A DNA stretch of 64,000 nucleotides from Nocardia asteroides. GTDB lineage: Bacteria; Actinomycetota; Actinomycetes; Mycobacteriales; Mycobacteriaceae. The position numbers were made by a program, and so were the translations under genes. Below the pieces are notes generated by a model. It was not told where the DNA came from, searched no databases, and was given only the letters and a program-made list of their open reading frames with translations. The DNA is taken from assembly GCA_019930625.1 (NCBI GenBank), contig CP082844.1, positions 4,216,001 to 4,280,000 on the forward strand, read 5' to 3'. Within the stretch, counting starts at the first letter, position 1. Every line of letters begins with the position of its first letter. Of the stretch, positions 1 to 64,000 are shown in pieces.

Positions 1-49
1 TGTTCTGGCTGATCGCGCGCATGGTGGCGGTGCTGTCGATGTCGGTCAT
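1..49 (-). CDS. Start of a divergent gene, probably zinc-type alcohol dehydrogenase/quinone oxidoreductase (partial)
   Basis: An ATG at 47-49 on the minus strand opens a frame that reads MTDIDSTATMRAISQN before leaving the window. The MRAISQ pattern is typical of the N-terminus of medium-chain NADPH:quinone reductases in actinobacteria. Only 16 codons are visible, so the family call is an inference. The gene is divergent from the GlxA-type regulator at 120 and shares its palindromic upstream region, so it is a plausible regulatory target of that protein. Confidence 0.5.
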   Translation of the reverse strand, partial: MTDIDSTATMRAISQN

Positions 50-84
50 GCCTGTCAGCCTGCCCCGGGTGAACGGCGAGGGAA

Positions 85-121
85 ATGGCACGATTGCCAT
101 TCTTCGATATGATCGTGCCAT
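85..121. promoter_or_regulatory. Palindromic operator candidate in the divergent promoter region
   Basis: A 10-bp perfect inverted repeat (ATGGCACGAT at 85-94 and ATCGTGCCAT at 112-121) overlaps the start codon of the regulator at 120. Inside it is a shorter palindrome, TGGCA-N4-TGCCA, at 86-99. Its place between a regulator and a divergent gene suggests autoregulation and control of the neighbour. The sequence shows the symmetry only; binding by the adjacent regulator is inferred. Confidence 0.55.
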
Positions 122-1109
122 GGTGGACGGGGCCGCACCGCATCGAGTGGTCGTGCTGGCATTGGATGGGGTGTATCCCTTCGAGTTGGGTATCCCGAAT
201 CGGGTATTCGGTAGCGCTGCGGGCAGATACGAGGTGAGCACCTGCTCGGTCGACGGGCGTCCGGTGCGCAGCGCGGCCGATTTCGATATCGCCGTCGCGC
301 ACGACAGCCGGGCCTTGCGGAAGGCCGACACCGTCGTGCTGCCGGCCTGCGATATAGCGACGGCTGTCTCCGGCACGCTGCCGGAGCCGGTGCTCGCCGC
401 GTTCGCGCAAATTCGTCCGGGCGCCAGAATCGTCGCGATCTGCACCGGCGCCTTCGTCGCCGCGGCCGCGGGCCTGCTCGACGGGCGACCGGCCACCACG
501 CACTGGAACCAGGCCGGTCTGTTCCGGCGCGCCTTCCCTCGGGTGCGTCTCGACCCGGACGTGCTCTACGTGGACGACGGGGACGTCCTCACCTCAGCGG
601 GCGCGGCGGCGGGACTGGACGTGTGCCTGCACTTGGTGCGGCGCGATCACGGCAGTGCCGTCGCGAACGCGGTCGCGCGCCGCTGTGTCGTCCCGCCGTG
701 GCGCGAGGGCGGCCAGGCGCAGTACATCGAGCAGCCGGTGCCGCCCGCGACGTCGGCGGGCACCGCCACGGCCCGGGAATGGGCGCTGGAGAACTTGCGC
801 TCTGCGCTGACCGTCGACGAACTGGCGGTCCGGGCTCGGATGAGCAAGCGCACCTTCGCCCGGAGGTTCCGCGACGAGGTCGGCATGAGCCCGGGGCGCT
901 GGCTGATCCAGCAGCGGGTCTTCCGCGCCAGGCACCTGCTGGAGACCACGGACCTGACCATCGATCGCATCGCGGGCGAGGTCGGTTTCGCCACCGGGAC
1001 CTCGCTGCGGCAGCACCTGGTCGAGTCGATCGGGGTGTCACCGCAAGCTTATCGGCGTACGTTCCGTGCGCGTGCCGCCATGGCGGAGAGCCGGACGATC
1101 GTGGCGTGA
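120..1109 (+). CDS. GlxA-family AraC-type transcriptional regulator
   Basis: This protein of about 329 residues has an N-terminal DJ-1/PfpI-like (class I glutamine amidotransferase-like) domain starting at HRVVVLALDGV. The nucleophile-elbow-like stretch is AICTGAFVAAAAGLLDGRPATT cut to its core, AICTGAF. The C-terminal AraC/XylS double helix-turn-helix includes RMSKRTFARRFRDEVGMSP and ends near SPQAYRRTF. This architecture is that of FtrA/GlxA regulators, which sense small molecules and control catabolic or stress genes. An in-frame ATG at 21 exists, but the ATG at 120 places the conserved domain at the usual distance and falls inside the operator palindrome, so I prefer it. A divergent oxidoreductase-like gene starts at 49. 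The ligand is unknown. Confidence 0.85.
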   Translation: MVDGAAPHRVVVLALDGVYPFELGIPNRVFGSAAGRYEVSTCSVDGRPVRSAADFDIAVAHDSRALRKADTVVLPACDIATAVSGTLPEPVLAAFAQIRPGARIVAICTGAFVAAAAGLLDGRPATTHWNQAGLFRRAFPRVRLDPDVLYVDDGDVLTSAGAAAGLDVCLHLVRRDHGSAVANAVARRCVVPPWREGGQAQYIEQPVPPATSAGTATAREWALENLRSALTVDELAVRARMSKRTFARRFRDEVGMSPGRWLIQQRVFRARHLLETTDLTIDRIAGEVGFATGTSLRQHLVESIGVSPQAYRRTFRARAAMAESRTIVA

Positions 1110-1205
1110 TCCGCGCGAACCCGCCGGTCGGCTCGACCTTCGCCCGCACGACGCAACCGCGCCGACGGGCCGACTCGCGGCGCCGCGAACCGTGCGCGGG
1201 GCAGA

Positions 1206-1739
1206 ATGCCAACCATGGTCGAACTGGTGCTCGTGCGTGGCGACATCACCGAACAAGAGGTGGACGCGGTGGTGAACGCGGCGAACTCGTCGCTGCTCGG
1301 CGGTGGGGGAGTCGACGGCGCGATCCACCGTCGCGGTGGCCCGGAGATCCTGGCGGATTGCCGCAGGCTGCGTGCGTCCCACTATGGCGGGGGACTGCCG
1401 ACCGGGGCGGCGGTCGCCACCACGGCGGGACACCTGCCAGCGCGGTGGGTGATCCACACGGTCGGCCCCGTGTGGTCGGCTACCGAGGACCGCTCCGCCC
1501 TGCTGGCCTCCTGCTATCGCGAATCCTTGCGTGTGGCGGACGAATTGGGAGCGCGGACCGTCGCGTTCCCCGCGATCTCGACCGGCGTCTTCGGCTGGCC
1601 GATGGACGACGGCGCCCGAATCGCCGTCGACACGGTTCGGGCCACCGAGACAGCGGTGTCGGAAGCGCGGTTCGTCCTGTACGACGAGCGCGCTCACGCG
1701 GCGTTCGCGCGGAATGTCTCGGGAATCTCCGAACTCTGA
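1206..1739 (+). CDS. Macrodomain protein, probable O-acetyl-ADP-ribose deacetylase
   Basis: This single-domain protein of 177 residues carries the macrodomain signature: GDIT near the start, then VVNAANSSLLGGGGVDGAIH, and the later FPAISTGVFGWP substrate loop. The asparagine and aspartate residues that position the distal ribose are visible in NAAN and GVDGAI. Proteins of this YmdB/MacroD type hydrolyse O-acetyl-ADP-ribose or remove ADP-ribose from proteins. The length is normal for the family. A second ATG at 1215 (MVELVL) fits the family start equally well, and neither has a clear ribosome binding site. The gene stands alone between a regulator and a thioesterase, so its physiological substrate cannot be judged from context. 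Confidence 0.9.
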   Translation: MPTMVELVLVRGDITEQEVDAVVNAANSSLLGGGGVDGAIHRRGGPEILADCRRLRASHYGGGLPTGAAVATTAGHLPARWVIHTVGPVWSATEDRSALLASCYRESLRVADELGARTVAFPAISTGVFGWPMDDGARIAVDTVRATETAVSEARFVLYDERAHAAFARNVSGISEL

Positions 1740-1885
1740 GTCGCCGATGGCTTCCTTTCCGGAGCCGATTCGGATGAGGGGCGGCGAGTGTTCGGGCTAT
1801 GTCCCGCCGAGTGCTCGACTGTCGGTCTGCGTGCATCGCCTGCCGGTGCGGCGAACTTGTCGGTGCCTCCTGGCACAGTCGGCTC

Positions 1886-2329
1886 GTGTCGTTCAGTACT
1901 CGTATCGAAGTCCGCGTGTCCGATCTGGATCCGCAGTTGCACGTCACCGGCGCGGCCTACCACCAATTCGCCGACCACGCGCGTTTCGCGTGTGTCCAGG
2001 CGGCGGGTGTCTCGGTCGACGAACTGATCGCTTCGGGTCTGGGCCCGGTCAATCTGGAGACCGTGCTGCGCTTCCAGCGGGAACTGGGCGGCGGCGACTC
2101 GGTGGACGTGTCGTGCGCCTGGCAGTGGGGTGCGGGTAAGACCTATCGAGTCGAGCACGTCCTGACCCGTGCCGATGGGGTGGTCGCCGCGACGGTGACC
2201 AACATCGGTGGCTTGCTCGACCTGGCCGCGCGGCGCCTGGTCGCCGATCCCGCGCGGCAGTGGGCGATTCGCGCGAGCCGTCCCGAGCTGCTCGGGCTGC
2301 CGGGGGAGGCCCCGGAAGCGGGCGGATAG
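1886..2329 (+). CDS. Hot-dog-fold acyl-CoA thioesterase-like protein
   Basis: The protein of 147 residues begins [20 protein letters not shown], where [10 protein letters not shown] corresponds to the 4-hydroxybenzoyl-CoA thioesterase motif (usually D-x-D-x-x-x-H-V-N). It then has the long helix [18 protein letters not shown] typical of the hot-dog fold. The frame is open further upstream to 1799, but the GTG at 1886 gives the family-typical N-terminus. The substrate acyl group cannot be deduced. It lies just upstream of ruvC; the ruvC promoter and LexA box fall in the 80-bp gap, so it need not be co-transcribed. Confidence 0.75.
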
Positions 2330-2375
2330 CCTGCCGTGTCGCTGGACGGCGAAAGGCCAAGCCTTCGCTAGACTC

Positions 2376-2391
2376 TCGAACAGTTGTTCGC
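2376..2391 (+). promoter_or_regulatory. LexA (SOS) box upstream of ruvCAB
   Basis: TCGAAC-AGTT-GTTCGC matches the mycobacterial/actinobacterial LexA site TCGAAC-N4-GTTCGA with one mismatch. It follows a TAGACT element at 2369-2374 that could be the -10 box, so LexA binding would overlap the transcription start. DNA-damage control of ruvC is established in M. tuberculosis; here it is inferred from the matching box and position. Confidence 0.8.
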
Positions 2392-2410
2392 GTCTGTGAG
2401 AGGGGTTGTC

Positions 2411-2980
2411 GTGCGGGTGATGGGCGTCGACCCCGGACTCACCCGATGCGGCCTCAGCATCGTCGAGGGCGGATCGGGGCGGAAGGTCACCGCCGTGGAC
2501 GTCGACGTGGTCCGCACACCCGGGGATATGGATCTGGCCCACCGCCTGCTCGCGGTCGCAGACGCCGCCGAACGCTGGATGGACACCCACAAGCCAGGGG
2601 CCGTCGCCATCGAACGCGTCTTCGCCCAGCACAATGTCCGTACCGCCATGGGCACCGCGCAGGCGGGCGGAGTGATCGCGCTGGCCGCCGCGCGCCGGGG
2701 AATTCCGGTCGCGTTCCACACACCCAGCGAGGTCAAGGCCGCGGTCACGGGCAACGGCAGCGCGGACAAGAAGCAGGTCACCGCCATGGTGACCCGCATC
2801 CTCGGTCTGCCTGCCGCGCCGAAACCGGCGGACGCGGCGGATGCGCTCGCTCTGGCGATCTGCCATTGTTGGCGGGCCCCGCTGCTGGAGCGGATGGCGG
2901 CGGCGGAGGCCGCGGCGGCCGCGGCGCAGCGCCGATACATCGAACGACTGGCCGAACAACGGAAGGCGGTGCACGGGTGA
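2411..2980 (+). CDS. ruvC: Holliday junction endonuclease RuvC
   Basis: RuvC is the dimeric resolvase that nicks Holliday junctions after RuvAB branch migration. The protein (189 residues) starts [14 protein letters not shown], which contains the first catalytic aspartate (GVDPG). It continues with the conserved [10 protein letters not shown] glutamate region, [20 protein letters not shown], and the [11 protein letters not shown] aspartate pair. GTG at 2411 follows a GAGAGGGG ribosome binding site and matches the family start; a TTG 27 bp upstream lies within the LexA box and is rejected. It overlaps ruvA by 4 bp and heads the ruvCAB operon. Confidence 0.97.
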
Positions 2981-3579
2981 TCGCGTCGGTACGCGGTGAG
3001 GTGCTGGAGATCGCCCTCGACCATGTGGTGATCGAGGCGGCCGGCGTCGGCTACCGGCTCAACGCCACGCCGTCCACGCTGGCCGGGCTCACCCGCGGCG
3101 AGGAGACCAGGCTCTACACCGCGATGATCGTCCGCGAGGACTCGATGACGCTCTACGGTTTCGCCGACACCGAGGCCCGCGACCTGTTCGGTCTGCTGCA
3201 AACCGTCTCCGGTGTCGGACCTCGCCTCGCCATGGCGGTGCTGGCGGTACTCGAGCCCGAGGCGCTGCGCAAGGCGCTGGCCGAAAGCAACGTGGCCGCG
3301 CTGACCAGAGTGCCGGGCGTCGGCAAGCGCGGCGCCGAGCGCATGGTGGTGGAACTGCGGGACAAGGTGAATCTCGTTCCGGTGCCCTCCGGTCCGCCCG
3401 GATCGGCGCCGGCGGCGGGCACGCCGGTGCGCGATCAGGTCGCCGAAGCGCTCGTCGGGCTCGGATTCTCCGCCAAGCAGGCCGAACAAGCGATCGACGC
3501 GGTGCTGGCCGACCAGCCCGCCGCCGACACCTCCACCGCCCTGCGGGCCGCGCTCGGCATGCTCGGCAAGAATCGGTAA
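2977..3579 (+). CDS. ruvA: Holliday junction DNA helicase subunit RuvA
   Basis: RuvA is the tetrameric DNA-binding component that holds the four-way junction and loads RuvB. The 200-residue protein opens with the OB-fold motif [12 protein letters not shown], carries the helix-hairpin-helix region [13 protein letters not shown] and [19 protein letters not shown], and ends with a small RuvB-interacting domain ([19 protein letters not shown]). The start is the GTG of a GTGA overlap with the ruvC stop, indicating translational coupling. The length is normal. It is followed 6 bp later by ruvB. Confidence 0.97.
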
Positions 3580-3585
3580 GGCGTC

Positions 3586-4668
3586 ATGGACCACCCAGAG
3601 GAACCCACCGAATCCCCGGTCAGCCCGGAGTATCTGAATTCCGACGGTGAGATCGAGGCGAGTCTGCGGCCGAAGTCGCTGGACGACTTCATCGGTCAGC
3701 CCCGAGTGCGCGAACAGCTCGCGCTGGTGTTGCGTGGGGCCAAACAGCGCGGCGGCACACCGGATCACGTCCTGCTGTCCGGCCCCCCGGGGCTGGGCAA
3801 GACCAGCATGGCGATGATCATCGCCGGGGAACTCGGCACCGCCCTGCGGATCACCTCCGGTCCCGCGCTGGAGCGGGCGGGCGACCTCGCCGCCATGCTC
3901 AGCAATCTGGTCGACGGCGACGTGCTGTTCATCGACGAGATCCACCGGATGGCCCGGCCCGCCGAGGAGATGCTGTATCTGGCGATGGAGGACTTCCGGG
4001 TGGACGTGGTCGTCGGCAAGGGGCCGGGCGCGACCTCCATTCCTCTGGATATCGCCCCGTTCACCCTGGTCGGCGCCACCACCAGGTCCGGAGCGCTGAC
4101 CGGGCCGCTGCGCGATCGTTTCGGTTTCACCGGGCACATGGATTTCTACGAGCCCGGTGAGCTGTTGCGCATCCTGCAACGGTCGGCGCACATCCTCGGC
4201 GTCGTCATCGAGGAGGAGGCGGCGGCGGAGATCGCGGGCCGCTCGCGCGGCACGCCCCGCATCGCCAACCGCTTGCTGCGTCGCGTCCGCGACTACGCGG
4301 AGGTCCGTGCCGACGGCCGGATCACCCGTCCGATCGCGCAGGCCGCGCTCGAGGTCTACGACGTGGACGTGCTCGGCCTCGACCGCCTCGACCGCGCGGT
4401 ATTAGGCGCGCTCGTCCGCAGTTTCGGCGGTGGCCCGGTCGGGGTGTCCACCCTGGCCGTAGCGGTCGGCGAGGAGGCGGCGACCGTCGAAGAGGTCTGT
4501 GAACCGTTCTTGGTGCGTGCGGGCATGGTCGCGCGCACACCCCGCGGCCGGGTCGCCACCGCCGCCGCCTGGGAGCACCTTGGCCTCGTCCCGCCACCGG
4601 ACCTGGTCTTCGGCTCCATCGAAGTGCGCGGTCGCGAGCCGCACCCCACCCTGGACCTGTTCGAGTGA
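3586..4668 (+). CDS. ruvB: Holliday junction branch-migration ATPase RuvB
   Basis: RuvB is the AAA+ hexameric motor that drives branch migration with RuvA. In this 360-residue protein the Walker A is GPPGLGKTS, the Walker B is LFIDEIHRM, the sensor 1 region is [20 protein letters not shown], and the arginine of [15 protein letters not shown] is sensor 2. The C-terminal winged-helix domain is present ([16 protein letters not shown]). It lies 6 bp after ruvA and is the last gene of the ruvCAB operon. The next gene is convergent. Confidence 0.98.
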
Positions 4669-4705
4669 ACCGCGCGTTCGCGTGAACCGACCCCGCGGTG
4701 GCGGG

Positions 4706-5269
4706 TCAGCGGCGGCGGCGCAGCGCGGCGGCGACCAAGTCGAGGAAGGCATCGACCTCGTCGCGTTGATAGCCGCGCGTGCCGAGGCGAGCCTCGGTGA
4801 AGCGGACCGCTTGGACGTCGTCGATGGTGAGGCTGCCCGGTCCGCCGTGCGCGAGGGAAGCGGTGACCAGGTCGAGGAACGCGGCGACCTCTTCCTCGTC
4901 GTATCCGCGTCGGCCGACCGGGGCATGGGTGAATCGCATGCGCCGCACGTCATCGGCGGTGAGCAGGCTGTGGCCGTCGCCGTTCGCGCCCGGCACCGGC
5001 CGGACGCCGCGTTGGCGGAACTCCAGCTCGACGCGCAGCTGATCGAGATACTCGTCCACCTGGTCGGCGCGGTAGCCGCGCCGGCCGAGCCGAGGCGGGC
5101 CGAAACCGACACGCCGCAGATCGTCGGCGGCGAGTTCGCCCTCCCCTGCCAAGGTCGCGGCGACCAGCTCGAGGAAGGCGTCTACTTCGTCCGCGTGGTA
5201 GGCGCGATGCCCGGGCGTCGGGGTCGCGAAACGGGTTCGGCGCACGTCCTCGGGGGTCACGGGCCACAT
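4706..5269 (-). CDS. Protein made of four tandem DivIVA-like N-terminal motifs
   Basis: The 187-residue protein starts MWPVTPEDVRRTRF. Four consecutive units follow one pattern: a [VL]T/AxDD[VL] segment, RxxF, a GxRGY-type turn, then [DE]xVDAFLDLVxAxL. These are at roughly residues 4-40, 45-85, 95-130 and 145-185. Each resembles the DivIVA/Wag31 N-terminal membrane-curvature motif, normally present once and followed by a long coiled coil, which is absent here. The frame runs to 5380, but the ATG at 5269 gives the family-like start. Function is unknown; a role near poles or septa is only an inference. It is convergent with ruvB. Confidence 0.75.
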   Translation of the reverse strand: MWPVTPEDVRRTRFATPTPGHRAYHADEVDAFLELVAATLAGEGELAADDLRRVGFGPPRLGRRGYRADQVDEYLDQLRVELEFRQRGVRPVPGANGDGHSLLTADDVRRMRFTHAPVGRRGYDEEEVAAFLDLVTASLAHGGPGSLTIDDVQAVRFTEARLGTRGYQRDEVDAFLDLVAAALRRRR

Positions 5270-5419
5270 TCTGTCAGGCTCGGTGCGTCGGGCCGCTCCG
5301 AAGGAAAATCTCGCGATTCCCTGGCCTCTAGCGAACAAGGGCCGTCCCCCTGGCGAAAGCGTCGGATCAGTGCGCCTCACCCTAGCGCCGGTGGTCGTGT
5401 CAGGGGAACGCCGAGTTGC

Positions 5420-6043
5420 TCAGTCCTTGCGGACACCGTCCACGAGCAGGCGTCGGATCGCCTGGTTCAGCCCGGCGATCGCGGCCTCGTCCGGCTCCCG
5501 CAACGAGTACACGATGCCCCCGATCAGCATGCCGGTCACCGCACGCGCGGTGTTCACGGTGTCCAGGTCGGCGCGCAGGTAGCCCTGCTCGACACCGTGG
5601 TCGAGATAGCCCGCGGTCAGCGCGTCGGCGGTGTCGAGCAGACCGTAGAGCCGCTGGGTGAGTTCGTCATCGATGCCGGTGGCGTGGAACAGCAACAGCT
5701 GGGCCACCCGGCGATCGGCCAGCAGGATCTCGGTGAGAGCCACGCCGATTCGGTCGATCTGGGCGCGGTATTCGTCGAGATCGGCGGCGGCGTCCGGGGC
5801 GTTCTCGGTGCCCAGCGCGGCGATGATGCGCGCGGCCAGATCGTCGATGACGTGATCGATGATGTCGCGCTTGTTGCTGAAGTAGCGGTAGAAGGTGCCG
5901 TGTCCGATGCCCAGCTGCCCCGCGATGTCGGCGATGCCGGTGGCGTGATAGCCCTTCTCCGCGAAACAGACGAACGCGGTGTCGATGATCTCCTGGCGCA
6001 GTTCGGCTTTGCGTCGCTCGGCACGCGTGGATGGCTTCGTCAC
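5420..6043 (-). CDS. TetR/AcrR-family transcriptional regulator
   Basis: This 207-residue protein has an N-terminal TetR helix-turn-helix (residues about 12-60) with FAEKGYHATGIADIAGQLG and the recognition-helix pattern GTFYRYFSNKRDI. The C-terminal domain is a variable all-helical ligand-binding and dimerisation region. It is transcribed divergently from the flavin monooxygenase at 6122. A 6-bp-arm palindrome lies in the gap, so it is probably the local repressor of the monooxygenase. The inducer is unknown. Confidence 0.9.
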   Translation of the reverse strand: MTKPSTRAERRKAELRQEIIDTAFVCFAEKGYHATGIADIAGQLGIGHGTFYRYFSNKRDIIDHVIDDLAARIIAALGTENAPDAAADLDEYRAQIDRIGVALTEILLADRRVAQLLLFHATGIDDELTQRLYGLLDTADALTAGYLDHGVEQGYLRADLDTVNTARAVTGMLIGGIVYSLREPDEAAIAGLNQAIRRLLVDGVRKD

Positions 6044-6071
6044 CTAGCCGATGATACAGTCGTCAGCAACG

Positions 6072-6087
6072 GAATGATGTGTCATTC
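6072..6087. promoter_or_regulatory. TetR operator candidate
   Basis: GAATGA-TGTG-TCATTC is a perfect inverted repeat with 6-bp arms, placed between the divergent tetR-like and monooxygenase genes and about 35-50 bp upstream of the latter start. Position and symmetry suit a TetR dimer. Binding is inferred. Confidence 0.55.
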
Positions 6088-6121
6088 TGTGATATGCGGT
6101 TCAGCTAGCAGGAGGTTCGGT

Positions 6122-7612
6122 GTGGCGCCTCAATACGACGCGGTCGTGGTCGGTGCGGGGTTCGGAGGCATGGGAGCGGGCATTCAGCTCGATCGGCTCG
6201 GTCTGAGCAATTACGTCATCCTCGAACGCGAGGACGATCTCGGTGGCACCTGGCACGTCAATCACTACCCGGGTCTGGCGGTCGACATCGCCTCGGTCAC
6301 CTACTCGTACTCGTTCGAGCCTTACCCGCACTGGTCTCGGCTGTTCGCGCCGGGCGCGGAGCTGAAGAAGTACGCCGAGCACGTCGCCGACAAGTACGGC
6401 CTGCGCAGGCGGATGCGCTTCGGCACCACCGTCGACGGCGCGCGCTGGGACGAAGAGCAGCAGCACTGGGTGGTCTCGCTGGCGGGCGGCGACACCGTCA
6501 CCGGTCGCTATCTGCTGACCGCGACCGGCTTCCTGTCCCAGCCCTACACCCCGCCGTTCCCCGGCATCGACTCGTTCGCGGGCAAGATCATCCACACCAC
6601 CGCCTGGGAAGACGACTTCGACCTCACCGGCCGCAGGGCCGCGATCATCGGCACCGGCGCCACAGCCGTGCAGCTGGTGCCCGAGGTGGCCGATAAGGCC
6701 GAGGCACTCACGGTGTTCCAGCGGACCCCGATCTGGGTGGTCCCCAAGATCGACACCGCGATCCCCGCCGCGGTGCGGAAGCTGTTCGAACGGGTCCCCG
6801 CCACGCAGAAGGCCGCGCGACTGGTCAACACCAGCCTGCTCGAGGCGTTGATGGTGGTCGGTGTACTGCACTTCAAGCAGGCCCGGCTGATGAACAAGGG
6901 CGCGGCCGCGCTGGCCAAAGCGCACCTGCGGGCGTCCGTGCGGGACAAGCAGACGCGCGAGCAGCTGACACCGCACTACGACTTCGGATGCAAGCGGCCG
7001 ACTTTCTCCAACCGCTACTTCACCACGTTCAACCAGCCGCACGTACGGCTGGAGACGAATTCGATCGACCACATCGAGCCCGACGGCATCGTCACCGCCG
7101 ACGGGCACAAGACCGCGATCGACACGCTGATCCTGGCCACCGGTTTCAACCTGTGGGACGTGAACTTCCCGGCCATCGAGATCATCGGCCGTGACGGGGT
7201 GAATCTCGGAAAGTTCTGGCGGGACAACCGCTTCCAGGCCTACGAGGGCATCACGGTGCCGAAGTTCCCCAACTTCCTCAGCCTCAACAGTCCCTACTCT
7301 TACAGTGGCTTGTCCTACTTCACCACCATCGAAGCGCAGATGAAGCACATGGGCAGATTGTTCGGTGAGATGCGCCGCCGGGGCGAGACCGTCTTCGAGG
7401 TCACCGAGCAGGCCAACGCGGCGTTCCTGGACCGGGTCACCGCCAAGCTCGGTTCCTCGGTCTTCTACGGCGGTGACTGCGCCACGGCGCGCAGTTACTA
7501 CTTCAACCCGCACGGCGAGGCCGCCCTGTTGCGGCCCACCAGCACCCTCAACGCCCACCGCGAAGCGGTCGGCTTTCCGCTGGAGGACTACGTCTACGGC
7601 AAGACGGCCTGA
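6122..7612 (+). CDS. Flavin-containing monooxygenase, Baeyer-Villiger type
   Basis: The 496-residue enzyme has an FAD-binding GAGFGG at residues 11-16, the Baeyer-Villiger fingerprint FxGxxxHxxxW (F152, G154, H158, W162), and a second dinucleotide motif IIGTGATAVQ for NADPH. Such enzymes insert oxygen next to a carbonyl, forming esters or lactones, in steroid, alkyl-ketone or xenobiotic breakdown. The frame is open far upstream (to 4499), but GTG at 6122 follows a perfect AGGAGG at 6110-6115 and matches the family start. It is divergent from a TetR regulator. The substrate cannot be read from sequence. Confidence 0.92.
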   Translation: MAPQYDAVVVGAGFGGMGAGIQLDRLGLSNYVILEREDDLGGTWHVNHYPGLAVDIASVTYSYSFEPYPHWSRLFAPGAELKKYAEHVADKYGLRRRMRFGTTVDGARWDEEQQHWVVSLAGGDTVTGRYLLTATGFLSQPYTPPFPGIDSFAGKIIHTTAWEDDFDLTGRRAAIIGTGATAVQLVPEVADKAEALTVFQRTPIWVVPKIDTAIPAAVRKLFERVPATQKAARLVNTSLLEALMVVGVLHFKQARLMNKGAAALAKAHLRASVRDKQTREQLTPHYDFGCKRPTFSNRYFTTFNQPHVRLETNSIDHIEPDGIVTADGHKTAIDTLILATGFNLWDVNFPAIEIIGRDGVNLGKFWRDNRFQAYEGITVPKFPNFLSLNSPYSYSGLSYFTTIEAQMKHMGRLFGEMRRRGETVFEVTEQANAAFLDRVTAKLGSSVFYGGDCATARSYYFNPHGEAALLRPTSTLNAHREAVGFPLEDYVYGKTA

Positions 7613-7642
7613 GCCGGGGCCGGGCCGCGCCGCACACACGAT

Positions 7643-7674
7643 CTCGCCCGCCGGAGTATGTTCCGGCGGGCGAG
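7643..7674. terminator. Hairpin terminator after the monooxygenase
   Basis: A perfect 13-bp stem (CTCGCCCGCCGGA / TCCGGCGGGCGAG) closes a 6-nt loop about 30 bp after the monooxygenase stop. There is no T run, which is common for actinobacterial terminators. Confidence 0.7.
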
Positions 7675-7798
7675 TCGCTGTGTGAAGGGACGTTGTAGCT
7701 GCCCAGCAGGTGTGCCGGTGTGGCACGCGCGCGGCGAACTGGCAGACTGTGTGGGTACTTGTCCATCCCACCCACAACACTAGGGACTGACTTCGACG

Positions 7799-8158
7799 AT
7801 GGAACTGCTGTTTCCGCTGCTACTGGTAGCCCTGCTCGTGCCGATGTTCCTCGGTGTCCGCCGTCAGAAGCGGGAGGCCGAGAAGGTCGCCAGCATGCAG
7901 GACAACCTGAAGATCGGCGATCAGGTCATCACCACGTCGGGTCTGTACGGCACCGTGGTCGAACTCGACGACACCACGGTCGACCTCGAGATCGCCGAGG
8001 ACGTGGTCACCACGTGGTTGCGCCAGGCCATCCGTGAGGTGCGCGCCGACGACACGGCGAGCACCGAGGAGACCGGCGCGGACGCCACCGGCTCGGACAC
8101 GCCCGAGGCCGTCGAGGAATCCACCGAGCAGACCGAGACCCGCCTGACCAAGGACTGA
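7799..8158 (+). CDS. yajC: Preprotein translocase accessory subunit YajC
   Basis: YajC associates with SecDF at the Sec translocon. This 119-residue protein has one N-terminal membrane helix (LLFPLLLVALLVPMFLG, residues about 3-20), then the conserved RRQKREAEKVASMQDNLKIGDQVITTSGLYGTV cut to its signature, GDQVITTSGLYG. It ends in an acidic Thr/Glu-rich tail typical of actinobacterial versions. It is the first gene of yajC-secD-secF, 120 bp before secD, as in M. tuberculosis. Confidence 0.95.
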   Translation: MELLFPLLLVALLVPMFLGVRRQKREAEKVASMQDNLKIGDQVITTSGLYGTVVELDDTTVDLEIAEDVVTTWLRQAIREVRADDTASTEETGADATGSDTPEAVEESTEQTETRLTKD

Positions 8159-8278
8159 TCGTCCGGTTGTGCCCCGGCTCGCCGGATTGTCGCCGCGGCC
8201 GTCCGTCCGCGCACCCGGCGTCGCTGGTGCATGCCCGCTTGTTCCATCCTCGACTTCCCGCCTAGGAGATGACGTACT

Positions 8279-9970
8279 GTGCCACCTTCCCAAGGATCGG
8301 CGCACCCGCTCCGGTTGCTCGGCGTCTATGCCGCGCTGCTGGCCGTGGTCTATGCGCTGGTGTTCTTCACCGGTGACAAGTCCCCGACACCCAAGCTCGG
8401 TATCGATCTGCAGGGTGGCACCCGGGTCACGCTGTCCGCACGCACGCCCGACGGCAGCAAGCCGAGCCAGGACAGCCTGAAGAAGGCGCAGGACATCATC
8501 GAGAACCGCGTCAACGGTCTCGGCGTCGGTGGCTCCGAGGTCGTCATCGACGGCGACAACATCGTGATCACCGTGCCCGGCGACGACGGGCAGCAGGCGC
8601 GCGCGCTGGCGACGACCGCCAAGCTCTACATCCGCCCCGTGCTGCAGGCCGTTCCCGCGACAGGACGCGGCGCCACCCCGCAGACCGCACCGGGCACGCA
8701 ACCCGCCCCCGCCGCGCAGCCGGAGACGACCGCGACGCCGGACACGCCGGAGACGACGGAGACGACGGAGACGACGCAGCCCACGCCCGCTCCGCAGCAG
8801 CGTGTGTTCCCCGCCCAGCAGCCGACCCAGCCGCCGGCCGATCCCGCCCTGACGCCCACCGAAGAGGCCACCAGGGAGATCCAGGCCGCCAAGGCGCTGC
8901 GGCAGAGCGCCGATCCGGCCGTGCAGCAGACCGCGCTGGCCACCCTGGACTGCGCGAAGGCCGATCCGCTCATCGGCAACGACGATCCGGCGCTTCCGCT
9001 GGTCACCTGCTCGACCGACGGCACCGAGGTCTTCCTGCTGGACAAGAGCCGCATCGACGGCCAGGAGATCAAGGACGCCACCTCGGGCCTGAACCAGCAG
9101 CAGGCCAGGCACGAGGTCTACCTGGACTTCAAGTCCGGCGGCAGTGACGCATGGGCCTCGCTCACCGGCGAGTACGTCTACAAGCGGGTCGCCTTCGTGC
9201 TCGACTCGAAGGTGGTCAGCGCCCCGGTCGTGCAGCAGGGCCCGCAACAGGGCGGCCGCACCCAGATCTCGGGCAACTTCACCGCGACGTCGGCGAAGGA
9301 GCTGGCGAACACACTGAAGTACGGCTCGCTGCCGCTGTCGTTCCAGACCTCCGAAGCCGAGACGGTCTCCGCGACGCTCGGCCTGTCGTCGCTGAAAGCC
9401 GGTCTGATCGCGGGTGCGGTCGGTCTGGCCGTGGTGTTGCTCTACTGCCTGGTGTACTACCGGATGCTGGGCTTCGTCACCGGCTTGTCCCTGGTCGCCT
9501 CCGGCTTGGCCGTCTACGGCATCATGGTGCTGCTCGGGCGCTGGATCGGCTTCACCCTCGACCTAGCCGGCATCGCCGGTCTGATCATCGGTATCGGTAT
9601 GACCGCCGACTCGTTCGTGGTGTTCTTCGAACGAATCAAGGACGAGATGCGCGAGGGCCGCAGCTTCCGTTCCGCGGCCCCACGCGGCTGGCAGCGCGCC
9701 CGCCGGACCATCCTGTCCGGCAACGCCGTCAGTTTCATCGCGGCGGCCGTGCTGTACATCCTGGCCGTCGGCCAGGTGAAGGGCTTCGCGTTCACCCTCG
9801 GTCTCACCACGATCCTCGACGTCGTGGTGGTGTTCCTGGTCACCTCGCCGCTGGTGTTGCTCGCTTCGCGGACGGCGTTCTGGTCCAAACCGTCGGTGAA
9901 CGGCCTCGGCGCGATCCAGCAGATCGCCCGCGAGCGGAAGGCGGCCCAGGCCGCCGTCGGGAAGGCGTGA
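8279..9970 (+). CDS. secD: Protein translocase subunit SecD
   Basis: SecD, with SecF, uses the proton motive force to complete protein export through SecYEG. The 563-residue protein has an N-terminal membrane helix ([18 protein letters not shown]), the [10 protein letters not shown] motif that begins the periplasmic P1 domain, and C-terminal transmembrane segments containing [28 protein letters not shown] cut to its RND-like core, [10 protein letters not shown]. An unusual Pro/Thr/Gln-rich linker lies at about residues 140-200 (repeated ETTETT units); such insertions occur in actinobacterial SecD. GTG at 8279 is the start. secF follows 7 bp later. Confidence 0.96.
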
Positions 9971-9977
9971 GGACGCG

Positions 9978-11213
9978 ATGACCAACAGCCACACCACTCC
10001 CTCGCTCGACAAGTCGAGCGCCACCGAGACCACCGACGTGTTCCCGGCGCTCACCGAGCCGCGGCCACCCGAGCACGGCTTCTTCACCCGCCTCTACACC
10101 GGCACCGGCGCGATCGACGTCATCGGCAAGCGCCGGATGTGGTATCTGATCACCGCCGTGATCGTGCTCGTCTCGCTGGCCAGCATCCTGTTCCGGGGCT
10201 TCAATTTCGGCATCGATTTCGAGGGCGGTTCGCGCATCCAGTTCCCCGCGGGGAACGCGACCACCAGCGCGGTGGAGGACGTCTACCGCGGCGCGATCGG
10301 CACCGACCCGGTCTCGGTGCAGACCGTCGGCACCGGGGCCTCGGCCACCATGCTGATCCGCTCCGAGGCGCTGGACCAGAAGCAGGTGGAGGCGGTGAAC
10401 AACGCGCTGTTCGCCGAATTCCAGCCGAAGGACAAGAACGGCAACCCGAGCCTGGCCGCGATCAGCACCTCCGACGTCAGCGAGACCTGGGGCAGCCAGA
10501 TCACCCGCAAAGCGCTCATCGCGCTCGCGGTGTTCCTCGTGCTCGTCGCGGTCTACATCGCGGTCCGCTTCGAGACGCACATGGCCCTGGCGGCCCTGGC
10601 GGCGATGGCCTTCGACGTCAGCGTCACCGCGGGCGTGTACTCGCTCGTGGGGTTCGAGGTCACCCCGGCGACGGTGATCGGCATCCTGACCATCCTCGGC
10701 TTCTCGCTCTACGACTCGGTCGTCGTGTTCGACAAGGTCGAGGAGAACACCCACGGGATCCTGCACTTGACCCGGCGCACCTACGGTGAGCAGGCCAACC
10801 TCGCGGTGAACCAGACACTCATGCGTTCGATCAACACCGCCTTGATCGGCATCCTGCCGATCGTCGGCTTGATGGTGATCGCGGTGTGGATGCTGGGCGT
10901 CGGCACACTCAAGGACCTAGCCTTGGTGCAGCTGGTCGGCCTGCTGGTCGGCACGTACTCCTCGATCTTCTTCGCGACGCCACTGCTGGTGTCGATCAAG
11001 GAGCGCTGGGGCCCAGTGGCGACCCACACCAAGAAGGTTCTGGCGAAGCGGGCCGGTGCGGCCGGCGCCCGTGCGGGTATCGCCGCCGAGCGCCGGGCGC
11101 GCGGGGCAGCGGGCCGGGACTTCGACGAGACTCCGCGCCGACAGCGCGAGGCCGCGCAGGCGCCGCGCCCCGGCGCGCGCCCGAGCGGGAAACGACACAA
11201 GAGGCGGAACTGA
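9978..11213 (+). CDS. secF: Protein translocase subunit SecF
   Basis: The 411-residue SecF has a first membrane helix (MWYLITAVIVLVSLASILF), the FNFGIDFEGGSRIQFP motif of the SecF periplasmic domain, and the conserved LTILGFSLYDSVVVFDKVEEN sequence, here cut to GFSLYDSVVVFDKV, in the fourth helix. The C-terminal tail after the last helix is strongly basic and Ala/Arg-rich (about residues 360-411), which suggests a cytoplasmic, ribosome- or membrane-facing extension. It completes the yajC-secD-secF operon and is 18 bp upstream of a lipoprotein gene. Confidence 0.96.
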   Translation: MTNSHTTPSLDKSSATETTDVFPALTEPRPPEHGFFTRLYTGTGAIDVIGKRRMWYLITAVIVLVSLASILFRGFNFGIDFEGGSRIQFPAGNATTSAVEDVYRGAIGTDPVSVQTVGTGASATMLIRSEALDQKQVEAVNNALFAEFQPKDKNGNPSLAAISTSDVSETWGSQITRKALIALAVFLVLVAVYIAVRFETHMALAALAAMAFDVSVTAGVYSLVGFEVTPATVIGILTILGFSLYDSVVVFDKVEENTHGILHLTRRTYGEQANLAVNQTLMRSINTALIGILPIVGLMVIAVWMLGVGTLKDLALVQLVGLLVGTYSSIFFATPLLVSIKERWGPVATHTKKVLAKRAGAAGARAGIAAERRARGAAGRDFDETPRRQREAAQAPRPGARPSGKRHKRRN

Positions 11214-11231
11214 CACCAGGCAGGGGGTTTC

Positions 11232-12953
11232 ATGCGACAGCCACGCAGGGCGGTACGACTGATCGGAGCGCTCGTTGCGGGCACGCTGGCCGCCGGGCTG
11301 ATGGTCGGCTGCTCGAGCAAGAACCAGGTGCCCTCCATCGGTTACGCGACCGATGCAACCATCGCCACCTATAACGGCGGCAGCACGCTAGGGGCCGGTT
11401 CCGGCTCCGTCGCGGTGTTCTCGCGGGTGCTCACCGGATTCTTCTACACCGGTCCCGACGGCCAGCAAGTCGCCGACACCGACTTCGGGACCGCCAAGGA
11501 GGTGCCGGGCGAGTCGCAGACCATCCAGTACCGCCTCAACCCCGACGGCGTGTACTCCGACGGGGTCCCGACCTCGTGCGACGACTTGGTGCTGGCCTGG
11601 GCCGCCCGCAGCGGGCGGTACACCAAACCTGGGGACCGGGGACCGGTTCCGCTCTTCGACGCCGCGGGCACCAGCGGCTACGACGCCATCGAGCGGGTCG
11701 ATTGCCAGCCCGGCTCGCGGGATGCCACGGTGGTGTTCCGGCCCGGGCGCCGGTACCTGCCGTGGCGCAACCTGTTCGCGGCCGGTGAGCTGATGCCCGC
11801 GCACGTCGCGGCCCGGGTGGCGAACGTGCCCAACGTCGTTTCGGCGTTGCAGACCGGCGACCCGAACGCCCTCGGCCGGATCGCGGAGTTCTGGAACACC
11901 GGATGGACCATCCCGGCCGACGGCCGCTTGGACCTGTCGCGCTTCCCCTCGTCGGGGCCGTACCGCATCGAATCCTTCGGCAAGGAGGACGGTTTGGTGC
12001 TGGTCGCCAACGAGCGCTGGTGGGGCAACAAACCGGCGACCGGGCGAATCGTGGTGTGGCCGAAGACGTTCGATGTGCAACAGAAGGTCGGCGAGAACGC
12101 CGTCGGCGTGCTGGACGTGGGCGCGAATTCGGTGAAAGACCTGAATCTGAGCGGCTTCTCGGTGCAGACACTGCCCGGACGGGGCGCCGAGCAGTTGGTA
12201 CTCACGACCGGTGGAGTGTTCGCCTCGGTGGAGGCGCGCCGTGCTTTCGCGCTGTGCCTGCCGCGGCAGACACTGTTCGACAAGCTCGGCAAGGTGCCCG
12301 ACGCACCGAAGACCGGGCTCGGCTCCGGCCCGCTCAACGCCCACATCGTGCAGCAGGATTCCCTGCTCTACCCGGCGGTCATCAGCGCGTCGAACAAGTA
12401 CTCCGGCGGCGACGTGGCGAACTCGACCAGGGCGGTCGCGGCCTCCGGTGCGCCGAACCCGACCGTCCGGATCGGCTACCTGGGGCCGGACGATCGCCGC
12501 GCGCAGACCGTCTCCATGATCGCCGAAGCCTGTAAACCGGCGGGTATCACCGTGGTGGACGCCGGCTCGTCCGATTTCACTCCCACCCGGCTCACCGAGG
12601 GCAAGGTCGACGCCGTCCTGGGCAGCACCGCGTCGTCTTCCGGTCCGGCGGGCTCGATCGCGGGAGTGGCCGCGACCAGTGCGTTGCGCACCGGTAGCGG
12701 GCTCAATTTCGGGCGGTTCGGCAACGGCCGTTACGATGCGATCACCGAGCAGCTCGGGGCCGACGACAGCTCGGCCGCCCAGCTGAATCTGCTCACCGAG
12801 GCCGAAAACCTGCTGTGGGCGGAGCTGCCGAGCATTCCGTTGTTCGCCACCCCGCGCACGATCGCCTTCGGCAAGGGGCTGCGCAACGGGATCGCCGCCC
12901 CCACCCAGGCCGGATCCGGCTGGAACATGGACCGGTGGGTGCTCGAGCGGTGA
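11232..12953 (+). CDS. ABC transporter substrate-binding lipoprotein, family 5 (peptide type)
   Basis: The 573-residue protein has a lipoprotein signal peptide ending in LMVGC (lipid-modified Cys at about residue 27). A full-length family 5 solute-binding domain (DppA/OppA-like) follows, with FPSSGPYRIESFGKEDGLVL cut to SGPYRIESF, a hallmark of this family. No permease or ATPase genes lie beside it. The same orphan lipoprotein sits between secF and apt in M. tuberculosis (Rv2585c), so its place is ancestral. The ligand, and whether it still serves transport, are unknown. Confidence 0.88.
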   Translation: MRQPRRAVRLIGALVAGTLAAGLMVGCSSKNQVPSIGYATDATIATYNGGSTLGAGSGSVAVFSRVLTGFFYTGPDGQQVADTDFGTAKEVPGESQTIQYRLNPDGVYSDGVPTSCDDLVLAWAARSGRYTKPGDRGPVPLFDAAGTSGYDAIERVDCQPGSRDATVVFRPGRRYLPWRNLFAAGELMPAHVAARVANVPNVVSALQTGDPNALGRIAEFWNTGWTIPADGRLDLSRFPSSGPYRIESFGKEDGLVLVANERWWGNKPATGRIVVWPKTFDVQQKVGENAVGVLDVGANSVKDLNLSGFSVQTLPGRGAEQLVLTTGGVFASVEARRAFALCLPRQTLFDKLGKVPDAPKTGLGSGPLNAHIVQQDSLLYPAVISASNKYSGGDVANSTRAVAASGAPNPTVRIGYLGPDDRRAQTVSMIAEACKPAGITVVDAGSSDFTPTRLTEGKVDAVLGSTASSSGPAGSIAGVAATSALRTGSGLNFGRFGNGRYDAITEQLGADDSSAAQLNLLTEAENLLWAELPSIPLFATPRTIAFGKGLRNGIAAPTQAGSGWNMDRWVLER

Positions 12954-12990
12954 CAGACGGTGTGGGTGATGTGATCATGGAGAGGTGTCG

Positions 12991-13563
12991 ATGAGCAAGC
13001 ATGCGGCAATCGAGTCCGAGGACATAGCCGCCGAACGGACCACCAATGCCGCACGAGTGGTCGACCGTTTGACTCGCTGGCACGACGACTTCCCCACACC
13101 GGGTGTGCGTTTCGCCGATCTCACCCCGGTGTTCGCCGACGCCGAGGGCTTCCGCGCGGTGATCGACTGCCTGGCCGCGTGCGCGCCCGACGCCGACCTG
13201 GTGGCGGGGGTCGACGCTCGCGGCTTCCTGCTCGGGGCCGGTGTCGCCGCGACCCTCGGCACCGGTGTGCTCGCGATCCGCAAAGCGGGCAAGCTGCCGC
13301 CGCCGGTGATCAGCCGGGAGTACAGCCTGGAGTACGGCACCGCCGCGTTGGAGATTCCCGCGGACGGCATCGAGCTGGCGGGGCGGCGGATCCTGCTGCT
13401 GGACGACGTGCTCGCCACCGGTGGCACGCTGGCCGCGGCCGCCGAACTCTTCAAGCAGGCCGGCGCCGAGGTGGCCGCCGCCGCGGTCGTGCTGGAACTG
13501 GGCTTCCTCGGCGGGCGCGAACGGCAGGGCGACTACCCGCTGACCTCGATCGTCCACATCTGA
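12991..13563 (+). CDS. apt: Adenine phosphoribosyltransferase
   Basis: Apt converts adenine and PRPP to AMP and pyrophosphate in purine salvage. The 190-residue protein has the PRPP-binding motif RILLLDDVLATGGTL near residue 130, the adenine-binding region WHDDFPTPGVRFADLTPVF, and VAGVDARGFLLG. I prefer ATG at 12991, which is 5 bp after GGAGAGG; a GTG at 12985 overlaps that site. As in M. tuberculosis it lies downstream of secDF and the lipoprotein gene, but here about 6.4 kb of extra genes separate it from relA. Confidence 0.95.
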   Translation: MSKHAAIESEDIAAERTTNAARVVDRLTRWHDDFPTPGVRFADLTPVFADAEGFRAVIDCLAACAPDADLVAGVDARGFLLGAGVAATLGTGVLAIRKAGKLPPPVISREYSLEYGTAALEIPADGIELAGRRILLLDDVLATGGTLAAAAELFKQAGAEVAAAAVVLELGFLGGRERQGDYPLTSIVHI

Positions 13564-13667
13564 GCCAGAGCAAGACCGGGTGCGCGGGATCTCCCGCGAC
13601 CGCGGCCATCGGTGGCCGCGCGGAAACTTCGTTGCCCGCAACCGGCGTCGGCTGCCGGGATCGCGGC

Positions 13668-14273
13668 ATGCGAACCGACGAGCCGCTGCGCCGGATCCGG
13701 GCGGTCTACGACGAGCACACCATCGTCGTCTACCAGGCGTACGCGCCGGAGATCGCTGAACCAGCCCTTGCCGCAGGCACTTTCGTCGCCCCGTTCCGCC
13801 GGGAGCGGATGACGTGGGTCAAGCCCTCGTTCCTGTGGATGATGTATCGCTGCGGGTGGGCGAGCAAGCCCGGCCAAGAGCGCGTCTTGGCCGTCACCAT
13901 CACCCGAGCCGGGTTCGAATGGGCGCTGGCGCATTCCTGCCTGAGCCACTACGAGCCGAAACTCCATTCGAACCGAAAGGCATGGGCCGAGCGGCTCGAA
14001 GCGAGTCCGGTGCGCATCCAATGGGACCCGGAACGCGATCTCGGGCATCGGCCACTGTCGTACCGCTCCTTGCAAGTGGGCTTGGGCGGCATCGCCGTGG
14101 GACACTGCGTCGACCGCTGGATCACCGGTATCCCTGATGTCACGCCGGAGGTGCGGGCAGCTGCGGCAGATGGTAGCCGCCGGAAAGCTGGAGGCGGCGG
14201 CTCGTTGGCTTCCGGACGAGGGCCCTATCCGCTGCCTGCCGCCGCGGCGGCCGTCGTCGGCGCGTCGTCCTGA
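13668..14273 (+). CDS. DUF4291 family protein
   Basis: The 201-residue protein matches DUF4291 over its length: RIRAVYDEHTIVVYQAYAPEIA at the start (cut here to YDEHTIVVYQAY), then FRRERMTWVKPSFLWMMYRC, and a C-terminal WDPERD region. The family has no firmly known activity; it occurs widely in bacteria and some fungi. ATG at 13668 gives the normal family N-terminus although the frame is open upstream. The last 40 residues are low-complexity and may be lineage-specific. It is the first gene of the block inserted between apt and relA. Confidence 0.85.
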   Translation: MRTDEPLRRIRAVYDEHTIVVYQAYAPEIAEPALAAGTFVAPFRRERMTWVKPSFLWMMYRCGWASKPGQERVLAVTITRAGFEWALAHSCLSHYEPKLHSNRKAWAERLEASPVRIQWDPERDLGHRPLSYRSLQVGLGGIAVGHCVDRWITGIPDVTPEVRAAAADGSRRKAGGGGSLASGRGPYPLPAAAAAVVGASS

Positions 14274-14331
14274 CCGCAGAAGTGTGATCCGGATCGCACT
14301 GGCGCATCCGGCCGAGTTGTGTTTAACCTGG

Positions 14332-14382
14332 ATGAGTCTTATCCCCGTTGATCGGAGTTCTGCCGTTGCTCATCTGAGGTAG
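14332..14382 (+). CDS. Possible 16-codon leader ORF upstream of the ABC-F gene
   Basis: ATG at 14332 opens a 16-residue frame (MSLIPVDRSSAVAHLR) that ends in TAG at 14380-14382, 57 nt before the ABC-F start. A TTTAAC element a few bases upstream could be a -10 box, giving a leaderless transcript. A small hairpin (ACGGC 14391-14395 / GCCGT 14408-14412) follows. Several antibiotic-resistance ABC-F genes are induced by ribosome stalling on such leaders. That this short frame is translated is unproven. Confidence 0.35.
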   Translation: MSLIPVDRSSAVAHLR

Positions 14383-14439
14383 CCACTCGTACGGCCCGCA
14401 TTCGCGCGCCGTGTTTCGTTGCAACCTCTGGGAGCTGGC

Positions 14440-16029
14440 ATGACCAATCTGTCTTTTTCCGATCTCACTTTCGGCTGGCCGGACGGCACCCCGGTTTTCG
14501 AGGGGCTGGATGCCGTCCTCGGCCCTGGTCACATCGGCTTGGTCGGTGGAAACGGTGCGGGCAAGTCCACGTTGCTGCGATTGATCGCGGGGGAGCTGAG
14601 ACCGATTCGTGGATCCATCACGGTCAGCGGGCAGCTCGGGTATCTGCGCCAGGATCTCGGTCTGGGCGCGGGGCAGCGCGTCGACGCGGTACTCGGCATC
14701 GCGGAAGTCCGAAAAGCGCTGCACCGCATCGAGTCCGGCCAGGGTGATGACGCCGACTTCGACCTCGTCGGAAACAACTGGGACGTCGAGGAGCGGGCGT
14801 TGGCGTTGTTGGCCCGGCTCGGCCTGCACTACGTCGCGGACTCGGTGCGACAGCTCGATCGCACACTCGACACCCTCTCCGGCGGCGAGACGGTGCTGCT
14901 CGGACTGGTCGCCGAGCTGCTCGCCGAGCCCGACGTGCTCTTGCTGGACGAACCGACGAACAACCTGGATCAGGTGGCTCGCGGGCGGCTCTACGAGGTG
15001 GTCGGTCAGTTCTCCGGCACGGTGCTCACGGTCAGTCACGATCGTGAGCTGCTGGAGCGGATGACGTCCATCGCGGAGCTGCGCCACGGCGAACTCCGGT
15101 TGTTCGGCGGGAATTTCAGCGAGTACGAGCGGATCGTCGCCGCAGAGCAGGAAGCGGCCCGCGCGGCGATCCGGGATGCGCGCAGCGACGTCCGCAAGCA
15201 GGCACGCGAACTCGTCGAGGCGCGCGTCAAGCTGGATCGCAGACAGCGGTACGGGCAGAAGATGTGGGACCAGAAGCGGGAGCCGAAAATCATCATGGCC
15301 GAACGCAAACGGCAGGCGCAGGTGTCGGCCGGCAAGCTGCGCAACAACCACATCGAAAAGCTCGACACCGCCAAGGAACAGCTCGAGCAGGCCAAGGAGC
15401 TGTTGCGCGACGATCGGGAGATCCGGGTGGAGCTGCCCGACACGCGGCTGTATCCCGGCCAGGACGTGATCGAGCTGGACCAGGTCGAGCTGGCGTGCGG
15501 GCCGACGGTGACGTTGCGGATCTGCGGGCCCGAGCGGATCGCGTTGACCGGCCGCAACGGCGTCGGAAAGACGACGCTGTTGCGACGCGTCGCGCAGGAA
15601 GGGCCGAAGGTGCCGTGGCGGATGCTGCCGCAGCGCCTGGACGTGTTCGACGAGCGGCGATCGGTATTCGAGAACGTCGCCTCGACGGCGCCGCACGCGT
15701 CGGCGGAGCGGATCCGGGCGCAGTTGGCCCGCTTCCTGTTCCGGGGCGCGGACGCCGACGTCGCTGCCGCGGCGCTGTCCGGCGGTGAACGGTTGCGTGC
15801 GGCGCTGGCCATGCTGCTGCTGGCCGATCCGGCGCCGCGGCTGCTGCTGCTGGACGAGCCGACCAACAACCTCGACCTGCCCAGTCTGGAGCACCTCACC
15901 CAGGCGCTGGCCGGCTTCGAGGGCGCGCTGATCGTGGTCAGTCACGATCCGCGCTTCCTCGACGAGATCGGGGTGACCCGGCGCCTCGAGCTGACCGCGG
16001 AGGGGCTGTCGGAGACGCTGGTGACCTGA
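14440..16029 (+). CDS. ABC-F subfamily ATPase (ribosome-protection type)
   Basis: The 529-residue protein has two ATP-binding cassettes and no membrane segments. The first has Walker A GGNGAGKST, signature LSGGE and Walker B LLLDEPTNNLD. The second has GRNGVGKTT, LSGGE and a second LLLDEPTNNLD. Between them lies a charged helical linker (about residues 230-340, with KQARELVEARVKLDRRQRYG). ABC-F proteins bind the ribosomal E site; some displace macrolide, lincosamide or pleuromutilin antibiotics, others tune translation. ATG at 14440 follows a GGGAGC site. The short upstream ORF hints at drug-inducible control, but the substrate class cannot be fixed here. Confidence 0.9.
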   Translation: MTNLSFSDLTFGWPDGTPVFEGLDAVLGPGHIGLVGGNGAGKSTLLRLIAGELRPIRGSITVSGQLGYLRQDLGLGAGQRVDAVLGIAEVRKALHRIESGQGDDADFDLVGNNWDVEERALALLARLGLHYVADSVRQLDRTLDTLSGGETVLLGLVAELLAEPDVLLLDEPTNNLDQVARGRLYEVVGQFSGTVLTVSHDRELLERMTSIAELRHGELRLFGGNFSEYERIVAAEQEAARAAIRDARSDVRKQARELVEARVKLDRRQRYGQKMWDQKREPKIIMAERKRQAQVSAGKLRNNHIEKLDTAKEQLEQAKELLRDDREIRVELPDTRLYPGQDVIELDQVELACGPTVTLRICGPERIALTGRNGVGKTTLLRRVAQEGPKVPWRMLPQRLDVFDERRSVFENVASTAPHASAERIRAQLARFLFRGADADVAAAALSGGERLRAALAMLLLADPAPRLLLLDEPTNNLDLPSLEHLTQALAGFEGALIVVSHDPRFLDEIGVTRRLELTAEGLSETLVT

Positions 16030-16041
16030 CTCGCCGTCGAT

Positions 16042-16058
16042 CCGGCCACGGTGGCCGG
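16042..16058. terminator. Hairpin between convergent genes
   Basis: CCGGCCA-CGG-TGGCCGG forms a perfect 7-bp stem with a 3-nt loop in the 39-bp gap between the ABC-F gene and the convergent NTF2-like gene. It could act in both directions. Confidence 0.55.
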
Positions 16059-16068
16059 TGCGCGGTGG

Positions 16069-16482
16069 CTACGCGGCCCTGGCGGCGCGCCGCAGGACGC
16101 CGGGGTGCCGGAACAGGCCGGGTGCCAACCGCACCGCGAGGTAGGTGAGCGTGAGCCAGGGTCGTAAGTGCGGCTGCAACGTGCGGATGCGCCCGTGCTC
16201 GTCGAGGCCGAGCACCAGCGCCTCGGTCAGCCGGAACGGCCCGATCGTGGCGCTGGCAAGCAGGACGCGCCGCGTGCCCGCGCCGATCTCTTCGGTCCAG
16301 CGCAAGCCGGTGAGGCTGCCGTAGGCCGCCGAGAGCAGCACCCGCAGATCGTCTCGGCCGCGGAACACCAGCCGGCCCGACAACGGCGAGATCAGTTCCG
16401 CGTCAGGCGCCAAGACCTGCGTCAGCGCATCGATGTCACCGGTCTCGGTCGCCCTGCGGAACTCGGCAATCGCATCGGACAT
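16069..16482 (-). CDS. NTF2-like (SnoaL-type) protein
   Basis: The 137-residue protein has the NTF2-fold pattern of small SnoaL-like proteins: an N-terminal helix with FRRATETGDIDALTQVLAPDAELISPLSG (core DIDALTQVLAPDAELI), a central FRGRDDLRVLLSAAY helix, then beta strands. It resembles the C-terminal SnoaL domain of SigJ-type ECF sigma factors but lacks sigma regions. No catalytic assignment is safe. It is divergent from an HxlR regulator whose palindromic operator fills the 79-bp gap, so it is the likely regulated gene. Confidence 0.7.
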   Translation of the reverse strand: MSDAIAEFRRATETGDIDALTQVLAPDAELISPLSGRLVFRGRDDLRVLLSAAYGSLTGLRWTEEIGAGTRRVLLASATIGPFRLTEALVLGLDEHGRIRTLQPHLRPWLTLTYLAVRLAPGLFRHPGVLRRAARAA

Positions 16483-16517
16483 GTCCGCTCACCCCTTTTC
16501 TCGTCGATCGTCCGAAC

Positions 16518-16552
16518 CTAGTTCAAGTCACTTGCAAAAAGCAACGGACTAG
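16518..16552. promoter_or_regulatory. Nested palindromes, HxlR operator candidate
   Basis: Three symmetric elements overlap in the divergent gap: CTAGT (16518-16522) with ACTAG (16548-16552), CAAGT-C-ACTTG at 16524-16534, and TTGC-AAAAA-GCAA at 16532-16544. The region is AT-richer than its surroundings and lies 10 bp before the hxlR-like start, which suits autoregulation by a winged-helix dimer. Confidence 0.6.
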
Positions 16553-16561
16553 ACTGGCCTG

Positions 16562-17071
16562 ATGGCCAAGGCTGCTTTCTCCGACATCGTCTGCTCGATC
16601 GCGCGCACGGTCGACGCGATCGGGGAGCGCTGGACGCCGCTGATCCTTCGTGACCTGTTCGTCGGGCTGACCCGGTTCGAGGATCTCCGCCGCGATCTCG
16701 GCATCGCCTCGAACGTGCTGGCCGCGCGTCTGGATGGGCTGCAGGAGCACGGCATCGTCGAAAAGCGGGCCTACCAGTCGAATCCGGTGCGCTACGAGTA
16801 CCTGCTCACCGAACGTGGGCGCGACTTGTATCCAGTGCTCACCATGTTGATCAGCTGGGGCGACAAATGGCTGGCGGGCGCCGAAGGGCCGCCCGCCGTC
16901 GTGGTGCATCGCGACTGCGGGCGGCCGACGGCCGGTGTGGTGGTGTGCCGGGAGTGTGGCGAGCCGCTCACCGCGACCGACGTCCGGTGGCTGCCCGGCC
17001 CGGGTGGCAGGCAGGGGCCGGGAACGATGCTCATCGGCGGCTTGCTCGACGCCGAGCGGGCCGAGAACTGA
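16562..17071 (+). CDS. HxlR-family winged-helix transcriptional regulator
   Basis: The 169-residue protein has the HxlR signature CSIARTVDAIGERWTPLILR (core GERWTPLILRDLF), then the recognition-helix region RFEDLRRDLGIASNVLAARLDGL and the wing KRAYQSNPVRYEYLLTERG (core SNPVRYEYLLT). After the DNA-binding domain, a short C-terminal module has Cys residues spaced like a zinc ribbon (HRDCGRP, then VCRECGEP). HxlR proteins often sense electrophiles, disulfide stress or aldehydes through Cys; the zinc-binding role here is inferred. It is divergent from the NTF2-like gene. Confidence 0.9.
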   Translation: MAKAAFSDIVCSIARTVDAIGERWTPLILRDLFVGLTRFEDLRRDLGIASNVLAARLDGLQEHGIVEKRAYQSNPVRYEYLLTERGRDLYPVLTMLISWGDKWLAGAEGPPAVVVHRDCGRPTAGVVVCRECGEPLTATDVRWLPGPGGRQGPGTMLIGGLLDAERAEN

Positions 17072-17379
17072 TCCGCGCACGTCTCATGTGTCGGAATGGG
17101 TTGCCACGCTGAAGATCTACCTGCCCGGAAGGTGACTCCGAACGTGCTCGATCGAGCCCGATAGTCGAAGGTGCCGTGCGGGCGACTTTCCCTGGCGGCC
17201 CTCCCGGGTCCGGCGCGTACCGGCAAACACCGTCGAAGCGACCGGCCGGCCTGCCGCGGTATGGGCCTCCGGCGCTCAGGAATGAACGGCGTACTCACCG
17301 CGGGGCGGGTTGTTGCCCGCATCGCGGTTCGGACGCGGACCGGCACCACCACGGTTCCGTGTGGGCGCGGATACTTCGG
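17072..17379. other. Intergenic stretch without a recognisable gene
   Basis: These 308 bp separate the convergent hxlR-like and ynfA genes. Short frames exist on both strands, but none shows a ribosome binding site together with protein-like composition. No strong hairpin or repeat was found. Confidence 0.5.
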
Positions 17380-17712
17380 TCAGCGGCGCGGCGCGTACAT
17401 GATGACGGCGACGCCGACAAGGCAGATCACCGCACCGAGGTAGTCCCAGCGATCCGGGCGGAACTTGTCCACCAGCACGCCCCAGGCCAACGAGCCCGCG
17501 ACGAAGACACCGCCGTAGGCGGCGAGGATGCGACCGAAATTCGGGTCCGGCTGGAAGGTGGCGACGAAGCCGTACGCGCCGAGAGCGAGGACGCCCGCGA
17601 CGATCCAGACCACACCGCGCTGTTCCCGCCAGCCCTGCCACACCAGCCAGGCGCCGCCGATCTCGGCCAGCGCGGCGAGGGCGAACAGGAGCAGCGAGCG
17701 GGCGAGCGTCAT
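17380..17712 (-). CDS. ynfA: YnfA family (UPF0060) small membrane protein
   Basis: The 110-residue protein has four membrane helices and the YnfA pattern: [18 protein letters not shown] in helix 1, a GYGF-like [25 protein letters not shown] segment (core [14 protein letters not shown]) in the middle, and [20 protein letters not shown] at the end. The family resembles small multidrug-resistance transporters; its substrate role is not settled. It overlaps the upstream metallophosphoesterase gene by 4 bp (ATGA), so the two are probably co-translated. Confidence 0.92.
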
Positions 17713-18491
17713 GGCGGCGAGGGTACTTGCCCGGCGGTTGCCCGACGCGGGTCAGGGCCGGTCTCGTAGACGGCGTAGGCGCGCCCGAGCACCGGATAGG
17801 AGACATTGCGCACCGGCACACCGCCTTGGGTCCGGCCGAATTCCGTTCCGCCGTGCGCATGTCCGTGGACGGCGAGCAGTGCCCCGCCCGCGTCGACCGC
17901 CCCGGCCAGATCATGGCAGCCGAGACCGGCGAAGATTTTGGCTGGTTCACCGGCCAAGGTGTCTACGACAGGCGCGAAGTGCATGAGGGCGACGCGAGTT
18001 TCGCAATCGAGTGTGTCCAGTGCCTGCCGCAGGCGCAGCGCGTCGAGCGGTCCGCGGCGCATACGCGCGCGATGCTCGGCGGAGCCCTCGTCAGGGTTGC
18101 CGGGATGGCCGGGGAAGCCGCCGCTGCCGCCCATGACTCCGGCGACGCCCAGCCGGATCCCGTTGAGCTCGAGGGTGATCGCGGTGCCGTCGAGCACGTG
18201 GACGCCCAGCGCGGTGAGCCGCGCCGCGATCAGGTGGCCGGAACCGTCGTCGTGGTCGTGATTACCCAGCACGGCCACCACCGGCACCGGGAGATCATCG
18301 AGTTCGGCGCACAGCAGATCGGATTCGGCTGGGGTGCCGCCATCGGTCAGATCGCCTGCGAGTAACAGGACGTCGGCGTCTGCTGCCAGGCGGAGGAAAT
18401 CGGGACGGAAACGTCCGGCCACGGCCGCGCGCATATGCAGGTCGGCGACGGCCGCGACGCGAATGCACCGTGCGGTGCGCGCTGCGGTCAC
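17709..18491 (-). CDS. Metallophosphoesterase (calcineurin-like)
   Basis: The 260-residue protein carries the motifs of the two-metal phosphoesterase fold in order: VADLHM (D-x-H), [10 protein letters not shown] (GDxxD), LGNHDHDDG (GNHD/E), ALMHFAP, and AVHGHAHGG (GHxH). Its length is typical of single-domain cytosolic members. Such enzymes cleave phosphodiesters or phosphomonoesters; sequence alone does not show the substrate. There is no signal peptide. The GTG start at 18491 is the earliest in frame that keeps the first motif near residue 15. ynfA follows with a 4-bp overlap. Confidence 0.88.
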
Positions 18492-18655
18492 GACGACTAG
18501 CCAGCCATATCGGCGGAGGACGTGTCAAAGGACGCTATGTCTCGTTCAAGGGCTGTTCAGCGAGGCTACGGGCAGTGCGGCACTCGATGAAACGTCCGTG
18601 AACATTGCCGCGACGGGCTATCGGGCGCACCGGTCGGTCCCGCATGGTTCGCGGT

Positions 18656-19633
18656 ATGAGCCGAGTGCGACTGCTGTCGGAAGTCGTTGCCGTCGTGGCG
18701 ATCCTGTTCCTTCCGCTGTCCGCCGCGATCGGAGTCGCCGAGGGCGAGGCTCCGGTCGCCAAAGTAGTCGTGATCGGGTTGGACGGGCTGATGTACAACA
18801 AGATCGAGCATGCGCAGGCGCGGAATCTGTTGCGACTGGCAGGCGAGGGCCTGCTGAGCCGTTCATCTATCGCCCCGCACATCACCATCTCGGGGCCGTC
18901 CTGGGCCAGCGTGCTGACCGGGGTGTGGGATCGTAAGCACGGCATCACGAACAACCAGTTCACCGCCGCGCCGTTCGCGCGGTACCCGACGGTCTTCACC
19001 CACCTCGAACGGGCGCGGCCGTCACTGAAGACCCAGTCCATCGCCACCTGGGACCAGATCGCCACCATGACCGGCAGCGGCAGCCCGCGCGCCGACGTGG
19101 TCGTCTCCACCGCGCCGGTGCCCGACGACCGCGACGAGTCTCGCACCGACGCCGCCACCACCGACGCCGTGGTCACCGCGATCGGCAGATTCGCGCCCGA
19201 CCTGCTGTTCACCCATCTGGACCAGGTGGACCGCGCCGGTCACGACGCGGGCGGCGCCTCCGGCGCCTACCTGGACGCCGTGAGACGCATCGACGCTCTG
19301 GTCGGCCGCGTCGTCGCCGCCGTCGACGCCAGGGCCGCCGCCCACCCCGCCGAGCGGTGGACCGTCCTCGTCACCGCCGACCACGGCCATACGCCGAAAG
19401 GCGGGCACGGCGGTCAGTCGCCGGACGAGACGACGAATTTCGTCATCGCGCGCGGCCCAGACTTCCGGCCCGGCGCCACCAGCACCCGAGCGACCCTGGT
19501 CGACATCACCCCCACCGTGCTGGACCTTCTCGACGTGGCCCCCGCCTCCGATCTCGACGGCCTCTCTCTTCGTCCCGAGCCCGTACCCGCTCGACCTCCG
19601 TCGGCCGGACCCCAGCCCGCCGCGATTCGCTGA
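18656..19633 (+). CDS. Secreted alkaline-phosphatase-superfamily phosphodiesterase/nucleotide pyrophosphatase
   Basis: The 325-residue protein has an N-terminal signal peptide (LLSEVVAVVAILFLPLSAAIGVA). A type I phosphodiesterase/nucleotide pyrophosphatase domain follows: VVVIGLDGL with the first metal-binding Asp, ISGPSWASVLTGV with the nucleophile position (Ser or Thr), LFTHLDQVDRAGHDAG with metal-binding Asp/His, and VTADHGHTPKGGHG with the D-H-G-H pair. ATG at 18656 is preferred over an upstream ATG at 18644 because it starts the signal sequence. The enzyme acts outside the membrane. The substrate is unknown; nucleotide sugars or phosphodiesters are family precedents. Confidence 0.82.
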   Translation: MSRVRLLSEVVAVVAILFLPLSAAIGVAEGEAPVAKVVVIGLDGLMYNKIEHAQARNLLRLAGEGLLSRSSIAPHITISGPSWASVLTGVWDRKHGITNNQFTAAPFARYPTVFTHLERARPSLKTQSIATWDQIATMTGSGSPRADVVVSTAPVPDDRDESRTDAATTDAVVTAIGRFAPDLLFTHLDQVDRAGHDAGGASGAYLDAVRRIDALVGRVVAAVDARAAAHPAERWTVLVTADHGHTPKGGHGGQSPDETTNFVIARGPDFRPGATSTRATLVDITPTVLDLLDVAPASDLDGLSLRPEPVPARPPSAGPQPAAIR

Positions 19634-20026
19634 CCGAGCCCCGGACACCCGCCCCACGCGTCCACTTCCGGATCTCGGGTCTCGCTTCCGGTCGATCGTC
19701 CCGCTCGGGGTGATTGCCGCGCCGAGCGCCGCGGGGCTATGTCTCATCGGGCGAACGCGCTGGTTGACGCAGGGGGACACGGTGTGGTGGGTCGGCGTGT
19801 CTCAGGAGAACGGCCGAGTCCGGCGGGCGTGCGCGCCCGATATGCGGCGTCTGTCCGGGTGACCGGAACAGCACAGCGCCCACGTCCTTTCCTCGTCCGA
19901 GGACTCCGATGCGCATCCTTGGTCAGCTGATCGGACGTCGGTGCTCCGGCCGGACTAAAGTTGGTGGTCCGGGAGGTTGCACCGGTCGGATAGGGTGGTC
20001 CGATCGAGGCGCGGAGAGGTGGTGGC
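19634..20026. other. Intergenic region upstream of relA
   Basis: These 393 bp hold no convincing gene. The last 40 bp contain a TAGGGT element near 19990 that may serve as a -10 box for relA, and GGAGAGG just before the relA ATG as ribosome binding site. I could not place a matching -35 element. Confidence 0.4.
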
Positions 20027-22426
20027 ATGACTCGGCATCTGGGCGAGGCGAAGGCCGAGCAATCGACAGGCCCGCAGTCGAACGGCGCGGGCGCCACCGA
20101 TGCCGCGCTGCCCGCGAAACCACCGGCCGGTCCGACGCCTCCGCGTCAGCCGGGCGCCTCCGCCGCCGTCCCGAGCTCGGCTTCACGCCGGGTACGTGCG
20201 CGTCTGGCACGCCGCATGACCGGTCAGCGTGGCATCGCCGCGGTCAAGCCGGTGCTCGAGCCGCTGGCCACCGTGCACCGCGAGCTGTACCCGAAGGCGA
20301 ACCTGACCCTGCTGCAGCGCGCGTTCGACGTGGCCGACGAGCGGCACAAGCATCAGTTCCGCAAATCCGGCGACCCTTACATCACCCATCCGCTCGCCGT
20401 CGCCAACATCCTCGCCGAGCTCGGCATGGACACCACCACGCTGGTGGCCGCGCTGCTGCACGACACGGTGGAGGACACCGGTTACAGCCTCGACCAGCTC
20501 ACCCAAGACTTCGGCTCCGAGGTCGCCCACCTGGTCGACGGCGTCACCAAGCTGGACAAGGTCAATCTGGGCGCCGCCGCCGAGGCCGAGACCATCCGCA
20601 AGATGATCATCGCGATGGCCCGGGACCCGCGCGTGCTGGTGATCAAGGTGGCCGACCGGCTGCACAACATGCGCACCATGCGTTTCCTGCCGCCGGAGAA
20701 GCAGGCGAAGAAGGCCAAGGAGACGCTGGAAGTCATTGCGCCCCTTGCCCATCGCCTCGGTATGGCGACGGTGAAGTGGGAGCTGGAGGACCTCGCCTTC
20801 GCGATCCTGCACCCGAAGAAATACGACGAGATCGTCCGGCTGGTCGCCGACCGCGCGCCCTCGCGCGACACCTACCTGGCGCGGGTGCGCGCCGAGATCG
20901 TCAACACGCTGGCCGCCTCCCGGATCAACGCGATCGTCGAGGGCCGCCCTAAGCACTACTGGTCGATCTACCAGAAGATGATCGTCAAGGGGAAAGACTT
21001 CGACGACATCCACGATCTGGTCGGCATCCGCATCCTGTGTGACGAGGTGCGTGACTGCTACGCGGCCGTCGGCGTGGTGCACTCGCTCTGGCAGCCGATG
21101 GCGGGCCGGTTCAAGGACTACATCGCCCAGCCGCGCTACGGTGTCTACCAGTCGCTGCACACCACCGTGGTCGGCCCGGACGGCAAGCCCCTGGAGGTGC
21201 AGATCCGCACCCAGGACATGCACCGCACCGCGGAGTTCGGCATCGCCGCGCACTGGCGCTACAAGGAGACCCGCGGCAAGCACTCCAACGACACCGCCGA
21301 GGTCGACGACATGGCGTGGATGCGCCAGCTCTTGGACTGGCAGCGTGAGGCCGCGGACCCGGCCGAGTTCCTGGAGTCGCTGCGTTTCGATTTGAAGTCG
21401 CCGGAGATCTTCGTGTTCACGCCGAAGGGCGACGTGATCACGCTGCCGCAGAAGTCGACGCCGGTGGACTTCGCCTACGCCGTGCACACCGAGGTGGGCC
21501 ACCGCTGCATCGGAGCCCGGGTGAACGGGCGCCTGGTCGCGCTGGAGCGCCAGCTGGAGAACGGCGAGGTCGTCGAGGTGTTCACCTCCAAGGCGCAGAA
21601 CGCCGGACCCAGCCGCGACTGGCAGAACTTCGTGGTGTCGCCACGCGCCAAGGCCAAGATTCGCCAGTGGTTCGCCAAGGAGCGGCGCGAGGAGGCGCTG
21701 GAGAGCGGCAAGGAGCAGATCTCCAAGGAGGTCCGCCGTGTCGGGCTGCCGCTGCAGCGGTTGATGAGCGTCGACGCGATGACCGCGGTCGCCCACGAGC
21801 TGCACTACACCGACATCTCCACGCTCTACACCGCCGTCGGCGAGCACCAGGTCTCCGCGCATCACGTGGTGCAGCGGCTCATGGCGCAGCTCGGTGGCAT
21901 CGGCGACGTGGAGAACGAGCTGGCCGAGCGCTCCACCCCGTCGACGACACCGAGCAGGCAGCGGGTCACCGGCGATGCGGGCGTGCTGATCCCCGGTGCT
22001 CCGGGCACGGTCGCCAAGCTGGCGAAATGCTGCACCCCCGTGCCCGGTGACGAGATCATGGGCTTCGTGACCCGCGGTGGCGCGGTGAGCGTGCACCGCA
22101 CCGACTGCACGAACGCCGGTTCCCTGCGGGAGCAGGCCGAACGGATCATCGAGGTGTCCTGGGCGCCGTCGCCGTCCTCGGTGTTCCTGGTCGCCATCCA
22201 GATCGAGGCGCTCGATCGCACGCGGCTGCTGTCCGACGTGACGAAGGTGCTGGCCGACGAGAAGGTCAACATCCTGTCCGCGTCGGTGGCCACGCACGGC
22301 GACCGGGTGGCGATCAGCAAGTTCACCTTCGAGATGGGCGATCCGAAACACCTGGGCCACTTGCTGAACGTGGTGCGCAACGTCGAAGGCGTCTACGACG
22401 TCTACCGCGTCACCTCCGCGGCCTGA
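20027..22426 (+). CDS. relA: Bifunctional (p)ppGpp synthetase/hydrolase RelA/SpoT (Rel)
   Basis: Rel makes and degrades the alarmone (p)ppGpp in the stringent response. The 799-residue protein has the long-Rel domain order. The HD hydrolase has [18 protein letters not shown] and the HDxxED motif HDTVED. The synthetase has [15 protein letters not shown] and [16 protein letters not shown]. Then come a TGS domain ([15 protein letters not shown]), a zinc-finger/helical region ([21 protein letters not shown], core [10 protein letters not shown]), and a C-terminal ACT domain. Both active sites look intact. A GGAGAGG site precedes the ATG. Its neighbours on both sides are accessory blocks absent from the tuberculosis order. 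Confidence 0.97.
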
Positions 22427-22684
22427 CAGTTGCGATAGCTGTCTATTAACTGTTGGCGCAACCGGTTTCGGCCGCGCGCGCTCCGGCTCCGGGTTGCCTT
22501 TCGTTGTGCGCTACCGGAAACTTGTCGGACTGAAACCGGGAACGTGCCACGGTGTGTCGCGTTCCTATCGGCGTGTCACGAAATTTTTCCGGCGATGCGG
22601 CAGTAATAGCCGGAATCTGTTACGGTCTATTGCGTTTCATGGCGTTGAGGGTAGCTGCGGCAAACGACTTGATTGCGGATCGCT

Positions 22685-24313
22685 ATGACTGGATACACGG
22701 CAAGACTCTCGGGGATGCTGGTCGCACTCGCCGTGGCTGTGGCGACCGCCGGTGTCGCCACGGCGGAGCCGTCGAATCCGGCGGGCCCCTCCACGAATCT
22801 CCGCATCGCGACATGTCCGGCGTTGTACGCCTTGGGAATTCAGGGCACCGGTGAATCGTCGCCCGACGCCGCGCCCACCACCGACACCGGCATGCTCTCC
22901 ACGGTCTTCCGGCCGATGATGGCGAAAGCTCCCGAGACCGGCTTGGTCGACCGTGCCTATGTGCCATACGAATCCGGCTTCGGCGGTGCGACAGCCGGTG
23001 GCGTGGTGCCCTACTCGGAGTCAGTGGCCGGTGGCCTCACTCGTTTGCGGAACATGGCCGAGACCGTCGCCGCCACCTGCCCGGACAGCCGCTTCGCGGT
23101 GGTCGGTTATTCGCAGGGCGCGCATGTCGCCTCGGTGTTCGCGCAGGAGATCGGCCAGGGCCATGGCGTGCTGCCCGCCGAGAAGGTGGCCGCCGTCGCG
23201 CTGTTCGGCGACCCCACCCGAAATCCCGGCGCACCGCTGTTTCCCGGCGCGCCGGGCAAAGCGACCCCGGACCCCGCGCCAGGCACCTCGGGTGACCGGC
23301 TGGAATCCATCGCCGCCCTGCCGCAGGCGCCCGCCACCGGCGGTGGCATCGGCCCGGAACGCGACAAGGCCGCCAACTTCGGGGCGCTCACCGGCCGGGT
23401 GGCGAGTTTCTGCGCGGCGGGCGATCTCGCCTGCGACGCCCCGGACGGCGCGCCCATCCTGAAGGCGGTCGCCAACGTGGCAGGCCAGTCCAAGCTCAGT
23501 GGCGGCGACCCGATCGCGTCGCTGGTGTCGATCGCACAGGCGCTGGCGTTCACCTCGATCAAGACCGCGACTCGGGTGGTCGCCGAGGATATTCAAGGCA
23601 ATTCACTGGCCACCCTGGCGATATCGCCGCAGAAGTCGATCTCGCAGCGCCTCGCCGACGCCTCCGACCCGCGCACGCCGCTGAATCTGCCCGGCGCGCT
23701 GCAGGCACTGCTCAAGGTCGGCATGATCGGCTTGAACTCCGTGATCACCGTGGTTCGGTCGGTGCTCGCCCCGGCGAACATCTCCGAGCTGGCCACCGCT
23801 GGCCTGGCGAACCCGCCCGCCGCACTGCTGTCGCTGGGCGCCAAGTTGCTCGGCGCCATTCCCCAGCTGATTCCGCCGACCACCGGGGTGCGGCTGGTCA
23901 CCCAAGCGTTCGACGCGGTGGTGCAGAACATCACCGACAACAGTGAACTGCTGAATACGACCACCTGGGTGCGCTACTGGGACACCGTGCAGCGCCACAC
24001 CGCCTACACCAGCGCGACCGTTTCGGCGAACGGTGACGCTCCCACGCAGTTCGTCGCCGACTGGTTCGCGGCCGTCGCCCGCGACATCGCCGACGCCTTC
24101 GGCAGCGAGATCCAGCCGCGGGGAGTGCTCGAGAAGCAGCCGACGGGATTCTTCGGAGACGGCTCCGGCGCGTCTCCCACGCCGAGTTCGTCCGGTACGG
24201 GACAATTTCCGTTCGGGACAGGAGCCGATGGCGCCTCATCCGGCGGCGTGACATCGATTCCGCCCACCGACCGACCCGGCACACCCAACGCCTACCCGTT
24301 CTCCACGAACTGA
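22685..24313 (+). CDS. Secreted cutinase-family serine esterase with a long insertion
   Basis: The 542-residue protein has a signal peptide (residues 1-27, ending near ATAEP). A cutinase-like alpha/beta hydrolase follows with the nucleophile elbow GYSQG (Ser143), and a GDLACD segment giving the expected catalytic Asp247. In normal cutinases the catalytic His follows within about 15 residues (HxxY). Here the first matching site is RHTAY at residue 438, after about 190 inserted, hydrophobic, Ala/Leu-rich residues. The C-terminus is Ser/Gly/Pro-rich and probably disordered. Family members cut cutin-like polyesters, lipids or cell-envelope esters. It lies between relA and the secretion-like locus; a functional link is not shown. 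Confidence 0.82.
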   Translation: MTGYTARLSGMLVALAVAVATAGVATAEPSNPAGPSTNLRIATCPALYALGIQGTGESSPDAAPTTDTGMLSTVFRPMMAKAPETGLVDRAYVPYESGFGGATAGGVVPYSESVAGGLTRLRNMAETVAATCPDSRFAVVGYSQGAHVASVFAQEIGQGHGVLPAEKVAAVALFGDPTRNPGAPLFPGAPGKATPDPAPGTSGDRLESIAALPQAPATGGGIGPERDKAANFGALTGRVASFCAAGDLACDAPDGAPILKAVANVAGQSKLSGGDPIASLVSIAQALAFTSIKTATRVVAEDIQGNSLATLAISPQKSISQRLADASDPRTPLNLPGALQALLKVGMIGLNSVITVVRSVLAPANISELATAGLANPPAALLSLGAKLLGAIPQLIPPTTGVRLVTQAFDAVVQNITDNSELLNTTTWVRYWDTVQRHTAYTSATVSANGDAPTQFVADWFAAVARDIADAFGSEIQPRGVLEKQPTGFFGDGSGASPTPSSSGTGQFPFGTGADGASSGGVTSIPPTDRPGTPNAYPFSTN

Positions 24314-24370
24314 TCGCCGAGAGGGTCCGACGATGCGATACTGCGTGCCCTGCTCTGCGGGAATGGGGGA

Positions 24371-25339
24371 ATGTTGAAGTCGTACAAACAGCTTTCCCGC
24401 TGGTACGGCGCTTTGGAGCCGGAGACCGGTGCGCCGGAGGCAGGCAAGCGGGACGAGGCGAACGCCATCATCCCGGTGGATGACGACGGCCCTTCGCGCT
24501 ATCCGGACTACATTCGCGACGACGACGAGCCGTGGCAGCGCAAACCCGAGGACGCCCCGGCGGATCTGCCCGCGCAGCACAGCGAGTTCACCGGCGGGTG
24601 GTCGGATTGGGTGGTGACCGGGCACGCTCCCGGTCCCGACGACGACTACGTCGCGCCGAGGCAGGCCGGTCCCGCGCAGTTCCCATGGGCGGATGACGAC
24701 GACCACGAGCCCGTCGACCGGCCACGCCCCGCGGTCTCGCGCGGGCTGCGGCAAGCCGCCCGCGACCACCCCGCCATGCGCCGGGCCCGCGTGCTGCTCA
24801 TCGTGATCGCGGCGGTGCTGATCGTCGCCGTGGCAGCCGTGTGCGTCCTGTTCCTGCTGCGCGCCGCGGGTGATCGCGCCGCGCAGCCGCGAGACTCGCA
24901 TGTCTCCGCGTCGGTCCAGCTCACCGTCGGCAGCGCGCAGGCGGGAAGCAATCCGCGCGCGGTGAGCGCGGGCGCCTGCCCCACCGAGCGCAGCGACGCG
25001 ATCGTGCGCAGCGCGGAGGCGGGGGGCACGGGGTCCGGGCCCGACGCGGTGCTGTCGTTCCAGTACGCGTACTACGTGGAGCGCTCCGGGGAACGGGCCC
25101 GCGCGGCCGTCGCCCCGGACGCCGACGTCCAGCCCGCCTGGGTCATCCAGCGGGGCATCGACTCGGTTCCGGCGGGCACCACGCATTGCGTGCGGATCGT
25201 GACCGTCGGCGACAACCGGTATTCGGTCGAGGTCACCGAGTATCGGCCCGGCGGCGCGCCCGCCACGTACAACAGGCAGGTGGTCACCACCGCGGTGATC
25301 GACGGCCGCACCCTGATCACGGGTATCGCGGCCGGATAA
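24371..25339 (+). CDS. Single-pass membrane protein, first gene of the T4SS-like operon
   Basis: I do not recognise a named family with certainty. The 322-residue protein has an acidic, Pro/Asp-rich cytosolic region (residues 1-140), one membrane helix (VLLIVIAAVLIVAVAAVCVL, about 141-165), and an extracytoplasmic domain of about 155 residues. In that domain the helix LSFQYAYYVERSGERARAAV followed by strands ending VITTAVIDGRTL-like sequence looks like an NTF2-type fold. Two Cys (GACPTE and THCVRI) could form a disulfide. Similar topology occurs in VirB8/TcpC-like conjugation proteins; this is inference. It lies 15 bp before the ParA-like gene. Confidence 0.7.
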   Translation: MLKSYKQLSRWYGALEPETGAPEAGKRDEANAIIPVDDDGPSRYPDYIRDDDEPWQRKPEDAPADLPAQHSEFTGGWSDWVVTGHAPGPDDDYVAPRQAGPAQFPWADDDDHEPVDRPRPAVSRGLRQAARDHPAMRRARVLLIVIAAVLIVAVAAVCVLFLLRAAGDRAAQPRDSHVSASVQLTVGSAQAGSNPRAVSAGACPTERSDAIVRSAEAGGTGSGPDAVLSFQYAYYVERSGERARAAVAPDADVQPAWVIQRGIDSVPAGTTHCVRIVTVGDNRYSVEVTEYRPGGAPATYNRQVVTTAVIDGRTLITGIAAG

Positions 25340-25354
25340 AGGAGAGCAGAGGCG

Positions 25355-26233
25355 ATGGGAGAGGACTGGAGCCGCTGGCTCGACGAAGCGCCCGGCGAGG
25401 GTGCGGCGTCGAGCCGGCCGGTGCGCTCCAAGGCTCCGGTGGTGCGGTTGCGGCGCCGCAAGGGTGACGGCTCCGAGGCGGATCATCCGGTGCAACGGCC
25501 GATCCTGGTGGTCGGCGGATGTGGTGGTGCGGGAACCACCACGACAGCGTTGGGCTTGGCGGGTGAACTGGGTACGGCCGGGACGCCGACAGTCGCGGTG
25601 GACGCCACCACGGCGGGCAGCGATCTCGCGCTGCGCGGCGCGGACGAGCATCTGCACCCGATCAGCTTGCAGTCCTGGTTGTACGGACGCGGTGACGACG
25701 AACCCGCGCCGCTCAAGGAGTGCCTGTCACGCGCGACTTCCGGCATCGGGCTGCTCTGGCGTGATGCCGCGCCGTTGCGCAGGCGTGCGACGTATCTCAC
25801 GGTCGCCCGCGCGGTGCACGACGCCGGATACACCGCCGTCTACGACGGGGGACATCCGATTGCCGCGAGGCAACTGACGCCCTTGCTCGACGACGCGGAT
25901 GTTGCTCTGGTACTTGCCATTCCGGCCCGCACCGACGCGGCCAACCGGTTGCGGGTCGCGCTGGAATGGCTCGATGACCAGTTCGGTGACACCGGAGAAG
26001 GGCACGGCGGCGGCGTCGTCGGCGATACCACCATCGTCGTCTCCCACCAGTATCCGGGTGACGACTCCCGGGTAGCGGATCATTTGCGTGAGCACCTGTC
26101 CGGCTGGGTCCGCGATATCAGGGAGATTCCCTACGATCCGCATCTGGCCCGCGGTGAACTGGTGCGGCACGCCTCGTTGGCCGCCGAGACGCGCCGGGCA
26201 TATGGGCGCCTGCTCGCCGGGGTGGCATCATGA
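25355..26233 (+). CDS. MinD/ParA-like P-loop protein with degenerate Walker A
   Basis: The 292-residue protein has the SIMIBI fold pattern: PILVVGGCGGAGTTTTALGLA (core GGCGGAGTTT, residues 54-63), then VAVDATTAGSDLALR in place of the ParA aspartate segment. Both lysines of the normal KGGxGKT motif are missing. The C-terminal half (LLDDADVALVLAIPARTDAANRLRVAL, core DVALVLAIPART) matches the partner-sensing part of ParA/CpaE relatives. It probably positions or regulates the secretion apparatus rather than segregating DNA. GGAGAGC precedes the ATG, and it overlaps the next gene by 4 bp. Confidence 0.75.
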   Translation: MGEDWSRWLDEAPGEGAASSRPVRSKAPVVRLRRRKGDGSEADHPVQRPILVVGGCGGAGTTTTALGLAGELGTAGTPTVAVDATTAGSDLALRGADEHLHPISLQSWLYGRGDDEPAPLKECLSRATSGIGLLWRDAAPLRRRATYLTVARAVHDAGYTAVYDGGHPIAARQLTPLLDDADVALVLAIPARTDAANRLRVALEWLDDQFGDTGEGHGGGVVGDTTIVVSHQYPGDDSRVADHLREHLSGWVRDIREIPYDPHLARGELVRHASLAAETRRAYGRLLAGVAS

Positions 26234-26892
26234 CCGCCGCCATGATTTTTCCGCGTCAGCCCGACCCCGCGCCCGCCGGTGTGATCGCCCCGCCGGAGTC
26301 CCGCCGTGCCGCCGTCTGGGACCGCCCCGTCCCCGGTGTCGGCCGTGCGCCGCTGGTCTGGCTGCTGGGTGTGCACGGCGGCGCCGGAGCCAGTACCCTC
26401 GCGCACGTGCTTGCGCCCGCGGCGGATTCGGGCCGCCGCTGGCCCGGCGTCTTCGACCGCGAAAGTCCGTTCGTCGTCCTCGTCGCCAGGGAGACCATCG
26501 CCGGGCTGTCCCGCGCGCACGACCTTCTGCGCCAGCATCTTTCGGGTTTCGCCGGTCCCTGCGACGTGCTCGGCCTGATCACCGTCGCCGCGCGGCCCGG
26601 CCGGATGGCTCCCGAGATCCGGCGCTACCGCGACGTGGTCGGCTCCCTGGCCGGGCAGGTGTGGCAGGTGCCGTGGTACGAGGAGTGGACGCTGGTCGAA
26701 CCCGAGCAGCTGCCGGTGTGGTCGCCCGGTGACCCGCTGCCGCCCAAGAAGCGCAAGCTCGATCTGCTGGAGGAAGTCCCGCTCGATGTCCGGGAGCTCG
26801 GCGCCGACATCGTGGCGGCCGCTCGGACGGCATTGGAGGAGGCCAGCTACGACCGCCGGTCACCCGATCTCCGCAAGCCGTCCGATGAGTGA
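26230..26892 (+). CDS. Second P-loop-like protein (DUF6668-type)
   Basis: The 220-residue protein has a central GGAGAST motif (residues 50-56) after a hydrophobic strand (PLVWLLGVH), again lacking the P-loop lysine. A strand FVVLVARETIAGLSRAHDLL (core VVLVARETI) follows. The second half has a VWQVPWYEEWTLVEPEQLP segment and an Arg/Lys-rich end. I match it to the DUF6668 group by its GGAGAST and W-x-V-P-W-Y pattern, which is often found beside SCO6880-type genes. Function is unknown; pairing with the ParA-like protein is suggested by the 4-bp ATGA overlap. Confidence 0.65.
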   Translation: MTAAMIFPRQPDPAPAGVIAPPESRRAAVWDRPVPGVGRAPLVWLLGVHGGAGASTLAHVLAPAADSGRRWPGVFDRESPFVVLVARETIAGLSRAHDLLRQHLSGFAGPCDVLGLITVAARPGRMAPEIRRYRDVVGSLAGQVWQVPWYEEWTLVEPEQLPVWSPGDPLPPKKRKLDLLEEVPLDVRELGADIVAAARTALEEASYDRRSPDLRKPSDE

Positions 26893-26943
26893 ACGTCCGC
26901 ATCGCATCGGCGACAACCACCCACTATTCGAGAAAGGCACCCG

Positions 26944-27240
26944 ATGAGCATGATCCTCCTCGCCGTGCAGGACACGTACGGCACCGTACTCGCGCAAGTC
27001 GGTAATCCGACGCCCGAGGCGCCGCCGGGCTCGGAGAAGATCCTGCAGCTGGTGCGGTATCTCACGTGGTTCGTCCTGTTGTCCGGGATCTGCGGGATCA
27101 TCTACGCCGGCGGTAGGTTCGCCTGGGAGAAGTGGACCGGCGGTGGTCTGGAGTCGCCGAAGATGGTGGCGGGCGCGATGATCGGCGGCGTGGTCGCCAC
27201 GAGCGCGGGCACCATCATGAACGCCGTCATCGGCACCTGA
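26944..27240 (+). CDS. Small two-helix membrane protein, TrbC/VirB2-like
   Basis: The 98-residue protein has an N-terminal leader-like stretch, then two membrane helices: YLTWFVLLSGICGIIYAGGR and a Gly/Ala-rich second one (MVAGAMIGGVVATSAGTIM). The size, the Gly-rich second helix and the position before a TrbL-like gene match VirB2/TrbC pilin-like subunits, but no pilin-processing site is clear. A GAGAAAGG site precedes the start. Its stop codon overlaps the start of the next, related gene by one base. Confidence 0.6.
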   Translation: MSMILLAVQDTYGTVLAQVGNPTPEAPPGSEKILQLVRYLTWFVLLSGICGIIYAGGRFAWEKWTGGGLESPKMVAGAMIGGVVATSAGTIMNAVIGT

Positions 27241-27524
27241 TGTCGGCGATGAGTACTGTGCGCATGCCCGCGGCGCAGCTGCTGGCCTACAAACAGATGC
27301 CCGCCGACGTTCTGGCACCGCTGATGCAGCTGCTGAACTGGCTGCTGTGGTTCGTCCTGCTGGTGTGCCTGGCCTGGATGATCGTGTCCGCGGGGAAGCT
27401 GTGGCTGACCTTCCGCAGCGATCTGGCCATGAACGATGCCTCGCACGGCGTCCTGATGAGTCTGCTGGGTGCCGTGGTGGCGAGCACGGCGTCGGGGATC
27501 GCCCTGGCGTTCCTGCCCGCGTGA
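27240..27524 (+). CDS. Small two-helix membrane protein, paralogue of the preceding one
   Basis: The 94-residue protein has two membrane helices (LNWLLWFVLLVCLAWMIVSAG and VLMSLLGAVVASTASGIALA). Alignment by eye with the preceding protein keeps L-x-W-F-V-L-L in helix 1 and G-x-V-V-A-S/T-x-x-G in helix 2. It starts at the ATG that shares its A with the preceding TGA. The two probably arose by duplication and may form a mixed channel or pilus base. No other function can be assigned. Confidence 0.6.
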   Translation: MSAMSTVRMPAAQLLAYKQMPADVLAPLMQLLNWLLWFVLLVCLAWMIVSAGKLWLTFRSDLAMNDASHGVLMSLLGAVVASTASGIALAFLPA

Positions 27525-27555
27525 GCCGCCGGATCGGGACGGGGACGACGCGGGA

Positions 27556-28212
27556 ATGAATTCGACAGTACTGCGGCCTGCGGACTCCGCGGCGTGGCGG
27601 CGCGACATCCGCCGCCCCGCGGCCGGAGTCGTGGGCGCCGCGCTGCTGTTCGCGGCGGTCGGCTGTGGCGGTAACGAGGACTCGGCGGGGCCGGATCTGT
27701 CGGCCGCTCCCACCAACGTCCGGTGGCAGCCGTTCCAAGGTGTGCCGCTGCCGCACACCGACCAAGGGCCGCGCTCGACGGCCGACGGCGCGGCGACCGG
27801 TTTCGACCACTCGCCACGCGGGGCGGGCATCGCCGCGCTGACCCATTCGGTCCGCTTGGCGGTGGCCGCCGATACCCAGTGGGCGAAAGTGGCTGCCAGG
27901 GAAGTGGTTCCGGGCCCGGCCAAGGACGAGTGGGCGATCAACCGGGTGCAGCTGTCCATCACCGGCCCGGCGGGACCGGAGTTCGCTCCCCGCTTGCTGG
28001 GATACCGGATCACCGGTTATACCGAGCGGCATTCCACCGTCGACGTGTACACCGAATACTCCGACAGCTCCAAGGCGGTGCACCACACGGCCGTCGAATG
28101 GTTCGGCGACGACTGGAGATTGCGGCTTCCCGATCCGGACTCGACCGCACGACCCATCGACTCGATCGACGCATTACCCACCGACATAGTGAAATTGGAG
28201 GCACCGACGTGA
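27556..28212 (+). CDS. Lipoprotein, first of three tandem paralogous envelope proteins
   Basis: The 218-residue protein has an Arg-rich N-terminus, a hydrophobic stretch and a lipobox FAAVGC (Cys37). The mature domain shares a motif with its two neighbours: GFDHSPRGAGIAAL at residues 82-95, and a closing strand DDWRLRLPD. The predicted pattern, a helix followed by strands and a W-R-L end, suits an NTF2/VirB8-like fold. It is probably anchored on the outer face of the membrane. It overlaps the following gene by 4 bp (GTGA). Confidence 0.7.
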   Translation: MNSTVLRPADSAAWRRDIRRPAAGVVGAALLFAAVGCGGNEDSAGPDLSAAPTNVRWQPFQGVPLPHTDQGPRSTADGAATGFDHSPRGAGIAALTHSVRLAVAADTQWAKVAAREVVPGPAKDEWAINRVQLSITGPAGPEFAPRLLGYRITGYTERHSTVDVYTEYSDSSKAVHHTAVEWFGDDWRLRLPDPDSTARPIDSIDALPTDIVKLEAPT

Positions 28213-29021
28213 GCGACAGGGAGTCGTACGCGCGCGACCGTGTCTCCTTCGGTGTCGTCGCCTCCGCCGCCGTGCTGGCGCTCATCGTGGTGGTCGGCAT
28301 CTTCGTCTTCGTCGGCCGCGACGACGAGAGCATCAGCGGCGCACCGGCCGTCACCGAGGGCTCGGGCGGCACCGGCTTCGCCACCCCTGAGGTGGACATC
28401 CTCGGCAGACGGGTGGATATCCCCAACAATGCGGCCGGACAACCGCTTCCGCAGGACCCCTCCCGCCAGCGCAAGCCCACCGATCCGGATTGGCTGACCG
28501 CGGCGCCGGAAGGCACCACCGAACCGCACGGCTGGCAGCGGGTGTACGGCGCCTCCGTCCCGTTCTCCACCTCCGACGGGCCGACGCGGATCGAGGACGA
28601 CCTGGCCGTCGGCTACTCGCACACCCCGCAGGGCGCGGTGCTGGCCGCGGCGCAGATCACCTACCGGCTCAACGCGCGTCCCGCCGACCGCGACCTGTAC
28701 GTGCGGCAGGTCCGAGTCTCCGCCCAGCAGATCGCCGCCTACGACAAGGCGCTGGCCGACGACCGTCTGCCGCAGCAGCAGCCGGAGAAGGTGACTCGCT
28801 ACTTCGTCGCCTCGGACGCGTTCAAAGTGGACGACTACGCCGACGATCTCGCCATCATCCGGCTGGCAACCAGGGGACCGGTGGTGGACGGCAAGCAGCT
28901 GTGGGCGGCGACGCGCCTGGTCATGGTGTGGGATGCAGGGGACTGGCGCCTGAAGCCCTCGACCACCAACAACGCGCAGACCGAGTACCTCGAATCGTTG
29001 ACGGGGTGGACGAGATGGTGA
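28209..29021 (+). CDS. Membrane-anchored envelope protein, second tandem paralogue
   Basis: The 270-residue protein has one N-terminal membrane helix (about residues 14-35), a Gly/Thr-rich linker, a GRRVDIP segment, and the shared motif GYSHTPQGAVLAA at residues 135-147. The domain ends GDWRLKP near the C-terminus. It is clearly paralogous to the next gene (GRRVD, HTPQGA, DRDL, DAF-YADDFA-type and GDW motifs all align). Start is the GTG in a GTGA overlap. By topology it is a candidate VirB8/TcpC-type scaffold protein. That role is inferred. Confidence 0.7.
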   Translation: MSDRESYARDRVSFGVVASAAVLALIVVVGIFVFVGRDDESISGAPAVTEGSGGTGFATPEVDILGRRVDIPNNAAGQPLPQDPSRQRKPTDPDWLTAAPEGTTEPHGWQRVYGASVPFSTSDGPTRIEDDLAVGYSHTPQGAVLAAAQITYRLNARPADRDLYVRQVRVSAQQIAAYDKALADDRLPQQQPEKVTRYFVASDAFKVDDYADDLAIIRLATRGPVVDGKQLWAATRLVMVWDAGDWRLKPSTTNNAQTEYLESLTGWTRW

Positions 29022-29851
29022 CCACGCGCAGATCCGGCCGGATGCCCTTGGCGCTGATGGGCGCGGGCGCGGTGATCAGTGTCGCGCTCGCGGTTGCACT
29101 GACGACTGTCGCTCTGCGAGACAACGCATCCGGAGACGAACCGGTCGCTGCGACGGGCACGACATCGGGCACCGCTGCAGATCCCGGCGGCGCGGCCTTC
29201 GGTAATCCCGAGAACGACATGTTCGGCCGCCGGGTCGATGTGCCGATCCGCGCGACAGGTGTTGTCCTGCCCCAGCATCCGGACCAACAACAGCGTCCGG
29301 GCACGCCCGGATGGATCTCCGCTGCACCCACGCCGTCGAGCGGCGAGGGCGTATGGCAGCGGGTGTTCGGTGGTCCTGTCGTGCGCTTCTCCGCTTCCGA
29401 CGGCCCTGCTAGGATCGACGGCTCCGCTGCCCTGGGCTTCGCGCACACTCCGCAGGGCGCCGCGCTGGCCGCCGAGCAGATCTACTGGCGGACCAACGCC
29501 AATCCCAAAGATCGTGACCTGCTGATTCGGCTGGTCGATGTGACGCCGCAGTACTTGGCCGAGTACGACCGGCTCGTCGCCGAGGGCAAAGTGTCCGACC
29601 GCCTGCCCGACAAGCTGAGGCCCCTGTTGTTCGCTTCGGATGCGTTCCGGATCGAAAGCTATGCAGATGATTTCGCGAAAGTGCAGTTTGCGAGAAAGGC
29701 TCGAGAAACAGTTGATGGCCAACCAACATGGGTGGGCATGCGCCTGGCGGTCCGGTGGCGAGACGGAGATTGGAAGCTCACCCCGGTGACAGGTGACGAG
29801 CGAGTACAGATCGAGTCCCTGCGGAGCATCGAGGGGTGGACACAATGGTGA
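29015..29851 (+). CDS. Membrane-anchored envelope protein, third tandem paralogue
   Basis: The 278-residue protein has one N-terminal membrane helix (about residues 11-33), a linker, GRRVDVP, the motif GFAHTPQGAALAA at residues 141-153 and the final GDWKLTP strand. It aligns along its length with the previous gene. ATG at 29015 or GTG at 29018 could start it; both overlap the previous stop. Part of the 3' half (about 29620-29830) uses AT-richer codons such as AGA, ACA and CAA, unlike its neighbours. It overlaps the TrbL-like gene by 7 bp. Confidence 0.7.
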   Translation: MVTTRRSGRMPLALMGAGAVISVALAVALTTVALRDNASGDEPVAATGTTSGTAADPGGAAFGNPENDMFGRRVDVPIRATGVVLPQHPDQQQRPGTPGWISAAPTPSSGEGVWQRVFGGPVVRFSASDGPARIDGSAALGFAHTPQGAALAAEQIYWRTNANPKDRDLLIRLVDVTPQYLAEYDRLVAEGKVSDRLPDKLRPLLFASDAFRIESYADDFAKVQFARKARETVDGQPTWVGMRLAVRWRDGDWKLTPVTGDERVQIESLRSIEGWTQW

Positions 29852-31317
29852 GGCGCCTAGTCACGATATTCGCGGTCATCTTCACGGTGATGATCGCGAC
29901 GCCGACCGTGGCCTACGGCCAGACCTACGGTTTCGACGAGACGTGCAACGAGATTCATGACACGCTCGACAACGTCGGACTGCCCGGCATTTCTCTCGGT
30001 GACGCCGCGTCCGCCGCGTGCAAGGCGGGCAATGCCGCCTCGCATCCCGGCCAGGCCGCCGAGGCGGTGAAGGACAAGGCCTGGGACTCGACCTTCGGCA
30101 AGGTGGTCGATTCGCTGATGAACGGTCTCGGCCAGGCCATCATCCTGGCGTTGACCTTCTGGATGAAGGTGCCCAACGAGGCGGTCAGCGACTCCGGCTC
30201 ACTGTTCACGAAGATCAACGACTACACCTATCAAGCGCAGATCCTGCTGTTGATAGCGTCGGTGATCCTCTCCGGCGCGCGATTGGCCGAAGCCAGACGC
30301 GGGGCCACGATGAACGAGGCGGCCGAATCGTTCCGGATGTTCACCCGCGTCGTGTTCAGCTCCTGGATGCTGGGCGCGGTGATCGTGGCGGGCACGCAGG
30401 CGTCGGATCGTTTCGCGGAGTGGATCATCAGCGACTCGACCAACGGCAACGCCAAGGACCTCGCCGAGCTGATGGTGAAAACCAGCAAGCTGCAAGCTTT
30501 TTCACCGGGCCTGGTGCTGATCATCGCGATCGTCGGCCTGCTCGGCGCCCTCGCGCAGATCGTGCTCGCCATCGTCCGGCAAGGTCTGCTGGTGATCGCA
30601 GCGGGCGTGTTGCCGCTGGCGGCGGCGGCCTCCGGCATGAACGTCGGCAAGCAGTCCTATCAGAAGCTCATCGGCTGGATCATCGCCTTCATGCTGTGGA
30701 AACCGGTGGCGGCGATCGTCTACATGATCGCGTTCACCACCGCGGGCCACGTCGACTCGCTCACCCCGACCGGCGGTCTGCCCGACGGTGAGCAGGCCCA
30801 GCGCATGCTGGTCGCGATCGTGCTGCTGTGCAGCGTGGCGTTCGTGCTGCCCGCGCTCATGCGACTGGTCACTCCGGCCGTCGCGATCGTCGGCAGCGGC
30901 GGTTCGGGTTTCACCGCGGCGGGCGGCACCCTGGTCGGTGTGGCGGCCCTGGGCGCGATGGGCACCAAGGCGGTCGGCGTCAAGGGCGCCGCGGCGGCGG
31001 GCGCGCCCGGCTACGTGGGCGGCAGCGGCACCGGGCCCCGGCCCGGCGGTCCGGCCGGACCGCGTGGCGGCGGCGCACCGCGGCCGACCCCGCCACGAGG
31101 TGGCGGCGGTGGTCAGGGTGGTGCGGCACCGCGCGCCTCCGGACCAGCGGGCGCGGCGGGAGTAGCGTCCGGAGCGGCCAGGGCGGCCGGCCGGATCGGC
31201 GCGGCGCGCGCCGCGAGCGGCGGCCTGAGCCGGGCCGACCAAGCCATGGGTGACGTCGCGGGCGATCGCTGGACGAACCGTTCACCCGACCTCGGGAGGA
31301 GCACCATTCCGCGATGA
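29845..31317 (+). CDS. TrbL/VirB6-like polytopic channel protein
   Basis: The 490-residue protein has a signal peptide-like start (LVTIFAVIFTVMIATPTVAYG). A soluble loop comes next, then about six membrane helices between residues 90 and 370, including IILALTFWMKVPNEAVSD, IVGLLGALAQIVLAIVRQGL and LLVIAAGVLPLAAAASGM. The C-terminal 120 residues are Gly/Ala/Pro-rich and disordered. This matches TrbL/VirB6 inner-membrane channel subunits of type IV systems in Gram-positive bacteria. ATG at 29845 overlaps the previous gene, and the end overlaps the next gene by ATGA. Confidence 0.75.
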   Translation: MVRRLVTIFAVIFTVMIATPTVAYGQTYGFDETCNEIHDTLDNVGLPGISLGDAASAACKAGNAASHPGQAAEAVKDKAWDSTFGKVVDSLMNGLGQAIILALTFWMKVPNEAVSDSGSLFTKINDYTYQAQILLLIASVILSGARLAEARRGATMNEAAESFRMFTRVVFSSWMLGAVIVAGTQASDRFAEWIISDSTNGNAKDLAELMVKTSKLQAFSPGLVLIIAIVGLLGALAQIVLAIVRQGLLVIAAGVLPLAAAASGMNVGKQSYQKLIGWIIAFMLWKPVAAIVYMIAFTTAGHVDSLTPTGGLPDGEQAQRMLVAIVLLCSVAFVLPALMRLVTPAVAIVGSGGSGFTAAGGTLVGVAALGAMGTKAVGVKGAAAAGAPGYVGGSGTGPRPGGPAGPRGGGAPRPTPPRGGGGGQGGAAPRASGPAGAAGVASGAARAAGRIGAARAASGGLSRADQAMGDVAGDRWTNRSPDLGRSTIPR

Positions 31318-32804
31318 CACTCACCGACACCTACGAGCGGCGCTCGTACGGACTCTGGCAGAAGCCGCGCAGCGCGGGTCTTTTCGGCCTGCGCTGGGAG
31401 GAAACCGTTCTCGGCTTCGCGGTCGTGATCACGGCGTTGATCACCGCGATGGTCGGCGGCTTCCAGTGGGGTCTGATCGTCGGCGGCACCGGTGTCGTCG
31501 TCATGGTCCCGCTGGTGTGGCGGACCGGAGGTCGTTCGGGCTACGAGACGGGATTGATGATGTTCAACTGGATGCGCTCGCGCAGTCGCGGCGAGCACGT
31601 GTACCGCGGTGGCCGCTTCTCCCGGATCCCGGGCGGCGTCACCCGATTGCCCGGACTGCTGGCGCCCTCGAAGTTGTACGAGGGCATCGACGCGGGTGGC
31701 TACAGCTTCGGCATGATCCACCTCCCGCAGTTCGCCCAGTACACGGTGGTGCTGCGCGCGTGGCCGCAAGGACACGAGGCGGTGGATCAACCGGTGATCG
31801 ACCGGTGGGTGTCGGCGTGGGGCACCTTCCTGGCCTCGGTGGGACAGACCAGCGACATCGTCGCCGTGGTGCCGGTCATCGACACCGTGCCCGAGACCGG
31901 AAACCGCCTGCTCACGGAGGTTTCCACGATCACGAGGCCGGAGGCGCCGGAGCTGGCCCAGCAGGTCATGTACGAGCTGGCCACCGAATTGCCCCAGGAG
32001 CGTGTGCAATTGCTGCCGCGTGTGGCGATCACGTTCAAGGCCACCACCGCCGAGCGCCGCAAGAACCCGGCGGAGGAGGCGGTCGAGATCGGCCGTCGGC
32101 TGCCCGGGATCTGCGCGGCGCTCGCCGAAGCCGGTGTGCGCGCACAGCCGATGTCGGCCGACGAGGTGATCTCGTTCATTCGCCGCAGTTACGATCCCGC
32201 CTCGCAGGCCGACCTGGAAGTGGCAGCGGGCGAACCCGAGGGCCACGGTTTGGACTGGGCGGACGCGGGCCCGGTGTCCCATGACGAGAAGTGGGATCAC
32301 TTGGTGCACGACGGCGGCCGGTCGGTCACCTGGGAGATGGACGCCGCTCCCGAGGGCGCGGTCGACGAGCGGGTGCTGCAGCGGCTGCTCGCACCCAATC
32401 CCGAAGTCCCGCGCAAACGTATCGCGATCGTGTACCGTCCGCACTCAGCCGCCGACGCCGCCGAAATCGTCGACGACGACTTCAAGAACGCGTTGGTGGC
32501 CCAACAGAGCGAACGCGGGGTCGTGTCCGCGGCGGCGACGCTGCGGGTGGGCGCGACTCAGCAGGCCCGCGAAGAGCAGGCCAGGGGTCACGGTGTGACC
32601 CGCTTCGGGGCGCTGGTGACCATCACCGAGCCCTTGCGCGGCGACCTGCCGCGCATCGAAGCCATCACGCGCGACCTGTCGACGCAGGCGCGTCTGAAGA
32701 TCCGGCGGTGTTACCGCTACCAGGCGGCGGCCTTCGCGGCCTCGCTCGGTTGCGGGGTGATCCTGCCGGAACACGCGACTATTCCGAAGGCACTGGCGGG
32801 GTGA
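31314..32804 (+). CDS. SCO6880-family T4SS protein (PrgI-like helices plus VirB4 N-terminal-like domain)
   Basis: The 496-residue protein begins TYERRSYGLWQKPRSAGLFG, followed by two membrane helices (about residues 30-70) as in PrgI. A large cytosolic domain follows, ending in RIEAITRDLSTQARLKIRRC. This is the layout of the SCO6880 family, named from Streptomyces coelicolor, found beside VirB4-like ATPases. There is no Walker motif, so it likely supplies the membrane-interacting N-terminal half of a VirB4 whose motor is the next gene. ATGA overlap with the TrbL-like gene. Confidence 0.85.
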   Translation: MTLTDTYERRSYGLWQKPRSAGLFGLRWEETVLGFAVVITALITAMVGGFQWGLIVGGTGVVVMVPLVWRTGGRSGYETGLMMFNWMRSRSRGEHVYRGGRFSRIPGGVTRLPGLLAPSKLYEGIDAGGYSFGMIHLPQFAQYTVVLRAWPQGHEAVDQPVIDRWVSAWGTFLASVGQTSDIVAVVPVIDTVPETGNRLLTEVSTITRPEAPELAQQVMYELATELPQERVQLLPRVAITFKATTAERRKNPAEEAVEIGRRLPGICAALAEAGVRAQPMSADEVISFIRRSYDPASQADLEVAAGEPEGHGLDWADAGPVSHDEKWDHLVHDGGRSVTWEMDAAPEGAVDERVLQRLLAPNPEVPRKRIAIVYRPHSAADAAEIVDDDFKNALVAQQSERGVVSAAATLRVGATQQAREEQARGHGVTRFGALVTITEPLRGDLPRIEAITRDLSTQARLKIRRCYRYQAAAFAASLGCGVILPEHATIPKALAG

Positions 32805-32811
32805 GCGATTC

Positions 32812-34956
32812 ATGGCACGGGACTACGAGCCACCCGTACGGGAACGGGACGAGGACGCACGTCGCAGGCGGCTCGAACAATCCGGCCGGGACGAGTGGGG
32901 ACAGCGGCCGGAGCGCCGCCGCCCCGCACGGGATTCGGCGCGGGTGAACGGCGAGGACCGGCCGGGCGTCGACGCGCCCGATCGGCGGACGGCGGAGCGG
33001 CGGACGCGAGCGGGCACGGGCCGGTCCGACGGCGTGCGCGGCGACCGGGCGCACGCCGAACGTCCACGCGGTGAGCGGAACTCTCGGATGTCCCGTGACG
33101 CGGTCACCGAGCGCATCGCCGCGCGGCCGGAACGCAACGGCGGCAGAAACGGCCGGGTGGCGCGGTCGGCGAAGGTCGACTACACCGCCGACCGCGCCAT
33201 GGGCGCCCCGTACACGGACAAAGCGGCTCGCCGCGCGAAGGCGAAAGCGGATCGGCGCAAGCAGTCCGGTCCGCCGCTGCTGGACGACGCCACCCGCGCC
33301 AAGCTGGAGATGATCGCCCGCGAGGGCAGTGGCCTGCGTGCGGCGTGGGCGCAGTTCCGGGTTCGCACCGACGACATCCGCCGCCGCAACTACGCGGCCC
33401 GCGCGGAGCAGACGATCGAGGACGGATTCGACCGCAGCACAGCCCAGCTCACCGACCGCGGCTACGCGGGACCGGGAGGCGGGCGCATGAACGTGGTCGG
33501 CCGCCCGGTGGAGTACCGCGCCACCACCGCCCAGGTCGCCGGCCTGTGGCCGTGGTCGGTCGGCGCGGGCGCGCCGCTGATCGGCACGCCCCTCGGTTCA
33601 CATCTGCACACCGGTGCGCCGGTCTGCTTCGATCCGATGAACTGGTTCATGCGCGGCAGTTTCATCACCGCCCCCAGCCTGTTCGTACTCGGCCTCAACG
33701 GTTTCGGCAAGTCCTCGCTGGTGCGCCGGATCGTGCTCGGCGGCATCGCGCAGGGGATCACGCCGTTGATTCTCGCCGACGTCAAACCGGACTACCGCAA
33801 GATGGTCGAACTGGTCGGCGGCCAGGTGATCGATCTGGGCTACGGGCACGGCAAGCTGAACCCGCTGGCGGCGGGCGTGCTCGGTGCGGTGGTGCCCCGA
33901 CTGGAGGAGTTCCCGGCACTGCAACTGCAGGTGTTGCAGGACCTTCGGGCCCGGCAGGTGACGCTGATCGCGGGTCTGGTCGAATTGGTGCGCGGCGACC
34001 GCGTCCGCGACTACGAGGAGACGCTGATCTCCACCGCGCTGCGCATCCTCTACCGGCCGGGCAGCGGATACACGCCGGACAAACCGCCGATCATGGAGAA
34101 CCTCCTCGAGGTGATCGTCGGCGGCGGTGAGGAATTGATGCTCGACGCCGGTTCCGACAATCCGGCCGAATACCAGGAAGCGATCAAGGGGCTGCGCCGC
34201 TCCCTGCGCGCGCTCACCCAGGGCCCCTTCGGCGCGGTGTTCAACGGCCAGACCACCGTGCCGATCGACACCAGCGCGGTCGCGGTGTGCATGGACGTCT
34301 CGCACATCCCGACCGGCGACAAGAAGCTCAAGGCCGCTGTCATGCTGGCCTGCTGGGCCGACGGATTCGCCTCGGTCGAGGCCGCGCACGTGCTCGCCGA
34401 CGCGAAGCTCGGCCCACAGCGCTATTTCCAAGTGGTGATGGACGAGCTGTGGCAGGTGCTCGGTCTCGGCGACTTCATGGTCGACCGCGTCGACGAGCTC
34501 ACCCGGCTGCAGCGCGGCATCGCCACCGCGCTGATCATGATCAGCCACACCATCAAGGACCTGCAAGCGCTCGGATCGGAAGCCGCCATCGCGAAAGCGC
34601 TCGGTTTCCTCGAGCGGGCGCGCGCCAAGATCTTCGGCGCGCTCCCGGCCGAGGAGATCAAACGGCTCGACAGCACGGTTCCGTTCACATCGGCCGAGGA
34701 GGAGATGGTGACCGGATGGTCCGCACCGCAAGCGCTGACCGGCGAGGCGCTCAAACCGGGGCAGCAGCGCCCTTCCCCGCCCGGCACCGGTAAGTTCCTG
34801 CTGAAGATCGGCGAGGACCGTCGGCCCGGCATCCCCTTCCACATGGAATTCACGCTGTCGGAGAAGGAAAGCGGAATCCACGACACCAACCAGCGGTTCA
34901 GCGAGTTCACCGAATCGACTTCGCGCGGATCGAATTCGCCGGGGAGCGCCGCATGA
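32812..34956 (+). CDS. VirB4-like T4SS ATPase
   Basis: The 714-residue protein has a strongly charged, Arg/Glu-rich disordered N-terminus (residues 1-135), then a linker domain, and a VirB4/FtsK-type motor: Walker A LGLNGFGKSS at residues 293-302 and Walker B VVMDELWQ around 541-548. Late motifs include ISHTIKDLQALG, comparable to the conserved arginine/glutamine region of VirB4. It would energise assembly or transport at the inner membrane together with the SCO6880-family protein just upstream. It overlaps the next gene by 4 bp. Confidence 0.85.
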   Translation: MARDYEPPVRERDEDARRRRLEQSGRDEWGQRPERRRPARDSARVNGEDRPGVDAPDRRTAERRTRAGTGRSDGVRGDRAHAERPRGERNSRMSRDAVTERIAARPERNGGRNGRVARSAKVDYTADRAMGAPYTDKAARRAKAKADRRKQSGPPLLDDATRAKLEMIAREGSGLRAAWAQFRVRTDDIRRRNYAARAEQTIEDGFDRSTAQLTDRGYAGPGGGRMNVVGRPVEYRATTAQVAGLWPWSVGAGAPLIGTPLGSHLHTGAPVCFDPMNWFMRGSFITAPSLFVLGLNGFGKSSLVRRIVLGGIAQGITPLILADVKPDYRKMVELVGGQVIDLGYGHGKLNPLAAGVLGAVVPRLEEFPALQLQVLQDLRARQVTLIAGLVELVRGDRVRDYEETLISTALRILYRPGSGYTPDKPPIMENLLEVIVGGGEELMLDAGSDNPAEYQEAIKGLRRSLRALTQGPFGAVFNGQTTVPIDTSAVAVCMDVSHIPTGDKKLKAAVMLACWADGFASVEAAHVLADAKLGPQRYFQVVMDELWQVLGLGDFMVDRVDELTRLQRGIATALIMISHTIKDLQALGSEAAIAKALGFLERARAKIFGALPAEEIKRLDSTVPFTSAEEEMVTGWSAPQALTGEALKPGQQRPSPPGTGKFLLKIGEDRRPGIPFHMEFTLSEKESGIHDTNQRFSEFTESTSRGSNSPGSAA

Positions 34957-35261
34957 TGCCGCACCGGTCCTACCGCCGCGTCTCACCGGAGGTACGCCAA
35001 GCGGCGGTCGAACAGGTCATCGCGCTGACCGGCAAGCTGCGCAGTGAATCGGAGGCCTGCCGCGTGGTCGCCGAACAGATCGGCGTGCACACGAATTCGG
35101 TGCGGAATTGGGTGCGCGCGGCCGAGGGGCCGAGTCTGGAGCGGATGGACGCGACGGCGCTGCGGCGCAAAGTCGCACTGCTGCAACAACAATTGGCGGC
35201 CGCCGCCGAGATGAACCGCACGTTGGCCGACACCCTCAACGAAGCCCGGCGCCGGACGTGA
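34953..35261 (+). CDS. IS3 OrfA-like helix-turn-helix protein inside the T4SS operon
   Basis: The 102-residue protein matches the transposase_8 (IS3/IS911 OrfA) pattern: RRVSPEVRQAAVEQV, then a helix-turn-helix with SEACRVVAEQIGVHTNSVRNW (core GVHTNSVRNWV), and a C-terminal leucine-zipper-like helix with LRRKVALLQQQLAAAAEMN. There is no OrfB integrase frame, no terminal inverted repeat and no target duplication. Its start lies in an ATGA overlap with the VirB4-like gene, so it is translated as part of the operon. I infer a domesticated DNA-binding protein, possibly a regulator. Confidence 0.7.
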   Translation: MMPHRSYRRVSPEVRQAAVEQVIALTGKLRSESEACRVVAEQIGVHTNSVRNWVRAAEGPSLERMDATALRRKVALLQQQLAAAAEMNRTLADTLNEARRRT

Positions 35262-35298
35262 AGCACGGCTGCGCGCGGCACGATGCCGGAGTGCGGCG

Positions 35299-36963
35299 AT
35301 GAGCGGCAAATCGGCGTTGTGGACGGCGCTGGGCGCGGTGCTCGGCCTGATGACCATCGTGCTGGTCATCGTCATGCCCGCCGTGGACGATGCCTGCGAG
35401 GGCGGGTCGGTGCTGGGCTCGCAGTCGGCGCTTCCGCCGCTGGGCGGTTACGCGCCGGGCGATCGGCGCGCTGCCGCGACCACGGGTCCCGGCGCGACAC
35501 AGACCAATCCGGCGGCGACCGCCACGCCCTCGCTCGCCGCGGGCGCCGGTCCGCTGCGCCGCACGCTGCCGATGGCCACCGGAACCTTCACGGTGTCGGA
35601 CACCTTCGGCTCGCGGGGTGGCGCGCACCGGGGCATCGACTTGGCCGCGGCCGACGGCACGCCCATCTTCTCGGTATCCGACGGCCGGGTCGTCGCCGCG
35701 GGTCCGGCGTCGGGGTTCGGCAACTGGATCGTCGTCGATTCGGTGGATACCAACGGCCGTTCGTACTCGGCGGTCTACGGACACATGTGGGACTCCGGCG
35801 TGTTCGTCCGTGCGGGCGACACGGTGACCGCGGGACAGCACATCGGTGCGGTGGGTTCGGCGGGTGAATCCAGCGGCCCCCATCTGCATTTCGAGATCGT
35901 CCCGGGCGGCCGGTTCACCGGAGGACGCCAGATCGACCCGCTGCCCTGGTTGGACGGCGCGCCGACCCCGGACGTCGGCGGTGCGCGCGCCTTCTCCAGC
36001 GATCCACGCTGCACTCTCGGCTTCGGCACCGCCGGTGGCGCGCTCGCCGCGGGGAAGGTGCCGCAGGAACTGGAGATCTGGTACCGCCGGGCGGGTTCGA
36101 TCTGCCCGCAGGTCACGCCGTCGCTGCTGGCCGCGCAGGGCAGGCAGGAGTCCGGTTTCCGGCGCGGCGCGACCTCCCCCGCCGGTGCGCAGGGGCTGGC
36201 GCAGTTCCTGCCGACCACGGCGGTGAGCATCAATCCCGACGACGGTCAGCCCTACGTGATCGACGCCGACGGCAACGGCGTGGCCAGTGTGTGGGACGAC
36301 GGTGACGCGATCATCGGTCAAGGGCGCTACATGTGCGCGATCGCGCACAAGATCCAGCGGTGGCAGGCCGAGGGCCGCGTGCAGGGCGATCTCGTCGCGC
36401 TGGCACTGGCGGCGTACAACGCGGGCGAGGGCGCGGTGCTGGCCTCCGGCGGCATGCCGAACCAGCTCGCGGCACACTATGCCGAGACCCAGCCGTACGT
36501 GCGCAACATCCTCGCGATGGAGGCGCAGTACCGAGCGCCGGGTTCGGTCGGCCGATTCACCCCCGGGCAGGGGTCGACAGGCGACCAGATCGTGGAAGCC
36601 GCGCACGAATGGCTCGGCACCCCTTATGTCTGGGGCGGCGGCGGACCCCAAGGACCCACCGGCGGAGGACTGGACGGACCGGGCTTGACCGCGGCGGCGG
36701 TGTTCGCGGCGTCCTCCGGCACGGTGACGCTGCCGCGCACGGCCGAACAGCAATGGGAGGCGGGTGCGGAAGTGCCGATGAGCAAGGCGCGGCCGGGAGA
36801 TCTGGTGTTCAGCTCGTTCGGTCCGCGTGGTCCCGCGCAGGTCGGTGTCTACGCCGGGAACGGGCGGATGATCCAATCGGTGCCGGGTGCGGATTCCCGC
36901 TCCGCGGGCGGTGTTTCGGAAGTCGCGGTCCCGGGGGACGGACGTGCGAGGAGGGTGTTGTGA
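35299..36963 (+). CDS. VirB1-like peptidoglycan hydrolase: M23 + lytic transglycosylase + inactive NlpC/P60
   Basis: The 554-residue protein has an N-terminal membrane helix (residues 8-27) and three wall-active modules. An M23 endopeptidase (residues about 95-215) keeps its zinc ligands H110, D114 and HLH at 195-197. A lytic transglycosylase (about 255-410) keeps the catalytic E284 in GRQESGF and the AGAQGLAQFLP and AAYNAGEG motifs. An NlpC/P60 domain (about 428-548) has GTPYVWGG and PGDLVF, but the DCSGL nucleophile is DGPGL (Cys to Gly460) and the catalytic His is Gln514. It would open the cell wall for the secretion apparatus. It overlaps the next gene by GTGA. Confidence 0.88.
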   Translation: MSGKSALWTALGAVLGLMTIVLVIVMPAVDDACEGGSVLGSQSALPPLGGYAPGDRRAAATTGPGATQTNPAATATPSLAAGAGPLRRTLPMATGTFTVSDTFGSRGGAHRGIDLAAADGTPIFSVSDGRVVAAGPASGFGNWIVVDSVDTNGRSYSAVYGHMWDSGVFVRAGDTVTAGQHIGAVGSAGESSGPHLHFEIVPGGRFTGGRQIDPLPWLDGAPTPDVGGARAFSSDPRCTLGFGTAGGALAAGKVPQELEIWYRRAGSICPQVTPSLLAAQGRQESGFRRGATSPAGAQGLAQFLPTTAVSINPDDGQPYVIDADGNGVASVWDDGDAIIGQGRYMCAIAHKIQRWQAEGRVQGDLVALALAAYNAGEGAVLASGGMPNQLAAHYAETQPYVRNILAMEAQYRAPGSVGRFTPGQGSTGDQIVEAAHEWLGTPYVWGGGGPQGPTGGGLDGPGLTAAAVFAASSGTVTLPRTAEQQWEAGAEVPMSKARPGDLVFSSFGPRGPAQVGVYAGNGRMIQSVPGADSRSAGGVSEVAVPGDGRARRVL

Positions 36964-37583
36964 GCGTCCACCGGTCCGAACACGCGGCGGCGGGACTGCC
37001 GCGCCGCCCCGGTATGCGGCTAGCCTGGATGGATAGAGCAAGTGCACGCGCGAAACTGGTGGTGATGCTGGTGGTGAGCGTCGCGGTGCTGAGCGCGGCC
37101 TGTGGCGGCGTGGACGCGGGATCCGATGCGGCGCGCCCCGCTACGTCCACACCCCGGTTGCTGGAAGGCGTGCCCGCCCCCGACCCTGTGACGCCCGACG
37201 GCGTCGCGGTCGCGGCGCTGCGGGAGATCTACAGCTGGCAGCCCGCCACGGAGAGCCAAGGCACCTCGCTGGGCCGGGCTCGGAAGTTTCTCGGCCCCAG
37301 CCTGATTCGTATGCTGGATGCGGCGCCGACCGCGGTGGAGACGCCGAAGTCGACGCTGCAATGGGCGGATTGGGCGAGGGAAGGGGCGCGCGTGGAGGCG
37401 TTCACGTTCGCGTCAGGGGAGAAGGCGCCGACTCTCAGCGACCCGAACGTCCAGCAGTTCAAGATCGGGATCGAGCAGACCGTCGTCTATCCGGACGGGC
37501 GCAAGGAGCCGCTGCCGCCCGCGACGGTGATCGCCACCGTCGTGCGCACACCCGATGGCTGGCGGCTCGACGCATTCCGCTGA
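36960..37583 (+). CDS. Lipoprotein of the T4SS-like operon with NTF2-like domain
   Basis: The 207-residue protein starts at the GTG of a GTGA overlap. Internal ATGs at 37014 and 37029 are alternatives that place the signal nearer the start. A hydrophobic stretch (LVVMLVVSVAVLSAACGG) ends in the lipobox LSAAC. The mature domain has a helix AALREIYSWQP and strands ending TPDGWRLDAFR, the same D-G-W-R-L end seen in the three tandem envelope paralogues. This suggests a common NTF2/VirB8-like fold, although the HTPQGA motif is absent. Confidence 0.68.
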   Translation: MSVHRSEHAAAGLPRRPGMRLAWMDRASARAKLVVMLVVSVAVLSAACGGVDAGSDAARPATSTPRLLEGVPAPDPVTPDGVAVAALREIYSWQPATESQGTSLGRARKFLGPSLIRMLDAAPTAVETPKSTLQWADWAREGARVEAFTFASGEKAPTLSDPNVQQFKIGIEQTVVYPDGRKEPLPPATVIATVVRTPDGWRLDAFR

Positions 37584-37625
37584 CCACCCGCTTTCCGTAC
37601 CGGACGGCCGACCCAGGAGGCACAC

Positions 37626-39458
37626 ATGGCGAAGAAGAAAAAGGTGACGGATCCGGCCGTGCCCGGACCCGATGTCAGCCTGCTACTGACCTACGCCGGC
37701 TTCGCGATCTTCGGAACCCTCTGGCTCGCGCTGCATCTGGGCAACCTGCTGGCAGGCAGCCCGCAGAAGGTCCCGTTCAACCCGATCGCCATCGCGGCCG
37801 ATCTGGCACGGGGCAAGCTGCAATGGCCGGGCGCGGCCACCGCGATCATACTGCTGGTGATCCTGAGCGTGATCGCCTATCTGGTGATCCGCAAGCGGTT
37901 GCAGAAGCACCGGACGAAGGGCAGGCTGCCGGTCGACGACAAGGCCGACGTGATGGGCAACGGCGGCGCGATCTCGATGCTCACCGAGGCGGGTGTCCGG
38001 GAGAAGGCCCAGCAGCTCGGCGTGAAACTCGGCTACGACGATCTTCCCGGCGTGCCGATCGGTATCGGTGTGGCCGACGGGGTGATGCTCTACGGCTCCT
38101 ATGAGGATCTGCATCTGGACATCTGGGGTCCCCGTCAGGGCAAGTCGACATCCCGCGTGATCCCGGCGATCCTCACCGCGATCGGCCCGGTACTGGCCAC
38201 CTCGAACAAACGCGACGTGGTCGACGCCACCCGAGACGTCCGCGAGGCCAAGGGAAGTCCCACCTTCGTCTTCGATCCGCAGGGTGTCGCGGGCGAAGAG
38301 CCGACCTGGTTCTGGGATCCGCTGTCCTGGGTTGATGCCAAGCGCGAGGGCTGTGAAATGCGCGCGGCGCGCTTGGCGGGGCACTTCGCCGACGGCGACG
38401 ACGGCCGCGACACCAAGACCGACGCGTTCTTCGATCCCGAGGCCGAGGACCTGCTGGCCGGACTGTTCCTCGCCGCCGCGGTCGGCGATCGCAACGGCAG
38501 CAGGCCGATCGTGCAGGTGTGGGAATGGGTGACCAACCCGCAGGACACCGAGCCCATCGAACTCCTGCGCGCCGCCCGCCATCACTACACGGCCTCGGGT
38601 CTGTCCTCGCAGTACAACACCGACCCGCGGACGCGCAGCGGCATCTTCGGCACCGCCAAGAAGATGATCCGCTGCCTGAAGTTGTCGAACGTGCATCCGT
38701 GGATCACCCGCGGCGGCGACCGCAGGGAATTCGACGAGCTGGAGTTCCTGGACAACAACGGAACGCTCTACAGCCTGTCGCTGGAAGGCCGCGGGTCGGC
38801 CGCCCCCCTGGTGAGCGCGCTCACCGAGGCGGTAGTGGACGTGGCGATGCGGAAGGCGTCGCAGTCGGCCGGTGGGCGACTGGCGATCCCGATGCTCGCG
38901 GTGCTCGACGAGGCCGCGAACGTGGTGCGCTGGAAGGATCTGCCCAAGCAGTACAGCCACTTCGGCTCGCGCGGCATCGTGGTGATGACGGTGCTGCAGT
39001 CCTGGGCGCAGGGCGCGCGCTGCTGGGGCGAGAGCGGCATGAACGCGCTGTGGTCGGCGGCGAACATCAAGGTGCTCGGCAGCGGCGTGGACGACACCAA
39101 GTTCCTGCAGGAACGTTCGGACGTGCTCGGCGATTACGACGCGATCTCGCAGTCGGTCTCCGAATCCAAGGGGGGCAAGAGCTACTCGCGTTCGCTCAGC
39201 TCGTCCAAGACGTTCTCGGTCAACGGTTTGGCGACGCTGCCGCGCGGCCGGGCCATCCTGTTCCCCTCCGGTGCGCCACCGGTGCTCATCCGGACCGTGC
39301 CGTGGTGGGAGGGTGAGTACGCTGCCGACGTGAAGAAGTCCATCTCGCGTCACGATCCGCAGCGCAAGACGGAGATCACGGACCTGGGCTCGCCGTCGCT
39401 GACCAAGTCGACGCCGCCGCAGGAACAGGGACAAGTCGAGGAGGTTCGGCCGCTGTGA
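37626..39458 (+). CDS. VirD4/TraG-type coupling ATPase (TraM-recognition type)
   Basis: The 610-residue protein has two N-terminal membrane helices (about residues 18-44 and 70-92) and a cytosolic motor with Walker A GPRQGKST (168-175) and Walker B LAVLDEAA (about 424-431). C-terminal motifs include LQSWAQGARCWGESGM and ALWSAANIKVLG, as in TraG/VirD4 proteins with a TraM-recognition domain. Coupling proteins select substrates and hand them to the channel. An AGGAGG site 6 bp before ATG and the 42-bp gap suggest independent translation. It overlaps the DUF4913 gene by GTGA. Confidence 0.88.
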   Translation: MAKKKKVTDPAVPGPDVSLLLTYAGFAIFGTLWLALHLGNLLAGSPQKVPFNPIAIAADLARGKLQWPGAATAIILLVILSVIAYLVIRKRLQKHRTKGRLPVDDKADVMGNGGAISMLTEAGVREKAQQLGVKLGYDDLPGVPIGIGVADGVMLYGSYEDLHLDIWGPRQGKSTSRVIPAILTAIGPVLATSNKRDVVDATRDVREAKGSPTFVFDPQGVAGEEPTWFWDPLSWVDAKREGCEMRAARLAGHFADGDDGRDTKTDAFFDPEAEDLLAGLFLAAAVGDRNGSRPIVQVWEWVTNPQDTEPIELLRAARHHYTASGLSSQYNTDPRTRSGIFGTAKKMIRCLKLSNVHPWITRGGDRREFDELEFLDNNGTLYSLSLEGRGSAAPLVSALTEAVVDVAMRKASQSAGGRLAIPMLAVLDEAANVVRWKDLPKQYSHFGSRGIVVMTVLQSWAQGARCWGESGMNALWSAANIKVLGSGVDDTKFLQERSDVLGDYDAISQSVSESKGGKSYSRSLSSSKTFSVNGLATLPRGRAILFPSGAPPVLIRTVPWWEGEYAADVKKSISRHDPQRKTEITDLGSPSLTKSTPPQEQGQVEEVRPL

Positions 39459-39841
39459 CCGAGCAGCAGCAACAACCGATGATCTACGCGAGCGTGGTGG
39501 AGTTCGTCGAGAACTATCTCAGCCTGGTCTACCGGCGGCAGGTCACCGATCTCAGTGACACGGTGTGGTGCCCGGAGTGGTGGCAGCATGCCGAGGCGAT
39601 CGCCCGCCTGGACGCACTGTGGCGGGCCTGGGAGCACTACCGGCTGGACGGGCGGACCGGATTGAGCGTCTGGTTCCTGGATCACGCGGACCCGCACATG
39701 TCGAAGCTGTTCGACCCCAAGGGGCCGTTCAAGTACTGCAGTGTGCGCAACGGTCACAAGGACATGCTCAGCCCGCTGCCCCTGAAGTCGCCGCAGCACG
39801 GCATGTTCGGTGATCCCACAGTGGGTGACTTCCGCACGTGA
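39455..39841 (+). CDS. DUF4913 family protein
   Basis: The 128-residue protein matches DUF4913: VVEFVENYLSLVYRR, then the aromatic WCPEWWQHAEAIARLDALWRAWE (core CPEWWQHAEAIARL) and SVWFLDHADPHMSKLFDPKGPF. The family is found next to coupling-protein genes in actinobacterial plasmids and islands. Its role is unknown. Being translationally coupled to the VirD4-like gene, it may be a substrate adaptor, which is inference. It is the last gene of the operon, followed by a strong terminator. Confidence 0.88.
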   Translation: MTEQQQQPMIYASVVEFVENYLSLVYRRQVTDLSDTVWCPEWWQHAEAIARLDALWRAWEHYRLDGRTGLSVWFLDHADPHMSKLFDPKGPFKYCSVRNGHKDMLSPLPLKSPQHGMFGDPTVGDFRT

Positions 39842-39884
39842 ATTGCTGTGCTACAGCGGTTCTCGCGAGAGTCCCGGAACGACG

Positions 39885-39911
39885 AACGCCCGCCGGAATC
39901 CGGCGGGCGTT
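39885..39911. terminator. Strong terminator ending the T4SS-like operon
   Basis: AACGCCCGCCGG-AAT-CCGGCGGGCGTT is a perfect 12-bp stem with a 3-nt loop, followed by TGTT. It sits between the operon and the convergent gene ending at 39923, so it may stop transcription from both sides. Confidence 0.88.
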
Positions 39912-39922
39912 TGTTCGTGCGG

Positions 39923-40471
39923 CTACCTCGTGCGTTCCAGGCCGCGGGATTCCTGTTCCCTCGCCCTGGTGACCGACGGCGCCTCGTCGGGGCGGCCGCG
40001 TACGGCTTCGCCCGGCGGTTGCGCCTGCCCTACTTCGATCAGCATCCGTACTGCCGCGAGTTCCGGCGCCACACCCATTTTGGCGAGATGGGCGGCGATC
40101 GCCATCCGCCGTTCCGCGGAATCGTATTGCATAGCAGGCTTGGCGGTGGCGGCGGCATTGGCCGCCATCCGTCCTGCCTCGGCCTGCGCGGAGAAGCGGT
40201 CCTTCTCCAAAGACACACCCTTTTCCGCGAGCGGCTTCTCGATCAGCCTGGCCAGCTCGGTATTGCGCGGGTCCTTGGCCTTCGCGTCCCTGGCTTCACG
40301 GAGCTGCAATTCCTTGGCCTCTTTGATACGGGCCTCGGTGAGCTTGGCGCGCGCTTCGGCTTCCTTCTGACCACGCTCGCGGGTCCGCAAGGCGACGAGC
40401 GTCGCAAGCTGCAACATTGTCCTCATCATGGCCGCGGTTTCCCGGCCGATGTCGTCCAGTTCCTCGGACAT
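39923..40471 (-). CDS. Coiled-coil protein of unknown function
   Basis: The 182-residue protein is mostly helical and charged. Residues 30-75 are Lys/Glu/Arg/Ala-rich with heptad-like spacing (EAEARAKLTEARIKEAKEL), and a second helical part has AERRMAIAAHLAKMGVAPEL. There is no signal peptide or membrane segment. I do not recognise a family. It is convergent with the T4SS-like operon and shares its terminator, and proteins of this composition occur beside such loci; a link is possible but not demonstrated. Confidence 0.65.
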   Translation of the reverse strand: MSEELDDIGRETAAMMRTMLQLATLVALRTRERGQKEAEARAKLTEARIKEAKELQLREARDAKAKDPRNTELARLIEKPLAEKGVSLEKDRFSAQAEAGRMAANAAATAKPAMQYDSAERRMAIAAHLAKMGVAPELAAVRMLIEVGQAQPPGEAVRGRPDEAPSVTRAREQESRGLERTR

Positions 40472-40836
40472 GGCTGCTCCCCGATGCTGCAGTGATCACT
40501 ATGGATGATTGTGGTGCTTCGTTACGGACGCCGCCACGCGAACTGTAGTCCCGTGCAGCGGGTCCCGCCTGCAAACGTGGACACCCGGAGCGCTCGCGGC
40601 GCGGCACTCCCAGGGCGGGATCACCCGGCCGAGGGGGTACTGCGCTGCGGGAACTCCTTGTTTCGAGATTACCCGACAAAGGTCGGCACAATCGAACGAG
40701 CGTGCTGCTTTATCAGCATATATCGCACATTTCCGGCGTGTCTGCGGGCGCGCCGGATGATCTTCGAACTGAGGGCACCCTATCCGAAGAAAGGTTCGAC
40801 TATCCTTGCTCCGGCCGGACGGGGCCGGATATGGCT
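40472..40836. other. Intergenic region without a recognisable gene
   Basis: These 365 bp lie between two minus-strand genes. Short frames exist but none has a credible start signal and protein-like sequence. The segment around 40685-40740 is AT-richer than the rest of the window and may carry the promoter of the coiled-coil gene, whose start is at 40471. Confidence 0.4.
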
Positions 40837-40869
40837 CGGGCCCGCGGCCGGAGATCGGCGGCGGGCCCG
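40837..40869. terminator. Hairpin terminator downstream of ppiB
   Basis: CGGGCCCGC (40837-40845) pairs with GCGGGCCCG (40861-40869). An inner GCCG/CGGC pair across one mismatch extends the stem. It lies 12 bp past the ppiB stop on the minus strand. Confidence 0.7.
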
Positions 40870-40880
40870 GGCGCTGCGGC

Positions 40881-41759
40881 TCAGCGGTCGATGCGAACCG
40901 ACTGGATCGTGACCGGCTGCTTCGGCTTCCCATCGCCGGGACCGTTGGAATCGTCCTGGCCCAGCTCGGCGATCTTGTCCAGGGTGCCCAGGCTGTTGTC
41001 GTCCACCGTGCCGAAAATCGTGTACTGCGGCGGGAGCTGCGAATCGGAGTACACGATGAAGAACTGGCTGCCGTTGGTTCCGGGGCCCGCGTTGGCCATG
41101 GCCAGTACGCCGCGCTTGTACGCGATCGGCTCGGAGGTCGCCGCCGGATCGGTTGGAGCGTACTGATCGGTCGGGTATTCGTTGTCGAATTCGTAACCGG
41201 GCCCGCCCATCCCGGTGCCGGTGGGGTCGCCGCACTGCAAGACCTTCAGACCCTCGCCCGCGGTCATCCGGTGACAGCTGGTGCCGTCGAAGTAATTCTG
41301 TGCCGCCAGGCTGACAAAGCTGTTCACCGTGCACGGCGACTCGGCGTTGTTCAGGGTCAGGCCGATCGGGCCCTGGCTGGTCTCCACGCTGACGCTGACC
41401 TTCGCGTCGACGCCGGTGGTCGGGATGCCGTCGGCTTTCGGCTTGGTGGCCTGCTTGTCCGCGGGCTTGGCGCTGTCGCGGTAGGCGCAGTCGACCGTCG
41501 CGGGTTTGGCCTTCGCGGCGGGCGGCGCGGCCGCGGTGGGGGCGCTGGACAGCGAGGGGTCGGCGGCGTCGGAACTGCCGCTGTCCTCGCTGCGGGTCAG
41601 GAAATACACCCCGGTCACGGCGGCGACCACGACGACGACACCGAGCACCGATCCGGCGATGGTGAGTTGCTTGCGCCTGCGCGCCCGCTCGGCCCGGTTG
41701 GCGAGCTGACGTTCCAGCTTGCGTTTCGCCGCTGCTCGTCGCTGTTCGTTGCTCGGCAC
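40881..41759 (-). CDS. ppiB: Membrane-anchored cyclophilin-type peptidyl-prolyl isomerase
   Basis: The 292-residue protein has a basic N-terminus, one membrane helix ([22 protein letters not shown], about residues 37-58), a Ser/Ala/Pro linker, then a cyclophilin domain. Visible motifs are [22 protein letters not shown] (core [16 protein letters not shown]), [20 protein letters not shown] and FGTVDD. It catalyses proline isomerisation on the outer face of the membrane. GTG at 41759 lies about 8 nt after GGGAGGA and matches the start of the M. tuberculosis homologue Rv2582. It is divergent from hisS, as in that species. Confidence 0.92.
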
Positions 41760-41898
41760 TACCACGTTCCTCCCGTATCCGGTTACATCGGGTAAGAGTG
41801 TGCCATTTCTTCCTGAGACTGCTCCGCAACCTTCCCTCAGGGGCGGTTCGGCGAACCGGTTGGACTTGCGGGGGCGTAGTGGTGGAAACTGGAGCATC

Positions 41899-43170
41899 GT
41901 GACCAAGACCAGCAGCTTTTCCGCCCCGAAGGGGGTACCGGACTACGTGCCACCCGGCTCGGCCGAGTTCGTCGCGGTGCGCGACGGTCTGCTCCGCGCC
42001 GCCCGACTGGCCGGGTACGGGCATATCGAGCTGCCGGTTTTCGAGGACACCGGCCTGTTCGCTCGTGGTGTCGGCGAGTCCACCGACGTGGTCACCAAGG
42101 AGATGTACACCTTCCCCGACCGCGGCGACCGCAGCGTCACCCTGCGTCCCGAGGGGACCGCGGGCGTGATGCGGGCGGTCATCGAGCACGGCCTCGACCG
42201 CGGGCAGCTGCCGGTGAAGTTGTGCTACGCCGGTCCCTTCTTCCGCTACGAGCGGCCGCAGGCCGGCCGGTACCGGCAATTGCAGCAGGTCGGCATCGAG
42301 GCGATCGGCGTCGACGATCCGGCGTTGGACGCCGAGGTGATCGCCATCGCCGATGCCGGGTTCCGCGGGCTCGGACTCGACGGGTTCCGGCTCGAGATCA
42401 CCTCGCTCGGCGACGAGACATGCCGTCCGCAGTACCGCGAACTGCTGCAGGACTTCCTGTTCGGGCTGCCGCTGGACGAGGAGACCAAGCGGCGCGCCCA
42501 GCTCAACCCCCTGCGCGTGCTGGACGACAAGCGACCCGAGGTGCGTGCGATGACCGCGGACGCGCCGCTGATGATCGATCACCTGTCGGAGTCGGCCAAG
42601 GCGCACTTCGAGCAGGTGCTCGGCCACCTGGAAGCGCTGGGTGTGCCGTACGTGGTGAACCCGCGCATGGTGCGCGGCCTGGACTACTACACCAAGACCA
42701 CGTTCGAGTTCGTGCACGACGGTCTGGGCGCGCAATCCGGCATCGGCGGCGGCGGCCGCTACGACGGTCTCATGGCCGAACTCGGCGGACAGCCGCTGTC
42801 GGGTATCGGGTTCGGCCTCGGCGTCGACCGCACCATGCTGGCGTTGGCGGCCGAGGGCAAGTCGGCGGGCAACCCGGCGCGCTGCGAGGTCTTCGGCGTG
42901 CCGTTGGGCGACGCCGCCAAGCAGCGGCTGGTCGTGGTGGCCGCGCAGTTGCGCGCGGCGGGCGTCCGAGTCGATCTCGCCTATGGCGGGCGCGGCGTGA
43001 AGGGCGCGATGAAGGCGGCCGACCGCTCCGGGGCGAAGTTCACGCTCGTGCTCGGTGATCGCGATCTCGCGGACAACACGATCGGGCTCAAGGACATGGC
43101 CACCGGTGACCAGCGGCAGATTCCGCTGCCCGAGGCGGTCGGCGTGATCCGGGAGTCGCTGGCCGGGTAG
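41899..43170 (+). CDS. hisS: Histidyl-tRNA synthetase
   Basis: HisRS charges tRNA-His. The 423-residue class II synthetase starts [14 protein letters not shown] (motif of the family N-terminus), has motif 2 [17 protein letters not shown], and the histidine-specific [18 protein letters not shown] sequence here [15 protein letters not shown], then [11 protein letters not shown] and motif 3 [13 protein letters not shown]. The C-terminal anticodon-binding domain is complete. GTG at 41899 is preferred over the longer open frame from 41719. It is divergent from ppiB. Confidence 0.97.
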
Positions 43171-43322
43171 CGGCGCGGCGGCTGCGCGTGCCGTCGGGTA
43201 TCGCGGCACAACCGCCGCGCGCACGGAACTGTGCGTCGAATCCGTCGCAGGACGGGTGGTGGGCGCGGTAGCGTGACCGGCGCGCACACCACCGGCGGCC
43301 GGAGTCGCGAGAGGGCGGAGCA

Positions 43323-43970
43323 GTGTCCACGAATTCTGATGACCAGCGGGCGGTCGCGCCGGTGGGGCTCGATCTGGTCGCGCCCGAGTTGTACGCGCCG
43401 ATGCTGCGCCGCCTCGCGCTGGCCGCGGCGGGCATCGGGCTCGGCGCGGCGCTGCTGGCCGCGACCGTGGTGAGCTGGCCGATCGCGGTGGCCGTCGGCA
43501 TCGTCGTCGGCGCGCCCACCGTCCTGTACGCCCTCGCGCTGCGCCGACGGCGGATGTGGTTGACCGGCACGCGGATTCACGCCCGCAGGCTGTTCGGCGA
43601 ACGACAGGTGGAGATCTCGGCGGCGACCGGAGTCGAGATCCTGGTGTATCCGGCGCGGTTGAGCCGGATCGCCCTTCGGGTCACCGCGGGGGAGGTGTCG
43701 CAGGTCGTTCCGCTGGCCATGTACACCGACGCGGGCAGCGGCCGCGAACTGCATCTGCTCGGCCTGCGCAGGCTCGCGGACGCGCTCGCCGCGAGTCGGT
43801 TGGCTGCGGCGGTGGCCGTTTCGGAGATGTTGGTGCACCAACTGCGCGCCGAGGCGCGCGACGCCGGGCTGGAGGAACGGCCGCTCTACCGCGCCGTGCG
43901 GCTGGCGCGGGCAAAGGACGTGGTGTCGCCGATCGTTCTGACCGACACCGAGGTCGCCACGCTCGGCTGA
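43323..43970 (+). CDS. Two-helix membrane protein of unknown function
   Basis: The 215-residue protein has two adjacent membrane helices (about residues 30-75: LALAAAGIGLGAALLAATVV and WPIAVAVGIVVGAPTVLYAL). A cytosolic domain of alternating strands follows, with ARRLFGERQVEISAATGVEILV, resembling a PH-like arrangement after short membrane anchors. I do not recognise a named family. GTG at 43323 (VSTNSDD) is the best start. It stands between hisS and mdh with no overlap to either. Confidence 0.65.
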   Translation: MSTNSDDQRAVAPVGLDLVAPELYAPMLRRLALAAAGIGLGAALLAATVVSWPIAVAVGIVVGAPTVLYALALRRRRMWLTGTRIHARRLFGERQVEISAATGVEILVYPARLSRIALRVTAGEVSQVVPLAMYTDAGSGRELHLLGLRRLADALAASRLAAAVAVSEMLVHQLRAEARDAGLEERPLYRAVRLARAKDVVSPIVLTDTEVATLG

Positions 43971-44145
43971 CCTCCGTGCCGCTGTGCCTCGTAGCGTGGA
44001 CGCTCGTATCTGCTCCGGGCCGCTCCTCCTCCCCGAGCTCGGTACCGGGTCGCGGCGGGTGTCGTATGGCTCACCGTGGGCATCGAGAGGCGGTGAGTGT
44101 GGTTAGGGTGGGCAGCGAGAGTCCGCCGACCGCAAGGAGTTCGTC

Positions 44146-45150
44146 GTGAGCACCGCCGCTGGGACCGTGACCGTCACCGTGACCGGAGCCGCGGGCCAGA
44201 TCGCCTACGGCATGCTGTTCCGGATCGCCTCCGGCGCGATGCTCGGCCCGGACACGCCCGTGCGTCTGCGGCTACTGGAAGTCCCGGCCGCCGTGGCGTC
44301 ACTGGAGGGCGTCGCGATGGAGCTGGAAGACGGCGCGTTCCCATTGCTGAAGTCCATCGACTTCAGCGACGACCCATGGATCGGCTTCGCGGGCGCCGAC
44401 ATCGCCCTGCTCGTCGGCGCCCGGCCGCGCACCGCCGGAATGGAACGCTCGGATCTGCTCGCCGCCAACGGCGCGATCTTCACCGAGCAGGGCGCCGCGA
44501 TCAACGCCAGCGCCGCGGACGACGTGAAGGTGCTCGTGATCGGCAACCCGGCCAACACCAACGCCTTCATCGCCATGAGCAACGCGCCCGACGTGCCCGC
44601 CGAGCGTTTCACCGCCATGACGCGTCTGGACCACAACCGCGCCATCGCGCAACTGGCCAAGAAGACCGGTGCGGCCGCCGCCGACATCGCACGAGTCGCG
44701 ATCTGGGGCAACCACTCCGCGACGCAGTATCCGGATATCGCGCACGCCACCGTAGCGGGCCGTCGCGCCCTCGACCTCGTCGGCGATCCCGCGTGGCTGA
44801 CCGAGGACTTCGTGCCCACCGTTCAGCAGCGTGGCACCGCCATCATCCAGGCCCGCGGCGCGTCGTCGGCGGCCAGTGCGGCCAGCGCCGCGATCGATCA
44901 CATCCACGACTGGGTACGCGGCACCCGGGACGGCGACTGGGTCTCCATGGCCGTTCCCTCGGACGGCTCCTACGGCGTGCCCGAAGGGCTGATCAGCTCG
45001 TTCCCGGTCACGTGCGCGAACGGCGAGTACACGATCGTGCCCGATCTGGCCATCGACGACCTTGCCCGTCCCCGGATCGACGCCTCGGTCGCCGAGCTGG
45101 AGCAGGAACGCGACGCCGTCGTCGAGTTCGGCTTCGCCAAGCGCGGCTGA
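44146..45150 (+). CDS. mdh: Malate dehydrogenase
   Basis: The enzyme reversibly oxidises malate to oxaloacetate with NAD in the TCA cycle. The 334-residue protein belongs to the cytosolic-type MDH group: NAD motif [16 protein letters not shown], substrate loop region around [22 protein letters not shown] (core ALLVGARPR), [19 protein letters not shown] with catalytic Asp, and [12 protein letters not shown] with the catalytic His. The GTG start follows AAGGAG. It converges on korB with only 24 bp between stops. Confidence 0.96.
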
Positions 45151-45174
45151 CCCGCTGCACGCGCACCCGGCCGG

Positions 45175-46250
45175 TTATCCGACCGTCCAGGTCTCGCGCC
45201 CGGTGAGCAGGGACTGGAGCGTGTCGGGACCGATGGGGCTCTTTTCCCGGGCCGTGTCGGTCTGGTAGCGCACCGCGTCGTCGTAGGTCGGCCGCGAGAC
45301 GCTGCGGAAGATGCCGGTGACGACGTGCTCGAGCCCTTGGTCGGACAGGCGCGAGAGCGCGTACGCGTATTCCGGGTCGTCGGCGTAGGCGTCGTGCACG
45401 ACGATGTCGGACTCCGCGACGCTGTCGGTGCGGGCCACCGCGAGCCCGAAACCCTTTCGTATGACCGCGAATTCGCCCTCCGTGCCGAAACGGATCGGCT
45501 CGGCGTGCCGCAGGGGGATCAGATGGTCCGCGGCGTTCTCCCGGCGCAGCACGTCGAAGGAGCCGTCGTTGAAGATCGGGCAGTCCTGCAGGATCTCCAC
45601 GAACGACGTGCCGCGGTGCTCCGCGGCGGCGCGCAGTACCTCGGTGAGTCCCGCGCGATCGGAATCCAGCGCGCGGGCGGCGAAGGTCGCCTCGGCCCCC
45701 AGCGCCACCGAAAGGGTGTTGAACGGATGGTCCACCGAGCCCATCGGGGTCGACTTGGTGACCTTGCCCTGCTCCGAGGTCGGTGAGTACTGCCCCTTGG
45801 TCAAGCCGTAGATCCGGTTGTTGAACAGCAGGATCGTCATATTCACGTTACGGCGCAACGCGTGGATCAGGTGGTTGCCGCCGATGGACAACGCGTCGCC
45901 GTCACCGGTCACCACCCAGACCGACAAGTCGGGCCTGCTGACCGCCAAACCGGTCGCGATGGCGGGCGCACGACCGTGGATGGAGTGGATGCCGTAGGCC
46001 TCCAAGTAGTACGGGAAGCGGCTCGAGCAGCCGATCCCGGACACGAACATCAGATTCTCCCTGCGCAATCCGAGTTCGGCGAGGAAGCCGCGCACCGTCG
46101 CCAGGATCACGTAGTCGCCGCAGCCCGGGCACCAGCGCACCTCCTGATCGGAGGTGTAGTCCTTCACCTTCTGCGGTCGGTCCGCGGACGGCACCCCGGA
46201 CACTCCGGTCAGTCCCAGATCGGTGCCGACCAGCGAGGTCTCCACGATGG

Positions 46251-46254
<4 letters not shown>
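45175..46254 (-). CDS. korB: 2-oxoglutarate:ferredoxin oxidoreductase beta subunit
   Basis: KorB carries thiamine diphosphate and an iron-sulfur cluster and, with KorA, converts 2-oxoglutarate plus CoA to succinyl-CoA while reducing ferredoxin. The 359-residue protein has WCPGCGDY (cluster/TPP region), GIGCSSRFPYYL, and the TPP motif VVTGDGDALSIGGNHLIHAL (core GDGDALSIGGNH), ending the pocket with NNRIYGLTKGQYSPTS. Its start overlaps the korA end by 4 bp. Mycobacterial KorAB gives a TCA bypass that does not release NADH through pyruvate-type complexes. Confidence 0.95.
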
Positions 46255-48182
<1,928 letters not shown>

Positions 48183-48291
48183 ATGCCTGCTTCACTTCCT
48201 CGTCGCTGAGAGGTGCCATCGCCAAACTACTCCGTCGAATGCGGTACGCGCCCCGAAGTGCGAGGACCGGCGAGATTCGGCGAGGATGGCG

Positions 48292-49308
48292 TCAGGCGAA
48301 CAATGCCAGCTGCGCGTCGGTCGTGTGCGCGGTTTCGGGTCGTGTCTCCGGTTCGGGTTGCCTGCGCGCCGTCAAACCGTGCTCCGCCAGCAGCGGAGCG
48401 ACTCGCGCGCGCAGCCAGGCGGAGTACTCCGGCGTGACGTAGGCGCCGCCGCGGTAGAGCCGGCGGTACCGGCGCAGCAACGCCGGATGGTGCTCGGCCA
48501 GCCAGGACAGGAACCAGCCCCTGGTGCTGCCGCGCAGATGCATGGGGAACGCGACGGCGGATTCGGCTCCCGCCTCGGCGATCGCGCCGAAGATCGCGTC
48601 CAGATGTGCCCGGCCGTCGGTGAGGCAGGGAATGACCGGCGCGACCAAGACGTTCACGGCGAACCCCGCGTCGGTGAGGGCCCGCACCAGCTCCAGGCGA
48701 GCACGCGGGGACGGCGTGCCGGGTTCCAGGCTCTGGTGCAGATCCTGATCGAGGATCGCGATGGACACCGCGAGGCTCACCCGCACCTCGCGCGCGGCCG
48801 ACGCGAGCAACGGCAGGTCCCGGCGCAACAGCGTGCCCTTGGTGAGGATGGAGAAAGGGGTTCCGGACTCGGCCAGCGCGACGATGATGCCCGGCATCAG
48901 TCGATACCGGCCCTCGGCGCGCTGATAGGGATCGGTGTTGGTGCCGAGCGCGACCGGTTCGCGGCGCCAGGACCGCCTGCCGAGTTCCTTGCGCAGCACC
49001 GCGGCGACGTTCGTCTTCACCACGATCTGCGAGTCGAAATCCCGGCCGGCGTCCAGATCCAGGTACTCGTGCGTGCCGCGTGCGAAACAGTAGCGGCACG
49101 CGTGGGAGCAACCGCGCATCGGATTGACGGTCCACTGGAAGGGCACGTTCGCGCCCTCGGGCACCCGGTTCAGCGCGCTCTTGCACAGCACTTCATGGAA
49201 AGTGATGCCCTCGAACTCGGGCGTCCGCACGGTGCGCACCAGACCCGCCCGGGACAACCCGGGCAGCGCGCCGTCCTCGGCGTCCAGGGTCTGGTTCTGC
49301 CACCGCAC
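48292..49308 (-). CDS. Rv2578c-family radical SAM protein (SOS-regulated)
   Basis: The 338-residue protein has the radical SAM cluster motif in MRGCSHACRYCFARG (Cys-x3-Cys-x2-Cys) near residue 67. The region LGTNTDPYQRAEGRYRLMPG (core GTNTDPYQ), PFSILTKGTLLRRD and FAVNVLVAPVIPCLTD follows, all typical of the SplB-like Rv2578c family. A spore-photoproduct-lyase-like DNA repair role has been suggested for relatives but is not proven. A LexA box lies 9 bp upstream of the GTG start, supporting a DNA-damage function. Confidence 0.9.
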   Translation of the reverse strand: MRWQNQTLDAEDGALPGLSRAGLVRTVRTPEFEGITFHEVLCKSALNRVPEGANVPFQWTVNPMRGCSHACRYCFARGTHEYLDLDAGRDFDSQIVVKTNVAAVLRKELGRRSWRREPVALGTNTDPYQRAEGRYRLMPGIIVALAESGTPFSILTKGTLLRRDLPLLASAAREVRVSLAVSIAILDQDLHQSLEPGTPSPRARLELVRALTDAGFAVNVLVAPVIPCLTDGRAHLDAIFGAIAEAGAESAVAFPMHLRGSTRGWFLSWLAEHHPALLRRYRRLYRGGAYVTPEYSAWLRARVAPLLAEHGLTARRQPEPETRPETAHTTDAQLALFA

Positions 49309-49316
49309 CCCCTCAG

Positions 49317-49332
49317 TCGAACATGTGTTCTA
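49317..49332 (-). promoter_or_regulatory. LexA (SOS) box of the radical SAM gene
   Basis: TCGAAC-ATGT-GTTCTA matches TCGAAC-N4-GTTCGA with one mismatch. On the minus strand a TTGACA (complement of 49338-49343) is followed after 17 bp by TCGACT, so the box sits between possible -35 and -10 elements. The M. tuberculosis homologue Rv2578c is a known LexA target. Confidence 0.8.
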
Positions 49333-49339
49333 TCAGCTG

Positions 49340-50344
49340 TCAAGCGATTCGGCGGGTGTCGGATGGGGTGATCCGGATGGGCTCGCCGAAGAAGGCGACC
49401 AGGTCGCGGACGGTCTCGTCGAGCGGGCGCGGCCGGTAGCCCAGTTCGCGTTCGGCCTTGGCGTGGTCGACGACGGGTGCGGAGATCAGGGCGCCGAGCG
49501 CGGCCTTGGAGACGATGTCGGAGTTGAACAACTTGCCGATCGGCGCCAGCACGGGGATGACGCCGGACACGAGCTTGGGGGAGATGGTGAACTTCGGCCC
49601 GCGCTTGCCGCCGTGGGTCGCCGCGATACGGCACAGTTCGAGCATCGAGATCATCGATCCGCCGAGCAGGTAGTTCTCCCCGGTGCGGCCGCGTTCCCCG
49701 GCCAGGATCAGGCCCTCGGCCACGTCGCGGACATCCACCAGGTCGAATCCGCCGCCGATCATGGCGGGTATGCGCCCGAGCGCCGCGTCCTTGAGCGTCC
49801 GGTTGATGCGCGACAGCGGCTTGCCGTGGTCGAGCGGGCCGAAGACGCCGGTGGGGTTGCACAGCACGGCGTCCAGGCCTCGGTCGATCACCTTGCGCAA
49901 TTCCACCTCGCCCGCCCACTTCGACCGGTCGTAGACCGGCAGCGTGGGGTCGGTCGATCGCGGAGCGCTCTCGTCGATCCGCCCGCCGCAGCTGTACTGG
50001 TTGAACGCGTGGATCGAGCTGGCGTGCACCATCCGGCGCGCGCCGACCGCCAGCGCCGCCTCGGCGACCACGCGCACGCCCTCGGTGTTCACCCGCCAGG
50101 CGAGATCGTTCTTCTCGGCCAGGGTGATCACCGCGACCAGGTGGTAGACCAGCTCGGCGCCCTCCAGCGCGGCGCGCATGGATGCCGGGTCGAGCACGTC
50201 GCCCCGCACCCAGGTGACGCCGGGCGTCGCCGTCTCGGCGGGGATCGCCCGATCGATGGCGGTGACCTGGTGGCCGCGCTCGATGAGGAGGCGGAGCAGA
50301 TTCGTGCCAAGGTAGCCGGCTGCGCCGGTCACTGCGACCTTCAT
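49340..50344 (-). CDS. NAD-dependent epimerase/dehydratase, 3-beta-hydroxysteroid-dehydrogenase-like
   Basis: The 334-residue extended short-chain dehydrogenase has the NAD motif VTGAAGYLGTNLL at the start. The catalytic region has HASSIHAFN with Ser, and YDRSKWAGE with the Tyr-x3-Lys pair, and NPTGVFGPLD follows. Sequence alone fits sugar epimerases, HpnA-like and 3-beta-HSD-like enzymes. Two TnnAACnnGTTnnA operators upstream are characteristic of KstR, the cholesterol-catabolism repressor, which makes a steroid or sterol-side-chain substrate more likely. That link is inferred. Confidence 0.82.
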   Translation of the reverse strand: MKVAVTGAAGYLGTNLLRLLIERGHQVTAIDRAIPAETATPGVTWVRGDVLDPASMRAALEGAELVYHLVAVITLAEKNDLAWRVNTEGVRVVAEAALAVGARRMVHASSIHAFNQYSCGGRIDESAPRSTDPTLPVYDRSKWAGEVELRKVIDRGLDAVLCNPTGVFGPLDHGKPLSRINRTLKDAALGRIPAMIGGGFDLVDVRDVAEGLILAGERGRTGENYLLGGSMISMLELCRIAATHGGKRGPKFTISPKLVSGVIPVLAPIGKLFNSDIVSKAALGALISAPVVDHAKAERELGYRPRPLDETVRDLVAFFGEPIRITPSDTRRIA

Positions 50345-50357
50345 GGGACAGAGAATA

Positions 50358-50388
50358 TAGAACTTGTTCTAATTTGCAACACGTTCCA
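50358..50388. promoter_or_regulatory. Two tandem KstR-like operators
   Basis: TAGAACTTGTTCTA (50358-50371) and TGCAACACGTTCCA (50375-50388) both fit the KstR consensus TnnAACnnGTTnnA. The first has perfect 6-bp arms. They lie 14-44 bp upstream of the epimerase start at 50344 on the minus strand, a normal repressor position. Confidence 0.7.
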
Positions 50389-50555
50389 GTTTCGTTCCGA
50401 TTGCCCTGCCGTGCGGCGCGTTCGGGCTCGAAACATGCCGGTACGGTCCGCTATATTGAGCGCAACCGTAGCGGCTCTAGCCGATTCGGCAGGAGCCCGG
50501 CGGATCACGACAAGTTCAAGACGCAGCTCTGTACGACGATTTGGGGGGCAACTCG

Positions 50556-50885
50556 ATGAGTGATCTCTCGGTAGAGACCGAGGCGGTCCGGGCGTTCGCC
50601 GCGACGAACGCGGGCATCGCCGGTGATCTCGCGGGGGCGGGCAATTTCGACGCGGTGAAGAACGTTTCCGCGCTCGTCCCGGTATTCGGCTTGATCGGGG
50701 CGGACTACCTGGCGATGTTCGCCGCGGCACAAGTGTTGCAGGCCAAGGACATCAACGATCTGTCGGCCAAGTACGCCAAGCTCTCGGACTCGGCCTTCAG
50801 CGCCGCGGCGGCCTACGACGCCGCCGACTGGTCCAACGCCGGCGCGCTCGGCTCGATCACGGGCCAGATCGGGGGCGCGGTATGA
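50556..50885 (+). CDS. EspC-like type VII secretion-associated protein
   Basis: The 109-residue, Ala-rich, helical protein fits the ESX-1 EspC/WXG-like size and helix-turn-helix pattern. The C-terminal secretion signal YxxxD is present as Y87-D91 (YDAAD), followed by a Trp. A G-rich ribosome binding site (TTGGGGGGCAA) precedes the ATG. It overlaps the following gene by 4 bp, so the two are a translationally coupled pair, as is usual for co-secreted ESX partners. No ESX core genes are in the window. Confidence 0.7.
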   Translation: MSDLSVETEAVRAFAATNAGIAGDLAGAGNFDAVKNVSALVPVFGLIGADYLAMFAAAQVLQAKDINDLSAKYAKLSDSAFSAAAAYDAADWSNAGALGSITGQIGGAV

Positions 50886-52501
50886 GACCGCTGGAGAGTG
50901 GCGTCATCGCGCCGGAGGACGACGCCGTCGCGCACGCGGCCGAGCAGAACGTCGCCATCGGCCAGCAGACGGTCTTGGACGCGCTGCAGCAGTCGCCGGC
51001 CCAGGCGGTGCTCGACCTTCCGCTGCCCCAATTGCCCGAAGACCTGCCGCCCATCGAGCCGCCTGCCTTCGTGCTGTCGCGCAAGATTTCCGAGGAGCAG
51101 CATTCGGCGGGCGCCGTGCCTGCCGGTCTGCCCGGACTGAACGGCGCACCGGGCGCACAGGACGTGCCCGGCGTGCCGCACGAGGCGTCGGCGCTGCTCG
51201 GCGACATGAACACAGCGGTCGGCCACGTAGCGACGCCGGTGGTGGAGGCGGCGCTCGATCAGGCGCACGGCGTGCTGAACGGCTCGCTCGCCGACGCGCC
51301 GAGCGCCGTCGCGAGCACGGTGAATCAGGCGGCGACCGCGGCCGGGGCGCTGCCCCCCTTGCCCGCCGACCCGGTCGCCGCGCTGATGCAGGGCGTCGCG
51401 CTGCCCGCGCTGCCCGGCGTGGACGTGCTGATGAAGCCGATCCTGGACCTGCTCGGCAGCTTCGGCACCGGTGTCATCGGCGCGCTCGATCCGACCGCGA
51501 TCCTCAGCCAGTCCTCCAAGATCATCGAGATGGCCATGCAGGTGGGCAAGGGAAGCATGGGCACCGTCGAGCAGTTGTGGCAGAGCCAGGCCGCCCGCAA
51601 TGCCCAGGCCGCGAGCCAGCAGGCGAACGTGGAGGGGCAGGAGACCAGCCAGCGGGGCCTCGACATCTCCGAGATCACCCAGCGTGCGGCCGCGGTGGTC
51701 CAGCAGGGCAACGCCCAGCTGCTCGGCATCGCGTCCTCATTCGCCACCCAGGCGACCGCGCTCGCGCCGGTGATCCTGACCCCGCCCGCGCAGGCGACGC
51801 TGATCGCCTCGGCCACCGAACACCTCGGCCATGCCGTCGGGGTGGTCAACGCCACCCGTGGGGACCTGGCGGGCAAGACCGCCGAACTCAGTGGCATGGT
51901 GCAGCAGTTGGTCGCGCCGGGCGGCGGGCCAGCCCCGCAGGAGGTCGCGCAGGCGTTGGCGCAGAACGTCGGCCAGCCCATCCTGGAGCAGGCGCAGTCG
52001 ACCGCGTCGGACACCGCGACCAAGGCGGCGGGCCTGGACTCCTACACGCCAGGGACGTCGAATCCCACGACCACGCCGTCGTCGGTGCTCAATTCGCACA
52101 GCCCCGGTACCAGCCATGGCACGCCGAGCGCGCTTCTCGGCAGCAGCCCAGGTCGGCCCGGAAGTCCGAGCACACCCTCGGTGCCCAAGCCCGGCGGCCT
52201 GCCCGGCGCCACGGCTGCTCCGATTCGCCCGGTCGGCGGTGTGCCCGGCACTACTGCATTCGGTACCGGCACACCCGGCAGCACCACCCCGGCGGGATCG
52301 AACAGCTTCATGGGCGGTCCGGCCGCCGCGGCGGGGCAGCGCAGCAACGACGAGGAACATTCGCGCAACGTGCAGCCGTACCTGAGCCCGACCGGCAACG
52401 ACGATCTCACCGGCCCCCTGGGCGAGTCCACCCCCGACGTCATCGGCGCGACGCACTCCGACGAGATCATCAGTTCGGACTACGAGCAGGACCAGTTCTG
52501 A
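50882..52501 (+). CDS. Large Ala/Gly/Pro-rich partner of the EspC-like protein, probable type VII substrate
   Basis: The 539-residue protein has a helical Ala/Gln-rich N-terminal 380 residues with repeated amphipathic segments (AAVVQQGNAQLLGIASSFA, LAQNVGQPILEQAQ). A long disordered C-terminus is rich in Ser/Thr/Gly/Pro (about residues 385-500), then comes an acidic end (DEIISSDYEQDQF). There is no signal peptide. The arrangement after an EspC-like gene resembles Esp substrates such as EspB by size and by its disordered tail, but I see no clear sequence family. The start lies within the GTATGA overlap. Confidence 0.6.
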   Translation: MRPLESGVIAPEDDAVAHAAEQNVAIGQQTVLDALQQSPAQAVLDLPLPQLPEDLPPIEPPAFVLSRKISEEQHSAGAVPAGLPGLNGAPGAQDVPGVPHEASALLGDMNTAVGHVATPVVEAALDQAHGVLNGSLADAPSAVASTVNQAATAAGALPPLPADPVAALMQGVALPALPGVDVLMKPILDLLGSFGTGVIGALDPTAILSQSSKIIEMAMQVGKGSMGTVEQLWQSQAARNAQAASQQANVEGQETSQRGLDISEITQRAAAVVQQGNAQLLGIASSFATQATALAPVILTPPAQATLIASATEHLGHAVGVVNATRGDLAGKTAELSGMVQQLVAPGGGPAPQEVAQALAQNVGQPILEQAQSTASDTATKAAGLDSYTPGTSNPTTTPSSVLNSHSPGTSHGTPSALLGSSPGRPGSPSTPSVPKPGGLPGATAAPIRPVGGVPGTTAFGTGTPGSTTPAGSNSFMGGPAAAAGQRSNDEEHSRNVQPYLSPTGNDDLTGPLGESTPDVIGATHSDEIISSDYEQDQF

Positions 52502-52521
52502 CGGATGTTTCGCGCCGCACC

Positions 52522-52552
52522 CGGCCTGAACGGTTCACCGTCGTTCGGGCCG
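52522..52552. terminator. Imperfect hairpin between convergent genes
   Basis: GGCCTGAACGG pairs with CCGTCGTTCGGGCC with a bulge and one wobble. It lies in the 66-bp gap between the type VII substrate gene and the convergent secreted-protein gene. Confidence 0.4.
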
Positions 52553-52567
52553 AGTGCAAAGCGAATG

Positions 52568-53104
52568 TCAGTTGTCCGGGACGAACGAGTCGAGCAGTCT
52601 CTTGTAGAGATCGGCGAAGCGTTTGCGCGCGGCCTGCTGTTCGGCGCCGAGTCCTTCGGTGGTTTCCGGCGAGTACACCACCAAATGCACGTCCTCCGAG
52701 GGCAACTGCGGCATGTAGTCGATGATCCGGCTGCTCTGATCGGTGGCCTTGGGCACCCCGAGGTCCGTCGTGGCCAGCGCCTTGGTCTCGGCCAGCGCCG
52801 CGCTCAGCACGTCGGGCGGGATGTGGCCGTCGATCCGCTTCGGCGTAGTCTCGGGACGACGCTCGGCCGCCACGGCATCGGGACTGCTGGCCGCCCGGCC
52901 GTCGGCGAAGATCTCCAACTGCGGGCGTAGATCCGTCCGGGCCTGCCATCCGTCCGGAATGGTGGTCAGCGTGAACAGCGCCAATGGTGCGCTGATCGGC
53001 GGTAGCGCACTCGGGCGGTCCAGGGCCGGGTCGCCGGTGGCGGTCCCCGAGCCCACCGCGACGATCAGCATCACAACCAGCAGAACAGCTTTCGTTACTC
53101 GCAT
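52568..53104 (-). CDS. Secreted protein of unknown function
   Basis: The protein of about 178 residues starts [20 protein letters not shown], a signal peptide with no lipobox. The mature part has [30 protein letters not shown] (core [19 protein letters not shown]), a pattern of two strands, and a helical C-terminus ([23 protein letters not shown]). ATG at 53104 has a better upstream spacing than those at 53113 and 53167. I do not recognise a named family. It lies convergent to the type VII pair and upstream of the metallopeptidase gene on the same replichore. Confidence 0.65.
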
Positions 53105-53221
53105 CGATCCCATCTTCCCGGTGCTGTCCGTGTTCGCCTGCGGCGCAGACGAACTGCCGTAGATCATGACAGCGCGCCGACCCCTGCGGGAATCGGCGCG
53201 CTGAGGCGATTCGATCCGGTT

Positions 53222-54145
53222 CTATCGCAAGGCGGACGGATTGTTCAGATCCTGCGCCGAATAGGTGTCACAAGCACGGACCTGACCGGTCCGGTATCCG
53301 GCGAGAAACCACTTCTGCCGCTGGTCGGACGAACCGTGTGTCCACGCTTCGGGATTCACCCGCCCCTGCGCGGCGCGTTGGATGCGGTCGTCGCCGACCG
53401 CGGCCGCCGCCGACAGCGCGTCGGCGACGTCCTTGTCCGACAGCGGCTTCAGGAACGGCTGATCGCTGCCGGGCGCAGGCTGCTTGTCCGCGAAGTGTGC
53501 CCAGATGCCCGCGTAGCAGTCGGCCTGCAATTCGGTGCGCACCGCCCCGGACTCCGGCCCGCGCGGGTCGCGTTGCGCGCGGCCGAGGTCACCCAGCAGA
53601 TTCTGGATGTGATGGCCGATCTCGTGGGCTACCACGTATTCCTGTGCGAGCGGACCGCCGCTGGAACCGAAGCGGTCCACCAGATCTTGGAAGAAACTGG
53701 TGTCGAAGTAGGCGGTCCGGTCGGCTGGGCAGTAGAACGGCCCCACATCGCTGGTGGCATTGCCGCAGCCGGTCGCGGTCGCGCCGGAGAACAGTACGAC
53801 CTGCGGCTGGACATAGCGCTTGCCTGCCTGCTTGGGCAGTTCGGCCGACCACACGGCGTCCAGGCTCTGTGCGGTGAGCGCCACCCGGCAGTCGACGTAC
53901 TTGTTGGCGTCCGCGCCGGTCTTGCAGTGGCTCGGTGTGCCCGCCGTGCCGGGTTGGGTCTGGCTCTGCTCCGGCGCGCCGGTGAAATTGCCGAGGATGG
54001 AGCCGGGGTCGCCGCCCAGCAGCAGGGCCAGCACCAGCACGATGAGTCCGCCCGCGCCACCACCCAGCGCGAGCTTGCCGCCCATGCCGGGACCGCCGGA
54101 GGAAACCCGGTCGGGATCGATTTGCATGCCCTCGTTGAAGGTCAT
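53222..54145 (-). CDS. YpfJ-type neutral zinc metallopeptidase, membrane-anchored
   Basis: The 307-residue protein matches the YpfJ/neutral zinc metallopeptidase family. It has a Gly-rich N-terminus, one membrane helix ([20 protein letters not shown]), then the catalytic [15 protein letters not shown] (HExxH) and [16 protein letters not shown] with the downstream Glu. Conserved Cys occur in [21 protein letters not shown] and YCPADR. The active site faces outward. M. tuberculosis has the same gene near aspS (Rv2575). The ATG at 54145 starts [14 protein letters not shown], as in relatives. Its substrate is not known. Confidence 0.92.
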
Positions 54146-54337
54146 CGTCGTCGCTTTCTCGCTCGACCGTCGGGGCCGCGCAGCCCCCGCTCGTACGGTT
54201 CCCCGATTCTCACTGCCTCGGATACAGCTTGGCATGGGCGCGGCGATATCGGTTTCCACTCGGGGAATGTGTCTCACTACGATGGACTCGCACCTGGTCA
54301 CCCCGCGCCCGGTGCCAGAGTCGTCGAAAGGAACCCC

Positions 54338-56131
54338 GTGCTGCGCACCCACTTGGCTGGTTCGCTGCGAAGCGAGCATGCCGGTCAGACCGTCACTCTC
54401 ACCGGCTGGGTGGCCCGGCGGCGTGACCACGGTGGGGTCATCTTCATCGATCTGCGTGACGCGTCCGGCGTGGCGCAGGCGGTGTTCCGCGAGGGCGCGC
54501 CCGCCGAACAGGCGCACCGGCTGCGCGCGGAGTACTGCGTGCGCGTCACCGGCACCGTGGAGCCGCGACCGAGCGGCAACGAGAACCCGGAGCTGCCGAC
54601 CGGCGCCATCGAGGTGAACGTCACCGAGCTCGAGGTGCTGAACGAGAGCGCTCCGCTGCCGTTCCAGCTGGACGAGCAGCCCGGTGAGGAAGCGCGTCTG
54701 AAGCACCGCTACCTGGATCTGCGCCGCGAAGGGCCCGCGCACGCCATCCGGCTGCGGTCCAAGGTCAACGCCGCCGCACGCGAGGTGCTTGCCCGCCACG
54801 AATTCGTCGAGGTCGAGACCCCCACGCTGACCCGGTCCACGCCGGAGGGCGCCCGCGACTTCCTGGTGCCCGCCCGCCTGCAGCCTGGCAGCTTCTACGC
54901 CTTGCCGCAGAGCCCGCAGCTGTTCAAGCAGCTGCTCATGGTCGGTGGCATCGAACGCTACTACCAGATCGCGCGGTGCTACCGGGACGAGGACTTCCGA
55001 GCCGACCGCCAGCCGGAATTCACCCAGCTCGACATCGAGATGAGCTTCGTGCGCCAGGAGGACGTGATCCTGCTGGCCGAGGAGATCCTGGTCGCGCTGT
55101 GGAAGCTGGTCGGCTACGAGATCCAGACCCCGATCCCGCACATGACCTACGCCGAGGCCATGCGCCGTTTCGGCACCGACAAGCCCGACCTGCGTTTCGG
55201 TGTGGAGATCACCGAGTGCACCGACTACTTCAAGGACACCCCGTTCCGGGTGTTCCAGGCGCCTTATGTCGGCGCGGTGGTCATGCCCGGCGGCGCGAGC
55301 CAGCCGCGGCGCCAGCTCGACGCCTGGCAGGACTGGGCCAAGCAGCGCGGCGCCAAGGGGCTGGCGTACGTGCTGGTGAACGAGGACGGCACGCTGGGCG
55401 GTCCGGTCGCCAAGAACCTCAGCGAGGCCGAGCGGGAGGGCCTGGCCAAGCACGTCGGCGCGGTTCCGGGTGACTGTGTGTTCTTCGCGGCAGGCGCGGC
55501 CAAGGCGCAGCGCGGTCTGCTCGGCGCGGCGCGGGTCGAGATCGCCCGCAAGGTCGGGCTCATCGATGAGGACGCCTGGTCGTTCGTGTGGGTCGTGGAT
55601 GCCCCACTGTTCGAGCCCACTGTCGAGGCGACCGCGAGCGGCGACGTAGCGGTGGGCCACTCCGCTTGGACCGCGGTGCACCACGCGTTCACCTCGCCGA
55701 AGCCGGAGTCGCTGGACACCTTCGACACCGATCCGGGCTCGGCGCTGGCCTACGCCTACGACATCGTCTGCAACGGCAACGAGATCGGCGGCGGATCGAT
55801 CCGTATCCACCGCCGCGACGTGCAGGAACGCGTCTTCGAGGTCATGGGCATCAGCCATGAGGAGGCGCAGGAGAAGTTCGGCTTCCTGCTGGACGCCTTC
55901 GCCTTCGGCGCCCCGCCGCACGGCGGCATCGCCTTCGGCTGGGACCGGGTCACCGCGCTGCTGGCAGGCGAGGACTCGATCCGCGAGGTCATCGCGTTCC
56001 CGAAGACCGGCGGCGGCGTCGACCCGCTGACCGACGCGCCCGCGCCGATCACCGAGCAGCAACGCAAGGAAGCGGGACTGGACGTCAAGCCGGAGCAGAA
56101 GAAGGGCGCGGACAGCAAGACCGCGCCGTAG
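54338..56131 (+). CDS. aspS: Aspartyl-tRNA synthetase
   Basis: The 597-residue class II synthetase of bacterial type starts [19 protein letters not shown] with an OB-fold anticodon-binding domain ([15 protein letters not shown]). Motif 2 is [20 protein letters not shown]. The bacterial GAD insert domain (about residues 310-410) and motif 3 [15 protein letters not shown] are present. Many actinobacteria use a non-discriminating AspRS with an amidotransferase to make Asn-tRNA; whether that holds here cannot be told from the window. GTG at 54338 follows AAAGGA. Confidence 0.97.
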
Positions 56132-56205
56132 CGAGGCGCCCGCCCGAACGGTACCTTCTGGTCAGCCACGTCTCTGCTCGAGGACGCCGACCGCGAGGAA
56201 ATCCG

Positions 56206-57174
56206 TTGCTGCACTTGCGCATGATCAGCCCGCCGGAGATCACCGACGAGGTGCTCGCGGTGCTCGCCGCCGACCCCGGGGTCACGCACGTGACCCTGGC
56301 ACGCGGCGCCGCTCTGGAGCCGAAGGGTGACCTCGTGCAGGCGGACGTGGCTCGCGAGGCCGCCAACGACGTGCTCGACGATCTGGCCGCGCTGGGCGTG
56401 TCCCGCTCCGGCGGCCTGACGCTCACGCCGGTGGAGACGATGCTGTCGGAGGCGGGCGAACGTGCGGTTCACGAGGCGCCGGGCGATCCGAGTGACGCGG
56501 TGGTGTGGGAGGAACTGCTCGCGCAGACACACGAGGAGTCGAGTCTCAACGCGACGTTTCTCGCCTTTCTCACCATCGCCTGCCTGCTCGCCGCGGTCGG
56601 CGTCGCGACCGATTCGTCGGTGACCGTCGTCGGCGCGATGGTCGTCGGTCCGGAGTTCGGGCCGCTGGCGGCCTTCGCGGTGGCTCTGGTGCGCAGGGAA
56701 TTCCGGCTCGCCCGCCGGTCGGCCATCGCGCTCGCGGTCGGTTTTCCGGTGGCGATGGTGGTCACGCTGCTGGCGACGCTGGTGTGGCAGCAGGCCGGCT
56801 GGATCACCATCGACGGGGTCTCCGGTATCGATGAAGTCGACTTCATCTACCAGGTGGGACCATTCTCCTTGGTCGTCGCGCTGCTGGCGGGCGCGGCTGG
56901 CATGCTGTCGCTGGTGACCGCGAAATCGGCCGCGCTGGTCGGCGTGTTCATCTCGGTGACCACCGTGCCCGCGGCCGGCTTCGCCGTCGTGGCGGCGACC
57001 CTGGGGGAATGGCGGGTGGCGTTCATGTCCGCGGGTCAGCTCGCGGTGAACATGGTGGGTGTCATCGTGGCCGGGGTCATCGTGCTCGCGCTGCGGCCTC
57101 GCACGGGTAAGGAGGCCGGACCGCTCGAACGATTCACACAGTGGATCGGGAGGTGCTCACCGATCGGCAGGTGA
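56206..57174 (+). CDS. DUF389 family membrane protein
   Basis: The 322-residue protein has a small N-terminal domain (residues 1-90; LLHLRMISPPEITDEVLAVL start, ACT-like), then five or six membrane helices containing the family motif VVGAMVVGPEFGPLAAFAVAL. DUF389 has no settled function. Start is TTG at 56206, preceded by GAGGAA 5 nt away. This decides the start because no in-frame ATG precedes the conserved region. It converges on the next gene with an 8-bp gap. Confidence 0.88.
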   Translation: MLHLRMISPPEITDEVLAVLAADPGVTHVTLARGAALEPKGDLVQADVAREAANDVLDDLAALGVSRSGGLTLTPVETMLSEAGERAVHEAPGDPSDAVVWEELLAQTHEESSLNATFLAFLTIACLLAAVGVATDSSVTVVGAMVVGPEFGPLAAFAVALVRREFRLARRSAIALAVGFPVAMVVTLLATLVWQQAGWITIDGVSGIDEVDFIYQVGPFSLVVALLAGAAGMLSLVTAKSAALVGVFISVTTVPAAGFAVVAATLGEWRVAFMSAGQLAVNMVGVIVAGVIVLALRPRTGKEAGPLERFTQWIGRCSPIGR

Positions 57175-57182
57175 GGCGGGCT

Positions 57183-58148
57183 TCACCGCGCGGCGACCGT
57201 GCCGCCGGTGAGCGTGCGGTAGGCGTAGGTCACCGCGATGGTGGCGACCGGGCCCGCCACGAGCAGGCCGAAACCGCACAGGAGTAGCCCCAGGAAGGTC
57301 ACCACCAGCACTGCCAGCGCGAGAAGCAGCACCTGCCAGGCGTTGGACACCACCAGCGTGAAGCTGGACTTCAGCGCCTCGAACGGACCCTGGTCCTGAT
57401 CGACGACGAAATGCAGCGAGAACATGCACAGCCACCCGGCGATCAACCCGGGAAGCAAGCAGATCGCCGAGCCGAGGAAGGTCAGCAGGAACGCCAGCAG
57501 CGCGGTGAGCAGCACATTGCCCGCGTTCACGAACCGGAAATAGGCGCCGAACGGTGGCGGAGTGCCGTCGGTCTCGTACAGTGCGCCGCGCACCATCGCC
57601 GCCTGCAACAGCCATATCCCGGCCATGACCGCCAAGAAGATGAACAGCAGCGGCAGCATGGTCGTCGGATCGGTGAGTTGGACGACGAGCAGGAACCCCA
57701 GATAGATGACCAGGCCCACCGCGGTCACCCCGACCCACGGCCCTGGATTGGCCCGGAACGCCGCCAACCCGTAGCTGAGCGCCTGGCCCACGTCCAGTGT
57801 GCTCGGACCGGTGGGGACCTGCTGGTAGCCGTAGACCGGCTCCTGGACCGGCGCGGGGCCTGCCGGGTTCCAGCCCGGCCCGGTGCCCGGCGGGCCGTAG
57901 CTGGGGTGCGGGGCGCCCCCGGGCGGGGGCGGTGGTTCACTGCCGTAGTGCGCCGCGCCGGGGCCCTCTGCCTGCGGATATCCGGAAGAACCCGCCATTT
58001 CCTGGCGGGCGTGGCCGGTCCCGGGGCCGGGAGCCTCTGGATGCGGGCTCCCGTGTTGGCCCTGCCGGGCCGCGAAGTGTTCGTCGTCGTTGGGGGAGGA
58101 AGCGCCGCCAGCTGATTGTTTGGGTGCGGGGGGCGGGGTTTCGGTCAC
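57183..58148 (-). CDS. Polytopic membrane protein with Pro/Gly-rich N-terminus
   Basis: The 321-residue protein has a disordered, Pro/Gly-rich cytosolic region (residues 1-125, with a PPPPPGGAPHPSYGPPGTGP stretch). Four to six membrane helices follow, e.g. WVGVTAVGLVIYLGFLLVV and LLTALLAFLLTFLGSAICLL. The membrane part resembles glycerophosphoryl-diester-phosphodiesterase-associated/DUF975-type integral membrane domains. GTG at 58148 (VTETPPPAPK) is the likely start. No catalytic motif is visible. Its function is unknown. Confidence 0.72.
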   Translation of the reverse strand: MTETPPPAPKQSAGGASSPNDDEHFAARQGQHGSPHPEAPGPGTGHARQEMAGSSGYPQAEGPGAAHYGSEPPPPPGGAPHPSYGPPGTGPGWNPAGPAPVQEPVYGYQQVPTGPSTLDVGQALSYGLAAFRANPGPWVGVTAVGLVIYLGFLLVVQLTDPTTMLPLLFIFLAVMAGIWLLQAAMVRGALYETDGTPPPFGAYFRFVNAGNVLLTALLAFLLTFLGSAICLLPGLIAGWLCMFSLHFVVDQDQGPFEALKSSFTLVVSNAWQVLLLALAVLVVTFLGLLLCGFGLLVAGPVATIAVTYAYRTLTGGTVAAR

Positions 58149-58338
58149 GCGGAGACCTTTCCACTCAACTGGTTTGCGGTGTGGCGCACGGCAGTTGACG
58201 ATGAGAAAACCCCACGGGTGCAAAGGTGTCAAGCGACCGGCGGCGGCTGTCCAGCCTCGCCGCGGACACGCCGGGCGACGCGGAAAGGTTGTGTAACCGC
58301 TCGCTAGAAGTGACCCGATGCGAGTAACTTGAGAGGCG

Positions 58339-59508
58339 ATGACCGCACTATTGGCCGAACGCGCCGCCGAAGTCGTGTCCGCAGCGCAACAGTTGCTCAC
58401 AAAGCGAATGGGTGCTCCGGTAAAGCTGAGCGATCCGATCGAACTCAGCGGTAGTGGTAGGACGACGGTCCTACGTGTGCGTGTAGCGGAGAACGCGTTC
58501 TCGTTGCCGCGAACCCTGATTGTCAAGCAGGTCCGCGGGGCCGCCCAGGATCGCCGGACCGGCGGCTTGGCCCCCGGGGTGGCCAGCATCGATTCCGCCT
58601 TCCTACGCGAGGCGGTGTCCTACCAGTTCACCACCGCGCTGAGCCGGGAGCACCGCCCGGGCGCGTACCTGATCGCCCACAGCCTCCCCGACCGACTGCT
58701 GATCCTCAGCGATCTCGGTGAGAACTCGCTGCTGACCGCCGTCCTGCACTCGGGCGCCGAGCCGGCCACCCGCAACGCCCTGATGGCGTTCGCCCAGGCG
58801 CTGGGCCGCATGCACGCCGCCACCGTCGGGCGCGAGGCGGACTTCGTCGCGTTGCTGCGCCGGGTCGACGTGGTGCACCGGGTGGACGGCATCGCGCAGC
58901 AGGCCGAGACGGCGATCGCCGAGGTGCCTGGCATGCTGCAGCGCGAACTGGGCATCGAGGTGCCCGGCGAGATCGCCGAGCGGATCGTGCGCGGCAATCG
59001 GCTCTTCTCGGCGGGTCGTTTCCGGGCGTTCAGCCCTTCGGACCTCTGCCCGGACAATGTGATCTTGAACGAGGAGGGCGCTCGCTTCCTCGATTACGAG
59101 TGGGGCGGCTTCCGCGACGCCACCCTCGACATCGCCTACGCGCTGGTGTCCTTCCCCGGCTGCCTGTGCGACGTCGAACTCTCCCGGGAACGAGCCCAGC
59201 AGATGGTGGAGGCCTGGCGTGCGGAGGTCGTGGGCGTGTGGCCCGCCCTGGCCGACGACGAACAGCTCGCCGAACGCATCCTGGAAGCCCGGCTGATCTG
59301 GGTATGGCTGTCCACCTACTGGTTCCTGCCCGCCGATCACACGCGTATCGCGGCCGCCAGGGAGCACGGGTTGTCGGTGCCGCGGTCGGCGGCGCTGATC
59401 AACCGCTGGGCAGCGCTCGCCGAAGACGCGCGCTGCACGGGTGACGACATCGTCGGTGACTTCGCCGAGGACGTTTCGGCGATGCTGGAAGAGCGTTGGT
59501 CGGAATAG
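58339..59508 (+). CDS. Aminoglycoside-phosphotransferase-fold (kinase-like) protein
   Basis: The 389-residue protein has the APH/choline-kinase fold: an N-lobe with TLIVKQVR (ATP-binding Lys) and a C-lobe containing FSPSDLCPDNVILNEEG and FLDYEWGGFRD. The second motif gives the metal-binding Asp. In the first, the normal H-G-D becomes P-S-D, so the Brenner His is missing while Asp and Asn stay. The protein may still be an active small-molecule kinase or a pseudokinase. GAGAGG precedes the ATG. The gene is divergent from the membrane protein gene. Confidence 0.8.
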   Translation: MTALLAERAAEVVSAAQQLLTKRMGAPVKLSDPIELSGSGRTTVLRVRVAENAFSLPRTLIVKQVRGAAQDRRTGGLAPGVASIDSAFLREAVSYQFTTALSREHRPGAYLIAHSLPDRLLILSDLGENSLLTAVLHSGAEPATRNALMAFAQALGRMHAATVGREADFVALLRRVDVVHRVDGIAQQAETAIAEVPGMLQRELGIEVPGEIAERIVRGNRLFSAGRFRAFSPSDLCPDNVILNEEGARFLDYEWGGFRDATLDIAYALVSFPGCLCDVELSRERAQQMVEAWRAEVVGVWPALADDEQLAERILEARLIWVWLSTYWFLPADHTRIAAAREHGLSVPRSAALINRWAALAEDARCTGDDIVGDFAEDVSAMLEERWSE

Positions 59509-59918
59509 GACTTGCGCCGGTGTCCGCCAAGCTCGGCGCGGCCGTGCGATCGGCCGCGACGAAGCCGGATATGGATGCCGCGCCGCTGCACGATGCGGGC
59601 GCTCGAAGCCCGGCGGCGGTGGTCCGCCGTTTTCCGCGGACCTCCGTCCGCTGGACCGCTGGGTGACCTGTGGTCCGGAGTGTCCCGTCAGCCCCGGTTA
59701 CGGGCAAACCCCGGAAGGGCATGTCGCCGAATGCTTGCGCGTCGTAGCCGGTCGGAACCACCGGAGTGATCGACGTCCGGGAGATATCGTGCGCTGCCGG
59801 CTCTCAGCAACCTCCGGCCTGCGCAACCGGATATGAATTGCCCTCTCGCCCAGGCACAATGAGAGGTTCGGAGCGCTCGGTCATCAGAGATGCGAGCGCT
59901 GGGAAGAGGGAGTGCCGG
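59509..59918. other. Intergenic stretch, possible leader of the small membrane protein
   Basis: These 410 bp have no convincing gene. The segment 59790-59850 has repeated CCGG/GCGC elements that could fold, and a GGGAAGAGGGAG run at about 59901-59912 is the ribosome binding site of the next gene. I could not match the region to a known riboswitch. Confidence 0.4.
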
Positions 59919-60173
59919 GTGGGTCGGCTAGTGCTCGTTTTGCTTGTGATCGTTGTCGTCGCCGCGGTGATCGGCGTCGTGATCTCCCGACGGAACAAAG
60001 CACGTCGCCGGGTCGGCGATGACCCGGCGACACGTGCCCGCGCGGCCGGAGCCCAGCTCAGCAGGGAGACGCGCGCCCGTCAGTGGCGGAACAAGCCGCA
60101 AGGTAAGAGCGATTACAGCGGCGGTGGACGAGGATGCGGTGGCGGTGGCGGCGGATGCGCAGGCGGCGAGTGA
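59919..60173 (+). CDS. Small membrane protein with Gly/Cys-rich tail
   Basis: The 84-residue protein has one N-terminal membrane helix (LVLVLLVIVVVAAVIGVVI), an Arg-rich juxtamembrane segment, a charged middle, and a tail of Gly repeats with two Cys (GRGCGGGGGGCAGGE). GTG at 59919 follows a purine-rich ribosome binding site; the open frame extends upstream to 59766 without one. The tail could bind metal or be post-translationally modified, but no family is recognised. It converges on phoD with a 13-bp gap. Confidence 0.55.
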   Translation: MGRLVLVLLVIVVVAAVIGVVISRRNKARRRVGDDPATRARAAGAQLSRETRARQWRNKPQGKSDYSGGGRGCGGGGGGCAGGE

Positions 60174-60186
60174 TCCGCCGCGAAGG

Positions 60187-61857
60187 TCAGCCGATCGGGT
60201 TCTGCCGCGCCTGGATCCGGTCCCCGGAGCGGACGGCGAACGAAGCGCCATGGCGCACACCCGAATTCGGGTCGGCCACGTTCAGCAGGTAGTACCAGTC
60301 CATCTGCGCATGGTCCGCCGTGATCTCCAGGACGCCGTAGCCGTGCGAATCCAGTTCGACGTAGCGCAGATGACGGTTGACCGTCTTGATCGATTCGGCG
60401 ATCGGAGCGGAGTTCGCCCGGAGCATGTCGCCGATGCTTGTCGAGGTCACCGACGGCACGACGAACTCCGCGCCCGCCGTCGCGCCGCCCGGATAGTTCG
60501 CCGCGTCCACGGGTAGGTCGGCGGCCCACGAGGAGTGGATGTCTCCGGTGAGGAACAGCACGTCCGAGATCTGCTGGTCGATGATGGCGCGGAACAGGCG
60601 GGCGCGGTCGGCGGTGTACCCGTCCCACTGGTCGCCGTTCAGCGGCAGGCCGGACTGCGGGACGCCGATGGTGCTGGTGAAAGCCGCCGTGGTGGCCGGC
60701 TCCAGCGGCGGGAAGACCAGCGGCGCGACCATGACCGAGTTGCCGACCAGCTTCCACCGCACCGGCGCGGACGCCAAGCCCGCCGTCAGCCATTCCATCT
60801 GCGCCTTTCCGGTGATGGTGCGCGCCGGATCGTCGGCCGCGCGCCAGTGCGCTCCCGGCTTCGCTTCCTGGTCCCGGTAGCTGCGCAGGTCCAGCATGGT
60901 GAGTTCGGCCAGGGTGCCGAAGCGCAGTCTGCGGTATATCCGCACGTCGGCGCCCGATCCCGACGCTCGGACCGGCATCCACTCCAGGTATGCCTGCACC
61001 GAAGCCGCGCGCCGGTCCGGCCAGCCGCCCTCGGTCACGGGATCGTGGTTGCCCGCGCCGCCGGACCAGGAGTTGTTCGCGGATTCGTGGTCGTCCCAGG
61101 TGCAGATGAACGGCAGCGTGGCGTGCAGGGCGAGCAGGTCCGGGTCGGTTTTGTACTGGGCGTGGCGAATGCGGTAGTCGGCCAGGCCGACGATCTCGTC
61201 GGCGGGTTCGTGCGACCGTACGGCGCCGTCGCGCCCGCCGTAATTGCCGCGGCCGTACTCGTAGAGGTAGTCGCCGAGGTGCACGATCGCGTCCAGGTCG
61301 GTGCGGGCGGCCAGGTGGCGGTATGCGCCGAAATAGCCCGCTTCCCAGTTCGAGCACGAGACCACGCCGAATCGGAGGCGGTCCGGCGCGTCCGCCGTGG
61401 CGGGCGCGGTCTTGGTGCGGCCCACCGGTGAGGTCGAGCCGAGGGCGGTGAATCGGTAGTAGTACTCGACCCCCGGCGCAAGGCCGGAGACGTCGACCTT
61501 CACGGTGTGGTCGGACTCCGCCGCGGTCGTTACGGACCCCGATGCGGCGATCGAGAGGAAGCGCTCGTCCGCGGCCATCTCCCAGCGCACGGTCGCCGGG
61601 TCGCCCAAGCCCGAGCCGGGCGTCGCGTCGTCGGAGACGGTCACGCGGGTCCAGATGACGACGCCGTCGGGGAGCGGGTCGCCCGAGGCGACGCCGTGCC
61701 GGAATATCGGTATCGCGGCTCGCGCGCGTGCGGCGCCGAGCACCGCCGTGGTGGTGGCGGCGGCCGCGCTGCCTTTCAAGAGGGTGCGCCGAGCGAAGCG
61801 CCCGGAGTCCGAGGAATCTGAAACGATCGCGTTTTCAGTCACGGGTACCGATCCCAT
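60187..61857 (-). CDS. phoD: Tat-exported alkaline phosphatase PhoD
   Basis: The 556-residue protein has a twin-arginine signal ([18 protein letters not shown]) and the PhoD fold: [18 protein letters not shown], then [40 protein letters not shown] and [14 protein letters not shown]. PhoD enzymes bind Ca and Fe and release phosphate from mono- and diesters outside the cell. No Pho-type promoter repeat was seen in the 113-bp gap to rarA. Its start at 61857 is kept, though a GTG 18 bp further in is possible. Confidence 0.93.
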
Positions 61858-61970
61858 CCGAAGTACCGACGACTCGCAACTCGGCCGGTCGCTCCGCCGA
61901 TCGGGGCGTGCCGTCGCGGCGCGGGAACGGTATGCCGGCGCTGTCGGTGCGGCTCGGTAACGTTCTTTCC

Positions 61971-63314
61971 GTGAGCGATGGTTTGTTCGACGTGCCCGGT
62001 GCCGCCGTGCCTCCGGAGCATTCGATCGACACCGTGGTGCGCAGGGACTCGGGTGCGCCGCTGGCCGTGCGCATGCGTCCGGCCGCGCTGGAGGAGGTGG
62101 TCGGCCAGCAGCATCTGCTCGGTCCCGGCTCCCCGCTGCGCAGGCTGATCGAGGGTTCGGGCGCCGCCTCGGTACTGCTGTACGGTCCGCCCGGCACGGG
62201 CAAGACGACCCTCGCCGCGCTCATCTCGCAGGCCACCGGCCGCCGGTTCGAGGCGCTGTCGGCGCTCTCGGCCGGGGTGAAGGAGGTGCGCGCGGTCATC
62301 GACATGGCGCGGCGCAGGCTGTCGGCGGGTGAGCAGACCGTGCTGTTCATCGATGAGGTGCACCGCTTCTCCAAGACCCAGCAGGACGCCCTGCTCGCCG
62401 CAGTGGAGAACCGGATCGTCCTGCTGGTCGGCGCGACCACCGAGAACCCGTCGTTCTCGGTGGTGTCGCCGCTGCTGTCGCGCTCGCTGGTGCTGCAACT
62501 GCGCTCGCTCACCGAAGCCGACATCCGCCAGGTACTCGGCCGCGCTGTCACCGACCCGCGTGGTCTCGCGGGCGAGTACGCCGTCACCGACGCCGCGCTC
62601 GATCACCTCGTCCGTATCGCGGGCGGCGATGCCCGCCGCGCGCTGACCGCCCTGGAAGCCTCGGCCGAGTCCTCCCTCGACGGCACCGTCGACGTGGACC
62701 TGGTCGAGGCCAGCGTGGACAAGGCGGCGGTCCGCTACGACCGTGCCGGCGACCAGCACTACGACGTGATCAGCGCGTTCATCAAATCCATCCGCGGCTC
62801 GGACGTCGACGCCGCGCTGCACTACCTGGCGCGCATGCTGAGCGCGGGGGAGGACCCGCGCTTCATCGCCCGTAGGTTGATGATCCACGCCAGCGAGGAC
62901 ATCGGCATGGCCGACCCGACGGCGTTGCAGACGGCGACCGCCGCCGCGCAGGTGGTGCAGCTGGTCGGCCTGCCGGAAGGGCGCCTGGCCCTCGCGCAGG
63001 CCACGATCCACCTGGCGACCGCCCCGAAGTCCGGCGCCGTCGTGGCCGCGATCGGCGCGGCCATGGCCGACGTCGCGGCGGGCAGAGCGGGCGCGGTCCC
63101 GCCGCACCTGCGCGACGGTCATTACGCGGGCGCGGCGGCCCTCGGCAACGCCCAGGGCTACAAGTACCCGCACGACGACCCCGGTGGCGTGCTGCCCCAG
63201 CAGTACCCGCCGGACGAGCTCGTCGGCGTCGACTACTACCACCCCACCGACCACGGCCACGAACGGGAGATCGGGCCCCGGGTCGACAAGCTGCGCCGCA
63301 TCGTCCGGGGTTGA
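61971..63314 (+). CDS. rarA: Replication-associated recombination protein RarA (MgsA)
   Basis: RarA is an AAA+ ATPase acting at stalled replication forks, related to RuvB and clamp loaders. The 447-residue protein has [18 protein letters not shown], Walker [10 protein letters not shown], Walker [17 protein letters not shown], sensor 1 [12 protein letters not shown] and the C-terminal tetramerisation domain with [23 protein letters not shown] at 61971 gives the family start. It is divergent from phoD and precedes alaS, as in M. tuberculosis. Confidence 0.95.
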
Positions 63315-63323
63315 CCTCGGCCG

Positions 63324-63339
63324 GGCCGGTTCGCCGGCC
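63324..63339. terminator. Hairpin after rarA
   Basis: GGCCGG-TTCG-CCGGCC is a 6-bp perfect stem capped by a stable TTCG tetraloop, 10 bp past the rarA stop and 70 bp before alaS. No T run follows. Confidence 0.6.
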
Positions 63340-63409
63340 GTTCACCGGGGCGCGCGGGGACCCCGGTCGATGGAAATTCGGGTGCGCGGCACCGGTAGGC
63401 TGGGTATTC

Positions 63410-64000
63410 GTGCAGACCCACGAAATCAGACGGCGTTTCCTGGACCATTTCCTCCGTGCCGGCCATACCGAGGTGCCGAGTGCCTCGCTGATCCTGGCCG
63501 ACCCGAACCTCCTGTTCGTCAACGCAGGCATGGTCCAGTTCAAGCCGTATTTCCTGGGTCAGGAGGCGCCGCCCTACCCGCGCGCGACCAGCGTGCAGAA
63601 ATGCGTGCGGACCGGCGACATCGAAGAGGTCGGCATCACCACGCGGCACAACACGTTCTTCCAGATGGCGGGGAACTTCTCCTTCGGCGACTACTTCAAG
63701 GAGGGGGCGATCACCCTCGCCTGGGAGCTGATCGCCAAACCGCAGGACGAAGGCGGTTACGGGTTCGACCCGGAGCGGATCTGGGTCACCGTGTACGAGG
63801 ACGACCCGGAGACCGCGGAGATCTGGAAGCGGGTGGCGGGCATCCCCGAACAACGCATCCAGTTCCGCGACGGCAAGGACAACTACTGGGACATGGGCGT
63901 GCCCGGCCCGGGTGGTCCGTGCTCGGAGATCTACTACGACCGCGGACCCGAGCACGGCCGCGACGGCGGCCCGGTCGCCGACGAGGACCGCTACCTCGAG
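63410..64000 (+). CDS. alaS: Alanyl-tRNA synthetase, N-terminal part (runs off the window)
   Basis: AlaRS charges tRNA-Ala. The visible 197 residues begin [20 protein letters not shown] and cover the class II core: motif 1 [19 protein letters not shown] and motif 2 [19 protein letters not shown], and [23 protein letters not shown] at 63410 agrees with the M. tuberculosis start. A TAGGCT element 14 bp upstream may give a very short or absent leader. The C-terminal part lies beyond the window. Confidence 0.97.

Follow-up and report, generated by a model that had tools for sequence, protein, structure and literature searches.

Gene content of the relA-ppiB-hisS interval

The window analysed here, a 64-kb stretch of the Nocardia asteroides chromosome, contains at 24371-39841 sixteen co-directional open reading frames, mostly overlapping or closely spaced (Table 1). 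The reading of the ORFs bears out the sixteen-gene locus described in the first-pass annotation, as well as its placement in the relA-ppiB-hisS segment, with relA upstream and ppiB and hisS downstream. The number of sixteen holds for this lineage, since g7 and g8 are a tandem duplicate. By sequence comparison with mobile relatives, the flanking cutinase gene and the convergent coiled-coil gene (cc) can also be assigned to the module.

Table 1. Genes and features of the locus and its flanks, with positions in the window.
Feature	Position	Strand	Description and match
cutinase	22673..24313	+	cutinase-family serine hydrolase, Culp6-like; PF01083 59 bits
g1	24371..25339	+	membrane protein, disordered N-terminus; no family over cut-off
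g2	25355..26233	+	ParA/CpaE-like P-loop protein, deviant Walker A (GGCGGAGTTT)
g3	26230..26892	+	DUF6668 P-loop-like protein, deviant Walker A; PF20373 28.3 bits (cut-off 27)
g4	26944..27240	+	98-aa hydrophobic protein; no family match
g5	27240..27524	+	94-aa hydrophobic protein, g4-related; hhalign g4-g5 probability 95.8
g6	27556..28212	+	lipoprotein-like, paralogue of g7/g8; hhalign 100% to g7, 99.9% to g8
g7	28209..29021	+	membrane-anchored envelope protein
g8	29018..29851	+	lineage-specific tandem duplicate of g7, 41% identity to g7
g9	29845..31317	+	TrbL/VirB6-like polytopic membrane protein, Gly-rich tail
g10	31314..32804	+	SCO6880 family; predicted 2 TM helices and VirB4 N-terminal domain
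g11	32812..34956	+	VirB4-like ATPase domain, long disordered N-terminus
g12	34953..35261	+	IS3 OrfA-like HTH protein; PF01527 28.7 bits
g13	35299..36963	+	M23, SLT and NlpC/P60 wall hydrolase; M23 92 bits, SLT 38 bits
g14	36960..37583	+	lipoprotein-like envelope protein; profile matches 14 ORFs of mobile relatives
g15	37626..39458	+	VirD4/TraG coupling ATPase; PF12696 106 bits, PF02534 89 bits
g16	39455..39841	+	DUF4913 protein; PF16259 139 bits
stem	39885..39911		12-bp stem, 3-nt AAT loop; candidate terminator, read from sequence
cc	39923..40471	-	coiled-coil protein; homologous to C-terminal part of DUF4913-adjacent plasmid protein

The locus encodes the VirB4-type ATPase (g11), the VirD4-type coupling ATPase (g15) and the VirB1-like wall hydrolase (g13) by which a type IV secretion system is recognised. 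All three had been named from the sequence, together with the SCO6880-family protein, and the profile matches agree. The g10 protein matches NF042935 with 565.6 bits over the whole profile (curated cut-off 60), and g11 matches NF045975 (51 bits) and the VirB4 structure PDB 4ag5 (E 3e-4), its VirB4-family matches of E 5e-14 and 7e-7 falling short of the curated cut-offs set for these narrowly defined models. Gene content and motifs were counted over 42 resident loci, including that of G176, a genome of the sister genus; the Walker A motif of g11 (GLNGFGKSS) and its Walker B motif are present in 42/42, as are both Walker motifs of g15. The predicted fold of SCO6880 consists of two TM helices followed by the N-terminal domain of VirB4, which suggests that g10 and g11 together form a VirB4 split over two genes. 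A PDB search with the SCO6880 profile returned two matches that look unrelated, and a PDB sequence search with VirD4 gave no match at E 0.001. The g12 protein is a conserved member of the module; it has a homologue in pDJL1 and is found in 41 of the 42 residents (missing from G176) with a dN/dS of 0.047.

The TrbL-like channel of the first-pass annotation survives in g9 as a weak TraG_N/TrbL-like match, PF07916 scoring 21.6 bits against a cut-off of 36.1. Both g2 and g3 are P-loop-like, as had been stated, but what we take to be the Walker-A lysine position holds another residue in each; g2 gives weak CbiA/CpaE matches below cut-off and is present in 41/42 residents, again missing from G176, with the deviant motif in 39/41, and g3 is present in all 42. 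The NTF2-like label given to g1, g6-g8 and g14 is unsupported by Pfam or NCBIfam. No family over cut-off was found for g4-g8 and g14, which match only among themselves and to mobile relatives, and the g1 profile (39/42 residents) matches 15 ORFs of these relatives. The g4 protein (42/42; dN/dS 0.025) is a VirB2-like candidate and g7, found in all 42 residents scanned, a VirB8-like candidate. Mobile relatives have a single g7/8-type gene, and g6 is missing in several residents. As a separate full copy g8 is present in 13/42; its apparent presence in 42/42 was a paralogy artefact of g7, so that it was rejected as a genus-wide gene, and its dN/dS may mix g7 and g8.

The catalytic Cys and His of the NlpC/P60 domain of g13 are absent in 42/42 residents, whereas both are kept in 12/12 mobile homologues having this domain; judged by these residues, the domain is catalytically dead in every resident examined. 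The cutinase has a nearly full-length match (E 1e-105 or better) in 13/16 mobile loci and its gene is annotated in pDJL1; among residents, a match covering >60% of the protein was obtained in only 28/42, with GYSQGA in all 28. The coiled-coil protein gave hmmsearch matches in pDJL1 (E 6.5e-11), pRErm46 (2.9e-11) and the NBC_01388 plasmid (1e-9) and was found in 34/42 residents, some of the loci sequences examined ending before cc. These two proteins had been put forward as secretion substrates. Since homologues of both lie in the corresponding gene cluster on conjugative plasmids, they are better read as parts of the machine, and the cutinase was rejected as a substrate; it is a module component that likely modifies the mycomembrane.

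The terminator claimed for the end of the locus is visible as a stem and 3-nt loop, but it is missing from the listing of a consensus scan; from its position it is probably a bidirectional terminator between the convergent g16 and cc. No integrase or excisionase was found in a family-profile scan of the sixteen genes and four neighbours, nor any tRNA in the window, nor any repeat pair resembling element ends at 18000-46000, where the repeats form families of 22-39 nt with copies 65-91% alike; the absence of an integrase, an excisionase and a tRNA end had been noted from the sequence. No ESX gene was seen among the genes scanned at the locus, a sub-threshold EccE match of SCO6880 apart.

Distribution, inheritance and selection

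Orthologues of the locus were found in 147 of the 148 sampled Nocardia genomes (g10 in 128, g15 in 19 more). SCO6880 is 90-100% identical in those 128, and absence from the other 20 was rejected: a VirD4 orthologue (73-97%) is present in 19, on one contig with ppiB in 17 of these, and the exception, G054, is an assembly of 1340 contigs. In many other drafts SCO6880 sits at a contig end, which makes contig breaks the likely reason for the missing matches. In a survey of 401 family genomes, only G176 has a SCO6880 of >63% identity outside Nocardia, and its locus also lies in the relA-hisS interval, in the same place as in Nocardia; the nearest SCO6880 elsewhere is 63% identical. Viral contigs gave no match with VirD4 and one locus (34%) with the SCO6880 alignment.

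Comparison of the relA-hisS interval across genomes, which the first-pass annotation had proposed, revealed the same place and order throughout the genus sample: relA is upstream in 42/42 resident loci, and 12 core genes are collinear and on one strand in 40/40 loci compared. The proposed test of the gene trees showed them to be largely congruent; the secretion-system and neighbouring-core-gene trees share 22/39 splits, where label shuffles give at most 2, and their patristic distances correlate with r 0.74, a value reached in 0/1000 permutations. Conflict with the secretion-system tree was seen for 9/30 well-supported core splits, so some recombination is likely. Median dN/dS of the locus genes is 0.02-0.23, with 0.018 for g10 against 0.042 for relA, and the locus is under purifying selection.

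This is a resident actinobacterial (SCO6880-type) type IV secretion system, largely vertically inherited. The marks of a self-transmissible element (a relaxase of the three families searched, element ends, patchy presence, and an integrase or excisionase among the genes scanned) were not found, and the pattern named beforehand as telling against residency, strain-specific presence with repeats and a relaxase just outside, was looked for and not seen. A strain-specific mobile element was rejected on the 147/148 presence, the 40/40 collinearity and the lack of end-like repeats. Place, order, trees, selection, the lack of any searched relaxase and the lack of repeat or tRNA ends support the earlier suggestion that a conjugative element became fixed here.

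Relaxases and channel-less plasmids

The chromosome carries no MOBP, MOBF or MOBQ relaxase, in agreement with the earlier remark that none was visible; the search covered these three families. In this genome PF03432 and PF08751 match on plasmid C2 only, and PF03389 gives no match. Resident g10 or g15 is present without a MOBP, MOBF or MOBQ relaxase in 23/98 Nocardia genomes, so plasmids alone hardly explain the retention of the locus.

The strain's 58-kb plasmid C2 encodes MOBF, MOBP, VirD4 and DUF4913, with no match to SCO6880 or VirB4. Among the best 60 VirD4 matches, 10/10 Nocardia records, the top-ranked of 22 with a VirD4 match and representing about seven distinct VirD4 types, are without SCO6880 and VirB4. 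In contrast, both are present in 14/14 non-Nocardia plasmids with a related VirD4, hand-picked from 486 matched records (channel absence 10/10 vs 0/14, Fisher 5e-7). A relaxase is found in all ten Nocardia plasmids, in eight by Pfam or mobF annotation and in two by MOBP typing only. DUF4913 is annotated beside VirD4 in pDJL1 and in 7/8 Nocardia plasmids read, being missing in NZ_CP133582. With 46-50% identity, the Nocardia plasmid VirD4s stand no nearer to the resident VirD4 than do those of the two Rhodococcus-type plasmids compared (49-51%). Sixteen Nocardia plasmid records carry their own SCO6880; G072, one of the 23 genomes in which no searched relaxase was found, hosts a plasmid that itself encodes an SCO6880 module. 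A second, unrelated locus of this genome resembling a type IV secretion system (TcpC, AAA_10 VirB4) could also serve channel-less plasmids; its VirB4 had no match in G017 and G093, hosts of a C2-like VirD4. This second locus lies near PE/PPE- and EspC-like genes.

Interpretation and comparison with known systems

Sequence comparison makes it somewhat probable, a little better than even, that the locus is a domesticated, host-resident SCO6880-type conjugation channel which channel-less Nocardia plasmids use in trans. On this reading the channel would have become fixed at its present site, between relA and ppiB-hisS, in the ancestor that Nocardia shares with the sister genus, and descent would have been mainly vertical from then on. 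The split VirB4 would energise a channel of g9, g4, g5 and g7, g13 would open the peptidoglycan and the cutinase the mycomembrane, and g15 would act as the default coupling protein. Nocardia plasmids that bring a relaxase and a VirD4 of their own, in most cases DUF4913 as well, but no channel, would dock their coupling protein on the chromosomal channel, as their host-specific pattern suggests, and would be transferred through it. Points against this are the Nocardia plasmids that carry SCO6880 themselves, the lack of any special closeness between plasmid and resident VirD4s, the second locus of this genome, and the 23 genomes that retain the resident locus with no searched relaxase. The host's own gain may be chromosomal DNA exchange or a role in growth or septation. 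We propose tentatively, with slightly less than even confidence, that the genus keeps an immobile chromosomal channel as a shared facility for a genus-restricted plasmid family that has evolved to supply only relaxosome and coupling protein and to dock there; the remaking of the channel for residency, marked by the dead NlpC/P60 domain, would then predate the diversification of the genus.

The main rival reading is that the locus now serves the host itself (in hyphal growth, septation, chromosome segregation or the export of some host protein), with plasmid use, if any, incidental; we consider this rather unlikely, although its retention in the 23 genomes, the stronger constraint on g10 than on relA and the dead NlpC/P60 domain of all residents would fit. 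The model for such a role is cmdABCDEF (SCO4126-4131) of Streptomyces coelicolor, a resident chromosomal cluster with a VirB4-like ATPase and an SCO6880-like protein, whose mutants are reported to have sporulation and chromosome-segregation defects, with no effect seen on the transfer of an SLP2-derived plasmid (PMC2782261). SCO6880 resembles cmdC, but null mutants of SCO6878 or SCO6881, from the cluster holding SCO6880, are described in the same paper as having no such defect (PMC2782261). Furthermore, VirD4, DUF4913 and the wall hydrolase, all retained in Nocardia, go beyond what the six-gene cmd cluster is described as having, and a host function would leave the channel-less plasmids without explanation.

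VirD4 without a chromosomal relaxase is the classical picture of effector type IV secretion systems, and VirD4 with no chromosomal MOBP, MOBF or MOBQ relaxase is what is seen here. That the locus is dedicated to protein secretion, with effectors of its own, is nonetheless improbable, given that the locus holds no effector candidate, that the cutinase and coiled-coil protein appear by comparison to be machine parts and that the locus is present across the whole genus sample. The resident protein-secretion system suggested at first thus loses its named substrates, while secretion or another host role as such remains a rival. Decay of an ordinary integrated conjugative element, or such an element intact, would be consistent with the lack of a detected relaxase, the lost NlpC/P60 active site and the varying g6-g8 copy number; the same place and order genus-wide, strong purifying selection and ATPase motifs in 42/42 residents make it very improbable.

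If the preferred reading, a resident channel used in trans, is true, transfer competence of this Nocardia plasmid family, which includes pNF2 of clinical N. farcinica, would be determined by the host chromosome. Typing that labels such plasmids non-mobilizable, as is done in PLSDB for several of these, would then misjudge them. The locus would also show clearly how a conjugation machine can become part of the core apparatus of its host, bearing a molecular mark that predates the genus, and SCO6880, a family so far unexplained, could be understood as the half that actinobacterial VirB4 lacks.

Among the literature matches listed, no title names a resident Nocardia type IV secretion system, and the word 'nocardia' is absent from a 2025 review of such systems (PMC12857230). 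The review describes mycobacterial plasmids with type IV secretion and ESX loci as conjugation machinery in mycolic-acid bacteria; the Nocardia locus differs from these in that its scanned genes include none of the ESX type. Compared with the described extent of cmd, it also mostly retains the cutinase. With respect to the VirB3-VirB4 inner membrane complex of R388, the predicted model of SCO6880 can be matched to the N-terminal domain of VirB4, and g11 to VirB4 ATPases, but in Nocardia the domain is predicted to lie behind two TM helices and to be split from the ATPase.

The gene set of pRErm46, a mobile conjugative rhodococcal plasmid with a type IV secretion system according to PMC6794481, is closely similar to the Nocardia locus as far as tested. 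Likewise pDJL1, mobile per its annotation and typing, has the cutinase, ParA-like protein, M23-NlpC hydrolase, SCO6880, VirB4-like ATPase, HTH protein, VirD4 and DUF4913, as well as g1-, g6-, g7/8- and g14-like genes. Unlike the resident locus, in which no relaxase was detected, both plasmids have a relaxase of the MOBP type together with MobC, and the NlpC/P60 Cys and His that g13 has lost are intact in their hydrolase; the resident locus is chromosomal, and its gene order is partly different from theirs.

The resident locus and its inheritance

The 16 co-directional ORFs (g1 to g16) proposed in the first-pass annotation were borne out by gene calls and family searches in this genome of 7.4 Mb and two contigs (G000). 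There is no tRNA within the window and, in a repeat search of window positions 18000-46000, no repeat pairs resembling element ends were seen. Of 148 Nocardia genomes, 128 have a copy of g10, which encodes the SCO6880 protein, at 90-100% identity (three of these copies are clearly partial), and additional full-length SCO6880 copies in Nocardia are, among the copies listed, at most 77% identical to g10. The 20 genomes with no g10 match were queried with g15 (VirD4/TraG); an orthologue at 73-97% identity was found in 19, with ppiB on the same contig in 17, presence in these 19 being scored by g15 only. Thus 147 of the 148 genomes have g10 or g15; the remaining one, G054, matched neither and is an assembly of 1340 contigs. 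Draft Nocardia contigs frequently break near the g9/g10 junction (e.g. G117:C28, G051:C15, G008:C27), so that SCO6880 falls at a contig end and may appear absent.

Twelve core genes are collinear on a single strand in 40/40 fetched loci, and relA lies upstream, within about 30 kb, in all 42 genomes compared (41 Nocardia and G176, from a sister genus; "residents" below). A scan of named genomes gave 19 loci, all from Nocardia, of which 15 hold the resident locus, each with ppiB and hisS downstream; the other four are one short MAG contig and three loci with a different VirD4 (L154, L155 and L159). In a family-wide search of 401 genomes from 30 genera, G176 (4.2 Mb, another genus) was the sole non-Nocardia genome with an SCO6880 more than 63% identical to g10; its protein is 88% identical and is encoded between relA and ppiB-hisS, and no match to g2 or g12 was found in that genome. 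The locus is resident, not mobile.

A tree of nine T4SS proteins was compared to a core tree built from relA, apt, secD and secF plus a fifth protein, encoded by one further ORF in the window (apt, secD and secF were named by reading and position, without a family search). With the core-gene set incomplete in the fetched stretch for several genomes, the trees have 22 of 39 splits in common, where 200 label shuffles reach at most two. The patristic correlation, excluding G176, is 0.74, and none of 1000 permutations was as high; nine of 30 well-supported core splits conflict with the T4SS tree, which speaks against full congruence. Median dN/dS ratios, calculated from 10-11 close pairs, are 0.018 (g10), 0.025 (g4), 0.042 (relA) and 0.047 (g12), the remaining genes lying between 0.065 and 0.233. 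Furthermore, Walker A and Walker B of both g11 and g15 are intact in 42/42 residents. The data show the resident locus to be a complete module under selection, in which the ATPase motifs are intact and no relaxase was detected.

Location of the features discussed
Feature	Location	Remarks
Window	G000:C1:4216001-4280000	
ORF used in core tree	window 11232-12953	
Cutinase gene	window 22673-24313	
g1 to g16	window 24371-39841	co-directional
SCO6880 (g10)	window 31314-32804	
Coiled-coil gene	window 39923-40471	minus strand
Second T4SS-like locus	G000:C1, about 310000-325000 (L200, L201, L001)	TcpC (PF12642), AAA_10 VirB4 of 863 aa, membrane protein of 820 aa, SLT and DUF4226 proteins
VirD4-like gene	L154:9959-11689	
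VirD4-like gene	L155:9962-11629	
Long g11	L060:11376-14990	
Second Nocardia module (L081)	G042:C1:6776600-6796599	

Channel-less plasmids and relaxases

The 58-kb plasmid of G000 (C2) encodes a VirD4 that matches g15 at 48% and a DUF4913 protein that matches g16 at 51%, with no match on it to g9, g10, g11, g13 or the cutinase; the single SCO6880 match in G000 is the resident one. MOBP and MOBF relaxases occur in G000 on C2 only, and no MOBQ was found anywhere in this genome. When the C2 VirD4 was compared by tblastn to 72,556 plasmid records, 508 matched, 22 of them from Nocardia; among the best 60 of the 508, ranks 1-9 and one lower row are Nocardia. These ten plasmids, searched as whole records, gave neither SCO6880 (0/10) nor a VirB4-like protein (0/10), as compared to both in 14/14 non-Nocardia records with related VirD4s (Fisher 5e-7), the Nocardia plasmids being taken from the head of a ranking and the non-Nocardia controls being hand-picked (4 Rhodococcus, 3 Arthrobacter, 2 Paenarthrobacter and 1 each of Prescottella, Dietzia, Pseudarthrobacter, Cnuibacter and Paraoerskovia), with the outcome foreseeable from annotation for two of them, pDJL1 and pRErm46. 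All eight Nocardia plasmids read by annotation have a relaxase (a PF03432 match in seven, otherwise a mobF annotation) and seven have an annotated DUF4913; the remaining two of the ten are MOBP by PLSDB typing. Together they represent about seven distinct VirD4 types, two unread records being judged by record length and host. These plasmids carry the complementary half to the resident module. Since 16 Nocardia plasmid records carry SCO6880, the channel-less pattern marks one plasmid family and not Nocardia plasmids overall. In PLSDB several channel-less Nocardia plasmids (among them NZ_CP129615, loci L126 and L203) are typed non-mobilizable despite PF03432 or MobF relaxases.

From this complementarity, the plasmid relaxosome and plasmid VirD4 would dock on the chromosomal channel, which would be used in trans. 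C2-like VirD4s (74-84% identity) occur in three further genomes, where SCO6880 has no match (G017), one weak match (G093) or two below the resident level (G095). The second T4SS-like locus of G000, with PE/PPE- and EspC-like genes nearby, could be another channel. Its VirB4 is present in 92/146 Nocardia genomes, with 76-96% identity in nearly all of them; of the four genomes that have a C2-like VirD4, two (G017 and G093) gave no match to this VirB4. The VirD4-like genes of L154 and L155 (N. inohanensis, N. yamanashiensis; 50-51% to g15) have no core T4SS genes within 10 kb, L155 having only a weak g9-like match, and, judged by eye, their neighbours resemble conserved chromosomal genes.

Use by plasmids may not be the whole role of the resident channel. 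Across 98 Nocardia genomes MOBP was found in 20 and MOBF in 70, and 23 gave no match to MOBP, MOBF or MOBQ, among them the one-contig assemblies G050, G088 and G094. All 23 have the resident g10 or g15, which argues for some host benefit of the locus. In G072, one of the 23, a plasmid itself carries an SCO6880 module, which makes a relaxase from a further family likely in this genome.

Wall hydrolase and envelope proteins

The wall hydrolase g13 combines M23, SLT and NlpC/P60 domains. In its NlpC/P60 domain, the Cys and His columns, which from established knowledge of these peptidases we take to be catalytic, are altered in every resident, G176 included: the Cys column is G, A, E or Q in 42/42 and the His column is His in 0/42 (one gap). 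The loss is older than the Nocardia-G176 split. Of 16 mobile homologues, four have no NlpC/P60 domain and 12/12 others keep both residues, among them that of L081, the closest mobile-type relative among the loci seen. The SCO6880s of L081 and the resident locus share 77% identity. As g13 as a whole is under purifying selection (dN/dS 0.083), the sequences suggest that its NlpC/P60 domain has probably become a binding module.

Sixteen loci whose SCO6880 is more distant (51-78%) were fetched, several of them truncated where the contig stops; g11 is present in all 16, g6, a g7-type gene, g9 and g13 each in 15, g15 and g16 in 10, and g2 in only five. The tandem duplicates g7 and g8 correspond to a single gene in the mobile relatives; residents have one to three genes of the g6-g8 group (L060 has a fourth, partial match) and a separate g8 in 13/42. 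The g11 N-terminal extension, disordered-looking, varies strongly in length among Nocardia lineages, the protein being 714 aa in the window versus 1204 aa in L060. SCO6880 has sub-threshold sequence similarity to EccE, and its predicted fold most resembles VirB4, then ESX-3/ESX-5 complex chains; a domain common to T4SS VirB4 and T7SS is hinted at.

Comparison with known systems

The plasmids pDJL1 and pRErm46 have a gene set closely similar to that of the Nocardia locus, in a slightly different order. PMC6794481 describes pRErm46 as a self-transmissible plasmid encoding a MOB-P relaxase and MobC, suggests that a murein endopeptidase and a cutinase assist passage of the DNA complex across the envelope, and cites work in which a cutinase promotes pFiD188 conjugation. 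Given these statements and a nearly full-length cutinase match in 13/16 distant loci, the window cutinase, which the first-pass annotation had considered as a substrate, is read as a machine part. A match covering more than 60% of the cutinase occurs in only 28/42 residents, which counts against indispensability; in one subclade (G069, G071, G072, G011, G106 and G141) the cutinase was not found and g13 is relocated upstream of relA. The coiled-coil protein, the other substrate candidate, has its homologue in the C-terminal region of a plasmid protein encoded beside DUF4913.

For S. coelicolor, PMC2782261 describes mutants of two genes within the SCO6880 cluster itself as free of developmental defect; the cmd cluster in the same source nevertheless sets a precedent, being resident, VirB4/SCO6880-like and active in development.
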